Assembly: GCA_017613355.1 (NCBI GenBank)
Contig: JAGAEA010000035.1
Coordinates: forward strand, 1-45,361
Length of the DNA: 45,361 nt
Origin: Clostridia bacterium
GTDB taxonomy: Bacteria; Bacillota; Clostridia; Oscillospirales; CAG-272
Direction of reading: 5' to 3'
Shown here: positions 1 through 45,361 of the stretch, one piece after another
How positions within the stretch are numbered: position 1 is the first letter of the stretch
Layout: each line of letters opens with the position of its first letter
Notes under the pieces: generated by a model
Databases searched by the model: none
Seen by the model: only the letters and a program-made list of their open reading frames with translations
What the model was told of the DNA's origin: nothing
Made by a program: the position numbers and the translations under genes

Positions 1-24
1 AGGACTTTCTTTCAAGAAAGTCCT
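1..24 (-). terminator. hairpin 3' of the UPF0210 gene, possible terminator
   Basis: A perfect 10-bp inverted repeat (AGGACTTTCT / AGAAAGTCCT, 4-nt loop) lies 23 bp beyond the stop of the minus-strand UPF0210 gene. Any U-tract for minus-strand termination would fall outside the window, so terminator function is inferred from position and shape only. Confidence 0.45.
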
Positions 25-47
25 CCCCCTCTCACGACCTTTTCTTC

Positions 48-1406
48 TTAATTTTTCAAACTGTGAATGGGTGCGGGAATGCGACCGCCGCGACCGATGA
101 AGCGCGCGGGCGAATAGGTATTGAGCGGCATAACGGGCGCTGAGCCGAGCAGTCCGCCGAATTCCACGCTGTCGCCCGCGACTTTTCCGTAGGCGGGGAT
201 GAGACGGACGGCTGTCGTTTTCGTGTTCACCACACCGATCGAAATTTCGTCGGCGATAATGCCGTCGATCACTTCTTCGGGTGTGTCGCCGGGAATGGCG
301 ATCATGTCAAGTCCGACCGAGCAAACGGCGGTCATCGCTTCGAGCTTTTCGAGTGTCAGTGCGCCGCGTTCGGCAGCGGCGATCATGCCCGCGTCCTCGG
401 AAACGGGGATGAACGCGCCCGAAAGACCGCCCACGTGGGACGACGCCATTACGCCGCCTTTTTTCACCGCATCGTTGAGCATGGCGAGCGCGGCGGTGGT
501 GCCGTGGGCTCCGCAGGATTCAAGTCCCATCTCTTCGAGAATGTGGGCGACCGAATCTCCCACGGCGGGCGTGGGAGCGAGGGAAAGATCGACGATCCCG
601 AACGGCACGTCAAGCTCTTTTGCCGCTTCGCTTGCCACCAACTGACCCACACGGGTAATTTTGAACGCCGTCTTTTTGATGATGTCGGCAAGCGCGGAGA
701 GATCGCAGTCGCCCGCGCGGCGGATCGCCGAAGCGACCACCCCGGGACCGCTTACGCCAACGTTGATCGCGGTTTCGGGTTCGCCGATGCCGCAGAACGC
801 ACCCGCCATGAAGGGGTTGTCCTCGGGAACGTTGGCGAACACCACGAGTTTCGCGCAGGCAATGGAGTTGTCGTTGCGCGTCAAGTACGCGGCGCGTTTG
901 ATCGTGGCGCCCATGCGGGCGATCGCGTCCATGTTGATCCCCGCTTTCGTGGAAGCCACGTTGACCGACGAGCAGACGTTCCGCGTTTCGGCGAGCGCCT
1001 CGGGAATGACCGAAATCATGCGGTCGGCACCGACGGTCAAGCCCTTTTGAACGAGCGCGGAGAAACCGCCGATGAAGTTGATGCCCAAAGCGTCGGCGGC
1101 GCGTTGGAGCGTGCGTGCGATTTTGAGGTAGCCGTCGGGGGTGGCGCTCCCGCCGATGAGGGAAACGGGCGTGACCGAAACGCGCTTGTTCACGATCGGA
1201 ATACCGTAGCGCTTTTCGATTTCGCCGCCCACCGAGACCAAGCGTTCGGCGCGGCGGGTGATTTTATCGTAAATTTTTTCGCAGAGACGATCCGCGTCCT
1301 CGCTCACGCAGTCCCAAAGGGAAATCCCCATGGTGATCGTGCGGATGTCGAGGTTCTCCTCGCGGATCATCTGGATCGTTTCGAGAATATCTTTGGTGTT
1401 AATCAT
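48..1406 (-). CDS. UPF0210 / PFL family protein
   Basis: 452 residues, full length for the UPF0210 (DUF711, 'PFL family') group, which is widespread in Firmicutes and archaea. The protein has the family's glycine-rich stretches and its opening [20 protein letters not shown]-type segment. The fold is related to pyruvate formate-lyase-like glycyl radical proteins, but no catalytic role is established and I infer none. The start ATG is preceded by GGAG. It lies 12 bp after the ACT-domain gene, and this two-gene pairing is a recurrent arrangement of the family, suggesting that the ACT protein senses a small ligand for it. Confidence 0.9.
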
Positions 1407-1418
1407 AGAAACGCTCCG

Positions 1419-1688
1419 TCAAACGTGGTGCATGGTGTTGAAAATGTCCTCGTGCATCGCGTGGATGTCGAGCGCTTTGGACTTTCCGAGCGCGGCGAGC
1501 TCGTCGGCAAATTCGGAAAAGCCGACGTTGAGACCGTCGATGTTCGTGAGCATGATCATAGCGAAGTAATCGCTGATAACGCTCTGAGTGATGTCCATGA
1601 TGTTTGCGCCGTGTGCCGCGCAAACGCCGGCGACCTCGGCGATAATGCCGACCGTGTCCTTGCCGGTGACCGTGATAACAGCTTTCAT
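1419..1688 (-). CDS. ACT domain-containing protein (UPF0237 family)
   Basis: 89 residues, a single ACT domain opening MKAVITVTGKDTVGIIAEVA, the usual beta-alpha-beta start of the UPF0237 group. ACT domains bind amino acids or other small ligands and regulate partners; the ligand here is unknown. The ATG at 1686-1688 was chosen because AGGAG lies about 8 nt upstream; a longer reading upstream would have no ribosome site and runs through the promoter. It is the first gene of a two-gene operon with the UPF0210 gene. Confidence 0.88.
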   Translation of the reverse strand: MKAVITVTGKDTVGIIAEVAGVCAAHGANIMDITQSVISDYFAMIMLTNIDGLNVGFSEFADELAALGKSKALDIHAMHEDIFNTMHHV

Positions 1689-1730
1689 AAAACGTGCTCC
1701 TTTCGGGGTAAATACCGATATGATACAACT

Positions 1731-1759
1731 ATTATACAACCATGCGGGCGGGATTGCAA
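1731..1759 (-). promoter_or_regulatory. sigma-A promoter of the ACT/UPF0210 operon
   Basis: Read on the minus strand: TTGCAA (1754-1759), 17-bp spacer, TATAAT (1731-1736), about 45 bp before the ACT-protein start. Confidence 0.7.
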
Positions 1760-2037
1760 GAGGTTTTGAAAAATTCCGAAAAAAGACGAAACGGAGAGAC
1801 GGAACAACGACAAAAGGGGAAAAATTCCATTGTCGGAATTATCGAAACGGGCGGAGTTTTCCGACGCGACCTGTGGAAAACTCTGTGGAAACTGTGTAAA
1901 ACTCGACGAAAACAAGGGAAAAGCTCGCCGAAAAACGACCGATTTCAATTTCATTCGACAATTCGGAAACATCCATTTTCGGAAGAAATCCGATGTTTTG
2001 TGTTGCGTCTGGTTTTCTTTTTGATGGGATGGGGTAT
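1760..2037. other. gene-free spacer downstream of recX
   Basis: About 280 bp of AT-rich sequence between the ACT operon promoter and the recX-side hairpin. I see no convincing gene. It contains three short tandem TGTG(G/T)AAA units at 1872, 1884 and 1893, of unknown meaning. Confidence 0.5.
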
Positions 2038-2085
2038 GGGGAAAGGGTGCTTTTTCTTCCTGCGAAGAAAAAGCACCCTTTCCCC
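2038..2085 (-). terminator. 22-bp perfect hairpin after recX
   Basis: Arms 2038-2059 and 2064-2085 are perfectly complementary over 22 bp with a 4-nt loop, starting 6 bp past the recX stop. There is no U-tract on the minus strand after the stem, so it may act as a 3' RNA stabiliser or a weak terminator rather than a classic intrinsic terminator. Confidence 0.6.
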
Positions 2086-2091
2086 ATGGTT

Positions 2092-2754
2092 TTATTCCTT
2101 TATCGCCCTCCGCATCCCCTCGCGGATCTCTTCGGGGGAGTATCCGTAGCGGGCGAGAGCGGCGCAAAGTTTTCGGCGGGCTTGCGGGTCGGCGGGGACA
2201 GAGCCGTATTGTTTGCGGATGAGAGAGGCGCAGTTGGCTGGAAAATCCACCTCGGCAAGCAGGGACGGCAACGCTTCCAACGTCTCGCGCGCAAACCCCT
2301 TCGACCAAAGATGAGAGCGGATGCGGCGCGAACCCCAAAGCTTCCGAAGGCATTTTTCCACCTCGCGGGAGAGGTCGTCGTCCTCGTTGATGAGCCCGAC
2401 GTCGCGCAACCGCTCGGCGGCGGCGGTCGCTTCCTCTTTCGTGTAGCCGTGGCGCATGATCTTGCGGGTGAGGTGCAGAACCGACGCCGACCCGTAGGAG
2501 AGCGCCGATTGCCCCGAGCGCAACGCCCCGCAAAGGCGCGAAGCCGACTCCAACGCTTCAAACTGTTCTTCGGTGATCGGTCCTTTCGTCGGTTTCAACG
2601 AGCAGTATTGCTCGGTCAGGATCACGAATTTGCGAACGTCCCGGGCGGCGCCGTTCTCGATCACCACCGTCACCGCCATTTCCGCGCCGTCGTTCTGTGC
2701 GCGAACGGAAGCGATTGAAATGGCGACCGACGGTTTATCCATGTATTCGGTCAA
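2092..2754 (-). CDS. recX: regulatory protein RecX
   Basis: 220 residues in the usual size range of RecX, the modulator that binds RecA filaments and inhibits or tunes recombinase activity. The three-helix RecX repeats are visible: RKIMRHGYTKEEATAAAERL followed by a LINEDDD segment, then RSHLWSKGFARETLEAL, and a C-terminal ARYGYSPEEIREGMRRAI segment. It begins 3 bp after the recA stop, so translation is probably coupled. The start used is TTG at 2754; ATG at 2742 (fifth residue) is an equally possible start because neither has a clear ribosome site. The recA-recX order is typical. Confidence 0.9.
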   Translation of the reverse strand: MTEYMDKPSVAISIASVRAQNDGAEMAVTVVIENGAARDVRKFVILTEQYCSLKPTKGPITEEQFEALESASRLCGALRSGQSALSYGSASVLHLTRKIMRHGYTKEEATAAAERLRDVGLINEDDDLSREVEKCLRKLWGSRRIRSHLWSKGFARETLEALPSLLAEVDFPANCASLIRKQYGSVPADPQARRKLCAALARYGYSPEEIREGMRRAIKE

Positions 2755-2757
2755 GGC

Positions 2758-3870
2758 TTATTCGTCCTTGCCGTCGAGGCGGAGATCGAACTCGTCGTCG
2801 CCCTCTTCGTCCACCTCAAACTCTTCCTCGGGGAGCTTGACGTTCTCGCTTTGCGCGCGCACCTTTTCTTCCACTTCGGCAAAGAATTCGGGATTGGTTT
2901 CCAGCAGTTTGCGGACGTTCTCTTTGCCCTGACCGATGCGTTCGCCGTTGTAGGAGAACCAGGAACCGCTCTTTTTGATGATGTCGAGCAGGATGGCATA
3001 GTCGAGGATTTCACCCGTGCGGGAAATGCCCTTGCCGTAGAGGATGTCGAATTCGGCGGTGCGGAAAGGCGGGGCGACCTTGTTTTTCACGATCTTGCAC
3101 TTGACGTGGTTGCCGTAAACGTCGTTACCGTCTTTGAGCTGTTCGGTCTTGCGGACGTCAATGCGAACCGACGCGAAGAATTTGAGCGCGCGACCGCCGG
3201 GGGTGGTTTCGGGATTGCCGTACATCACGCCCACTTTCTCGCGGATCTGGTTGATGAAAATGACCACGCAGTTGCTCTTGGAGATCACGCCCGAGAGCTT
3301 GCGCATGGCTTGGGACATCATGCGCGCCTGAACGCCGACCATGCTCTGTCCCATGTCGCCCTCGATCTCCTGACGGGGAACGAGCGCCGCCACGGAGTCT
3401 ACCACGATCGCGTCCACCGCGCCGGAGCGGGCGAGCGCCTCGCAAATTTCGAGAGCGTCCTCTCCGCAGTCGGGCTGGGAAACGAGAAGTTCGTCGATGT
3501 TCACGCCGAGCGCCTTGGAATAAACGGGGTCGAGCGCGTGCTCGGCGTCGATGAATGCGGCGGTGCCGCCCGCCTTCTGGACTTCGGCAACAATGTGGAG
3601 TGCCACGGTGGTTTTGCCCGAGGATTCCGGCCCGAAAATCTCGACGATACGACCGCGCGGAACGCCGCCGATGCCGAGGGCAAGGTCAAGGGAGAGGGAG
3701 CCCGTGTGCACTGCCTGAACTTCCATGTGGCGATTTTCGCCGAGTTTCATGATGGAGCCGGCGCCGAAGTCGCGCTCGATCTGGGACATTGCGGTCGCGA
3801 GCGCCTTTTTCTTGCCCGCCGCGTCGAGGTCGGTGGGAACGGGAGCTTTGGTTTTCTTGGTAGCAGCCAT
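2758..3870 (-). CDS. recA: recombinase A
   Basis: 370 residues. ATP-dependent strand-exchange protein for homologous recombination and SOS induction, acting on single-stranded DNA in the cytoplasm. The Walker A motif GPESSGKTT is at residues 80-88, followed by the [10 protein letters not shown] segment, the Walker B-like [12 protein letters not shown] and the L2-loop signature [22 protein letters not shown]. The C-terminus is strongly acidic ([14 protein letters not shown]), as is normal. ATG is preceded by AAGGAAA. A near-perfect promoter lies upstream. recX follows by 3 bp. Confidence 0.98.
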
Positions 3871-3905
3871 GGTGGTAATTTCCTTTCAACATTCAAATTG
3901 CGAAT

Positions 3906-3966
3906 CGGAAAACGCCGTGTTTTCCGTAACTGCCATCATTATACACCCGTTTTGGCGGTTTGTCAA
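3906..3966 (-). promoter_or_regulatory. recA promoter with a dyad downstream of the -10 box
   Basis: On the minus strand: TTGACA (3961-3966), 17-bp spacer, TATAAT (3938-3943). An inverted repeat CGGAAAAC-5nt-GTTTTCCG (3906-3926) sits just past the expected transcription start. It does not match the Gram-positive LexA box GAAC-N4-GTTC, so if SOS control exists it is by a divergent site; that role is inference. Confidence 0.75.
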
Positions 3967-4148
3967 GAGGTTTTACAAATATTCAGTTCCGAAAATGGAA
4001 TTTTATTTTTCATTTTTATATTTTTGTGGCGTTTTTGCGGGTGATAAATTCCAAAATCAATCAAAAATCTCTGTTGTCCCGAAAGAAGAGAAAAGAATTT
4101 TGCACTTTTCCGCAAGACATTTCTTTGCGAAAAATCTTCTTCTGCCTC
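3967..4148. other. AT-rich divergent spacer between recA and ftsK
   Basis: Within the 400-bp gap between recA and ftsK this stretch is AT-rich with no credible coding frame. It separates the two divergent promoters. Confidence 0.5.
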
Positions 4149-4177
4149 TTGCATTTATATCCGCTTTATGGTATAAT
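4149..4177 (+). promoter_or_regulatory. sigma-A promoter of ftsK/spoIIIE
   Basis: TTGCAT (4149-4154), 17-bp spacer, TATAAT (4172-4177), giving a leader of roughly 90 nt before the ATG. Confidence 0.7.
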
Positions 4178-4273
4178 AATTTATAATGCTTATGATTTCC
4201 CGCGTGCCCGCTGCGCGCAGGGAACGAGATTTTCCCTCGCCCCGTTACCCTATGAAAGGATGGTGACCGTTCG

Positions 4274-7200
4274 ATGAACGACGAATACCGCAGAGAAAGC
4301 AACGAGAACGAAGATCCGTTTGGCACCGGCAATGCCAAAAATTATGATTTCCGTTCCAATACCGCTTCTTCGGATGATGATGTTCGCGACGAGGATTTGC
4401 ACGACGATACTTTTGATCCCGACGATCCCGAACCCCGCCGCGAAGCGCCCCGCTCCGAGCGCACGGGCTTTTCTTCGCATACCCGCGCGAAAAACGGCTC
4501 CCGTTCTTCGGGTCGGTCGTCAACCAAGATACCCAAAAAAGAAAAGATTCGCCTGAATTCCCAAAAGCCCGCCCGAACGGAGGAAGCGGGCATCCACAAA
4601 GCCATGCCCTATATTCTCCTCGGCGTGGGGGCGTTCCTTGCGATCTGTCTTTTGCTCAATCTCATCTGCAATTTCGGGAACCGCCTTGCGGATAACCCGG
4701 GTGCCCACTGGATGGGTCACGTCGGTTACGGCATTTGCTACGGGCTTCTCGGCTTGTTCGGACCCGCCGTGTTCGTACTGCCCGTTCTCATTTTCAGTCT
4801 GTCCTTCCTGTGGAAGCGCTATCGCGAAGCGCACAACCTCATTCCGAAAATTTTGGATTCGGTCGCGTTTCTGTTCGTGTTCTCCACGTTTATTCACGTG
4901 TTCTATCTCGCGGCAATGAAGTCCGCGGATCGGAATATCGGCGCCAAAGAGCTTTTGAGTGCGGGCGCCGCCATGCAGGGCGGCGGGCTTTTCGGCGGTA
5001 AGATCGCCTATTTGTTCGTGTCGGTTCTGAACGTACCCGGGGCGATCATTCTCGGGCTTCTGCTGTTTTCCGCGTCTTTCTTCTATCTGATCGGCATGAC
5101 CCCCCGCTATCTGTTCATGCGCCTGCGCCACCGCCGCGAGCTTTCCGCACGCAATCGCGCCACGCTCTCCGAGCAGGAAGCCGAACTCGCCAAGAAGCGC
5201 GCCAAACAGGCGGCGGAAGCGAAAAAGGCGCAGCGAAGCGAAGTGGAAACCACGATCGACGGCTATCCCGCGGGCGCGGTGATGGTCTATGATTCCAACG
5301 GCAAACCGCTTGCCGACGACGTCCGCGACCTTCCCCCGCTTCCCAACATCGACCGCACGACCGACGACACCATGTATCTTCCTTCGGGCGTTCGCCGCGC
5401 CATGCGGGAAGAGGACGAGCAGGGCAGACGCGAAGCCATGCAAAAGGCGGAGCAGGAGCGAACCGACAGGGAACGCGCCTACCAAGAGCGCATGGAGCGT
5501 GAACGCACCGCTCGCAGAATGGCGGAACAACAGGCGGAACAACCCGCTTCGCACCCGACCATTGCGCCGCCTGCGGAACCCCGCAATCACTACCGCGACG
5601 TGGATCCCATTTTCCCGCAAGCCGACAACCGTTCGGCAAAGCGCATTCAAAAAGAGGATCGCAATTTCGATTTGAAAAATGTGTTCATCGACATCGACGA
5701 CGGAATGGTGATGCAAAGCAACAGTCATGCTCCGCTCCCGCCCGAAACGCCGCTTGCCGGAGAGCATGGCGATTTCCGTCCCGTGCCCGAAGACGTGCCG
5801 GTACAGCCGGTCGCACCGTCCGCGGAGCAGATTGACCAAGCGGCTTCGGACGGATCTTTCTCGGACGGCATGACGACGTTCATCCCGCAAGAGCCGAAGC
5901 CCTATGTGTTCCCGCCCATCGACCTCATGCAGCTCGGATCGTCCATCAGCGAGGAAAATCGGGAGCAGATCGAACACAATATGCAGCAGCTTGCCGCCAC
6001 GTTGGAGTCTTTCCGCATCAACGTCAAGAGCATCGATTATTCCTGCGGACCGACGGTCACGCGATATGAGATCACACCCGCGGCGGGAGTTCACGCCCGC
6101 GCCATTATGAATCTGGCAAGCGACATCGCGCTGGCGTTTGCCGTGGCGGACGTCCGCATGGCGCAGATCCCGGGCAAGAGCGCGATCGGCGTGGAAGTCC
6201 CGAACCCGAAAGAAGCGAGACACATCGTGTATCTGCGCAACCTGATCGAAAGCGAAGCCTTCAAAAAAGGGAAGACCAAACTCACCGTCGCGCTCGGCGC
6301 GGACGTTGTCAACAAGCCCGTGATCTTTGACATTACCGAAATGCCGCATCTGCTCGTGGGCGGCGCTACGAAAATGGGTAAATCGGTTTGCATCAACTGT
6401 ACCATTATGAGTCTGCTCTACAAAGCAAAGCCCGATGAAGTCAAGCTGATGCTCATTGACCCGAAGAAGGTCGAATTTACTCCGTACAAAGCCATTCCGC
6501 ATCTGCTCGCCCCCATCATTACCTCGGCGACCGACGCGGCGGGCGCACTGCAAGCCACGGTGGACGAAATGGAAGCGCGTTTTGAATTGATCCAGGAAGT
6601 GGGCGCGCGGAATATCGACGGCTACAACGAACTGACCAAGGATGATCCCGATAAGCCGTTCATGCCGTACCTGGTCATCATCATCGACGAGCTTGCCGAC
6701 CTGATGATGCAGGCGCGCGATCAGGTGGAACCGTCCATTTGCCGTCTGCTCCAAAAGGGACGTGCGAGCGGCATTCATCTCATCCTCGGTACCCAGCGCC
6801 CGTCGGTGGACGTGGTCACGGGTCTGATCAAATCCAACGTTCCGTCCCGTATCGCCTGCACGGTGGCGTCGCAGGTCGACTCCCGCACCATCCTCGACAT
6901 GGTGGGCGCGGAGAAACTGCTCGGTCGCGGCGATATGCTCTATTCGCCCGTCGGCTCCATGCGTCCCGAACGTGTGCAGGGCGCGTTCGTTTCGGATAGA
7001 GAAGTGGAAAGCATTTGCAATTTCATTCGCGCCAAGAACGGCAACGCCGTTTACGACGAGAAATTCACCCGCAAGATGAAAGAGTTTTCCGCGCAGGTCG
7101 CGGGCAAGGGCAACAAGGGTGAAGAAATCGCCATCGCCGACGACGTCAAGGACGACCCCAAGTATCTCGACGCGGTTCGCGTTGCCGTGGAGGAGGGCAG

Positions 7201-7402
7201 AATGTCCACCTCGCTTCTGCAACGAAAGATCGAGGTCGGCTACGGTCGAGCCGCGAAGCTCATCGACCGTATGCAGGCGGAAGGCATCGTCTCCCCGCCC
7301 GACGGTTCCAAACCCCGCTCCGTTCTCATCACCAAAGAGGACTACCTCGAACGCTTTGTGGACGGCGACTTCGACGCATCCGATACGGGAGAACAGGAAT
7401 AA
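4274..7402 (+). CDS. ftsK: DNA translocase FtsK/SpoIIIE
   Basis: 1042 residues. Membrane-anchored ATPase that pumps chromosomal DNA through the division or sporulation septum. The N-terminal ~110 residues are charged and low-complexity, followed by about four membrane segments (roughly residues 113-280: PYILLGVGAFLAICLLLNLI and later helices). A long charged linker rich in Glu/Arg/Gln comes next. The motor has Walker A GGATKMGKS at residues 696-704 and Walker B LVIIIDELADLMM, with LGTQRPSVDVVTG after it. The C-terminal gamma winged helix (LLQRKIEVGYGRAAKLIDRM) reads orienting DNA sequences. Longer than Bacillus SpoIIIE (about 790) because of the linker. A monocistronic unit ending in a terminator. 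Confidence 0.95.
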   Translation: MNDEYRRESNENEDPFGTGNAKNYDFRSNTASSDDDVRDEDLHDDTFDPDDPEPRREAPRSERTGFSSHTRAKNGSRSSGRSSTKIPKKEKIRLNSQKPARTEEAGIHKAMPYILLGVGAFLAICLLLNLICNFGNRLADNPGAHWMGHVGYGICYGLLGLFGPAVFVLPVLIFSLSFLWKRYREAHNLIPKILDSVAFLFVFSTFIHVFYLAAMKSADRNIGAKELLSAGAAMQGGGLFGGKIAYLFVSVLNVPGAIILGLLLFSASFFYLIGMTPRYLFMRLRHRRELSARNRATLSEQEAELAKKRAKQAAEAKKAQRSEVETTIDGYPAGAVMVYDSNGKPLADDVRDLPPLPNIDRTTDDTMYLPSGVRRAMREEDEQGRREAMQKAEQERTDRERAYQERMERERTARRMAEQQAEQPASHPTIAPPAEPRNHYRDVDPIFPQADNRSAKRIQKEDRNFDLKNVFIDIDDGMVMQSNSHAPLPPETPLAGEHGDFRPVPEDVPVQPVAPSAEQIDQAASDGSFSDGMTTFIPQEPKPYVFPPIDLMQLGSSISEENREQIEHNMQQLAATLESFRINVKSIDYSCGPTVTRYEITPAAGVHARAIMNLASDIALAFAVADVRMAQIPGKSAIGVEVPNPKEARHIVYLRNLIESEAFKKGKTKLTVALGADVVNKPVIFDITEMPHLLVGGATKMGKSVCINCTIMSLLYKAKPDEVKLMLIDPKKVEFTPYKAIPHLLAPIITSATDAAGALQATVDEMEARFELIQEVGARNIDGYNELTKDDPDKPFMPYLVIIIDELADLMMQARDQVEPSICRLLQKGRASGIHLILGTQRPSVDVVTGLIKSNVPSRIACTVASQVDSRTILDMVGAEKLLGRGDMLYSPVGSMRPERVQGAFVSDREVESICNFIRAKNGNAVYDEKFTRKMKEFSAQVAGKGNKGEEIAIADDVKDDPKYLDAVRVAVEEGRMSTSLLQRKIEVGYGRAAKLIDRMQAEGIVSPPDGSKPRSVLITKEDYLERFVDGDFDASDTGEQE

Positions 7403-7408
7403 AAACCT

Positions 7409-7430
7409 CGGGGAGAGTTACCTCTCCCCG
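7409..7430 (+). terminator. terminator after ftsK
   Basis: CGGGGAGAG / CTCTCCCCG stem (9 bp) with a 4-nt loop, 6 bp after the stop, followed by a T-rich tail (CATTCGTTTTCTCT). Confidence 0.8.
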
Positions 7431-7475
7431 CATTCGTTTTCTCTCAAATATTTGCGAATATTCCGATACGGAATC

Positions 7476-7520
7476 ATACCGCGCTTTTTGTGTGATATAA
7501 TGACACAAAAAGCACGGTAT
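7476..7520. repeat. 18-bp inverted repeat enclosing a TATAAT hexamer
   Basis: Left arm 7476-7493 and right arm 7503-7520 are complementary at 17 of 18 positions (ATACCGYGCTTTTTGTGT). The 9-nt loop region completes a TATAAT at 7496-7501. Position just upstream of the DUF6809-like gene suggests a promoter with an operator dyad, or a bidirectional terminator; the sequence does not decide between them. Confidence 0.6.
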
Positions 7521-7544
7521 TTTGATTGAGAGGAAAGAACGGCA

Positions 7545-7816
7545 ATGAATGTTTTGAAAAATTTTGGAATGGAGAATTAGACCCGCTGAATATTCCCTTT
7601 ATTAAAGATGAAGGGTATCGACTTGCAGATGTGCAAAGCAAGAGAGAATTTGAACAATTGAGAGCGGCATTGACGAAAGAACAGTTTCGATTGGTCAGCC
7701 GATACCTTGACACCGCCAACGAATGTGAGGAAATTTTCGGGAAGAAAATGTTTTCTTACGGGTTTCGTCTTGGGATTCGGTTTATTATGGATGCACAGAA
7801 CGATGATTTACAATGA
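7545..7816 (+). pseudogene. DUF6809-like small protein, apparent -1 frameshift
   Basis: ATG at 7545 has a good ribosome site (AGGAAAG, about 8 nt upstream) but its frame stops after 11 codons (MNVLKNFGMEN). The -1 frame then continues WNGELDPLNIPF... to 7816, ending FSYGFRLGIRFIMDAQNDDLQ, which matches my memory of DUF6809 proteins (N-terminal MNxLxxLYNGExxP, C-terminal FxxGFRLGxR). Joining the frames at 7562-7565 restores a family-like start, MNVLKNFWNGELDP. The junction is AAA-AAT-TTT-GG, which fits a slippery A-AAT-TTT heptamer. An alternative TTG start at 7526 keeps one frame but has no ribosome site and gives an atypical N-terminus. It could be a real mutation, a homopolymer sequencing error or programmed frameshifting. 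Function unknown. Confidence 0.6.
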
Positions 7817-7818
7817 TG

Positions 7819-7935
7819 CCTTCCCCAACGGGGAAGGTGGCGGCGAAGCCGACGGATGAGGAGAGCTCATAAGGGTTATTTTCGGTCTTCTTTTTCCTCA
7901 TCCACCGCTTGCGCGGTCCTTCTTTTCGGAAGGGC
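7819..7935. repeat. REP-like palindromic intergenic element
   Basis: Composite of hairpins: CCTTCCCC-AACG-GGGAAGG at 7819-7837, and GGATGAGGA (7854-7862) pairing with TCCTCATCC (7895-7903), then ACCGC/GCGGT. Elements with the CCTTCCCC...GGATGAGG...CCTCATCC layout recur many times in gut Clostridia genomes (from memory). No coding potential; the repeat status in this genome is inferred because only one copy is in the window. Confidence 0.55.
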
Positions 7936-7940
7936 GGAGT

Positions 7941-7992
7941 TTGAGGCGGGGACCCCTTTTCTTCATGTGAAGAAAAGGGGTCCCCGCCTCAA
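7941..7992 (-). terminator. 24-bp perfect hairpin after nagB
   Basis: Arms 7941-7964 and 7969-7992 pair perfectly over 24 bp with a 4-nt loop, 16 bp beyond the nagB stop. It has the same TTTTCTTC-N4-GAAGAAAA core as the hairpin after recX. No U-tract follows on the minus strand. Confidence 0.6.
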
Positions 7993-8008
7993 GGTCTTAA
8001 ATTAAATA

Positions 8009-8719
8009 TTATTCCATACTGTAAATCACGGTTACGTCGGGGTGAAGTTGGAGAATGGACGCGGGGATGCGGGGAGTAATGGGACCGTTGAAAGCGCGGT
8101 CGACGATTGTACGTTTGGCAATACCGTTGGCAACGAGCAGGATCTTGCGGGCTTGCATGATGCCGCCGACGCCCATGCTGATCGCGCGGCGCGGGACTTC
8201 GTCCTCGTTTGCGAAAAAGCGGGAATTTGCGGTGATGGTGGATTGGTGAAGTTCGGCAACGTGGGTCGGCTTCATAAAAGCGTCGGACGGTTCATTGAAA
8301 CCGATGTGACCGTCCAAGCCGATGCCGAGAAGTTGCAGATCAATGCCGCCGAGGTCGGAAATGCGTTTGTCATAGGCTTCGCATTCCGCGTCCAGATCGG
8401 GAGCAAGACCGTTCGGAACGAAGGTGCGGGCGGGATCGATGTTCACGTGGTCAAACAGGTTTTCCTGCATGAAGCGGCGGTAGCTTTGCGGGTGATCGGG
8501 GGAAAGACCGATGTATTCGTCGAGGTTGATCGACGTCACTTCGGAAAAATCCAACTCGCCCGCACGGTAGCGGTCAATGAGGTCGCGATAAATGCCGACG
8601 GGAGAAGAGCCCGTGGCAAGTCCGAGTACCGAACGGGGTTTGACGGCGATCTGCGCGGCAATGAGATTGGCACCGAAACGGCTCAATTTTCTATAAGATT
8701 CGACAGAAATGATTTTCAT
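8009..8719 (-). CDS. nagB: glucosamine-6-phosphate deaminase
   Basis: 236 residues, normal for the short Firmicutes NagB. Converts glucosamine-6-phosphate to fructose-6-phosphate and ammonia, the last step in feeding amino sugars into glycolysis. Visible motifs: the phosphate-binding LGLATGSSPVGIY, the catalytic NLDEYIGL segment with the general-base Asp, and GIGLDGHIGFNEP carrying the active-site Asp/His/Glu. ATG is preceded by AAGGAAAAG. It follows the AraC gene by 42 bp on the same strand, and a probable hexosamine kinase is divergent, consistent with GlcNAc use. Confidence 0.95.
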   Translation of the reverse strand: MKIISVESYRKLSRFGANLIAAQIAVKPRSVLGLATGSSPVGIYRDLIDRYRAGELDFSEVTSINLDEYIGLSPDHPQSYRRFMQENLFDHVNIDPARTFVPNGLAPDLDAECEAYDKRISDLGGIDLQLLGIGLDGHIGFNEPSDAFMKPTHVAELHQSTITANSRFFANEDEVPRRAISMGVGGIMQARKILLVANGIAKRTIVDRAFNGPITPRIPASILQLHPDVTVIYSME

Positions 8720-8761
8720 GATTGACTTTTCCTTTTCTACGTGGTATACTGAATTTGCGTG

Positions 8762-9589
8762 TTATTTCTCTTTGTATTTTCCGGGCGATGCGCCCATAAT
8801 GCGGCGGAAAACGGTGCTGAAATAGTTTTGGTCGCCGTAACCGAGCGCGGCGGCGGCTTCGCCCACGCGAGCGCCCGAGCGGAGCATTTCGGCGGCATAG
8901 CGCATTTTCATTTCCGTAAAGTAGCGGGAAACGCCCATGCCGGCATAATTGGTGAAGATTTTTTTCAGTTTTGAAAGGCTCATGTGGGAGAGACGGGCAA
9001 TGTCGCCCGCTTGCAGATTTTCCGTGATGTGATCCTGCATCAAGCGGACGATCTCGGCATAGCGCACGGCGCCCGAACTCTTGATCACGCCGCCTTCGTG
9101 TCCGTTCCGAAACGCGCGGAGCAACCAGCGTTCCAGGCGAATGCGCTGGGTGGCAAGAAGCGTCATGTCCGAGTTGTGGAGCCCATCCCGAACTTCGAGG
9201 CTGATTTCCAAAAATTCCTCGCGCAAAGCGTCGCTCGGCTCGAAAATGCGACCCGACGGCGTCGGCATATTCTCCGCGTGGAACGAAAGGTTCAGCACGT
9301 GCGGTTCGGAACCGCTTTCGGAGCGGATGCGGTGAAATTCACCGGGCGGATGCATCAGGCATTGCCCCGCGTTCAGAACGTAAACCTTTTCGCCCGCCGT
9401 GATCCCGACCGACCCGCTCAACACGTAAACGATCTCATAAAACGGGTGCATTTCGCCCGAGAAATCGTAGTTATCCCCAAACACCCGATCCAAAGAAAAG
9501 TGGAAGGATTCAATATCCGGACAACGGGGGATCGGAACGTCGGTCAAGGGTTCCCATTCGGTTTTCTTGTATTCCGTGACTTTTTTCAA
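8762..9589 (-). CDS. AraC family transcriptional regulator
   Basis: 275 residues. N-terminal cupin ligand-binding domain (HPFYEIVYVLSGSVGITAGE, then GQCLMHPPGEFHRI) and a C-terminal two-helix-turn-helix DNA-binding domain ending in ALGYGDQNYFSTVFRRIMGASPGKYK. Starts with TTG at 9587-9589, chosen because GGAGAAAAAGC precedes it at good spacing. Directly upstream of nagB and divergent from the hexosamine-kinase gene, so it probably controls both in response to an amino sugar; the ligand is not shown by sequence. Confidence 0.9.
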   Translation of the reverse strand: MKKVTEYKKTEWEPLTDVPIPRCPDIESFHFSLDRVFGDNYDFSGEMHPFYEIVYVLSGSVGITAGEKVYVLNAGQCLMHPPGEFHRIRSESGSEPHVLNLSFHAENMPTPSGRIFEPSDALREEFLEISLEVRDGLHNSDMTLLATQRIRLERWLLRAFRNGHEGGVIKSSGAVRYAEIVRLMQDHITENLQAGDIARLSHMSLSKLKKIFTNYAGMGVSRYFTEMKMRYAAEMLRSGARVGEAAAALGYGDQNYFSTVFRRIMGASPGKYKEK

Positions 9590-9718
9590 AGCTTTTTCTC
9601 CGTTTTTATATAATTATTTGTTTTTAGCTCCACTTCAAGAATATCATATCATATAATTGCGAAAATTGCAACCCCCAAAAACGATTTTTTATTAAAAAGA
9701 ATGAAAAAGGATCAAAAA

Positions 9719-10807
9719 ATGAACATTTCCGACATCACAGCACGGTTTTCGGTCGATCTGCCGGCAAAGCCATTCGGCAACGGACATATCAACAGCACCT
9801 ATGCGGTGGGAAATCCGCCGAAGTACGTTTTGCAAAAAATCAATACCGATGTGTTTACCGACCCCGAAGGACTGATGGGAAACGTCGTTGCCGTCACGTC
9901 CTATCTGCGCGAGCGGATCACGGAAGCGGGGGGCGACCCCGAGCGGGAGACCCTGACCTATTTGCCGACGACCTCGGGCGCGTACTTTTACCGCGACGGA
10001 GAAGACAACTGCTGGCGGATGTACCGTTTCATCGGGGACGCGAAATCCTTTGAGGCGGCAACTCCGGCACTCTTTGCCGACTCGGCGCGGGCGTTTGCAA
10101 GGTTTCAGAGAATGCTCGCGGCGTTTCCCGCGGCAACGTTGAAAGAGACCATTCCGCAGTTCCACGACACGGGCGCGCGGCTCGGGCAGCTTCAAGCCGC
10201 CGTCGCCGAAAACAGGAGCGGACGGGCGGCAAGCGTTCGGGCGGAGATCGACTTTGCCCTTGCCCGCGCGGAAGAAACGCACGTCATCACCGACGCGATC
10301 GCGGACAGTTCCGTTCCCCTGCGCGTGACGCACAACGACACCAAGCTCAACAACGTCCTTTTCGATGAAAAAACGGGGAAGGCGCTTTGCGTGATCGACC
10401 TCGACACGGTCATGCCGGGATCGCTCCTTTATGACTACGGCGACGCGCTTCGGTTCGGCGCGTCCACCGCCGCCGAGGACGAGACCGATCTCTCCAAAGT
10501 ACATTTTGACCTCGACCTTTTCCGCGCCTACACCGACGCCTATCTGGAAGTGCTCGGAGACCGCATGACCCCGCGCGAGATCGAACTGCTCCCGACGGGC
10601 GCCAAACTGATGACGTTGGAATGCGGGATGCGCTTCCTTGCCGACCACATCAACGGCGACGTTTATTTCCGCATTCACCGCGAGAATCACAACCTTGACC
10701 GCGCGAGAACGCAATTCAAATTGGTTGCGGAAATGGAAGAGAAGGCGGAGCAAATGAACGGGATCGTTGCGGAAGCCTGTCGCAAGTATCATCTTTCGGG
10801 GTCATAA
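9719..10807 (+). CDS. phosphotransferase family protein, probable N-acetylhexosamine 1-kinase
   Basis: 362 residues from ATG 9719; an in-frame ATG lies at 9701, but AAGGA is placed 7 nt before 9719, so the shorter form is preferred. Aminoglycoside-phosphotransferase fold: N-terminal KPFGNGHINSTYAV nucleotide loop, invariant Lys in KYVLQKIN, catalytic loop THNDTKLNNVLFD with the Brenner-type Asp, and metal-binding VIDLDTVMPG. The pattern resembles NahK/LnpB kinases, which phosphorylate C1 of GlcNAc/GalNAc. The neighbouring nagB supports an amino-sugar role, but other small substrates are possible. Confidence 0.75.
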   Translation: MNISDITARFSVDLPAKPFGNGHINSTYAVGNPPKYVLQKINTDVFTDPEGLMGNVVAVTSYLRERITEAGGDPERETLTYLPTTSGAYFYRDGEDNCWRMYRFIGDAKSFEAATPALFADSARAFARFQRMLAAFPAATLKETIPQFHDTGARLGQLQAAVAENRSGRAASVRAEIDFALARAEETHVITDAIADSSVPLRVTHNDTKLNNVLFDEKTGKALCVIDLDTVMPGSLLYDYGDALRFGASTAAEDETDLSKVHFDLDLFRAYTDAYLEVLGDRMTPREIELLPTGAKLMTLECGMRFLADHINGDVYFRIHRENHNLDRARTQFKLVAEMEEKAEQMNGIVAEACRKYHLSGS

Positions 10808-10873
10808 AAAAATGCACGGTCCGAAAGCGGGAACGATCCGATCGTTTCATAAATATAAAAACAGCCGAAATGC

Positions 10874-10902
10874 TTGACAAACGGTTCGGCAAAGAGTATA
10901 AT
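10874..10902 (+). promoter_or_regulatory. sigma-A promoter of the antiporter gene
   Basis: TTGACA (10874-10879), 17-bp spacer, TATAAT (10897-10902). Confidence 0.85.
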
Positions 10903-10937
10903 AGGTTATTATCACGGAGAAACGAAAAAAAGAACTT

Positions 10938-10960
10938 CCGGCAGAGACGCCCTCTGCCGG
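10938..10960 (+). promoter_or_regulatory. leader hairpin before the antiporter
   Basis: CCGGCAGAG / CTCTGCCGG stem (9 bp, 5-nt loop) followed by TTGTATCTTTT and then the GGAGG ribosome site at 10972-10976. It lies in a short (about 65-70 nt) leader. Terminator-like shape suggests attenuation, but the leader is too short for a known riboswitch that I can recognise. Confidence 0.45.
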
Positions 10961-10982
10961 TTGTATCTTTTGGAGGATGGCT

Positions 10983-12284
10983 TTGAGAATTTTACTTGCG
11001 TTGGCGGTTGCGCTGTTGGCGGGACTGTTGGCATCGCGCCTTACAAAACTGTGGAACCTGCCGGCGGTTACGGCGTATCTTGTGGCGGGGATCCTGATCG
11101 GTCCCTATTGCCTCGGTCAACTCGGCGTGGAAGGGCTCGGATTTATCAGCGCGGAGGACGTGAAAAAATATGACATCGTTTCACAGGTGGCGCTCGGATT
11201 TATCGCGTTTGCCATGGGAAACGAATTCCGACTGTCCGAACTGAAAAAGATCGGCAAAAAAGCGGTCGTGATCGCTATTTTCCAAGCACTCGCGGCAACG
11301 CTGTGCGTGGACGTGGCGCTTTTCCTCCTACATCAATTCTGGCTCGGCGACAAACTCCCCATGCCCGTGGTACTCACCATGGGAGCGATCGCCACGGCAA
11401 CGGCGCCTGCCGCCACGCTCATGGTCGTGAAGCAGTATAAAGCGGAAGGACCGCTCACCAAGCTTCTGTTGCCGATCGTCGCTTTGGACGACGCGGTGGG
11501 GCTCGTGGTGTTCGCCGTCTCTTTCGGAATTTCCAAGGCGCTCGACGTCCCGGGCGGACGGGTGGACGTGGTGTCTATCATCGTCAATCCGTTGATCGAA
11601 GTGATCGGGTCGCTTCTGCTGGGCGCCGCGATCGGGCTTTTGTTCCATCTTTCGGAACGGTATTTCCATTCGAGGAGCAAACGCATGAGCATTTCGGTCG
11701 CGTTTGTGTTCTTAGCGGTTGGGTTCTCCATGATGAAATTTCACATCGGGGCTGTGACCGTCGGATTTTCTTCGCTGTTGGTCTGCATGATGCTCGGAAC
11801 GATCTTCTGCAACCTCTGCGATTTTTCGGAAGAGTTGATGGAGCGGTGCGACCGATGGACGGGACCGATCATGGTGCTGTTCTTCGTCATCAGCGGAGCG
11901 GGGTTGGAATTGGCGGTGTTCAAGGATTGGCAGATCGTGGTGGTCGGCATCGTGTTCATCCTGTTCCGTTCGCTCGGCAAAATGGAAGGGGCGCGACTTT
12001 CTTCCAAAATGATGAAATGTGAGCCGCAGGTGCAGAAATACCTCGGGATCACGCTCCTGCCGCAAGCGGGCGTGGCGCTCGGAATGTCGCTGATCGCCAT
12101 GCAGCAGCTCGACAGCGCGTCGGGCGAACTGATCCGAAGTATTTCGCTTTTCGCGGTGTTGATCTACGAATTGGTGGGACCTTTGCTTACCAAGATCGCG
12201 CTCGACAAAGCGGGAGAAATTTACGAAAAACCGATCCCCGAACGCGTTCGCGCGGAACAGGAAAAGAAAAAAGCAGCGCAATAA
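10983..12284 (+). CDS. cation:proton antiporter (CPA2 / Na+-H+ exchanger family)
   Basis: 433 residues from TTG 10983, chosen because GGAGG (10972-10976) is 6 nt before it; the ATG at 10977 abuts GGAGG with no spacing. About 12 hydrophobic segments, starting RILLALAVALLAGLLASRL, followed by the family's NLPAVTAYLVAGILIGPY repeat-type signature. The TATAPAATLMVVKQY and PIVALDDAVGLVVFA segments contain the unwound-helix and ion-binding Asp-Asp motif of CPA antiporters. The charged C-terminus (EQEKKKAAQ) has no RCK/TrkA domain. It likely exchanges Na+ or K+ for H+ across the plasma membrane; ion specificity is not readable. Confidence 0.88.
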   Translation: MRILLALAVALLAGLLASRLTKLWNLPAVTAYLVAGILIGPYCLGQLGVEGLGFISAEDVKKYDIVSQVALGFIAFAMGNEFRLSELKKIGKKAVVIAIFQALAATLCVDVALFLLHQFWLGDKLPMPVVLTMGAIATATAPAATLMVVKQYKAEGPLTKLLLPIVALDDAVGLVVFAVSFGISKALDVPGGRVDVVSIIVNPLIEVIGSLLLGAAIGLLFHLSERYFHSRSKRMSISVAFVFLAVGFSMMKFHIGAVTVGFSSLLVCMMLGTIFCNLCDFSEELMERCDRWTGPIMVLFFVISGAGLELAVFKDWQIVVVGIVFILFRSLGKMEGARLSSKMMKCEPQVQKYLGITLLPQAGVALGMSLIAMQQLDSASGELIRSISLFAVLIYELVGPLLTKIALDKAGEIYEKPIPERVRAEQEKKKAAQ

Positions 12285-12336
12285 AACAACAAAGAGGAGC
12301 GGATCCCGTTTGCGGGATCCGCTCCTCTTTGTTGTT
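12285..12336. terminator. bidirectional terminator between antiporter and AraC genes
   Basis: Perfect 24-bp stem (arms 12285-12308 and 12313-12336, 4-nt loop) exactly filling the gap between two convergent stop codons; it even shares two bases with the minus-strand stop. T-rich end (CTTTGTTGTT) on the plus strand. Confidence 0.85.
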
Positions 12337-13351
12337 ATCGGACGTGCTCCGTCGTTCCCTTTTCGGAAATGATTTGTTCGTCAACAAGCAAAACGGGAGA
12401 CGGGTTTTGCGGCGCGTTTTCGGTCGCGTCGGAATGTTGTCGGTGTCGGAGACGATATAGTCGCGGAGAAACTCCCATATGTTTTTTGAACATTTTATAA
12501 AACAGCGTGTAATCGGAATAGCCTGCTTTTGCGCTTGCGCCGATTACACTTTCGTTTTCGAAAGCAAGCAAATTTGCGGCAAGCTCGATCCGTTTTCGGA
12601 TCAGAAGCTCGCGTAAGGAAAACCGACAATAACGTGCAAAAATTGCCCGAAGATAGGATGGAGAGATATGCAGATATTCCGCCACGTCGGAAGGAGTGAT
12701 GCCTTTTGTCAGGTATTCCTGAACGTAGAGCAACGCTTGTTTGTAGTAATAGTAGGTGTTTTCGCTTGAAGCATCTTTATTTTTTCCGTTTAAGGCTTTG
12801 TGCTTGGCAATCAGCGAAAAGAAGAAACCGCGAAGCAGGTAATCGGTGTCGCTTTTGGAATGCTGAACGTGGAGATATTCGTTAAACAATTCCGGAATCT
12901 GCTTGATAAACGGACAAAGTTGAATACAGGAAGAAAGGGACGTAAATCCGGCATCTTTCATAATATCTTCGGTGCCGGGTCCGGAAATCCCGATATAGTA
13001 GAATTCAAGAGGTTTTTTCGGGTCGCTTTCAAAACGGGTCGCTTCCCATGGCGTTACAAAGAAAAACTGTCCTTCGTGGATCGGGGTACCGAGGTAGTTC
13101 CCCTTTCCGCCAACGATATAATGCAGAATGAACCGCCCTCGCCGAAGCGATTGGCGTTTGTTTGCCCATCGGCGCTCGTGTCCGATCGAAATGACGTGCC
13201 AGGTTGTTGAATCATCTTTTTCCGATGTGTACAGGTGATAGGAGAAAAAACGACGGGCAGACAAATCGTTCGGAAGAGGAACGAGCGAGCGATGATAGGT
13301 CGACTCTCCGCTCGGGAGCGGTTCTTCTATTGCGTAGCGATAGTATGACAT
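12335..13351 (-). CDS. AraC family transcriptional regulator
   Basis: 338 residues. N-terminal cupin-like domain (RFILHYIVGGKGNYLGTPIH, then GQFFFVTPWEATRFESDP) and a C-terminal double helix-turn-helix of AraC type (TPSDVAEYLHISPSYLRAIF ... KAGYSDYTLFYKMFKKHMGV). ATG is preceded by AAGGAGGG. Its promoter and the six-gene locus 1 operon are divergent across 266 bp, so it is the likely regulator of that operon. The last ~35 residues (charged, PQNPSPVLLVDEQIIS) extend beyond the domain. Confidence 0.9.
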   Translation of the reverse strand: MSYYRYAIEEPLPSGESTYHRSLVPLPNDLSARRFFSYHLYTSEKDDSTTWHVISIGHERRWANKRQSLRRGRFILHYIVGGKGNYLGTPIHEGQFFFVTPWEATRFESDPKKPLEFYYIGISGPGTEDIMKDAGFTSLSSCIQLCPFIKQIPELFNEYLHVQHSKSDTDYLLRGFFFSLIAKHKALNGKNKDASSENTYYYYKQALLYVQEYLTKGITPSDVAEYLHISPSYLRAIFARYCRFSLRELLIRKRIELAANLLAFENESVIGASAKAGYSDYTLFYKMFKKHMGVSPRLYRLRHRQHSDATENAPQNPSPVLLVDEQIISEKGTTEHVR

Positions 13352-13404
13352 AACGCCCTCCTTTCCGTTGCGGTCGCTTTGAAACGGCGGTTCATTCTAA
13401 TGCC

Positions 13405-13433
13405 ATCTTATCATAAAGAAACGGAAATGTCAA
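13405..13433 (-). promoter_or_regulatory. sigma-A promoter of the AraC gene
   Basis: On the minus strand: TTGACA (13428-13433), 17-bp spacer, TAAGAT (13405-13410), about 53 bp before the AraC start. The rest of the spacer to 13617 is AT-rich and must hold the locus 1 promoter, which I could not place confidently. Confidence 0.7.
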
Positions 13434-13617
13434 GAAATCGGGCGGAAAGATGTCCGAAAAAAAGTCGAAAATAACATATAAAAAGTCGGCAATGCAATTT
13501 TATTCCGAGATGATCTATGATAAAATCAAAATGACCAAAGCTATAAATTGCAAGAAAAATTTTTTGTTGATTTTATATAATTTAAGGTTTGCTATAAAAA
13601 CGATGGGAGGTGTTCGA

Positions 13618-15387
13618 ATGAAATCGTCTCGCTTTTTGCGCATCGTGGCTTCTGTTTTGATAATTTTTACAATTGCATTTTCGCTTTATTCCTGTAACGG
13701 AGGAGGATCCAAAAATCCGATAACCGATCCGCCGTCGAAAGAAAATACGGAATGGAGCATCGGCAGTTCGGCGAGTTTTGCCGTAGTAACTCCTAAAACA
13801 CCGACTTCGGCACTTTCCGCTTCTCTGGATGCGTTGCTTTCCGCTTTTCGGAATAAAACGGGTGTTCGTCCCGAAACCAAGACCGATGAAATCAAACGAG
13901 GCGCGATTCGCGACAACACAACCTATGAGATTTTGCTTGGCAGAACTTCCTACGATCAGACAGCCGAGGTGCTGTCGAATTTGACGGAAGGGCAGTTTGC
14001 GATCGTTTTGTCCGGCAGGAAGCTGGTGATCACCACGCCGAAAGATGTCGATCTTTCTGCCGCAGTGGACTATTTCATTGAAAACTATATCAACGTCATG
14101 GAGCAATCGAACGGTGTGTATCTCCTCTCCACGGGATCCTATATAAGTCCGACGCCGGAGATTGTCGAAAAGGAAATCACAGTCAACGGAGTTAACATCG
14201 GAAATTTCGATATTGTTTATGAAAGCTCGCGCAAAGGTTACCGCGAAGTGGCGGAATATTTGCAAACCGTGATGAAGGAGTCGGGATTTACCGTTTCGGT
14301 TTATCGCGACATAGATCGTGCCGACAGCGGAACACCGGAATTTCTTGTGGGGAAAACCAACCGCGCGGTGTCTGCGCAAATGTATGGTTCGATGCCTCCG
14401 GATATTCTGACATACCGTTTGGGCGTGCAAGGAAACAAAGTACAAATTATGGGAGGAGGACCCTTCTCGGCTCATCAGTGCGTGGGTCAAATGCGAATGC
14501 GGTTTTTCGGCGCGAACGATCCGACCTATACGAACGGAACCTATCTTGAAACCGACAATTCCTTTTCCATTGGGATTACCGAAGGAACCGATGTCCGTTT
14601 GATGACCTACAACATTCTTGCGGATCGTTGGGCGTACCCCGAGGAAAGAGAAGTTCTGCCGGTATCCCACCGCGCGGAGATCATCGCGGGAGTTCTTCTT
14701 GCCTGCAAACCCGACGCGGTCGGGCTCCAAGAAACCGACCAAGCATGGATTGATGCGCTTCCTGCGTGGTTGGAGTTGCTCAAAACGCAATACGGAATCG
14801 AATACGAATGGAAATTTTACAATTATCTGAACAAACAAACGCTCACAACCATTCTCTACAGAAGCGACAAATATGACCTGATCGACTCGGGAATTGAAAA
14901 CTTTTCCTATTGGGACAACAGCGCGTATGTATATAATCTGCGCTTGATCGAGTGGGTCAATTTGCGCGAGAAAGCCGACGGCACACGTTCGTTTATTCTT
15001 GCCAATACACACTGGGGGTTTGATGAGGAAACGGAGATTTGCCTCAACGAATCGATCTCGCGCATCAATGCCTTAAAAGAACAGTACCCGGGTGTTCGCA
15101 TATTTTTCTGCGGGGATTTCAACAGCAATCAAACGTCGGAACCGTTCTTTACTTATCAAACCGAGACGGGTTCACGGGATGCCTGCACGGTAGCCATTGA
15201 AGCGGGAACGCGCGTCAACGATACGGGCGGGAACCGCGATCCCGGAAAACCGAGATATGAGGGCGGTTCCTATATCGACCACATTTTCGGGACGGGCACG
15301 TGGAGCGTTTTGAGATACGAAACGGTTTTGGGAATTTCGATCTACGGTTCCGACCACAGCCCGCATTATGCCGATATTAAATTTTAA
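13618..15387 (+). CDS. surface lipoprotein with C-terminal endonuclease/exonuclease/phosphatase (EEP) domain
   Basis: 589 residues from ATG 13618, which has GGGAGG 7 nt upstream. Lipoprotein signal with lipobox SLYSC (Cys about residue 30). Residues ~45-320 contain two similar alpha/beta segments (YEILLGRT...LSGRKLVITTPKDVDLSAAVDYF, and EFLVGKTNR...LGVQGNKVQIMGGGPFSAHQCV), reminiscent of the N-terminal domains of GH67/GH20 enzymes. Residues ~325-589 are an EEP fold: LMTYNILADRW (from 329), GLQETDQ (catalytic Glu 372), ANTHWGF, FFCGDFNS and the terminal GSDHSPHYADI with the catalytic His. EEP enzymes cleave phosphoesters in DNA, RNA, lipids or sugars; the substrate here is unknown. First gene of a six-gene operon. 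Confidence 0.85.
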   Translation: MKSSRFLRIVASVLIIFTIAFSLYSCNGGGSKNPITDPPSKENTEWSIGSSASFAVVTPKTPTSALSASLDALLSAFRNKTGVRPETKTDEIKRGAIRDNTTYEILLGRTSYDQTAEVLSNLTEGQFAIVLSGRKLVITTPKDVDLSAAVDYFIENYINVMEQSNGVYLLSTGSYISPTPEIVEKEITVNGVNIGNFDIVYESSRKGYREVAEYLQTVMKESGFTVSVYRDIDRADSGTPEFLVGKTNRAVSAQMYGSMPPDILTYRLGVQGNKVQIMGGGPFSAHQCVGQMRMRFFGANDPTYTNGTYLETDNSFSIGITEGTDVRLMTYNILADRWAYPEEREVLPVSHRAEIIAGVLLACKPDAVGLQETDQAWIDALPAWLELLKTQYGIEYEWKFYNYLNKQTLTTILYRSDKYDLIDSGIENFSYWDNSAYVYNLRLIEWVNLREKADGTRSFILANTHWGFDEETEICLNESISRINALKEQYPGVRIFFCGDFNSNQTSEPFFTYQTETGSRDACTVAIEAGTRVNDTGGNRDPGKPRYEGGSYIDHIFGTGTWSVLRYETVLGISIYGSDHSPHYADIKF

Positions 15388-15419
15388 ATTGTTTTGCACT
15401 TAAATAAGGAAACTTTAAT

Positions 15420-16289
15420 ATGTCTCAAATTTTTTATCCCAAGGAAGCTCTTCCGCGAAACGGAGCCGCTCTGCGAATCATGTCCGTCAATCTTCTTGCG
15501 GAAAGATGGTCGGAGTCGCATTGGTGTCGGGAACGGTTGCCCATGCCCGAGCGGGCGGAGGCGTTCGGAGAATTGATTTGCGCCGCATTGCCGGATGCGG
15601 TCGGTTTACAGGAAACCGACCAAGTATGGGCGAAAAATCTTCCGCCCATACTTGAACGAATACAAGAGAAAACTTCTGCGAAGTATCAGTGGCTCTTTTC
15701 CGAGGCGGAGGGAAAAGTCAATCTCTCCGGCATCCTCTATCGCAACGATCTCTATGAGGCGTTTGACCCGGAATATCGGTATGCCCCCTATTGGAGAAAA
15801 GAAAAATATCCATATAACATTCGGGAATATGTTTGGGTGCGGTTGCGAGAAAAGACGTCGGGCGCCGAAATTTGGTTGGTCAACACGCATTGGGGGATCG
15901 GCAATGAGGAGCGCATGGCAGATGCAAAAGCGCAAAGCGCCGTGGTGCAAAACCTTTTGAAGCAAAACACTCCCGTAATCTGTACCGGAGATTATAACAG
16001 CACACCCGATACCGAAGCATATCGTTTCTTCCGGAAACACACGTCGCTTTTTTCCGCAAAGGAAGAAGCGAGAGCGGAGGGAAGCCTGCTGAACGAAACG
16101 GATGGGACCGGATGGGTCGGGCGGGAGCGCACGCGCACCGATAATCAGATCGATCACATTTTTTATTCGGAAGGGCTCCGCGTGTTGCGCTATGCAACCA
16201 TGCAGGGCGGAAATTTACTTTATCTTTCCGATCATTCACCACAGATCGCCGATTTTGAATACACAAAAAAAGGAGGAACCGGTTTATGA
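15420..16289 (+). CDS. endonuclease/exonuclease/phosphatase family protein
   Basis: 289 residues, no signal peptide, so probably cytosolic. It is a paralogue of the C-terminal half of the preceding lipoprotein: RIMSVNLLAERW, DAVGLQETDQVW, SGILYRND, LVNTHWGIGNEE, ICTGDYNSTPD, then QIDHIFYSEGL and LSDHSPQIADFEY. These are the metal- and phosphate-binding and catalytic blocks of the EEP superfamily. AAGGA lies 9 nt before the ATG. It overlaps the next gene by 4 bp (ATGA), so the two are translationally coupled. A substrate cannot be read from the sequence. Confidence 0.88.
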   Translation: MSQIFYPKEALPRNGAALRIMSVNLLAERWSESHWCRERLPMPERAEAFGELICAALPDAVGLQETDQVWAKNLPPILERIQEKTSAKYQWLFSEAEGKVNLSGILYRNDLYEAFDPEYRYAPYWRKEKYPYNIREYVWVRLREKTSGAEIWLVNTHWGIGNEERMADAKAQSAVVQNLLKQNTPVICTGDYNSTPDTEAYRFFRKHTSLFSAKEEARAEGSLLNETDGTGWVGRERTRTDNQIDHIFYSEGLRVLRYATMQGGNLLYLSDHSPQIADFEYTKKGGTGL

Positions 16290-17752
16290 AAAAAAGAATT
16301 TTTCTATGGCGCTTCTTGACCGTTGTATTTGTTCTTTCCGTTTTGTTGACTTCCTGTGTCCGAAAGCCCAAAAAACCCGTGGGTGAGGACACCACCACAA
16401 CAGACATCGAAGAAACGGGTCCCCGCTTTGATGCGAACGGATATTTGATGGACGACTTGCCGGAAAAAGTCAATCTGGATCGGGAGTTCAATATTTATTC
16501 CTGGCAAGATCAAAAGCATTGGGACTGGTACGATGAAGAGGTTTACCCAACCAACCTTGTGGACATTGTTTTGTACAAGCGGCAGAGCAATATTCAGGAT
16601 CGTTTCGGGATCACCTTGAACCGCGTTTATCAACCTGGAACGTGGGACAATCGCAACGCGTTCATCACAACGCTTGCGAACAGCGTCAAATTCAATGACG
16701 GATTGTACGATCTTGTTTCCCAGTACACGCCTTGCGCGGGCATCGGCGCAACGCAGAATCTCTATGCGGACATGAACAGCATGGAGTATCTGGACTTTTC
16801 CAAACCGTGGTGGCCGTCCAAGTTGCTTTCCACGGCGCAGATCGGCGAACGGCTCTATTTCGCTTCGGGTGATATTACGCCGACGCTGATTCGAAATGTT
16901 CACTGTATGTTTGTCAACACCGGGTATTATGAGCAATACCAACTTGCCGATCTGGTGGGCGGTCGATCGATCTATGATGTAGTGCGGGACTATGATTGGA
17001 CGTTGGAAACGCTCAAACTGCTTGCGCTCGATCACGTTGCCGATGACGGAGCGGAGATGTTCGGACTTTCCTTTGTAAACAAGGTTCAGGCGGATGCGTT
17101 CTTTTTCGGCGGCGGATTTAAGTTGCTGGAAAACAACAACGGGATTTTGACGATATCACCCGAGCTTGCAAAACAGCCGATTTCGGATTGGTTTGATCAG
17201 GTTCAGAAGCTCTTTGCTGAATCTCGGTATGACGTTACTATCAAAAGCGACGCGGTTTTCCGCAACAAACAGTCGATTTTCCATTCCGGCACGATTTCTG
17301 CTTCACAGAATTTTGCGCAAGACGGTGTGCAGTTTAGCGTGCTTCCGATCCCGATGAGAAACAGCGAACAGGAAAGTTATTATACCTGCGCGTCCTTTTG
17401 GGTCGGAATGTACAGTATTCCCGCAGACGCGAAGAATTTTTCCGAATCCGCAATGATTTTGGAAGCGCTCGCTTCCGAAGGGTATCGCACGGTCACCGAT
17501 GAAATTTATTACACGCTCTTCCAAATTCGCTATAATTCCACCGACAATGTCAATTCTGCCGAGATGTTCGACGTGGTTTCGGATTCGATCGTCTTTGACA
17601 CGGCAAGATCGTTTACCGACCATCTGCAATCCATGTTCGCCGCATTTCGAAATGGCGTTACCGACGAAGCTGCGTCGTGGAGTTCTGTTTACGGATCGGG
17701 GTATCCTGCATGGAACCCCAGGGTGATATCGCTCTTTGCCATTTTGGGATAA
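16286..17752 (+). CDS. extracellular solute-binding lipoprotein (family 1-like)
   Basis: 488 residues. Signal peptide with lipobox LLTSC (Cys about residue 24) and a Thr-rich linker (DTTTTDIEE) before the mature domain. The fold resembles family 1 solute-binding proteins of sugar ABC importers: NFxIYSW start, FITTLAN, YDLVSQYTP, FSKPWWPSKL, LYFASGDITP, WTLETLKLL. No ABC permease or ATPase gene is nearby, so it is an orphan binder or works with a remote transporter. Clear paralogue of the lipoprotein at 36371-37882, sharing the blocks LDFxKPWWPxxL and LYFASGDI. Confidence 0.85.
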   Translation: MKKRIFLWRFLTVVFVLSVLLTSCVRKPKKPVGEDTTTTDIEETGPRFDANGYLMDDLPEKVNLDREFNIYSWQDQKHWDWYDEEVYPTNLVDIVLYKRQSNIQDRFGITLNRVYQPGTWDNRNAFITTLANSVKFNDGLYDLVSQYTPCAGIGATQNLYADMNSMEYLDFSKPWWPSKLLSTAQIGERLYFASGDITPTLIRNVHCMFVNTGYYEQYQLADLVGGRSIYDVVRDYDWTLETLKLLALDHVADDGAEMFGLSFVNKVQADAFFFGGGFKLLENNNGILTISPELAKQPISDWFDQVQKLFAESRYDVTIKSDAVFRNKQSIFHSGTISASQNFAQDGVQFSVLPIPMRNSEQESYYTCASFWVGMYSIPADAKNFSESAMILEALASEGYRTVTDEIYYTLFQIRYNSTDNVNSAEMFDVVSDSIVFDTARSFTDHLQSMFAAFRNGVTDEAASWSSVYGSGYPAWNPRVISLFAILG

Positions 17753-17782
17753 AACCATTCGAAAGAAAAGGAGAACTCCGTT

Positions 17783-18991
17783 ATGAATAAAAAATGGATT
17801 TATTGCTTGCTTTCTCTCCTTTGCTTTTCTATGTTTTTAACATCCTGTTCTACGGGAAGGAAGCCCGAGGAAACAACGGAACAGACCGAATCCATCGAAG
17901 GAACCGAAACGAAAAGCACTCTTGAAGAAAGGGATCCGTCGCAGAAACGCCTGAATCATTACGCGCTCAACAACGAAACGCGCGGCATCAAAATTCTGGG
18001 TGTGCGGAATCTTGCTTCCCAAAAACAGATCAACTGCGATTGGACGGGCTCCGGCGTTGAATTTCGGGTCAACAGTCAAGGTGGAAACATGACCTTTACC
18101 GCAAAAGCCACCGCGCCCTGTTATTTCCGCGCGTATATCGACGGCGAAGCATGGACGAACGGAGGTACGTTACCGTATTTCACCGTTACAAGCGAGGAGA
18201 CCGAAATCGTGTTGCGAAACATTCCGGAAGGCGAACACACCGTTCGGTTGATCAAAGTAACGGGTTATACCATCGCCCGCGCCGAGCTTACCGGAGTCAA
18301 GTTCTATGGAAATATTCTGGGAACCGCACCTGCGGCAAAAGAGCGGTATATCGAGTTTGTGGGCGACAGTATTTGCTGCGGATGGGGAACGATCGGCGCA
18401 CATCAGGGAGCCTACACCGATCAGGACGGTATGTTGGCTTATCCCTATCTTGTTGCGGAAGCGTTGAACGCCGACTATTCGATCACCGCGCTTTCCGGTC
18501 AGGGATTGTTGATGGGCAATCCGGGTATGACGGAAGGGTATCTCTATCCGAGTCCTTTGCGGGAGAAGAAAGCGGAGTATGGCTTTTCAAGAAAGCCCGA
18601 TACCGTGGTAGTTAACATCGGGACCAATGATTACGGTTATCGGGAACAGTACGGGATCACCGCGGAAACATTCTATCAATCCTATCTTTCTTTTCTCCGC
18701 ACACTGAAACAGAAAAACGGAGAGAACTGCCGCATCGTTTGTATCTACAATACCATGAATGATACTTGGGCAAATTCCATCAAACAGGCGGTAAGCGATG
18801 TTGGGGGAGTAACGGCAGGGATCCATTTGCTCGAATTTTCGAGAGCCGCGAGTGGACACCCCACCATTTCCGAACACGCCGATTACGCAAGCGTTCTGGA
18901 AGGATTTTTGCGCGATCTTCCCGATGCTCCGGAAGAGGTTGAAAATGCGCAGGGAATGTTTGTCCGGTGGACGGAATTGTTCCCTTGCTGA
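17783..18991 (+). CDS. SGNH/GDSL esterase lipoprotein, carbohydrate esterase family 2-like
   Basis: 402 residues with lipobox FLTSC (Cys about residue 22). Residues ~60-175 form a beta-sandwich (GVEFRVNSQGGNMTFTA...YIDGE...VRLIKVTG), the N-terminal jelly-roll typical of CE2 esterases. The SGNH domain follows: FVGDSICCGWG with the nucleophile Ser196, NIGTNDYG with Asn282, and GHPTISEHA with His359. The position three residues before the His is Ala356 instead of the usual Asp, as in CE2 enzymes that use a Ser-His dyad. Likely removes acetyl groups from glycans at the cell surface. AAGGAG precedes the ATG. Confidence 0.85.
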   Translation: MNKKWIYCLLSLLCFSMFLTSCSTGRKPEETTEQTESIEGTETKSTLEERDPSQKRLNHYALNNETRGIKILGVRNLASQKQINCDWTGSGVEFRVNSQGGNMTFTAKATAPCYFRAYIDGEAWTNGGTLPYFTVTSEETEIVLRNIPEGEHTVRLIKVTGYTIARAELTGVKFYGNILGTAPAAKERYIEFVGDSICCGWGTIGAHQGAYTDQDGMLAYPYLVAEALNADYSITALSGQGLLMGNPGMTEGYLYPSPLREKKAEYGFSRKPDTVVVNIGTNDYGYREQYGITAETFYQSYLSFLRTLKQKNGENCRIVCIYNTMNDTWANSIKQAVSDVGGVTAGIHLLEFSRAASGHPTISEHADYASVLEGFLRDLPDAPEEVENAQGMFVRWTELFPC

Positions 18992-19038
18992 TATTATTGT
19001 TTGAGCTAAAATCCGATAATCGAAAGGAGAAAACACCC

Positions 19039-21246
19039 ATGAAAAGAAGCGTATCCATGATCCTGGCATTGCTCTTGACTTTTTCGGGACTTTTTGTCGG
19101 CACCGTGCTCATGGTTTCGGCAACGGAACCGGAAGGGGTCGGCATTGCCGATCTTTCCACATTGGAAAATTCGAGCGGAACCTTTTATCTCACAGCCGAC
19201 ATCGGATCGGCAGAAAACCCCGTTACAAGCTCGGTTTCGGAGTTCGGCGGGACGCTGGACGGCAACGGTCATAAAATCTATACGTCTGCTCCCGTGTTCG
19301 ATTTACTGAACGGAGCAACCGTGAAAAACCTGACGATCGAAGGAAACGTTGCCCCTGAATCAGGAGATTTTACAGCGGCTTTGGCACGCCGAAGCGCGGG
19401 AAACACAACCGTTGCGAACTGTGTCAACAACGTGAACGTTTCGCAAACGGTCACACAAGCTCCGGATAGCGGTATCGGCACTTATGCCGGTGCCGGCGGA
19501 TTCGTCGGTTTTGCGTCAGGTGGAGTCGATGTTATTGTTACCTTCAAGGATTGCGTCAATAACGGAGAGGTGGGCGCGACGTCCAGAATAAACAAGGCGA
19601 CCGTTGTCGGCGGTTATATCGCAACCGCAAAAGCAAGCGCGATTTTTGAGGATTGTGTCAATAACGGCGATATTTGGATCGATGCGACGAACGAGGCAGG
19701 AACCGCTTCAAACACGGCAATGGCAGGCGGGTTGATCGGCTGGGGCGTTACTTCTTCCATGCTGGCGAAGAATTGCGAAAACAACGGAAAAATCGAGGAT
19801 CGGTCTGCAATGATTACGGCAGGACATAAATTCGGAGGTTTGATCGCTGTTTTGCAGGGCGGGACTTACGGAACGTTTCTCGGCTGCACCAACACGGGAG
19901 ATGTTTATGGTCTCATGGCAGGCGGTCTTGTCGGAGATATTCGCAACGAGAACACCTTCACTACCTGCGTGAATCGAGGCAATATCACAAGCAAAAACGA
20001 GAAGATCTCCGGCAGTTGCATTGCTGGGGGAATGATTGCAAGTATCAATGTTAATACTGATTCTGCAATTACCCGTTGTGTCAATCTCGGAACGATTGAA
20101 GCCGAGAACAAAATGGATACCGACGCGCTGGCAGGCGGATTGATCGGGCAGATTTTGGCAAGTTCTGCCGTGAACGTGACGGAATGTGTCGGCTATGGAA
20201 CGGTCAATTCCTCTTCTTCAAAATCAGGATCGTACGGGGAAGCAGGCGGGCTTTTGGCGATGACAAAGGTAAAAGTTTCCATGACCGACTGTATTGTTTA
20301 TGGGGATATCACCGGTACTTATGCCGCAGGTGGGATCGCAGCGGAAATGCTCGTTGAGGAGTCGGTATTTACCCGCTGCATTTATACGGGAAGTGTTAAC
20401 CAAGCCTATTATCATCGCAGTTCGATTCTCGGCAAGATCACGTTTAGGGATGCCAATCCCGAAAAATATATGTTGTTGACCGATTGCTACGGGACGTTTG
20501 CAAGAGGCATCGGCGTTTATGCGCAGCCAAACGAGATCAAGGGAAATATCCGCTATATTTGGACGAATGAGAATGTTGACCAAACGATTATCGGAGGAAC
20601 CGATACCGTATCGGCAAGTGATGCGGGATCCGTGCTATCGCTTTATAACGCTCCTTTCGCAGCAAATGGATATATGCCCAAAGCGGATATGAAAGGCGTT
20701 TTTGCCGCAAAAAATCTTTCGATTCTCAATTTTGGAGACGAAACATGGATCTTGCGTGAAGATTTTCCGGAACTTGCTTTTGTGGAAACATTATTCGGAG
20801 CAAGTACGAATCCCAAAGCCGACGCTTCCATTGTGTATGTAGGCGTTCAGAATTCCGCGGTTTCCGACGGTAAGTTTGCGGTTCGGTTTGTTTCGTCGGT
20901 CGAAAGTCTTGAATACAGTAAGATCGGCGTTCGTGTGGAAGTTGCCGAAAAGGGCGTCGGGTCTGCGTTGGCGACCGAAAGGAGCAGTCGATATGTTTAT
21001 GAGCAGATCCTTGCCGCAGGGGACAACGGAGTACCAACTGCATATCCCGAAATCCCGCTTGCAAACACTTGGTTCTCGGCTTTGACGATTACCGAAATTC
21101 CCGCGTCCGGAACCTATATCTTCGTGGTTACCCCCTTTACGGTTTCCGCCGACGGCGAAACGACCGATCGAGGCGGCGCGATCGCAATCGTCTATACCGA
21201 CGGTGTATTTGTAAACCAGTATTGGTATGCGGCACCTACACGGTAA
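19039..21246 (+). CDS. exported GLUG-repeat protein with C-terminal 'GVQ' domain
   Basis: 735 residues from ATG 19039 (AAGGAG 9 nt upstream). Signal peptide cleaved about after VSA (residue 28). Residues ~60-560 hold repeats of the form GG(F/L/Y)xx..xx.xxFxxCVNNGxI, matching GLUG-type right-handed beta-helix rungs (e.g. FKDCVNNGEVG, FEDCVNNGDIW, FGGLIAVLQGG). Residues ~595-735 form a different domain starting YVGVQNSAVSDGKFAVRFVS, shared with the protein at 42385. There is no LPxTG, transmembrane anchor or cysteine tail. It is followed after 18 bp by the 44-residue peptide gene. Probably a secreted or surface-layer protein; exact role unknown. Confidence 0.8.
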   Translation: MKRSVSMILALLLTFSGLFVGTVLMVSATEPEGVGIADLSTLENSSGTFYLTADIGSAENPVTSSVSEFGGTLDGNGHKIYTSAPVFDLLNGATVKNLTIEGNVAPESGDFTAALARRSAGNTTVANCVNNVNVSQTVTQAPDSGIGTYAGAGGFVGFASGGVDVIVTFKDCVNNGEVGATSRINKATVVGGYIATAKASAIFEDCVNNGDIWIDATNEAGTASNTAMAGGLIGWGVTSSMLAKNCENNGKIEDRSAMITAGHKFGGLIAVLQGGTYGTFLGCTNTGDVYGLMAGGLVGDIRNENTFTTCVNRGNITSKNEKISGSCIAGGMIASINVNTDSAITRCVNLGTIEAENKMDTDALAGGLIGQILASSAVNVTECVGYGTVNSSSSKSGSYGEAGGLLAMTKVKVSMTDCIVYGDITGTYAAGGIAAEMLVEESVFTRCIYTGSVNQAYYHRSSILGKITFRDANPEKYMLLTDCYGTFARGIGVYAQPNEIKGNIRYIWTNENVDQTIIGGTDTVSASDAGSVLSLYNAPFAANGYMPKADMKGVFAAKNLSILNFGDETWILREDFPELAFVETLFGASTNPKADASIVYVGVQNSAVSDGKFAVRFVSSVESLEYSKIGVRVEVAEKGVGSALATERSSRYVYEQILAAGDNGVPTAYPEIPLANTWFSALTITEIPASGTYIFVVTPFTVSADGETTDRGGAIAIVYTDGVFVNQYWYAAPTR

Positions 21247-21264
21247 GAGAGGGGAAAACGAACG

Positions 21265-21399
21265 ATGAAACGATATATGAAACCCTCTTGCAAGGTCATT
21301 CCGGTATTCGCCAATGACATTTTAACCGTCAGCAACGACCCAAGAGGAATGTTTGTCGCGTTCGGCGACTTGGAAGAAGTTCCGGATGTAATCGAGTAA
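21265..21399 (+). CDS. 44-residue peptide, MK-x-Y-x-x-P family
   Basis: Starts MKRYMKPSCKVIPVF, then NDILTV, and has an acidic C-terminal half with GMFVAFGDLEEV. No signal peptide and no membrane segment. It begins 18 bp after the GLUG-protein stop with a GAGGGG ribosome site and is followed by a strong terminator. Its counterpart at 45182-45310 has the same plan: MKxYxxPxxK, then (N/D)D(I/L)LTV about residue 20, then a Gly-Met and an aromatic/Asp-rich end. Two independent copies in the same genetic position make it a real gene. The layout (conserved leader, variable tail) resembles ribosomal peptide precursors or small partner proteins, but no modifying enzyme is adjacent. Confidence 0.75.
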   Translation: MKRYMKPSCKVIPVFANDILTVSNDPRGMFVAFGDLEEVPDVIE

Positions 21400-21416
21400 A
21401 GAAAATAATATGACAA

Positions 21417-21452
21417 AAAAGAACGGCGGAACCGAAATTCCGCCGTTCTTTT
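21417..21452 (+). terminator. terminator of locus 1 operon
   Basis: 15-bp perfect stem (21417-21431 with 21438-21452) ending in TTCTTTT, 17 bp after the peptide stop. Confidence 0.9.
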
Positions 21453-21539
21453 GAGGATTGTTTCATCGATTAGACATAAAACAAATCCGAACCATTCGTG
21501 GGTGAAGATCAGCCGTTCGCGGTTCGGATTATTTTGCTT

Positions 21540-21615
21540 TGGTGGAGCATAGGGGATTCGAACCCCTGACCCCAACACTGCCAGTGTTGTGCGCTCCCAA
21601 CTGCGCTAATGCCCC
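21540..21615 (-). tRNA. tRNA-Ala(GGC)
   Basis: 76 nt with encoded CCA. Acceptor GGGGCAT/ATGCTCC, D-arm GCGCAGTTGGGAGCGC, anticodon loop CTGGCAG (anticodon GGC), T-arm with GGTTCGAATCC. Confidence 0.95.
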
Positions 21616-21624
21616 GTTTGTTGC

Positions 21625-21700
21625 TGGAGCTGGTGATAAGACTCGAACTTACGACCTGCTGATTACGAATCAGCTGCACTACCGACTGTGCTACACCAGC
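21625..21700 (-). tRNA. tRNA-Thr(CGT)
   Basis: 76 nt with encoded CCA. Acceptor GCTGGTG/CACCAGC, anticodon loop TTCGTAA (anticodon CGT), T-loop GTTCGAGTC. First in a two-gene transcript with tRNA-Ala(GGC), 9 bp apart. Confidence 0.95.
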
Positions 21701-21717
21701 ATCGCGGCAACATGAAT

Positions 21718-21746
21718 ATTATATCGGATAAAGCCCCGTTTGTCAA
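21718..21746 (-). promoter_or_regulatory. promoter of the tRNA-Thr(CGT)/tRNA-Ala(GGC) pair
   Basis: On the minus strand: TTGACA (21741-21746), 17-bp spacer, TATAAT (21718-21723). Confidence 0.9.
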
Positions 21747-21794
21747 TATTTTTTTCGAAAAAACCGAAATTTTTTGTTTTTGCAAAAAAAGTCC

Positions 21795-21823
21795 TTGACA
21801 AATTTATTTTTTCTTGCTATAAT
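21795..21823 (+). promoter_or_regulatory. promoter of tRNA-Ala(CGC)
   Basis: TTGACA (21795-21800), 17-bp spacer, TATAAT (21818-21823), 11 bp before the tRNA 5' end. Confidence 0.9.
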
Positions 21824-21834
21824 ATGTGTTGCTC

Positions 21835-21910
21835 GGGCTTGTAGCTCAGTTGGGAGAGCGCTGCGTTCGCAACGCAGAGGTCATGGGTTCGAATCCCACC
21901 AGGTCCACCA
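21835..21910 (+). tRNA. tRNA-Ala(CGC)
   Basis: 76 nt with encoded CCA. Anticodon stem CTGCG/CGCAG with loop TTCGCAA (anticodon CGC), T-loop GGTTCGAATCC, acceptor GGGCTTG/CAGGTCC. Confidence 0.93.
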
Positions 21911-21918
21911 ACGACATT

Positions 21919-21958
21919 TCAAAAAATCGCACCTATGGATATGGGCGCGATTTTTTGA
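21919..21958 (+). terminator. terminator after tRNA-Ala(CGC)
   Basis: TCAAAAAATCGC pairs with GCGATTTTTTGA around a 16-nt loop that can itself pair; T-run at the 3' arm. Confidence 0.8.
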
Positions 21959-22062
21959 TTGCCGCAGTCGAATTTGCGATCCGACCGATTTGCACGGCGC
22001 TTTGCTTTGCGGCGAAGAAAGGGACACCCGACGTGAAGGGCTTAACCCCGAAAAACAAAAAC

Positions 22063-22093
22063 AAAAAAGCGCTCACGATTGCGAACGCCTTTT
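22063..22093 (-). terminator. terminator after tRNA-Thr(GGT)
   Basis: On the minus strand: GCGTTCGC-aatc-GTGAGCGC stem flanked by A-run and TTTTTTGTTTTTG, directly after the tRNA 3' end. Confidence 0.75.
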
Positions 22094-22169
22094 TGGAGCT
22101 GGTAATCAGAATCGAACTGATGACCTCGTCATTACCAATGACGTGCTCTACCGACTGAGCCATACCAGC
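22094..22169 (-). tRNA. tRNA-Thr(GGT)
   Basis: 76 nt with encoded CCA. Acceptor GCTGGTA/TACCAGC, anticodon loop TTGGTAA (anticodon GGT), T-loop AGTTCGATTCT. Confidence 0.95.
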
Positions 22170-22192
22170 ACATCGGAATATCCGACTTTGAT

Positions 22193-22221
22193 ATTATATC
22201 AAACCCGCGCGGCTTTGTCAA
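22193..22221 (-). promoter_or_regulatory. promoter of tRNA-Thr(GGT)
   Basis: On the minus strand: TTGACA (22216-22221), 17-bp spacer, TATAAT (22193-22198). Confidence 0.9.
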
Positions 22222-22332
22222 GAGATTTTGCAAAAAAGTTTCAAAAAGTTCGCGTCCGATCCGTCGGGCAAATCTTCCGTTGCATGATATACAGCTGTTT
22301 CAAAAGCCGTTTCGGACGAGAGGAGAAAAACG

Positions 22333-22989
22333 ATGCAGATTAAAGGTGCGATTTTCGACATGGATGGGACTCTGGTGGATTCCCTCGGATTTTGGGAGAA
22401 TATCTGGGCGCGCATCGGCGCGCGCTATCTCGGTGATCCCGAATATAAAGGAACTCCCGAACTGACCAAACGGTTCCGCACGACAACTGTCCCGCAATGC
22501 GCGGAGATTTTTCATCGGGAATACGGCTACGGAGAGAGTTCCCGGGAAATCGCTCGCTTTTTGACCGATTCTTTTACAGTTTTATATCGTACCAAAGCCG
22601 TCCTCAAACCGGGTTGCCTCGAATTTCTCGAAGCACTCAAAGCACGCGGGGTGAAAATGTGCCTTGCTTCGGCGTCCAACCCCGAAATGGTCGGTGCTTC
22701 GATCGAGCATTGCGGCATCGGCCGTTTTTTCTCCGAAATCTTCTTTTGCGATTCGTTTGGGGCAGGGAAAGACCGCCCCGACGTGTTTCTCGCGGCGTGG
22801 AAACACCTCGGAACGCCCATGGAAGAAACCTGGGTGTTCGAGGATTCCGCCGTCGCGCTTGCGACCGCACAAAAGGCGGGTTTCCGAACCGTTGGCATAT
22901 TCGACCGCCACACGCCCGATCAAGCGCCCGTGATGGCTTCGTCCACCGAATATATTGCCGAGGGAGAAACGCTTTTGCGACTCTTGTAA
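22333..22989 (+). CDS. HAD family hydrolase (beta-phosphoglucomutase-like)
   Basis: 218 residues. Haloacid dehalogenase phosphatase: motif I FDMDGTLVDS (nucleophile Asp about residue 9, general acid Asp 11), cap domain residues ~17-85, motif II LASAS, motif III Lys in GAGKDRPDVF, motif IV VFEDSAVAL. This layout is that of subfamily IA phosphatases and beta-phosphoglucomutases, acting on small sugar phosphates in the cytosol. GAGGAG precedes the ATG by 7 nt. It stands alone between the tRNA cluster and valS; the substrate cannot be read. Confidence 0.9.
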   Translation: MQIKGAIFDMDGTLVDSLGFWENIWARIGARYLGDPEYKGTPELTKRFRTTTVPQCAEIFHREYGYGESSREIARFLTDSFTVLYRTKAVLKPGCLEFLEALKARGVKMCLASASNPEMVGASIEHCGIGRFFSEIFFCDSFGAGKDRPDVFLAAWKHLGTPMEETWVFEDSAVALATAQKAGFRTVGIFDRHTPDQAPVMASSTEYIAEGETLLRLL

Positions 22990-23007
22990 AAGTTTTTTGT
23001 TTTCTTG

Positions 23008-23036
23008 TTGACATTTCGTTTTTTCCGTGCTATAAT
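23008..23036 (+). promoter_or_regulatory. promoter of the T-box/valS transcript
   Basis: TTGACA (23008-23013), 17-bp spacer, TATAAT (23031-23036), 19 bp after the HAD gene stop. Confidence 0.9.
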
Positions 23037-23042
23037 ATGGTT

Positions 23043-23285
23043 ACAATTCAAAACGCTTGGATGAAGAGGAGTACTTTTCCACGGTTCCGAAGAGACGCGG
23101 CGGTCGGTGCGAGCCGCGGTGCACGGGAAAGGGAAGTCGCTTCGGAGCGGTGCGGGTGAAGGCTCTTTTGTAGTCCGCAACGGTTCCCGCCGTTATCGGG
23201 AAAGAGAGCACGGGGGCTTTCTCCGTGAAATCAGGTGGTACCGCGCGCTTCGCGTCCTGAAACGGATGCGAAGCGCGCTTTGTTT
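23043..23285 (+). promoter_or_regulatory. T-box riboswitch (valine) of valS
   Basis: The hallmark AGGTGGTACCGCG is at 23233-23245. A terminator stem GCGCGCTTCGC / GCGAAGCGCGC (23243-23253 with 23268-23278) plus TTTGTTTT follows, overlapping the T-box so that uncharged tRNA can favour antitermination. Stem I features are visible: GAGTA near 23072, the GGTCGGTGCGAGCC distal arm, and a specifier-like GAAGTCGC with GTC (valine) at 23136-23138, which agrees with the gene controlled. Confidence 0.92.
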
Positions 23286-23325
23286 TCCGCGTTGACGCCG
23301 ACATTCAAATAAAGAGGAAAAAAAC

Positions 23326-25986
23326 ATGGATCAGTACAAAGAACTCCCGAAAACCTATAATCCTTCGGATTTCGAGGATCGCATCTATGCCGATTGGTGC
23401 GAGAAAGGCTATTTCACACCCGACCCGAAGAATGCCGCCGCGCATTTTTCGGTGGTCATCCCGCCGCCGAACGTCACGGGGCAGCTCCACATGGGTCACG
23501 CGCTGGACGAGACCTTGCAGGACATTCTCGTTCGCTACAAGCGGATGCAGGGGTATAACACCGTCTGGATCCCGGGAACCGACCACGCGGGCATTGCCAC
23601 GCAGATCAAGGTGGAAGAGAGACTGCGCGAGGAAGAGGGTTTGACCCGCTACGACCTCGGACGCGAGAAGTTCCTGGAGCGGGTGTGGCAATGGAAGGAC
23701 AAATACGAAGCGCGCATCACGGGGCAACTCAAAAAACTCGGTGCTTCCTGCGACTGGACGCGCCAACGCTTCACCTTTGACGAAGGCTGTTCCCGTGCCG
23801 TCCGCGAGGTGTTTGTCAACCTCTATGAAAAGGGGTTGATCTACCGCGGCAACCGCATTATCAACTGGTGCCCGCACTGCATCACTGCGTTGTCGGACGC
23901 CGAAGTGGAATACAGCGAACAGGCGGGTTTCTTCTGGCACATCCGCTACCCGATCAAAGGCGAGGAAGGAAAGTTTGTGGAGGTTGCCACCACGCGCCCC
24001 GAAACGATGTTCGGCGACACCGCCGTTGCCGTCAACCCGAACGACGAAAAGAACGCGCATCTCATCGGCAAAACGCTCATTTTGCCCATGGTGGGTCGCG
24101 AGATCCCCGTCATTGCCGACGAATACGTGGAGATCGGCTTCGGAACGGGCTGCGTCAAGATCACGCCCGCGCACGACCCCAACGACTTTTTGGTGGGTCA
24201 GCGCCATAACCTGCCGATCATCAAGGTCATGAACGACGACGCCACGATCAACGCTTACGGCGGGAAATACGAGGGCATGGACCGTTACGCCGCGCGGAAA
24301 GCACTGGTTGCCGACCTCGAAGCGGGCGGGTATCTCGTGTCGGTCGAGCCGCACACCCACAATGTGGGCACTTGCTACCGCTGCCGCACCACGGTCGAAC
24401 CGATCACGTCGGATCAATGGTTCGTCAAAATGGAGCCTCTCGCCAAGCCCGCGCTCGAAGTGGTGAAGAACGGCAAAGTGAAGTTCGAGCCCGAGCGGTT
24501 CAGCAAAATTTACATCAACTGGATGGAGAACGTACACGACTGGTGCATTTCCCGTCAGCTTTGGTGGGGTCATCGCATTCCCGCGTTCTATTGCGACGCC
24601 TGCGGCGAAATGACCGTTTCGCGCGAGGACGTTCACGTTTGCCCGAAGTGCGGAAGCGACAAGATCACGCAGGAGAGCGACGTGCTTGATACCTGGTTTT
24701 CCTCGGCGCTCTGGCCTTTCTCCACGCTCGGCTGGCCCGAAAAGACCGCCGATCTTGCCCGCTATTATCCCACGAGCGTGCTCGTGACCGGGTATGACAT
24801 CATCTTTTTCTGGGTTGCCCGCATGATCTTTTCGGGGCTTGAACAAATGGGCGACGTACCGTTCCACACCGTGTTCATTCACGGACTGGTGCGCGACGCG
24901 CAGGGACGGAAAATGTCCAAGTCGCTCGGCAACGGCATCGACCCGTTGGAAGTCATCGAAAAATACGGCGCCGACGCGCTTCGCTTCGCGCTCTCCACGG
25001 GCAATTCCCCCGGAAACGATATGCGGTTTTCGGATGAAAAACTCGAAGCCGCGCGCAATTTCGCCAACAAACTGTGGAACGCGTCCCGCTTCGTCCGCAT
25101 GAACCTTTCCATCGACCGCGCCGCTCTGCCCGCCGAGGCGGACCTCGCACCCGAGGACAAATGGGTCCTTTCGCAGTTCAACAAAACGGTTGCAACCGTT
25201 ACGAGCGCGCTCGACAGCTATGAAGTGGGCGTGGCGCTTTCGTCGATTTACGATTTTACGTGGGACGTATTCTGCGACTGGTATATCGAGCTGACCAAGA
25301 GCCGCCTTTCCGAGGCGGGAACGAAAGGAAACCTCGCGGCGCAGAACGTGCTTTGCCATGTGCTCACGGGTATTCTCAAACTGCTCCACCCCTTCATGCC
25401 GTTCATCACGGAAGAAATTTACCGCGCCTTGCCGCACAGCGACGACGCGGAAAGCATCGTTGTCGCCCGCTATCCCGTTGCCGACGCCTCGCTTGACTAC
25501 CCCGAGGAGTCCCTGCGGATGCGCCGTGTGATCGACGCGATCAAAGCGATCCGTTTGCGCCGCAACGAAATGAACGTCGTGCCGTCGCGCAAAGCGAAGG
25601 TTTACCTCGAAACGCGCTATTCCGAGTCCTTCGGCGAGGCGACCTATGCTTTCTTCCGCCGTCTTGCCTCGGCTTCGGACGTTGTGGTTTCCGAAAAGTT
25701 CGCGCCCGACGTCATTTCCGCCGATAACGCCGTTCAGATCATCACCGATTCGGCAACGATCTATTTGCCCATGTCCGACCTCGTGGACCTTGAAAAGGAA
25801 CGTGCCCGCCTGGAAGGGGAAGCCGCGAAGCTGGTCGCCGAGATCGAGCGCGTGGGAAAGAAACTTGCCAACGAAGGGTTCGTTTCCAAAGCGCCCGAAC
25901 AGGTGGTTGCCGCCGAGCGCGCCAAGCTCGCGCGCTACGAGGAGAACCTCGCGGGTGTGAAAGCCGCGTTGGAAAAACTCGGATGA
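23326..25986 (+). CDS. valS: valyl-tRNA synthetase
   Basis: 886 residues, normal length for bacterial class Ia ValRS, which charges tRNA-Val and edits mischarged threonine. Visible: [16 protein letters not shown] (HIGH motif, about residues 46-60), the editing-domain segment [17 protein letters not shown], the zinc-type CDACGEM and CPKCGSDK cysteine pairs, [14 protein letters not shown] (KMSKS), the anticodon-binding helical domain, and a C-terminal coiled coil ([22 protein letters not shown]) that grips the tRNA. The ATG has GAGGAAA upstream. Controlled by the T-box leader. Confidence 0.97.
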
Positions 25987-26007
25987 AAAATTTGTAAAAA
26001 CCTTTGA

Positions 26008-26045
26008 GGGGAGCCGCCGATTTCCGTAAGAATCGGCGGCTCCCC
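26008..26045 (+). terminator. terminator after valS
   Basis: 15-bp perfect stem (26008-26022 with 26031-26045), 8-nt loop, then GAAGTCTTTTTTG. Confidence 0.9.
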
Positions 26046-26086
26046 GAAGTCTTTTTTGTTATCCGCGCGGATATTTCTTTTTGCTC

Positions 26087-26115
26087 TTTACAAACGCGGG
26101 AGGATATGATAAAAT
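26087..26115 (+). promoter_or_regulatory. promoter of the apbE operon
   Basis: TTTACA (26087-26092), 17-bp spacer, TAAAAT (26110-26115). Confidence 0.65.
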
Positions 26116-26151
26116 AGTGGGTAGAGTAAAAAACGGAAAGGGGATGACGGA

Positions 26152-27156
26152 ATGAAGCCGACGCTGCGGACGGGTCTTGTGTTCCTGGCAATTCTGCTTT
26201 TTTTGTCGTCCTGCGGAAGCTTCCCGAAAAAGCGGACGGCGACCGTGTTTGCCATGAACACGGTCATGGATCTGACCGTTTACGGGAATGCCGACGCCCT
26301 GACCGCCGTCGAGTCCCGCATTCGCGAATTGGAACGTCTGTTTTCGGTGACGGATGAAAACAGCGAGCTGTTCGCCGTCAACCGTGACGGCGGCGGGGAA
26401 GTGTCGGGCGAGACCGCCGCGCTGATCTCGGCTTCGCTTGCGCTCTGCGGGCGGACAGACGGCGCATTGGACATCACCGTTTATCCCGTTGTCCGTGCGT
26501 GGGGCTTTACGACCGATGCTTTTCGCGTGCCGTCCGAAGAGGAGATTGCGGAGCTTCTCGGCGTGGTGGACTACCGTCGCGTGGCGTTGGATGAAAACCG
26601 TGTTGCACTTCCAAGCGGGGGCGCGCTCGACCTCGGAAGCGTCGCCAAAGGATACACAGCCGACTGTTTGACCGCGCTTTTGCGCGAAGCGGGCGTGGAA
26701 AGTGCGTTGCTCAACCTCGGCGGCAACGTGCAGGCGATCGGTACAAAACCGAACGGAGAGGGGTGGCGCGTTGCCATCCGTGACCCGAAAGGAGAAGGAT
26801 ACGTCGGTGTGCTCACGGTTTCCGACCGTGCCGTGGTCACGTCGGGCGGTTATGAACGCTATTTCGAGCGGAACGGCGAGACCTACCACCACATCATCGA
26901 CCCCGCCACGGGTCATCCCGCAAAGAGCGGATTGTCGTCGGTCACGGTCGTCGCGAGCCAAGGACTACTTGCCGACGCGCTTTCCACGGCGCTTTCCGTC
27001 ATGGGGCTCGACCGCGCGACCGAGCATTGGAAACAATACCGCGATTTCGAGGCGGTGTTCGTTGCGGAGAACGGCGATCTGTATCTCACGGAAGGGCTTG
27101 AAACCGTCTTTTCGGCACAGTCGCCCGAGGCGAAAGTGACGGTGATCCGCCCATGA
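26152..27156 (+). CDS. apbE: FAD:protein FMN transferase (ApbE) lipoprotein
   Basis: 334 residues. Lipoprotein signal with lipobox LSSCG (Cys about residue 22). ApbE transfers FMN from FAD to a Thr/Ser of extracytosolic redox proteins. Family motifs: FAMNTVMDLTVYG at the start, LDLGSVAKGYTAD (FAD/Mg binding), LNLGGNVQAIG, and HHIIDPATGHPAKSGLSSVTVVA. Catalysis is outside the membrane, as the lipoprotein signal implies. Its stop overlaps the next gene by 4 bp (ATGA), so the three or four genes form one operon. Target flavinylated proteins are not in the window. Confidence 0.93.
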   Translation: MKPTLRTGLVFLAILLFLSSCGSFPKKRTATVFAMNTVMDLTVYGNADALTAVESRIRELERLFSVTDENSELFAVNRDGGGEVSGETAALISASLALCGRTDGALDITVYPVVRAWGFTTDAFRVPSEEEIAELLGVVDYRRVALDENRVALPSGGALDLGSVAKGYTADCLTALLREAGVESALLNLGGNVQAIGTKPNGEGWRVAIRDPKGEGYVGVLTVSDRAVVTSGGYERYFERNGETYHHIIDPATGHPAKSGLSSVTVVASQGLLADALSTALSVMGLDRATEHWKQYRDFEAVFVAENGDLYLTEGLETVFSAQSPEAKVTVIRP

Positions 27157-27545
27157 AAACTTTGAAAACCCGAACATGGATCATTCTGTTTGCCGTTCTG
27201 TTCGCGGTATGCGGCGCACTGACTGCGATCCTGCTTTTGCGCACGCCGACGGGGACGGTCGCAAACGTCTATCGGGACGGAGAATGTATTTGGTCGGTCG
27301 ATCTTTCCAAGGTCGAGAAACCCTTTGAAATCACCTTTTCGGACGAACGCGGCTCGAATACGCTGCGGGTCGAGCGGGGACGGATCTGCGTGATCGAAGC
27401 CGACTGCCCCGACCACGTCTGCGAGCGGACGGGCTGGCTCGGCGACGGCAACGCCGCACCGATCGTCTGTCTGCCGCACCGGTTGGTCATCCGCATCGAG
27501 AAGAACGCGAAAAGCGCCGACGGCGTCGACGCCGTGGCAGGGTAA
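27153..27545 (+). CDS. NusG domain II-containing protein (EetA-like)
   Basis: 130 residues. One N-terminal membrane anchor (WIILFAVLFAVCGALTAILLL) then a single NusG domain II facing outward, with the segment CPDHVCERTGWLGDG and IVCLPHRLVI containing three conserved cysteines and a His. Such proteins are regularly encoded between ApbE and Gx-type membrane proteins; in Listeria the corresponding gene (eetA, by my recollection) belongs to the flavin-based extracellular electron transfer locus. The cysteine arrangement suggests a redox or metal function, which is inference. Confidence 0.88.
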   Translation: MKTLKTRTWIILFAVLFAVCGALTAILLLRTPTGTVANVYRDGECIWSVDLSKVEKPFEITFSDERGSNTLRVERGRICVIEADCPDHVCERTGWLGDGNAAPIVCLPHRLVIRIEKNAKSADGVDAVAG

Positions 27546-27556
27546 AGGAGGAACGG

Positions 27557-28114
27557 ATGAAACCGAAACGTCTGGTTTTCGACGCGCTCCTCGCCGCCGT
27601 TGCGCTCACGCTTTTCATCGTGGAATTGCAAATTCCCGCTCCCGTCCCGATCCCGGGTGTGAAGCTGGGGCTCGCGAATATCGTCACGGTCGTGGCGTTC
27701 TTTCTGCTTGCACCGACCGACGCGCTGGCAATTCTGTTTGTGCGCGTCTTGCTTGGCTCGCTTTTTGCGGGAAACTTCATGGCGCTCCTGTATAGCGCCG
27801 TCGGCGGCGCGCTTTGCTATCTGGCAATGCTGGGAGTGCGCAAGATCGTGAGCGAGCGGCAAATCTGGGTTTGCAGCGTTGTCGGAGCGATCGCGCACAA
27901 CGTCGGGCAAATGGCGGTCGCGCTCGCCGTCACGCAAACGAAAGAACTGATCGTCTATTTGCCCGTTTTGTTGGCGAGCGGAATGTTAGCGGGACTTTTC
28001 ACGGGATTGGCGGCGCAATTTTTGGTTTACCGTGCAAAACCGCTTTTGCCCAAATTGACAGAAAAAACGAACCATGGAACGGAAATTTGCAAACATGAAG
28101 ACGCAGAACGTTGA
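27557..28114 (+). CDS. Gx transporter family protein (heptaprenyl diphosphate synthase component I-like, EetB-like)
   Basis: 185 residues with about five membrane segments; matches the Hpre_diP_synt_I/Gx family through VPIPGVKLGLANIVTVVAFF and FVRVLLGSLFAGN. The family name is historical; related ECF S-component-like proteins sit in electron-transfer and quinone loci. AAAGGAGG lies just before the ATG. Follows the NusG II gene by 11 bp, and its end overlaps the following gene. Together with apbE and the NusG II gene it looks like a minimal extracytosolic flavin redox module; the transported or bound molecule is unknown. Confidence 0.88.
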   Translation: MKPKRLVFDALLAAVALTLFIVELQIPAPVPIPGVKLGLANIVTVVAFFLLAPTDALAILFVRVLLGSLFAGNFMALLYSAVGGALCYLAMLGVRKIVSERQIWVCSVVGAIAHNVGQMAVALAVTQTKELIVYLPVLLASGMLAGLFTGLAAQFLVYRAKPLLPKLTEKTNHGTEICKHEDAER

Positions 28115-29009
28115 AAATTACGTTCCGATCGAAACCTTTTACAAAGGGAAACAAACGATCGCGGGAGATGTTTTCCGCGATCGCTTTGCCGTTTTGGAAA
28201 TCGGCGGCGGGTTGCGCGTGGTCGCCGCGCGCGGGGAAGCGATTTCGGTCGGCGAGACCCTGCCCGTAAGTTCGCGGGAGCTTGCTTTTTTGACCGCCGC
28301 ACTCGCCGCGGGGAAACGGGTTCTGTTTTCGAGCGAGGTCGGCGTTTCGGTGCTGTTCGGGGACGCGATGTCCCACGGCTTGGTTCCCGCACTGTTCCCA
28401 AACGGCGATCCGATAGCTCTTGTCAATGCCGTTCGGTTGCTTGGCAGGGAAGATCTGGCGTTGTCTCCGTCGCTTCAAAAGACTGAGGAACGAAAAGGGA
28501 AACGGGGACTTTCCATGCAGGAAGTTTGTCGGGAACTGTCCCGCGGGTTGGCGTGGTGTGACCGTGTATTTTCCGTTCGGGACGACGCGGAACTGCGGCT
28601 GCATTGCGCCGAGATCGCGGCGCTTGCGGGGTGTCGGGTGGACGTCCGCGCATTGCCGATCGAGGATTTTGCGGTTTGCGAAAGTGACCGACGCCGATGG
28701 ACGTTGTTTTTGCTTTGTCTGTTTCTCTCCCTGCGCGGAGCGAACGCGGAAGGCCCCGCGTTTTCCATGCGGGAGATCGGGAGACAAACGTTGACCGCGG
28801 GCGTGGAATATCGGTCAACCGACGATTCCCGCAAACGGGACGGGGAACGATTTGCGTTTCTCGACTTGCCCGCGTTTCGAGGCATGGAGTTGGAAAAGAC
28901 AGAGGAAGGATATCGCATCACCGCAACGCTTGTTCGCCGTGATCCGAGCGGCGTTCTGCGGGCAAATTCCGCGCTCGAACGATGCGTGTTTTTGCTTCGG
29001 ATTGCGTAA
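28095..29009 (+). CDS. protein of unknown function at the end of the apbE operon
   Basis: 304 residues from ATG 28095 (an in-frame ATG at 28074 has no ribosome site). It overlaps the Gx gene by 20 bp. I do not recognise the family. Residues ~1-110 look like an alpha/beta domain (FAVLEIGGGLRVVAARG, GKRVLFSSEVGVSVLFGD). A hydrophobic stretch WTLFLLCLFLSLRGANA sits near residue 200. The C-terminal part (GYRITATLVRRDP) is beta-rich. No catalytic motif stands out. Codon use is like its neighbours and a terminator follows, so it is a genuine operon member. Confidence 0.7.
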   Translation: MKTQNVENYVPIETFYKGKQTIAGDVFRDRFAVLEIGGGLRVVAARGEAISVGETLPVSSRELAFLTAALAAGKRVLFSSEVGVSVLFGDAMSHGLVPALFPNGDPIALVNAVRLLGREDLALSPSLQKTEERKGKRGLSMQEVCRELSRGLAWCDRVFSVRDDAELRLHCAEIAALAGCRVDVRALPIEDFAVCESDRRRWTLFLLCLFLSLRGANAEGPAFSMREIGRQTLTAGVEYRSTDDSRKRDGERFAFLDLPAFRGMELEKTEEGYRITATLVRRDPSGVLRANSALERCVFLLRIA

Positions 29010-29020
29010 AAATGAACAAG

Positions 29021-29052
29021 AAAAAGGCACTTGCCGAAGCAAGTGCCTTTTT
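29021..29052 (+). terminator. terminator of the apbE operon
   Basis: 14-bp perfect stem (29021-29034 with 29039-29052), 4-nt loop, tail TTTTTGTGTTTTT. Confidence 0.9.
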
Positions 29053-29088
29053 GTGTTTTTAAATGTATTTTTATATGTAACTCAAACT

Positions 29089-29454
29089 TTACTTTTTCTT
29101 GAAAACATCCGCGATAAATGACAGAAAAGCCAAATCCATTAGGGTTTCCAAAATGGCTGCCTTAAACGGATTGCCTTTTACCAGCGGATGGTTCAATGAC
29201 CATGCATGTTTCAATTCTTGTTTATTTTTGCCACGATTAGGAAAAAGGCTCTTATAGGTATTCCTGGAACACCAACCGAAGGTATTGAACACGTCGGCAA
29301 CGGGACGTTCTTTTCGCATGGGAAGACCCAGAAACGCTCCCGCGGCTTCGGCAAGATCGAAAAGCAACTGCAAGGGACGCCGTGTTCGATCGTGTTGTCT
29401 TGTCGGTCGGTAATCACCGATTTTCGAAGCGTTAGGTTCATATTTCATTTCCAT
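29089..29454 (-). CDS. small hypothetical protein
   Basis: About 121 residues from ATG 29454, basic and Arg/Lys-rich at the N-terminus, with a hydrophobic C-terminal segment (ILETLMDLAFLSFIA) and a Lys tail (DVFKKK). I do not recognise it. The ribosome site is poor and alternative starts exist at 29466 (TTG) and 29448 (ATG). It lies between two terminators in a 475-bp stretch otherwise empty. It may be a genuine small gene or a remnant. Confidence 0.4.
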   Translation of the reverse strand: MEMKYEPNASKIGDYRPTRQHDRTRRPLQLLFDLAEAAGAFLGLPMRKERPVADVFNTFGWCSRNTYKSLFPNRGKNKQELKHAWSLNHPLVKGNPFKAAILETLMDLAFLSFIADVFKKK

Positions 29455-29485
29455 CAATAAGGTCAAATCGTTTGGTTATAAATAA

Positions 29486-29518
29486 GGAAAACCCACGTCA
29501 TATTGCCGTGGGTTTTCC
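29486..29518 (-). terminator. terminator of the glycosidase operon
   Basis: GGAAAACCCACG / CGTGGGTTTTCC stem (12 bp, 9-nt loop), 7 bp past the stop at 29526, with a T-rich run (TTATTTATAACC) on the minus strand after the stem. Confidence 0.75.
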
Positions 29519-29525
29519 GCAAGCA

Positions 29526-31007
29526 TCAAGTCTGTTCGGTCACTTGCAACCCGTGACCGACGCCGAATTTTTCACCCGTCTTGTCGTAAACAACGGTATA
29601 GGTTTTTCCTTTGTAATGCAAATCGGAAAGGCGGAACCAGTCCCAATCCGTGGGGATATTCGGGGAAATCTCCAACGCTCCCTCGGTTTCACGAACGCCA
29701 ACGATCCCAGTAATAACAAGATCGCAGAAAGTGGAATGGTTGTAATCTTTTCCGCGTTCGTAGCCCCCTTTGCGTTCTGGCCAGCCACAATCACGCAGGA
29801 GCGTGCGACTCGACCATTCGTCTCGTAGCGGATGCCGGACTTCGTCGATCCACGGAACGGTTTTTCCGTCCTCGCGCAGCCGTGTGTGACTTTTCGCGTA
29901 TTGGCGGAGCAGTTTGCAAAACAGATCGCGATAGCGTTCGCCGTTCGGATAGGTTTGAATGACGTTGTTCAAAGCAGTCAAGGTTTGAGAGGTCGCAAAC
30001 GGCCACACATACCCGTTCCAGAGACATTCATGCTTGACGGAATAGAGAAACCGCGGGTGGCTCCGCTCGGCGGTGGCGAGTCCGTACGGAGAGGCGAACG
30101 ACCGTTCATCCGCAAGCAGGTCAAATGCGTTGTCGCGCCCCACAGGCGGGATACCGAACATCCAAGGGAGGTAGCCGATCAGCTCGCGCGGACTGTGTCC
30201 CCGCCCCTCCAAGATGACGCGGTCGGGGTCGGTTTCCTTGCCGTTTTCGCAGTGATAGGCACGGTAAAAACCGTTCTCAAACAGAATTTCGTTGATCGAC
30301 TTTTTCAGTCGGTCATGCTTTTCGAGAAACCGCGCTTCGGTTTTCCGATCCCCCGCGATGCGGGCAAAACGAGCGATCGCCGCCGCGTCGGCGCAGAGGT
30401 AGGAATTGAGTGTTGGGCGAATGCCGCGAAGAACACGACCGTCCTCGGTCGTGCCGCTGATGGAATATTCCATTGCGTCGCGGTCATCGATAGACCAAAA
30501 CATCCCGTTTGGGAGTCCGTGCGTTTCTTCCCAAAGTTCATAATAGCGGACGAGTTTTTGCAGGGTCTCCCTGCCGACGTCGTAATGTCCCGTCACATTC
30601 GCGAGCTTCCACATGGCGTCCGCAAGCCAAGCGCTGTATTGATGTGCGCTGTCGGGGCGATTTAAGAAAAAGTCGACGTAATCCGAAAGATAGCGATCCG
30701 CGTGTTTGAGCCAACGCCCTTCCGCAAGGTGATGCCCGACCGCCGCGTTGATGGTGTTATGCGGTCCGCTCCACGGAACGTTCGGGAGAAATTCGGAAAT
30801 AACGTATCCGTCCTCGGTATGTTTCAGGTGTTTCCGGTAGGTCCACCAACGGAAATAGTACGCGCGCTCGATGTCGGCATCGGGACACTCAAAAATAGGA
30901 ATTTCCTTCCGAAGCCACTCCAAGGCGTGCGCGTTGTCGATCAGGTTGCAAACGGTTTCCTCATCGTTTTCGTTGAATTGCCGCACATACCGTTCCAGAA
31001 TATTCAT
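29526..31007 (-). CDS. alpha/alpha-barrel glycoside hydrolase (MGH1-like)
   Basis: 493 residues from ATG 31007; the longer reading upstream overlaps the neighbouring gene and has no ribosome site. No signal peptide, so cytosolic. The pattern of a six-hairpin (alpha/alpha)6 glycosidase: SEFLPNVPWSGPHNTINAAV near residue 85, YSAWLADAMWKLAN, NGMFWSIDDRDAMEYSISG with candidate acidic catalytic residues, and ECLWNGYVWPFATSQTLTAL near residue 330. It resembles MGH1/GH63-type and related bacterial hydrolases. Encoded 11 bp after the beta-propeller glycosidase. Substrate unknown. Confidence 0.7.
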   Translation of the reverse strand: MNILERYVRQFNENDEETVCNLIDNAHALEWLRKEIPIFECPDADIERAYYFRWWTYRKHLKHTEDGYVISEFLPNVPWSGPHNTINAAVGHHLAEGRWLKHADRYLSDYVDFFLNRPDSAHQYSAWLADAMWKLANVTGHYDVGRETLQKLVRYYELWEETHGLPNGMFWSIDDRDAMEYSISGTTEDGRVLRGIRPTLNSYLCADAAAIARFARIAGDRKTEARFLEKHDRLKKSINEILFENGFYRAYHCENGKETDPDRVILEGRGHSPRELIGYLPWMFGIPPVGRDNAFDLLADERSFASPYGLATAERSHPRFLYSVKHECLWNGYVWPFATSQTLTALNNVIQTYPNGERYRDLFCKLLRQYAKSHTRLREDGKTVPWIDEVRHPLRDEWSSRTLLRDCGWPERKGGYERGKDYNHSTFCDLVITGIVGVRETEGALEISPNIPTDWDWFRLSDLHYKGKTYTVVYDKTGEKFGVGHGLQVTEQT

Positions 31008-31018
31008 GCAAGTCTCTT

Positions 31019-31897
31019 TCAAAACAGATCTCTCCCGTGAAATTCCGCGTAGCCGATCCGCTCGACATGATGGTTGCGGCCGTTGTACCAAAGCATCCAT
31101 TTATTTTTGGATTCGTTCCAGAGTACCGTCGGTTTATAGCACGAGTCGGCGTCCCACGCGTCGGGCGAGGGAACGACCAAGGGGTTCATGGGGGAGCGCT
31201 CCCAGCAAGTGATCCCGTTCTCGGAACGTGCCACGCAAACGCAGGCGGTGTCGATGTCCCGATAGCCGATGTAGAACATCAGATAGCCCATGTCGTCGGT
31301 GCGGATCACCTGACAGCCGCCAACGCGTTCCCGCTCATAGGCATTCTTTTTCTCGCGAACAAAAACGGGGTTGATCCGACTTTTTTTCCAAACGATCCCG
31401 TCCACACTCTCGGCGTAGGCGTTTACGTTTGGTTCGTAGGTTTCTCCGGCGGAGTACCACATCCGATAAAGTCCGTTTTCAAAGAGAACGCAGGGGTTCA
31501 TGACCGAGGCATTTTCCCACGGATATTCGGGAACCATGATCGGTTCGCGGAAGGGACGGGAGAAATGAACCCCGTCCGTGCTTTCCGCATAGCCGATAAA
31601 ACTATGGTCGCGTGCCTGCCCTGTGTACCACATTTTATAAACGTCCCCGATTTTCAGAACGCAGTTGCGGTTGACATGATCCTCCCAGCCGCTCGCGGGG
31701 TCGTTTTGCAATGTGATGACAGGGTCGCTCCAAGCAATCCCGTCGTTGCTGAACGCCACGGCGCAGGATCTCCGATCTCTCCATGAAATGTCCATGCGAT
31801 AACGGTCGCCGTCCCGCCAGACGTAAGCGTCGAACATGGTTCCGATTTCGTCGCTGCCGAAAACGGGGTTTTCCGAAAATTTTTCAAAAACATTCAT
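31019..31897 (-). CDS. five-bladed beta-propeller glycosidase (GH43/GH130-like)
   Basis: 292 residues from ATG 31897, chosen because AGGAAG is 8 nt upstream. Repeated propeller blades with a (Y/W)xMWYxG signature: DVYKMWYTGQ, GLYRMWYSAGE, GYLMFYIGYRD, NKWMLWYNGR, each following a 'VMNPCVLFENG'-type strand. This fits the GH32/43/62/117/130 clan, whose members act on arabinosides, xylosides, fructans or, as phosphorylases (GH130), mannosides. No signal peptide, so intracellular. A candidate operator dyad lies upstream, and an AraC regulator is divergent. Confidence 0.75.
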   Translation of the reverse strand: MNVFEKFSENPVFGSDEIGTMFDAYVWRDGDRYRMDISWRDRRSCAVAFSNDGIAWSDPVITLQNDPASGWEDHVNRNCVLKIGDVYKMWYTGQARDHSFIGYAESTDGVHFSRPFREPIMVPEYPWENASVMNPCVLFENGLYRMWYSAGETYEPNVNAYAESVDGIVWKKSRINPVFVREKKNAYERERVGGCQVIRTDDMGYLMFYIGYRDIDTACVCVARSENGITCWERSPMNPLVVPSPDAWDADSCYKPTVLWNESKNKWMLWYNGRNHHVERIGYAEFHGRDLF

Positions 31898-31932
31898 TTT
31901 TCTGCTTCCTATTGACAAATCGTTTGTTGTCG

Positions 31933-31961
31933 GTTATAATTGAATTATAACATATTGTCAG
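31933..31961 (-). promoter_or_regulatory. promoter and perfect operator dyad of the glycosidase operon
   Basis: On the minus strand: CTGACA (31956-31961), 17-bp spacer, TATAAC (31933-31938). A perfect 19-bp dyad GTTATAATT-g-AATTATAAC (31933-31951) covers the -10 box. Located between the divergent glycosidase and AraC genes, it is a good candidate for a regulator site. Confidence 0.65.
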
Positions 31962-32028
31962 CTTTTTTCAAGGGTCTTTTGTTTGAAAAAATCTGCAATT
32001 TGTTCGACCTTGAAACGAGGAAGAGATC

Positions 32029-32862
32029 ATGATTGTTTTTCGTGAAAGTTGTCATCAGAGAACCAATTTGCAGCATATTCCGTCCGAAACCGCGGAAAAA
32101 CTCTACTATTACGTGCTTTGGACGGGACATTTCATCTGCAAGCCGGATTTTCACATCCGCCGTGTCAACAACAAATCCTACTTGCTTTTATACACGGTGT
32201 CGGGAGAGGGAACGCTTATTTACGGGGGGCGGCGCTACACGCTCGGCCGTAACTCCCTGTTTTTGATCGATTGCAGGGAATTGCAGGAGTATTTTCCGAA
32301 CGGGGATCGGTGGGAGTTCAAATACATACATTTCAAAGGGGCGCTCTCCGACCGTTATTACACCTACCTTTCCCACCTTTACGGTACTCCCGTTTCCGAA
32401 GGCGGGGCGAGAGCGGAGGAATACTTGGATCGCATTATCGAGACCGTTCGCCGTTCGGGCGCGGAGGAGACCTGCTCGGAACTGATTTATCGGTTGCTTG
32501 TGGGAATGATCGTGGCGCACCGCAGCAGAAATACGACGGACGTTGACCCCATCGGGACGGCGATACGCTATATCTCGGAGCATTACGAGGACGAGATCAC
32601 GGTATCCGAGCTTGCGGAAGTTGCCCATATCAGTCGGTGCCATTTTTCCGTCCGTTTCAAAGAGCGCACGGGCTTTTCCCCGTATCAGTACCTGTTTTTG
32701 TATCGGCTCGGCTATGCCAAACAGCTCCTTTGCAACACTGTGGATTCGGTGGGAGAGATCGCGTCGCGATGCGGTTTTTCGGATGTGTCCTCGTTTATCC
32801 GTGCGTTCAAACGCGCCGAGGGAGTTTCCCCCGCGGCCTATCGGAAAGCGTTGCTTGGTTAG
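32029..32862 (+). CDS. AraC family transcriptional regulator
   Basis: 277 residues. N-terminal cupin sugar-sensing domain (YLLLYTVSGEGTLIYGGRRY, then NSLFLIDCRELQEYFPNGDRW) and C-terminal AraC DNA-binding domain (ITVSELAEVAHISRCHFSVR ... EIASRCGFSDVSSFIRAFKR). GAGGAAGAGATC is the ribosome site. Divergent from the glycosidase operon and flanked on the other side by the epimerase/GH63 genes, so it probably regulates this sugar cluster. The signal sugar is unknown. Confidence 0.92.
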   Translation: MIVFRESCHQRTNLQHIPSETAEKLYYYVLWTGHFICKPDFHIRRVNNKSYLLLYTVSGEGTLIYGGRRYTLGRNSLFLIDCRELQEYFPNGDRWEFKYIHFKGALSDRYYTYLSHLYGTPVSEGGARAEEYLDRIIETVRRSGAEETCSELIYRLLVGMIVAHRSRNTTDVDPIGTAIRYISEHYEDEITVSELAEVAHISRCHFSVRFKERTGFSPYQYLFLYRLGYAKQLLCNTVDSVGEIASRCGFSDVSSFIRAFKRAEGVSPAAYRKALLG

Positions 32863-32904
32863 CCGGAAACGGTGTCGTGCTTTTCGGCAATGAATGAAAG
32901 ATAT

Positions 32905-32976
32905 AGTTTCGGCAGACGCCCTTTCAAGGAAGAACGTCTGCCGAAACTTCGGCGATCGGAGTTACTCCCGATCGCC
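32905..32976. terminator. bidirectional double-hairpin terminator
   Basis: First stem AGTTTCGGCAGACG / CGTCTGCCGAAACT (14 bp, 32905-32918 with 32935-32948). Second stem GGCGATCGG / CCGATCGCC (32951-32959 with 32968-32976) followed by CTGTTTTTG on the plus strand and overlapping the convergent gene's 3' end. Confidence 0.75.
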
Positions 32977-33810
32977 CTGTTTTTGAACAAATACAGTCGG
33001 TTTTTGCCTTGCGAACAGTTCCTTCGCGTTGCGGACGAAATCCGCGCGGGTCAGCTCCCGTTCGCGGGTGATGGTTTTCGGCGTGGCAAGACCCATTTCG
33101 TAGAGCCACGGCCCCCGATAGTTGATCTCACGAAGCGCGGCAAGTACCGCTTGCCAATCGAGGATTCCTTCACCCGGGAGCCAATGTTTTTCATCGACCC
33201 CGTCATAATCCGAAACGTGCAGCGTTTCGATCCGATCCCCAACCCGACGGATAAAATCGGGCAGATTTTCCGAAAGCAGATGGTTGGTGTCGCAGCAAAC
33301 GCGCAACCGGTCGTCCGCCGAGAGTAGTTCGAGGATCTCCGCCGAGGTACGCCCGAGACAGGTTCGCGGCAGGTCTTCCACGCAGATTACCGCATCCCTT
33401 GCCGCCGCGATCTCCGCAAGTTCCCGCAAACTTTTTTTCGCTTGCGCCATGCGTGCGGCGCGGTCACCGTCCCGAATGGGTTCTCCGCTCGCGTGCGCGA
33501 TGAAGCGGCGGATTCCGATCTCCGAAGCGCGCCGGATCAACTCTGCGCAGAGGGAAACGGTATTGCGCCGCATGGTCTCGTCGAGCGCTGAAAGGTCGAT
33601 TTCGGAAAAGGGCATAAACGGCAGATGGAATGACCAGATTTCTACACCATATCGCGCTGAAAGCGCCTTTGCTGTTGGGAAATCGAGCAGGTCGTAGTCT
33701 TCTTTGTTGGAGCTGATCTCCATTTTGGAAATGCCGGCGCGGGCATAATCTGCGAAAAGCGATTCGTTGATCGCGGCACCACAGGTGGAAAGTCCGATCG
33801 GAAACATCAT
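32962..33810 (-). CDS. sugar phosphate isomerase/epimerase (xylose isomerase-like TIM barrel)
   Basis: 282 residues. AP-endonuclease-2-type TIM barrel: IGLSTCG start, VEIWSFHLPFMP, RRFIAHASGE, AVICVEDLPRTCLG (metal Glu), RVCCDTNHLLSEN (metal Asp/His), ETLHVSDYDGVDEKHWLPGEGILDW with the His/Asp/Glu ligands. These enzymes isomerise or epimerise sugars and inositols. A double ATG follows AAGGAG; the first is used. It follows the GH63-like gene by 45 bp on the same strand, so a shared transcript is likely. Confidence 0.9.
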   Translation of the reverse strand: MMFPIGLSTCGAAINESLFADYARAGISKMEISSNKEDYDLLDFPTAKALSARYGVEIWSFHLPFMPFSEIDLSALDETMRRNTVSLCAELIRRASEIGIRRFIAHASGEPIRDGDRAARMAQAKKSLRELAEIAAARDAVICVEDLPRTCLGRTSAEILELLSADDRLRVCCDTNHLLSENLPDFIRRVGDRIETLHVSDYDGVDEKHWLPGEGILDWQAVLAALREINYRGPWLYEMGLATPKTITRERELTRADFVRNAKELFARQKPTVFVQKQGDRE

Positions 33811-33855
33811 TTTTCTCCTTTTTGTTTTTTATATTTTTCAGAAGACGACCGTATG

Positions 33856-35058
33856 TTACGGTTTCATCTCGAAAATCATTTCCATTGCGAACACGCAGGA
33901 CCAGGAAAATTCCGAGGCACAGCGTCCCCGTCCGGTATAGGGATTGTAATTTTCGTGGATCGACGGGTCTTTGTCCATCCAGTCGAGCAGGGTTTCGCGG
34001 ATCTCCATTGCGGTTTCGCGGAAACCGTAGTCGTAAAGTCCCTTGATCGCAAAATAGGCGACGTTCATCCAGACCGGACCGCGCCAGTATCCGTGTTCAT
34101 TCATTTTCGGATGATCGAACGCCACCGTCGGCATACAGGGGTAGAGTTTGTTCGGATCTTTTGCAAACCGCTCCACCGCCGCTGCCTGTTCTTTCGTGGC
34201 GATCCCGACCCACAGCGGCATAAAGAGTGCGGGCGTGACGACGCGAACGAAATCCCGATCGCGAAAATTCCAATCCCAGAAGCATTGATCCGCTTCGCTC
34301 CAAAGGACGGAAAGAATTTTCTTCGTCAAATCGGTTTCCCGCTTTTTCCAAAGCGTGATTTCTTCCGTCAGCCCTTGCCGTCCCGCAAGATACTGCATGG
34401 CGCGGTAGAACGACACCATAAAGCAGTTCAGATCAATGGGGTATAGAAATTCGATCACACCGTCGTCAAATCGGATGGAGTCGTCGAGCCCCGATTCCCA
34501 ACGAATGTAGGTATCCCGCATTTCGCCGTATTGGTCTGTGGAATAGAAGAACAGACCGTCTTTTTCGCTGTACCGTTCGGTGCGCCAAAAGGCTTCGTTT
34601 TTGACCAGTTTGGGGTACATTTTCGCCAAAAAGGCGTCGTCCGGCTGTCTTCGATCCGTTTGTTCCAGCGCCCATGCCCAAACGGGGGGCTTTCCGCTGT
34701 AATCCTCGATCCTGCTTCCGCCCATGGGGAGCCGGATCAGGTCGGGAAGCATCCCGTTTTCTTTTTGAAACAGGAAGAACGCTTCCATTTGCTCCTGTGC
34801 GAGTTTTTTGTCGAAACGGGAAACGCCGACCATATGAAAGGCGCTGTCCCAGTTCCAGATGCCGGGGAAGAAGAGATCCTTCGGGTTATTCGGCTGCGGC
34901 GACATGGACGGCGTGATCGCGCGGTACGGGTTCCAGCGGGTCCCTTCTTCGTTCGGCGCGATATTTTGGAGCAGAATGCGCGAAGCCTTCTCCGCAATGC
35001 GGAAATCGCGCTCGGAAAGTTTCCCTTTCCATTCGTTCAACCATTGTTCTCTCGACAT
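33856..35058 (-). CDS. GH63/trehalase-like alpha/alpha-barrel glycosidase
   Basis: 400 residues from ATG 35058, preferred to ATG 35067 because AAAGG is 9 nt before the former but touches the latter. No signal peptide. Clear GH63/GH37-like features: LFFPGIWNWDSAFHMVGVSR near residue 65, GMLPDLIR, KPPVWAWAL, RWESGLDDSIRFDD (acidic residues typical of the catalytic acid region), YWRGPVWMNVAYFAIKGL and a C-terminal ENYNPYTGRGRCASEFSWSC. Family members hydrolyse alpha-glucosides or glycerate/mannosyl conjugates (MGH). Probably processes imported oligosaccharides. Confidence 0.88.
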   Translation of the reverse strand: MSREQWLNEWKGKLSERDFRIAEKASRILLQNIAPNEEGTRWNPYRAITPSMSPQPNNPKDLFFPGIWNWDSAFHMVGVSRFDKKLAQEQMEAFFLFQKENGMLPDLIRLPMGGSRIEDYSGKPPVWAWALEQTDRRQPDDAFLAKMYPKLVKNEAFWRTERYSEKDGLFFYSTDQYGEMRDTYIRWESGLDDSIRFDDGVIEFLYPIDLNCFMVSFYRAMQYLAGRQGLTEEITLWKKRETDLTKKILSVLWSEADQCFWDWNFRDRDFVRVVTPALFMPLWVGIATKEQAAAVERFAKDPNKLYPCMPTVAFDHPKMNEHGYWRGPVWMNVAYFAIKGLYDYGFRETAMEIRETLLDWMDKDPSIHENYNPYTGRGRCASEFSWSCVFAMEMIFEMKP

Positions 35059-35067
35059 ATCGTTCAT

Positions 35068-35400
35068 CCTTTCTGTGTTCCTATCATTCCATTTTTACCA
35101 TTTTTAAGCAGAAATTTCCGGCGGTTTGCGGCACGGCGTTTCATTCTTCCTATCGTGCGCTTTGAAAATAGAACAAATTGCACATTTTTCCAAACAAAAA
35201 GCGATTGAAAAAATCGAAAAAAGTGCTAAACTTAATATTGAGAATGATTTCTGCCGTTGATTTTTGCATTCGGTTCGGTTGCAGTTACCAAAACAAAACG
35301 CTTTTTTTGAATGATTTTCGTGATTTTGCTTTTTTCAAAAAACGGAGCGATTGCGGCAATCCGAGGCGGGCATTCCGAACAAATGTGAAATCCGGAAACC
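35068..35400. other. long gene-free leader of the GH63-like gene
   Basis: AT-rich, no credible coding frame. Given the promoter at 35401-35429, about 335 nt would be transcribed before the GH63-like gene; no known riboswitch motif is recognised. Confidence 0.45.
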
Positions 35401-35429
35401 ATTATAGCATTGTAAAAATGCTTTGTCAA
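35401..35429 (-). promoter_or_regulatory. consensus sigma-A promoter upstream of the GH63-like gene
   Basis: On the minus strand: TTGACA (35424-35429), 17-bp spacer, TATAAT (35401-35406), both hexamers exact. Confidence 0.85.
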
Positions 35430-35499
35430 GCCTTTTTTGAATTTTTTGCCAAACAGACTTTCATCGGGCAAACACGAAGGAAACCGAAAGGCGCGAACA

Positions 35500-36273
35500 A
35501 TGAACTGTAAAGTAATGTCCTTCAATCTCCTCTATGGGGGACATGAAGGCGAACCGATTTCTTTGGAAAACCGAAAATCGAAAATTTTGAATATCATTCA
35601 AACCGAACAACCGGATCTGATCGGCTGTCAGGAAGCGATCGGTGCCACACGGCGGTGGTTGGATCGTTTCCTTTCGGAAACCTACGCCGTGATCGGTTGC
35701 GGTAGGGAGGCGGGCTGCCACGGGGAAGGCGTTCCCGTGCTTTACCGAAAAAATCGGTTTGTTCTGCTCGATCTGGAAACTTTCTGGCTTTCCGAAACGC
35801 CGGATGTTCCCGGAAGCCGTTTGACCGCTTCCGACCAATCCCTCTGCCCGAGGCTCGCGCACGTTCTTCGGTTGCGGGATTTGGAAACGGGGCAGCCGAT
35901 CCGATGGATCAATACGCATTTGGATTGCGGCGGCGACAACTGTCGGGCATGGGAGCTGGAATTTTTAAGGAAACGGATCGGAAATGTTCCCAAAGAAGAA
36001 CTTTGCGTGATCACGGGGGATTTCAATTTGCGACCGGAAGAGGACGCGCTTCGGGATTTCCTTCAAAAAATGGCGCAAATGGGGATGCGTGACGCAACCG
36101 AAACCGTTTCGGGGACTTTCCACGGTTTTGGAGTATGTGACCCGCCGGTCAAAATCGACTATATCATTTCAAACGGAACGGTTCTTTCCGCAAAGAAAAT
36201 TCCCGATCCGCACCCGAACGGTGTTTGGTATTCCGACCATTACGCAGTTTGTGCGGAATTAGAACCGAAATAA
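35500..36273 (+). CDS. endonuclease/exonuclease/phosphatase family protein
   Basis: 257 residues from ATG 35500 (GAAAGG 8 nt upstream). No signal peptide. EEP blocks: VMSFNLLYGG (metal Asn), LIGCQEAIG (catalytic Glu), VPVLYRKNRF, WINTHLDCGG, VITGDFNLRPEE, VKIDYIISNG and YSDHYAVCAEL (Asp-His). Its blocks resemble the two EEP proteins of locus 1 but it is more distant from them than they are from each other. First gene of locus 2, so an EEP enzyme opens both loci. Substrate unknown: phosphodiesters of nucleic acids, inositol phosphates or lipids are all possible. Confidence 0.9.
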   Translation: MNCKVMSFNLLYGGHEGEPISLENRKSKILNIIQTEQPDLIGCQEAIGATRRWLDRFLSETYAVIGCGREAGCHGEGVPVLYRKNRFVLLDLETFWLSETPDVPGSRLTASDQSLCPRLAHVLRLRDLETGQPIRWINTHLDCGGDNCRAWELEFLRKRIGNVPKEELCVITGDFNLRPEEDALRDFLQKMAQMGMRDATETVSGTFHGFGVCDPPVKIDYIISNGTVLSAKKIPDPHPNGVWYSDHYAVCAELEPK

Positions 36274-36280
36274 AAAAATC

Positions 36281-36322
36281 AAATCGGGTACCCGATTTTC
36301 ATCTTCGCCTTTGGCGAAGATG
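36281..36322 (+). terminator. two adjacent hairpins between EEP and solute-binding genes
   Basis: AAATCGGG-ta-CCCGATTT (36281-36298) followed by CATCTTCGCC-ttt-GGCGAAGATG (36300-36322), starting 7 bp after the EEP stop. No T-run follows, so termination is uncertain; they may set relative expression within the operon. Confidence 0.45.
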
Positions 36323-36370
36323 ATAGCCGGACCCAATAATCTTTTCTTATTAATAATAGGAGGAAACAGA

Positions 36371-37882
36371 ATGAAAAGAATTTTGATTTTGCTGTTGGCG
36401 ATCGCGATGTTTATCCCATGCTTTGCGGCGTGCAGGAAAAAAACGCATTCCGATCCGGGAACGACAACCGCCTACTGGAATGGAGAAGACGAAACATCTC
36501 CATATGATTCAAACGGATACTTGAACGACAGTCTCCCAAATAATCTTAACTACAATGAGGAAGATATTAGGATTCTGTATTGGAACAACGGCGAGCTGGG
36601 AGACGGAGAATTCGATCCCGAAGAAGAAGATACCGGTTCCGTTCAAAATTCGGTTTACAGGCGCAATTTAATGACGGAGGAGCGGTTACATGTTACCTTG
36701 AAGTGGAAAGGCATTGCGGGGAAGTGGGAGGATACGAACAACTTTCTCACCACGGTGGTAAATGCGTACCAAGGGGGGGACTCAGAAAGGTTTGACATGA
36801 TTGCCGGGTATAGTCAGACCATGGCAACTCTTGCCACGCGGGGATTGACGCTTGATCTGATGACTGCCTCAAAATATCTGGATTTTGGAAAGCCTTGGTG
36901 GCCGGACTCACTCGTGAATGACTTTACCGTTTCCAATAAGTTGTATTTCGCGTCCGGCGACATTTCAATATCCTTTATCGGAACGATGCTCAGCGTTTTT
37001 GTCAACAAGAGTTATTATCCGAACGAAAATCTGTACGACCTCGTTTACAACGACGAATGGACGCTCGAAACCATGCTTAAAATGGTCAAAAATCAGCGGT
37101 TTGATAGCGGCGAGCTTGATAAAAAAGACCTGGATGACTGGTTCGGCCTTGTCGTTGGATGGACGGGTTATTTAGACAGCTTCTTTTACGGAAGCAATTT
37201 GATCACCGTGGAGCATAACGAGGAGGGCGATCTGCACGTCAACGGTTCCTATGTAGGAGAGAAGGCAGACACGCTTTGCGAAAAGCTGAAAACCCTGTTT
37301 GGATCCGATGATGCATGGATGCCGAGTCCCAACGATCCGGAGAGCTTGCATAAAGGCGTGATCGATTTGTTCGCGAGAGGCGGTGCGGCAATGATGGTAG
37401 GGACCGGAACGACCATTCTCGTGTATAACAGTATGCTTGAGACCGAGGTGGACTACGCGGTTCTTCCGATGCCGAAATACGATGAAAACCAGGAGAACTA
37501 CAAATCGGTCAACCTGAACATCTACACGCTCTGGTCGATTGGTGCCGGATTGGACGCGGCGCAGGCGGAACGCGCAGGCGCGGTGATGGAGTGCCTCGGT
37601 TCCATCGGATACCGTACCGTTAGCCCGGTTCTGTTTGACAGATGCCTGAAATTGCGTTATGCAAAAGACGGCGATACGGGGAAAATGTATGATATTATCC
37701 GCGCAGGAATCGTATTTGACGTAGGACGTGCGTTTTCAAACGCGGCATTGGGCGGAATTCCGCAGGAGAAATGGCAGCGGAGCGTGATCTTCGGTAGCGT
37801 TTGGAGCGCGCAATCATCGGTCGTTGACTCGCAATTGCAGGATAAACTCGACGATTTGTGCAAAAGTTTCCAAAATCAATAA
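36371..37882 (+). CDS. extracellular solute-binding lipoprotein (family 1-like)
   Basis: 503 residues from ATG 36371, with AGGAGG about 7 nt upstream. Lipobox CFAAC (Cys about residue 21), short linker, then mature domain opening YDSNGYLNDSLPNNLNY. Paralogue of the locus 1 lipoprotein: shared blocks YLDFGKPWWPDSL, LYFASGDISI, WTLETMLKMV, and a similar C-terminal half (GAVMECLGSIGYRTVSPVLF). As in locus 1, no ABC permease or ATPase is encoded nearby. Precedes three GLUG proteins with a 52-bp gap. Confidence 0.87.
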   Translation: MKRILILLLAIAMFIPCFAACRKKTHSDPGTTTAYWNGEDETSPYDSNGYLNDSLPNNLNYNEEDIRILYWNNGELGDGEFDPEEEDTGSVQNSVYRRNLMTEERLHVTLKWKGIAGKWEDTNNFLTTVVNAYQGGDSERFDMIAGYSQTMATLATRGLTLDLMTASKYLDFGKPWWPDSLVNDFTVSNKLYFASGDISISFIGTMLSVFVNKSYYPNENLYDLVYNDEWTLETMLKMVKNQRFDSGELDKKDLDDWFGLVVGWTGYLDSFFYGSNLITVEHNEEGDLHVNGSYVGEKADTLCEKLKTLFGSDDAWMPSPNDPESLHKGVIDLFARGGAAMMVGTGTTILVYNSMLETEVDYAVLPMPKYDENQENYKSVNLNIYTLWSIGAGLDAAQAERAGAVMECLGSIGYRTVSPVLFDRCLKLRYAKDGDTGKMYDIIRAGIVFDVGRAFSNAALGGIPQEKWQRSVIFGSVWSAQSSVVDSQLQDKLDDLCKSFQNQ

Positions 37883-37934
37883 AACAGCATAGGGTAGATA
37901 AAAATCAAAAATCTGAAAGAAAGAGGTATCCACA

Positions 37935-40628
37935 ATGAAAAAACGAATCTCACTTTTGTTGATCTTCGCCCTGTCGGTCACGCTGTTGATCCCGCTCGGG
38001 GTCGTAACGGTTTCGGCGGACGAACCGACGTTGATCACGGACCAAGCGGGGCTTGCCGCCATGACGGCGGATGGAAGCTACAAGCTCGCGAACGACGTCA
38101 CCATCAGCGGAGAATGGGAAAACACCGTTTTATTCAAAGGAACGTTGGACGGCGACGGACACACCATCACCTTCGCGGATGGAGCAACGGTCAAGGGCGG
38201 TCTGTTCAGAACTCTGAACCAGGGCGCAACCATCAAGAACCTCAATATCGAAGCCGGTGACACCGTTACCTGGCAGCCCATAGCCGATGCGGCGGGCAGC
38301 GGTTCGCCGTGCGTCGGCGGTGTGGCGGCAAGCGTTGAAGCAGGCAACGTCGGCGGAACAAACAAGTGGGGTGATACGGCGTTCGTATCCGACCCCGAAA
38401 ACGTTGTCACGATCCAGAATATAACGGTAACGGCGAACATCGCGATCAGCGGTACGGTTGCCAGACCGGGAAAAGATGAAGACAAGGTCGCGGGCGGCGG
38501 TATCATCGGCGATCTCGGCATCATTTCGCTGATCAAGAACTGCACTTTCAACGGTTCGATCAGCGATGAACCGCGCGGTAAGGTTGATATGAACACGTAT
38601 GAATCCGGTTACAGCGGGATCGTGGGCGTTGCCATTCGGAACGGCGGACCGATCGTGATCATGGGCTGCGTCAACAACGCGAACATCACCGGATACGGTC
38701 AAGCGGGCGGTATTCTGGGGTATTCCAAAGGATGGGGCGGCGGCGAGACCTCGCTCATGGCTCTCGTCATTCAGAAATGCGTCAACAACGGAACGATCAC
38801 TTGTCTGCAAACCGAACTCGGTACGACCGGGAACCCCAAACGCGCGGCGGCCGGCGGGATCGTGGGTTACGCGTATGTAAAGAACGGCGCGACAGCCGAT
38901 TTCCTGCATAATATCAACTACGGTAACGTTGTTGCGGTGGCGGAGGAAGACGTGAAGATCGAGGCGGGTATCTGCGGCGTGGTTCGTCAGAAAGAAACCG
39001 TAACCTTTGAAGGAAACGTCAACCTCGGCAGCGCGAAATCGCAGATGATTAACACCGGGATCAGCAGCGGGACCGTGAATTACGTGAACAACTATGCGGC
39101 AAGCGGCACAAGCTCCGACAAATACACTGCGATCGACGAAACCGCAGGCGGACAGCTTGCCATGTTCAATGCGCTGAACGAAATCTATCCCGGCGTTTAT
39201 GTCTATGAAGAAAACAAGATCGCGCTGGCTACGGGCTCTTCCGGTTCGGATCCTTCCTCGCTGGACGTTCCCGAGGCGCTGACGCTGGACGTCACCGTTC
39301 CGGAACCCACGGGAACCGCGATCACCAACCAGAAGGAACTCGAAGCCATGACGGCGGACGGAACCTATTATCTGGCAAACGACGTTGAGATCAAGGGTTC
39401 GTTCCGATCCCTTTCGGATTTTTCCGGCGTTCTCCACGGGAACGGACATACCATTGTGTGCAACGGCGTGGAGCTCCGCGGCGGTTTCTTCAAGAGCCTT
39501 GCGGGCGGGAAAGTTTATAACCTTTCCTTTACCGAAGTGCCGGAAACGGCGGCAAAAAACAATTATCGCAGTTTGCTTTCCGCCAATGAGATCGACGTCT
39601 GCTTCGGAACGGTCGCGGGCTACGGCTACGGAACCATCGTGGGCGTAACGACGAATTGCGCGATCGGCGCGGCGCTGAAAAACACCTCCAATGCCTATGT
39701 TGGCGGCTTGATCGGCATTCTGACCGATGGCGATACCCTTATGTATAATTGCCGCAACACGGGTAAGGTTCAAGGTGGTATCGCAGGCGGCATTGTGGGA
39801 TCGGCTTCGTGCGAAAACGGCAAAATGGAGATCAGCCGCTGCGTCAACTGGGGCGAGGTCACCTCGTCGAGCGGTACGGCAGGCGGAATCGTTGCAGCCC
39901 ATCGGCTGACTGCGATGCGGGTCACCATGAGTTTGCTGGTGCTGGAAAACGTCAACTACGGCGCCATTTCCACGACCGGGTCGCGCTATTGCGGCGGCAT
40001 TGCCGGTTCGGTGGGAAGCTTCTTGGAAGGAAAGGCGTCTTTCCTGCGCAACGTCAACTACGGAACGATCACCGCAAACGCGGCTGAGATCGGATGCCCC
40101 GGCGGCGTCATCGGCTACGTCGGGTATCAAGGCATTCTGATCGCCGGCAACCTCAACCTCGGCAGCGTGTCGGGTAGCAGCGAACCGAACCGGCTGATCG
40201 CAAAGGTCGAAAGCGGCGAGGGCGTTGCCGCCGAGAATAACTTTGCGGCGGCGGGCACCGCTCCCGCAACGGTGGGCGAGACCGCAGGCACGACGATCGA
40301 CGAAAATACATTGGCAACGCTGAACGCGGCATATCCCAATGCGTATGCCAACGGAGCCGAGGGAAAGATCGCGCTCCAATGGGCAACGGGACTTTCCGCA
40401 ACCGCTCCCGAAGTGACCTACACACTGCCGGCGGCAAGCGAAGACCCTGTGCCCGGCGGCGAAACGACCGCTGTCGATTCGGGCACCGACGAGCCGGGAA
40501 CGGAAGCACCCAAACCCGGAAAAAAGAGAGGCTGCAAATCCTCGGTCGGGATCGGCGGAGCGGTGGCTCTGGTCATGATCCTCGGCGGAGCAGGAGCAAT
40601 GGCAGCGACCCGAAGAAAGGAGGACTGA
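37935..40628 (+). CDS. exported GLUG-repeat protein with Cys-transmembrane tail
   Basis: 897 residues. Signal peptide ending VSA-DE (residue 28/29). Two modules, each opening with an (I/L)xxxxxLxAMTADGxYxLANDV entry segment (residues ~35 and ~465), followed by repeats of VGGxxG...xxCVNNGxI (GLUG-type, beta-helix): e.g. MGCVNNANITGYGQAGGILG, QKCVNNGTITC, GGIVGSASCENG. A Pro/Thr/Glu-rich linker (from residue ~830) precedes KKRGCKSSVGIGGAVALVM, a hydrophobic segment and the basic-acidic end TRRKED. This resembles a surface-anchor tail without LPxTG. First of three tandem paralogues; probably an adhesin or surface coat protein. Confidence 0.82.
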   Translation: MKKRISLLLIFALSVTLLIPLGVVTVSADEPTLITDQAGLAAMTADGSYKLANDVTISGEWENTVLFKGTLDGDGHTITFADGATVKGGLFRTLNQGATIKNLNIEAGDTVTWQPIADAAGSGSPCVGGVAASVEAGNVGGTNKWGDTAFVSDPENVVTIQNITVTANIAISGTVARPGKDEDKVAGGGIIGDLGIISLIKNCTFNGSISDEPRGKVDMNTYESGYSGIVGVAIRNGGPIVIMGCVNNANITGYGQAGGILGYSKGWGGGETSLMALVIQKCVNNGTITCLQTELGTTGNPKRAAAGGIVGYAYVKNGATADFLHNINYGNVVAVAEEDVKIEAGICGVVRQKETVTFEGNVNLGSAKSQMINTGISSGTVNYVNNYAASGTSSDKYTAIDETAGGQLAMFNALNEIYPGVYVYEENKIALATGSSGSDPSSLDVPEALTLDVTVPEPTGTAITNQKELEAMTADGTYYLANDVEIKGSFRSLSDFSGVLHGNGHTIVCNGVELRGGFFKSLAGGKVYNLSFTEVPETAAKNNYRSLLSANEIDVCFGTVAGYGYGTIVGVTTNCAIGAALKNTSNAYVGGLIGILTDGDTLMYNCRNTGKVQGGIAGGIVGSASCENGKMEISRCVNWGEVTSSSGTAGGIVAAHRLTAMRVTMSLLVLENVNYGAISTTGSRYCGGIAGSVGSFLEGKASFLRNVNYGTITANAAEIGCPGGVIGYVGYQGILIAGNLNLGSVSGSSEPNRLIAKVESGEGVAAENNFAAAGTAPATVGETAGTTIDENTLATLNAAYPNAYANGAEGKIALQWATGLSATAPEVTYTLPAASEDPVPGGETTAVDSGTDEPGTEAPKPGKKRGCKSSVGIGGAVALVMILGGAGAMAATRRKED

Positions 40629-40707
40629 CCCACCCGTAAATTCTCCCGCAAATGAAATTTGGATTCCCAATTCCCCAAAAACAAACATAAAAAGGAGAAA
40701 ACCAAAC
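40629..40707 (+). repeat. conserved intergenic spacer, copy 1
   Basis: The ~79-bp gap, including ACCCACCCGTAAATTCTCCC, AATTTGGAT and the ribosome site, is nearly identical to 42307-42384, showing tandem duplication of gene plus spacer. Contains AAAAGGAGA before the next ATG. Confidence 0.85.
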
Positions 40708-42306
40708 ATGAAAAAACGCATTTCCCTATTTTTGATTTTTGCCATGTTAATCACCCTGCTCGTGCCGCTCGCAGTCACAACGGTATCGGCGGACGAACCG
40801 ACATTGATCACAGACCAGGCGAGCTTTGTCTCTGCGATCGCAACGAACAGCACCAAAGACGCGGACGGCAAGGCGACCGGCACATTCAAGCTGGCGAACG
40901 ACATCACCATCAGCGGAGAATGGAACTTTACCACCGTCTTCCGCGGAGAACTCGACGGTGACGGACACACCATCACCTTTGCGGACGGCGCTACGATCAC
41001 CAGCGGCTTGTTCGCGATGGTGAGCGCCAACGCCTACATCCACGATCTTTCCATCGTGCAGGCGGGATCGGCAACGTGGGTTCCCCAAACGGCATCCGGT
41101 TGCGTGAACGCGTGCCTCGGCGGCGTGGTCGGTCTCTCCGGCGCGGGTGCGGTGAACGGTACCAATTCCTGGGGCAACAAAGATTATACCTCGAGCGCGG
41201 ATAACAAGGTCCGCATCGAGAACGTGACCGTAACGGTCAACATGGACGTGACCGGCAGTACCCCCAACGCATCGGTCGGCGGCATCGTCGGTGAAATCGG
41301 ACTTTACACCGAAATCACGAACTGCGTTTTCAACGGCTATATCAGCGACGCGACCAATCGTTACGATAGCAGCAACGGCGACAGTAAGAGCAGTCAAGAC
41401 GGAGGTAACTCGTCGCGGAGTGCCTACGGCGGCATCGTCGGCTTCGGCTTCCGTCAGGCGGTCGTTGTGATCACCGAATGTATCAACAACGGCAATATTA
41501 CCGGCTACGGTCAGGAGGGCGGCATCCTCGGCGCGATCTCTCCCGCATGGAATGCCAACGAAACGTTCATTACGACGACCATTCAGAGATGTATCAACAA
41601 CGGAACGATCACCTGCAACGGCACGGACATTACTTCGAGCGTTGCCGGCATCGCGGCTTATCTCTACGGCAGAAGAGTGGCGGGCACGACCGTGAACGTT
41701 CTGAACAACATCAACAACGGAACGATCGCGAAAGCGGAAGGCGACGCATACATTGCCGGTATCGTTGCCCGTGTGAACCGCAAAGAGGACAAAAACGTCG
41801 TCACCTTTGCCGGCAACCTGCAGTTGAGCGAGGACGTCGGCGGCGGCAGCCAGATCATGAACCATGCGGACGGTTCCGGAGACGACGGCGTTCTGGTTTA
41901 CACGAACAACTTCGGTCGCAGTGCGGGCAACAGCACTTACAGCCCGTTGTCCGACGCTGCAGCTTACGAAGCCGCTTATGAAACTTTGAATGCGGCATAT
42001 CCCGACGTTTACACCTACAGGGAAAACAAGATCATGCTGGCATGGGTACCGGCTCCGACCGAACCCGAAGAGCCGACCACACAATCCGAAGAGCCGACCA
42101 CAGAACCCGTTGGCGAGGATGCTACCACGGCGCCGACTACGACCGAACCCGTAACCACCGCTCCCGATGACGGAACCAAAGAGTCGGGAGAAAAAGAAAA
42201 GAAGAAGGGTTGCAAATCCTCGGTCGGGATCGGCGGAGCGGTGGCTCTGGTCATGGTCCTCGGCGGAGCAGGGGCAACGGCGGCGACTCGACGGAAAGAG
42301 GACTGA
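40708..42306 (+). CDS. exported GLUG-repeat protein with Cys-transmembrane tail
   Basis: 532 residues, one-module version of its neighbours. Signal peptide (MKKRISLFLIFAMLITLLVP, VSA cleavage), entry segment ITDQASFVSAIATNSTKDAD and KLANDITISGEWNFTTVFRG, repeats such as TECINNGNITGYGQEGGILG and QRCINNGTITCNG. The C-terminal linker is rich in Glu, Pro and Thr (EEPTTQSEEPTTEPVGED). The tail KKKGCKSSVGIGGAVALVMV ... TRRKED is identical at nearly every position to that of the 897-residue protein. Little coding divergence at both ends, more in the middle. Function inferred as surface protein. Confidence 0.82.
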   Translation: MKKRISLFLIFAMLITLLVPLAVTTVSADEPTLITDQASFVSAIATNSTKDADGKATGTFKLANDITISGEWNFTTVFRGELDGDGHTITFADGATITSGLFAMVSANAYIHDLSIVQAGSATWVPQTASGCVNACLGGVVGLSGAGAVNGTNSWGNKDYTSSADNKVRIENVTVTVNMDVTGSTPNASVGGIVGEIGLYTEITNCVFNGYISDATNRYDSSNGDSKSSQDGGNSSRSAYGGIVGFGFRQAVVVITECINNGNITGYGQEGGILGAISPAWNANETFITTTIQRCINNGTITCNGTDITSSVAGIAAYLYGRRVAGTTVNVLNNINNGTIAKAEGDAYIAGIVARVNRKEDKNVVTFAGNLQLSEDVGGGSQIMNHADGSGDDGVLVYTNNFGRSAGNSTYSPLSDAAAYEAAYETLNAAYPDVYTYRENKIMLAWVPAPTEPEEPTTQSEEPTTEPVGEDATTAPTTTEPVTTAPDDGTKESGEKEKKKGCKSSVGIGGAVALVMVLGGAGATAATRRKED

Positions 42307-42384
42307 CCCACCCGTAAATTCTCCCGTAAATCAAATTTGGATCCCCAATTCCCAAAAAACAAACGTAAAAGGAGAAGACAAACC
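42307..42384 (+). repeat. conserved intergenic spacer, copy 2
   Basis: Near copy of 40629-40707 (only scattered substitutions), ending AAAAGGAGAAGACAAACC before ATG 42385. Confidence 0.85.
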
Positions 42385-45162
42385 ATGAAAAAACGCATTT
42401 CCCTATTTCTGGTCTTTGCCATGTTGGTCACGCTGCTCGTACCGCTCGCCGTTACAACGGTATCGGCGGATGAACCGACATTGATCACAGACCAGGCAGG
42501 GCTTGCCGCAATGTCGGCAAGCGGCAACTACAAGTTGGCGAACGATGTCACCATCAGCGGAACGTGGGATTATTCCACCACGTTTACGGGAACGCTGGAC
42601 GGTGACGGACACACGATTACCCTTGCGAATGGTACCACCATGACCGGCGGTCTGTTCCGGCAGTTGAGTTCGAAAGCAACCGTTAAGAACCTCAACATCG
42701 TGCAGGCGGGCGGTGTGACCTATACGCCCGTCGCGCCGGACGGAAGCGGCGCGTACTGCGTCGGCGTGCTTGCTGCAAGCATCGAATATCCGTCCGATTG
42801 CAATAACACCTCGATCACCGCGAATGCCTCGAACACGATTTATATTCGGAATGTAAATGTTACGGCAAATATCACCTCGATCACCACAATCGATAACGAA
42901 AAAGGTTATGCGGTCGGCGGGATCGTCGGCGAGATCGGCATGGTCACGAGCATTACAAACTGCACGTTCAACGGTTCGATTAGTGACGTTAATCGCAGCA
43001 AAACTGATATGAGTGCGAAAGTGAGCGGTTACGGCGGAATTATCGGCGTGGCGATCAGAAACGGCGGACCGGTTGAAGTTACCGAATGTGTCAACAACGG
43101 TAATATTACCGGCTACGGACAGGTGGCAGGAATTTTCGGATATTCCCGCGCATGGAGCGGCGGCGGAACCGGTCTTGCATCCGTTATCATTGAGAGATGT
43201 GTCAACTACGGATCAATCTATTGTGCAGAGACCGCCGCAACCGGAACTGCGGGTGGAATCGCGGGTTATATTTATGTTAAAGACGGAGCGACCGGAGTCG
43301 TAAACAACAACATCAACTATGGTTTTGTAACGATGAACGCAGCGTCTACTGCGACCGCTTCCGGTATTGTTACCCGTTTTCGTAGGGGAACCTTGTCGAT
43401 CTGTGGAAATGTCAACTATGGGACGTTGACGGCAAATAGCGGCGGTCATACCGGTAGTTATTACTATACGATGGAAGGCGACGGTTCTCTGACAACAGAC
43501 AACAACTATAACAATCCAGCAGCTGCTACGGCGGACACATTGAACGCAACCTATGCCGATGTTTACACTCAATACGGCAATCGGGTTGCACTGGCATGGG
43601 AACGCGGAGAGTACACACAGAGCGGTAGCCTATCATCCAATCTGGTCAGTAATCAAGCGGATCTTGCCGCAATGTCAACATCCGGCAGCTATACGCTGGC
43701 GAATGATATTACAATTACCGGCACGTGGGATTATCTTTCTGCATTCACAGGCACGTTGAACGGAAACGGACACACGATCACTTTTGCGGTCGGTGCCGTC
43801 ATCAATGGCGGATTGTTCCGACAGTTGGGTGGAAGTGCCACGGTTAAGGATCTGAACATCGTGCAAGCGGGAAGAGCAAGCTGGAATCCCACAAAAGCAA
43901 ACGGTCAAAGCGGTATGCCAATCGGGGGAGTTGCGGCAAGTGTTTATAGTACGACGAGCAACACCATTACCATTCAGAATGTGAATGTAACAGCAACGAT
44001 TGTCGAAGGTGGCGGAAGCGATCCGCAACGTGTTTGTGTTGGTGGCATTGCTGGCGATGTCAGATCCGTAAAAGGTGTGATCCGGAACTGTACCTTTACC
44101 GGTTCGATTACTGATACGTCAGCCAACCGCAGCGACACAGATATGAGTAGGAAACAGAGTGGATTTGGCGGTATCGTGGGAACCGTTGCCGACAATAACA
44201 CCACTTTAACGGTCACCGAATGCATCAACAATGGTGCGATTAGCTCGTATAGTCAGGTAGGCGGTATTTTGGGTGTTGGTCGAGCTTGGGGCGGTGGCAG
44301 CACAGCACCCGCCGATGTTACCATTCAAAGATGCATCAACAATGGAACGATTACTTGTCTTGGAACCACCAATGCATCGAGCGTCGGTGGTATCGCGGGG
44401 TATATTTACGTAAAGAACGGATCGACCGCGAATGTTCGCTACTGCATTAACACCGGCACGATTGCAAGAGCCGATGGCAGTGCTGCGTATGCGGCAGGTA
44501 TCGTCGGCGGAATACGGCGCGGTGTGGATAATGCCGTTCAGTTCCTCGGTAACTTGCAGGAAAGCGACGCGATCGTAGGGACGCAGATTGCACAAACGCC
44601 GGACGGCTCCGGTGTCGTCGCTTTCACGAACAACTTCGGTCGCGGAGAAGGCAACAGCACTTACAGCCCGTTGACCTATACGAAGAACTACGTTGACGCA
44701 TATATCGCGCTGAATGCGGCGTATGCCGATACCTATGTTTTCCGCAATAACAAAGTGACTCTTGCATGGGCGGATGACGCGGTGTTCAATACCGTTACCT
44801 CGGTGATCGGTGCGCAGCTTTCCAATGTTGCCGGCGAGACCCGCAGTATCCGCATGGTTGCCGGAACGACCGATGACCTGACCGTGGACACGGTCGGCGT
44901 CGATGTGAAAGTTTACTACGGTACCGAAGGCGCGTCCAGAGGATTTACCGGCGACACCGATACGGTTTATACGTCCGTTTATGCCGCGGGTGTCCCCGTC
45001 ACGGCGGCAAGCCAAGGCGTGGATTATCTCTACACGGCAACGCTGGATAACGTTCCGACGTCGATCGGCGTGGTGACGCTGTTGATCCGTACCTTCCACG
45101 AGAAGGGCGGCGAAACCTATTACAGCGATTACACCGCTATGACGCTGGATCTCGCATCCTGA
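42385..45162 (+). CDS. exported GLUG-repeat protein with C-terminal 'GVQ-like' domain
   Basis: 925 residues from ATG 42385. Signal peptide as its neighbours. Two modules, each opening with xLAAMSxSGxYxLANDxTI(S/T)GTWDY (residues ~35 and ~425), followed by GLUG-type rungs (TECVNNGNITGYGQVAGIFG, ERCVNYGSIYC, TECINNGAISSYSQVGGILG, QRCINNGTITC). The end is different from its tandem partners: no Cys-transmembrane tail, but a ~120-residue domain from about 803 (VIGAQLSNVAGETRSIRMVA, then VGVDVKVYYG), homologous to the C-terminus of the locus 1 GLUG protein. The 42-residue peptide gene follows after 19 bp. Confidence 0.82.
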   Translation: MKKRISLFLVFAMLVTLLVPLAVTTVSADEPTLITDQAGLAAMSASGNYKLANDVTISGTWDYSTTFTGTLDGDGHTITLANGTTMTGGLFRQLSSKATVKNLNIVQAGGVTYTPVAPDGSGAYCVGVLAASIEYPSDCNNTSITANASNTIYIRNVNVTANITSITTIDNEKGYAVGGIVGEIGMVTSITNCTFNGSISDVNRSKTDMSAKVSGYGGIIGVAIRNGGPVEVTECVNNGNITGYGQVAGIFGYSRAWSGGGTGLASVIIERCVNYGSIYCAETAATGTAGGIAGYIYVKDGATGVVNNNINYGFVTMNAASTATASGIVTRFRRGTLSICGNVNYGTLTANSGGHTGSYYYTMEGDGSLTTDNNYNNPAAATADTLNATYADVYTQYGNRVALAWERGEYTQSGSLSSNLVSNQADLAAMSTSGSYTLANDITITGTWDYLSAFTGTLNGNGHTITFAVGAVINGGLFRQLGGSATVKDLNIVQAGRASWNPTKANGQSGMPIGGVAASVYSTTSNTITIQNVNVTATIVEGGGSDPQRVCVGGIAGDVRSVKGVIRNCTFTGSITDTSANRSDTDMSRKQSGFGGIVGTVADNNTTLTVTECINNGAISSYSQVGGILGVGRAWGGGSTAPADVTIQRCINNGTITCLGTTNASSVGGIAGYIYVKNGSTANVRYCINTGTIARADGSAAYAAGIVGGIRRGVDNAVQFLGNLQESDAIVGTQIAQTPDGSGVVAFTNNFGRGEGNSTYSPLTYTKNYVDAYIALNAAYADTYVFRNNKVTLAWADDAVFNTVTSVIGAQLSNVAGETRSIRMVAGTTDDLTVDTVGVDVKVYYGTEGASRGFTGDTDTVYTSVYAAGVPVTAASQGVDYLYTATLDNVPTSIGVVTLLIRTFHEKGGETYYSDYTAMTLDLAS

Positions 45163-45181
45163 ACCGAAGGAGGAAACAGAT

Positions 45182-45310
45182 ATGAAACAGTATACACAAC
45201 CGGAACTGAAAATCTATGAGATCACAGACGATCTGTTGACTGTTAAAGACAGCGCCGAGCAAGGCAACGGCATGTCCAACATTACCTTCGATTGGGACGT
45301 TTATACTTAA
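45182..45310 (+). CDS. 42-residue peptide, MK-x-Y-x-x-P family
   Basis: MKQYTQPELKIYEI, then DDLLTV at residues 16-21, then Gly/Asn-rich GNGMSN and an aromatic/Asp-rich end (FDWDVYT). Begins 19 bp after the GLUG protein with an ideal AAGGAGG. Same architecture, spacing and genomic position as 21265-21399. No signal peptide. A terminator follows. Function unknown. Confidence 0.78.
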   Translation: MKQYTQPELKIYEITDDLLTVKDSAEQGNGMSNITFDWDVYT

Positions 45311-45319
45311 AAGGCAAAA

Positions 45320-45352
45320 GCCCCGCAAAGCCGCTTTGCGGCTTTGCGGGGC
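45320..45352 (+). terminator. terminator of locus 2
   Basis: 15-bp perfect stem GCCCCGCAAAGCCGC / GCGGCTTTGCGGGGC with a 3-nt loop, 9 bp after the peptide stop; the window ends within the tail. Confidence 0.85.
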
Positions 45353-45361
45353 AGAATTAAC

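Follow-up and report, generated by a model that had tools for sequence, protein, structure and literature searches.

Candidate RiPP-type precursor peptides dispersed among surface-protein operons of Clostridia, with a predicted shared processing set

Most known RiPPs are antibiotics, signals or cofactors derived from self-contained clusters. Prochlorosin precursors are scattered, and we know of no link between them and surface-protein genes. Unlike the peptides considered here, prochlorosins depend on lanthionine chemistry and a ProcM-type enzyme; the use of one modifier for many variable precursors appears to be common to both, as described for prochlorosins (PMC10783134). Lasso clusters with a tailoring kinase or nucleotidyltransferase (paeninodin, pseudomycoidin) share a YxxP leader, a discrete PqqD/B1 protein and an HPr-kinase homologue with the genes described below and, in addition, a nucleotidyltransferase and an ABC exporter with the fuller clusters among them (PMC8498205, PMC7533575). 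For lasso leaders, YxxP has been published as the motif that their RREs recognize (PMC12710340). By contrast with these lasso types, an S26-type protease is found here and B2 exceeds its cut-off in 0/25 peptide genomes, no cyclase was seen, the leader of approximately 23 residues ends in D-x-x-T-x-S and the precursors adjoin surface-protein genes. HPr-rel-A (TIGR04352/TIGR04353) likewise combines an HPrK-related protein with a PqqD-type chaperone, but the proteins of our source genome score far under both cut-offs (17.0 vs 200 and 15.9 vs 35). Type I signal peptidases and SEC11 (S26) share Ser, His and Asp motifs with our S26-type protein, with weak profile matches, whereas the latter has no N-terminal membrane anchor that we could see and its gene is paired with that of PqqD. 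Finally, GLUG-motif surface proteins are connected to those described here by weak PF07581/PF05342 matches, but in each window locus one such protein adds an undescribed C-terminal domain (CTD) and a paired peptide gene. This arrangement of peptide, PqqD set and surface genes was not found in the titles or abstract openings of the literature surveyed, and six variants of the leader motif were not printed anywhere in the open-licence literature searched; the papers treating HPr kinase together with PqqD were lasso papers.

The window, that is, the whole analyzed stretch of 45,361 nucleotides, is one contig of a 1.37-Mb, 76% complete Clostridia genome. A first-pass annotation had described two parallel loci in it, and the named families indeed follow one another in the proposed order at both. 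Locus 1, on the plus strand, starts with an EEP-domain lipoprotein (13618..15387; PF03372, E 9.9e-15; lipobox read by eye), for which the longest open reading frame begins at 13450 and the lipoprotein start lies at 13618. It is followed by an EEP hydrolase with no signal sequence seen (15420..16289; PF03372, E 7.1e-16), a solute-binding-type lipoprotein, WIN1, that has no Pfam match and is assigned through its locus 2 paralogue and a tree (16286..17752), a CE2-like GDSL esterase lipoprotein (17783..18991; PF17996, 4.9e-9; PF13472, 2.3e-10), a GLUG-like exported protein (19039..21246) ending in the CTD (20833..21225, from the alignment; CTD HMM, 2.5e-33) and, 18 bp past the latter gene, a 44-aa candidate precursor peptide (21265..21399). 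An AraC-type regulator (12335..13351, minus strand; PF12833, 3e-17) is divergent from this locus. Locus 2, also on the plus strand, comprises an EEP hydrolase (35500..36273; PF03372, 6e-17), the second solute-binding-type lipoprotein, WIN2 (36371..37882; PF01547, 4e-6), two GLUG-type proteins assigned by sequence reading and Pfam (37935..40628, with the tail anchor K[RK]GCKSS-hydrophobic-RRKED, and 40708..42306, also tail-anchored), a third without the tail anchor (42385..45162) that ends in the CTD (44800..45159, from HMM and alignment; CTD HMM, 3e-29) and, 19 bp farther, a 42-aa candidate precursor (45182..45310) with an AGGAGG ribosome site 8 bases upstream of its ATG. Another AraC-type regulator gene (32029..32862, plus strand; PF12833, 4e-24) lies upstream, separated from locus 2 by two minus-strand genes.

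The GLUG designation is backed in locus 2 by weak PF07581 matches of all three proteins (E 0.0027-0.018, under the curated cut-off), whereas the locus 1 protein matched PF05342 only (1.3e-6), the Glug model being silent up to E 1. A GC-rich hairpin is present 3' of each peptide gene: the terminator-like one of locus 1 (21420..21449, plus strand; read from the sequence and absent from the list of an automated hairpin scan) has a 12-bp stem and then TTTG, and the 15-bp one of locus 2 (45320..45352, also read from the sequence) is followed by 9 bases that contain no T-run before the contig ends. A PDB sequence search with the locus 1 CTD found nothing up to E 1, and no Pfam or NCBIfam match covers it. 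A defence system was considered and dropped, since six proteins had zero PADLOC matches at E <= 0.01.

The two window peptides had no Pfam or NCBIfam match up to E 1. The family to which they belong is characterized by the leader motif Y-x-x-P...D-[ILV]-[ILV]-T-x-S, with D 10-12 residues past P, and a variable tail. When 36 peptides are aligned, conservation reaches at least 90% for Y, for D and for the final S of T-x-S; P stays below 90%, some members having, for instance, YxxL or YxxM instead, and the tail is hardly alignable. The family thus has the conserved leader and variable core of a short precursor of RRE-dependent RiPPs and, exceptions aside, the YxxP of an RRE recognition motif. Beyond the leader there are zero conserved residues and some tails contain no Ser, Thr or Tyr, which leaves the kinase proposed below without an evident target and counts against that proposal. 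Up to 15 copies per genome were detected in a class-level sample of genomes.

The pairing of a surface protein with a peptide partner, one of the roles suggested at first pass, turned out to be its best-supported part: an exported gene on the same strand is found no more than 150 bp from 31/36 peptides, compared with 45/304 of the other non-exported genes (p 4e-18), as counted in regions of three same-genus genomes with a small codon-bias gene caller and a crude hydrophobicity rule for export. Eight peptides of the source genome are included in this count, into which weak ones on contigs C7 and C17 did not pass. Under the same rule, 5/12 peptides of genome G090 have no exported neighbour.

We propose, with a probability of roughly 0.7, that RiPP-type precursors are dispersed across surface-protein operons, 1 or 2 per operon, and that one central processing set, encoded apart from them, serves all. 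Signal peptidases cleave by a small-x-small rule. The maturation and function of the peptides are inferred from sequence: PqqD would hold the YxxP leader in the manner of lasso B1 proteins, the HPr-kinase-like enzyme would phosphorylate the bound precursor, and the S26 protease would cut after T-x-S, a site proposed because it fits the rule just mentioned. The short, often acidic peptide so freed would exit the cell and cooperate there with the surface protein made alongside it, perhaps docking on the CTD of the latter, and the locus around the peptide gene would hold surface tools, in the window EEP hydrolases, an esterase and a binding lipoprotein. If correct, this proposal would provide a substrate family for the PqqD/HPr-kinase/S26 sets found in many Clostridia and in further groups, explain what a class of genes of 35-50 residues is for and suggest, in a form open to testing, how surface-protein repertoires are managed in gut bacteria. 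It would then also follow that precursor searches limited to the vicinity of enzyme genes miss most of the precursors in such genomes.

The candidate set is encoded in the source genome by a compact operon on another contig (G000:C9) for an HPr-kinase-like protein, PqqD (G000:C9:3620-3886) and an S26-type protease; the operon is also present in G028, a 97% complete genome of the same genus, and in G090. The nearest PDB sequences of the PqqD protein are the lasso B1 proteins TbiB1 and TfuB1 (E 3e-4 and 4e-4), and its top NCBIfam match is the lasso PqqD, below cut-off. In the kinase, the P-loop, an upstream His and a downstream Asp, which mark the HPr kinase superfamily, are invariant in sets of 17 and 27 sequences; the similarity to HPr kinases is weak (PF07475, E ~1e-4 in 3/18 kinases scanned; PDB HPr kinases, E 0.38-0.39, ranked below generic P-loop matches). 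The S26 catalytic residues S23, H63 and D78 are invariant in 13 sequences of the protease, which matches SPase I in the PDB at E 7e-4, gives otherwise weak profile matches and hits nothing in Pfam up to E 0.1.

Peptide and PqqD occur together in 2 genome samples that overlap in the source genome only, 25/25 peptide-bearing genomes encoding a PqqD-type protein in each. In the family sample, PqqD matched at E <= 1e-11 in 24/25 peptide genomes (2.9e-7 in the 25th) and 30/73 others (p 5e-7); in the class sample, whose peptide genomes span 15 families, it matched at E <= 1e-8 in 25/25 and in 50/171 genomes without the peptide (p 2e-12). Related genomes are not independent, and the p-values given here and elsewhere in the text therefore overstate the associations; the 50 genomes with PqqD and no detected peptide count against the proposal. 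A distance of at most 5 kb separates peptide and PqqD in 5/25 family and 7/25 class genomes. The 7 linked class genomes are all among the 12 with a single peptide match, but 2 of the 5 linked family genomes hold two copies, so that linkage of single-copy peptides is a tendency rather than a rule. The surroundings of the latter 5 contain an HPr-kinase-like gene in 5/5 and an S26-type protease in 4/5 cases. Among the loci of the best 80 of at least 590 kinase relatives, 59 had PqqD and 19 the peptide at up to 3 kb, and 55 had S26 at up to 4 kb; 61, some with short flanks, showed no peptide within 3 kb at threshold; none of 10,248 short ORFs of a shuffled control matched the peptide. Direct adjacency of the peptide to the PqqD/HPrK/S26 set is found in several lineages, including MAGs labelled Synergistaceae and Oscillospiraceae, and the distance is 2.6 kb in Streptococcus merionis and 3.5 kb in a Spirochaetales record.

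The CTD is a candidate partner. In G028, a CTD precedes 11/13 peptides by no more than 150 bp; the reverse fractions, CTDs with a peptide (15/18 in G028 and 8/10 in the source genome, weak peptides and either side counted), lean upward, the profile having been seeded from peptide-adjacent proteins, a bias of which the former count is free. Seven family-sample genomes have the CTD and no peptide match in the family screen; one site was read in each of two of them, and both carried a peptide that the screen had missed. Among further sites read, one of two in G081 had a peptide, as did those of both G048 and G075. None passed the CTD profile in G090, which led us to drop the CTD as a universal partner; a separate CTD profile search recovered a divergent form in two G090 loci. 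A tentative and rather unlikely extension is that each processed peptide docks outside the cell on the CTD of its own surface protein, that membrane lipoproteins with flexible stalks ending in that very tail sequence compete with the peptide or tether the surface protein to the membrane, and that one PqqD/kinase/S26 machine, by making all peptides of a cell, licenses or releases the whole repertoire together. In support of an action of the peptides outside the cell, 6/93 have next to them an exported protein whose tail resembles theirs, where 0.3 would be expected; the test took those of 117 distinct peptides that have an exported gene on the same strand no more than 2.5 kb away; three of the six pairs (L157, L045/L088 and L272) had been spotted before the test, and another noticed beforehand (L035) fell outside its best 25. 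Tail mimicry is thus rare, and none was seen in the window.

We consider it improbable that the peptide is instead an unmodified small protein aiding the neighbouring surface protein, as an aid to export, a plug inside the cell or a regulator coupled to translation, with PqqD and the kinase serving something else and co-occurring by shared ancestry. The tight coupling to exported genes would fit this explanation, as would two features of the source genome: no maturation enzyme was noticed on reading its seven loci, and its trio is unlinked to any peptide found, which counts against the RiPP reading. Against it stand the clusters of several lineages in which the peptide adjoins the PqqD/HPrK/S26 set, the unbroken co-occurrence with PqqD across the 15 class-sample families and the fact that conservation is confined to an N-terminus that resembles a leader and carries the RRE motif of lasso peptides.

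The two-locus pattern first described extends to at least seven loci in the genome, each with one of 7 paralogous binding lipoproteins. A whole-genome profile search placed 8 peptides of the MKxYxxP type (E <= 2e-11), each next to an exported-protein gene, all inside these loci; the five outside the window were each read to contain exported proteins and 1-2 family peptides, one of which has YxxL in place of YxxP. Of two weak extra matches, the one on C17 (E 0.02) adjoins an exported gene and that on C43 (E 1.4) does not. The idea of a recurring unit gains from G028, where 11/13 peptides have one of the 18 binding-protein paralogues at a distance of 9 kb or less (p ~4e-8 under random placement). 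Its proposed origin, a duplication within 32 kb, found no support: WIN1 and WIN2 are 29% identical (E 7e-47), and in a tree of 26 binding proteins, the sole family treed and hence the basis of this verdict, WIN1 has as its partner a protein of G028 (support 100/100; 55% identity) and WIN2 sits on a different branch, ruling out a recent two-locus duplication. Judged by these sequences, the window loci are members of an old family and not a recent pair.

Still less probable is that the loci are PUL-like polymer-capture units, in which the AraC-controlled binding lipoprotein, EEP hydrolases and esterase perform the task and the peptide plays a minor, accessory part. The proximity of peptides and binding proteins in G028, the CE2 esterase of locus 1 and the AraC genes near both window loci and, by reading, the other five would all suit such units, but no glycoside hydrolase or sugar permease was seen on reading the two loci, and G090 keeps 12 peptides with a single binding protein at E <= 1e-6, on which ground the binding protein was dropped as an essential part. 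This explanation concerns the locus rather than the peptide and is compatible with a RiPP-type precursor.

That the peptides are lasso precursors is very improbable and was rejected: the YxxP leader, lasso-type PqqD, HPrK-like kinase, PF14907 nucleotidyltransferase and ABC exporter also occur in lasso clusters, but B2 (PF13471) is above cut-off in 0/25 peptide genomes, with just two weak part-matches (in G028 and G090), the cyclase is absent from the 25 commonest of 47 Pfam families in a scan of 90 of 141 listed cluster neighbours (including 18 of 19 kinases), and the tails, read by eye in the alignment, have no consistent Gly1 with Asp/Glu at 7-9.

No exporter was identified in the source genome at its 76% completeness, and an ABC exporter is present in the clusters of some relatives. 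The PF14907 nucleotidyltransferase, found in 23/25 peptide genomes, was dropped as a required part given its absence from G041 and from G028, with its 13 peptides. In the source genome, the PF14907 gene sits, by reading, among apparent polysaccharide genes.

The gene families and gene order assigned by the first-pass annotation to locus 1 (13618-21399) and locus 2 (35500-45310) were upheld, with reservations, by reading and family searches of the window. The window covers contig C33 (45,361 bp) from end to end and belongs to a 1.37-Mb assembly of 49 contigs that is 76% complete. A search with the binding lipoprotein of locus 2 revealed 7 paralogues in this genome. Every one of the 5 loci outside the window (16-20 kb read around each) contains large exported proteins, 1 or 2 family peptides of 37-46 residues, one of them with a YxxL motif, and, by reading, an AraC-type gene. 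The proposal that one unit was duplicated within the window did not hold up: in a maximum likelihood tree of 26 binding proteins from 3 genomes of the same genus, the lipoproteins of the 2 loci are not nearest relatives. The locus 1 protein pairs with a protein of the congeneric genome G028 (55% identity, support 100/100) within a three-row clade (100/99), and that of locus 2 forms a separate, deeper branch. A G028 locus (C4:82500-99000) is arranged like locus 1 except that it lacks the esterase, with 2 EEP-like genes (by reading), a binding protein, an exported protein carrying an undescribed C-terminal domain (CTD), and a peptide. The 2 loci of the window thus appear to be long-standing members of a larger locus family.

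Peptides 1 and 2, the last genes of the 2 loci, begin 18-19 bp past the stop codon of an exported-protein gene, and an AGGAGG ribosome-binding site precedes peptide 2. Alignment of 36 peptides revealed a conserved N-terminal part, with Tyr, mostly Pro three residues later, and further on a D-[ILV]-[ILV]-T-x-S stretch, in which D and S, like the Tyr, stand at ≥90%; the tail is variable. YxxP is reported as a motif by which the recognition element (RRE) recognizes lasso-peptide leaders (PMC12710340). By its sequence, the peptide resembles precursors of RiPPs. A profile built from 8 peptides of this genome and run against the whole genome matched those 8 at E ≤ 2e-11 and gave weak matches on C17, following a CTD-bearing exported protein, and on C43, with no exported neighbor; a further weak peptide on C7 was spotted by inspection. 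The C43 match (22649-22729) lies inside a 65-residue ORF in which the leader-like YQTPKAE...D[VI]I is present twice, and which adjoins a helix-turn-helix gene and no exported gene. In the family sample, the peptide was found at E ≤ 0.01 in 25 of 98 genomes, a lower bound, since G048 and G075, outside those 25, showed a peptide when one site was read; G028 and G090, the 2 other genomes of the genus, carry 13 and 12 copies, respectively.

The peptides are closely associated with exported proteins. In the regions from the 3 congeneric genomes, a same-strand exported gene lies within 150 bp of 31/36 peptides (8/8 in our genome, 16/16 in G028, and 7/12 in G090), compared to 45/304 other non-exported genes. 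Many of these exported proteins share the CTD, a domain of approximately 120 residues, C-terminal in most, which had no match up to E 1 among PDB sequences. Across the 98 family genomes, the CTD was found 18 times in G028, 10 times in our genome, and 14 times in 8 other genomes together, and none was found in G090. In G028, a CTD is followed within 150 bp by 11 of the 13 peptides in the family-sample list; of the other 7 CTDs, 4 adjoin a peptide absent from that list and 3 have no peptide on reading. A strict tie of the CTD to the peptide is argued against by the fact that only 1 of the 8 other genomes (G081) had a peptide match in the family-sample search, although G048 and G075 have one on reading. 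In some loci the peptide gene is located just upstream, rather than downstream, of the exported gene (L013 6448-6585, L305, L306, L310, L186, L187, L190, and L192). A tail anchor, K[RK]GC[KR]S followed by a hydrophobic stretch and an [RK]K-rich acidic end, recurs in GLUG-type and other exported proteins (window 40520-40692 and 42198-42370, which are 90% identical in DNA; L012 8252-9850; L013 12626-14254; L010 16438-18840). In the translations read, an EEP-like domain is apparently fused C-terminally to GLUG/CTD-type exported proteins (L012 14770-18426, L009 5985-8630, and L013 489-3089), and metallo-beta-lactamase-like exported proteins seemingly take the place of EEP in L010, L011, and L012.

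In one relative the peptide is adjoined by an HPr-kinase-like gene and a PqqD gene, and in another by the kinase-like gene. PqqD, searched as PF05402 in the same 98 family genomes, exceeded the cut-off in all 25 peptide genomes, and at E ≤ 1e-11 it was present in 24/25 of these versus 30/73 others. The class sample (196 genomes, our genome being the sole overlap) contained 25 peptide genomes spread over 15 families, with PqqD at E ≤ 1e-8 in 25/25 versus 50/171 others. There, a peptide lies within 5 kb of PqqD in 7/12 single-peptide but 0/13 multi-peptide genomes; in the family sample, this is the case for 5/25 peptide genomes (G043, G044, G053, G057, and G095), 2 of which have 2 peptide copies. 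Such a pattern would be expected of one central machine that serves scattered precursors. Three class-sample genomes of one genus (G111, G142, and G192), with 15, 11, and 7 peptide matches, respectively, and 2 PqqD matches each, perhaps represent a second expansion. In G057 (contig C57), a radical SAM/SPASM maturase-like gene, the product of which has its best NCBIfam match far under the cut-off, lies between peptide and PqqD, next to a partial 1,921-residue repeat protein running off the contig.

In our genome, the kinase-like protein, PqqD, and an S26-type protease are encoded in a tight operon (C9:2898-4344), and likewise in G028 and G090. His81, G99-x-G-K, T104, H105, and Asp122 are invariant in 17 kinase-like sequences, as are Ser23, His63, and Asp78 in 13 protease sequences. 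The closest PDB sequences are the lasso B1 proteins TbiB1 and TfuB1 for PqqD, and signal peptidase I (E 7e-4) and SEC11C (6e-3) for the protease profile. Profile support for the kinase identity is weaker: PF07475 matched 3 of 18 kinases scanned, at E about 1e-4, and in the PDB search HPr kinase (E 0.38-0.39) ranked behind generic P-loop matches. The kinase alignment was also run against named genomes, and the best 80 of at least 590 relatives were kept; these, mostly MAGs, are chiefly Clostridia or related Firmicutes by record title, with a few from Synergistaceae, Spirochaetales, Erysipelotrichaceae, Atopobiaceae, Prevotellaceae, and Streptococcus merionis; the 2 named loci nearest to our operon (66 and 69% identity) are from MAGs titled Clostridia, and we therefore regard our genome as one of the Clostridia. 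Of these best 80 loci, 59 have PqqD within 3 kb and 55 have the protease within 4 kb. A peptide is present within 3 kb in 19 of them, or in 22 when the entire locus is counted, and none of 10,248 shuffled short ORFs matched the leader profile. The fuller clusters read comprise an exported protein, peptide(s), kinase, PqqD, and protease, to which some add an ABC exporter plus a nucleotidyltransferase of PF14907; a scan of 90 of the 141 neighbor proteins from the 19 peptide loci identified 17 PqqD, 10 PF14907, 8 ABC exporters, and 3 radical SAM proteins.

Some loci encode a small protein, either a lipoprotein or of SLH type, whose stalk is rich in Pro and Thr and whose end resembles that of the adjacent peptide, as in L272 (SIELPVIPIG/PIELPVIPID), L045/L088 (EMPENMTPIS/TMPENMTCIS), and L271 (PIELPFVPAF/GELPFVPAE). 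Among the 93 distinct peptides that have an exported protein encoded on their own strand within 2.5 kb, 6 reached a tail score ≥25, compared to 0.3 expected from mismatched pairs (0/10,000 permutations reached the observed result), 3 of the 6 having been spotted before, and having prompted, the test; none of the 6 is in the window. Since the tail of a lipoprotein would be outside, these similarities suggest that the peptide tail acts outside the cell.

The sequences establish the gene pairs, co-occurrence, linkage, conserved leader, and active-site residues. Most likely, PqqD would bind the leader via Tyr and Pro, the kinase-like enzyme would modify the precursor, the S26 protease would cut after T-x-S, and the processed peptide would be exported to act together with the surface protein. 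Peptide tails such as NDPRGMFVAFGDLEEVPDVIE lack Ser, Thr, and Tyr, which makes the conserved T-x-S a possible target of the kinase-like enzyme. The system follows the logic of RRE-dependent RiPPs, its recognition being of the lasso type; in some lasso peptides, a kinase homologue phosphorylates the C-terminal Ser, which a nucleotidyltransferase homologue then glycosylates (PMC8498205). We nevertheless reject a lasso peptide, because lasso B2 (PF13471), a defining feature, was over the cut-off in 0/25 family peptide genomes; an HPr-rel-A system is rejected because our proteins score far under the cut-offs of its defining models (TIGR04352 and TIGR04353). The protease, missing lasso B2, dispersed precursors, and surface-protein partners set the system apart from the families tested.

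As for the role of the loci, their genes for a binding lipoprotein, EEP, and esterase would be suited to capturing and trimming polymers outside the cell. Near locus 1 (8009-10807), a glucosamine-6-phosphate deaminase (by reading) and an APH-family kinase (PF01636) hint at amino-sugar use, and 2 MGH1-like glycosidases (PF22422) and a xylose-isomerase-like TIM barrel are encoded between the loci (29526-35067). Immediately past locus 1 are 4 tRNA genes (Ala-GGC, Thr-CGT, Ala-CGC, and Thr-GGT; 21540-22169), and a T-box leader (RF00230, 140.6 bits; 23049-23262) is located upstream of a valyl-tRNA synthetase gene (by reading; 23326-25986).
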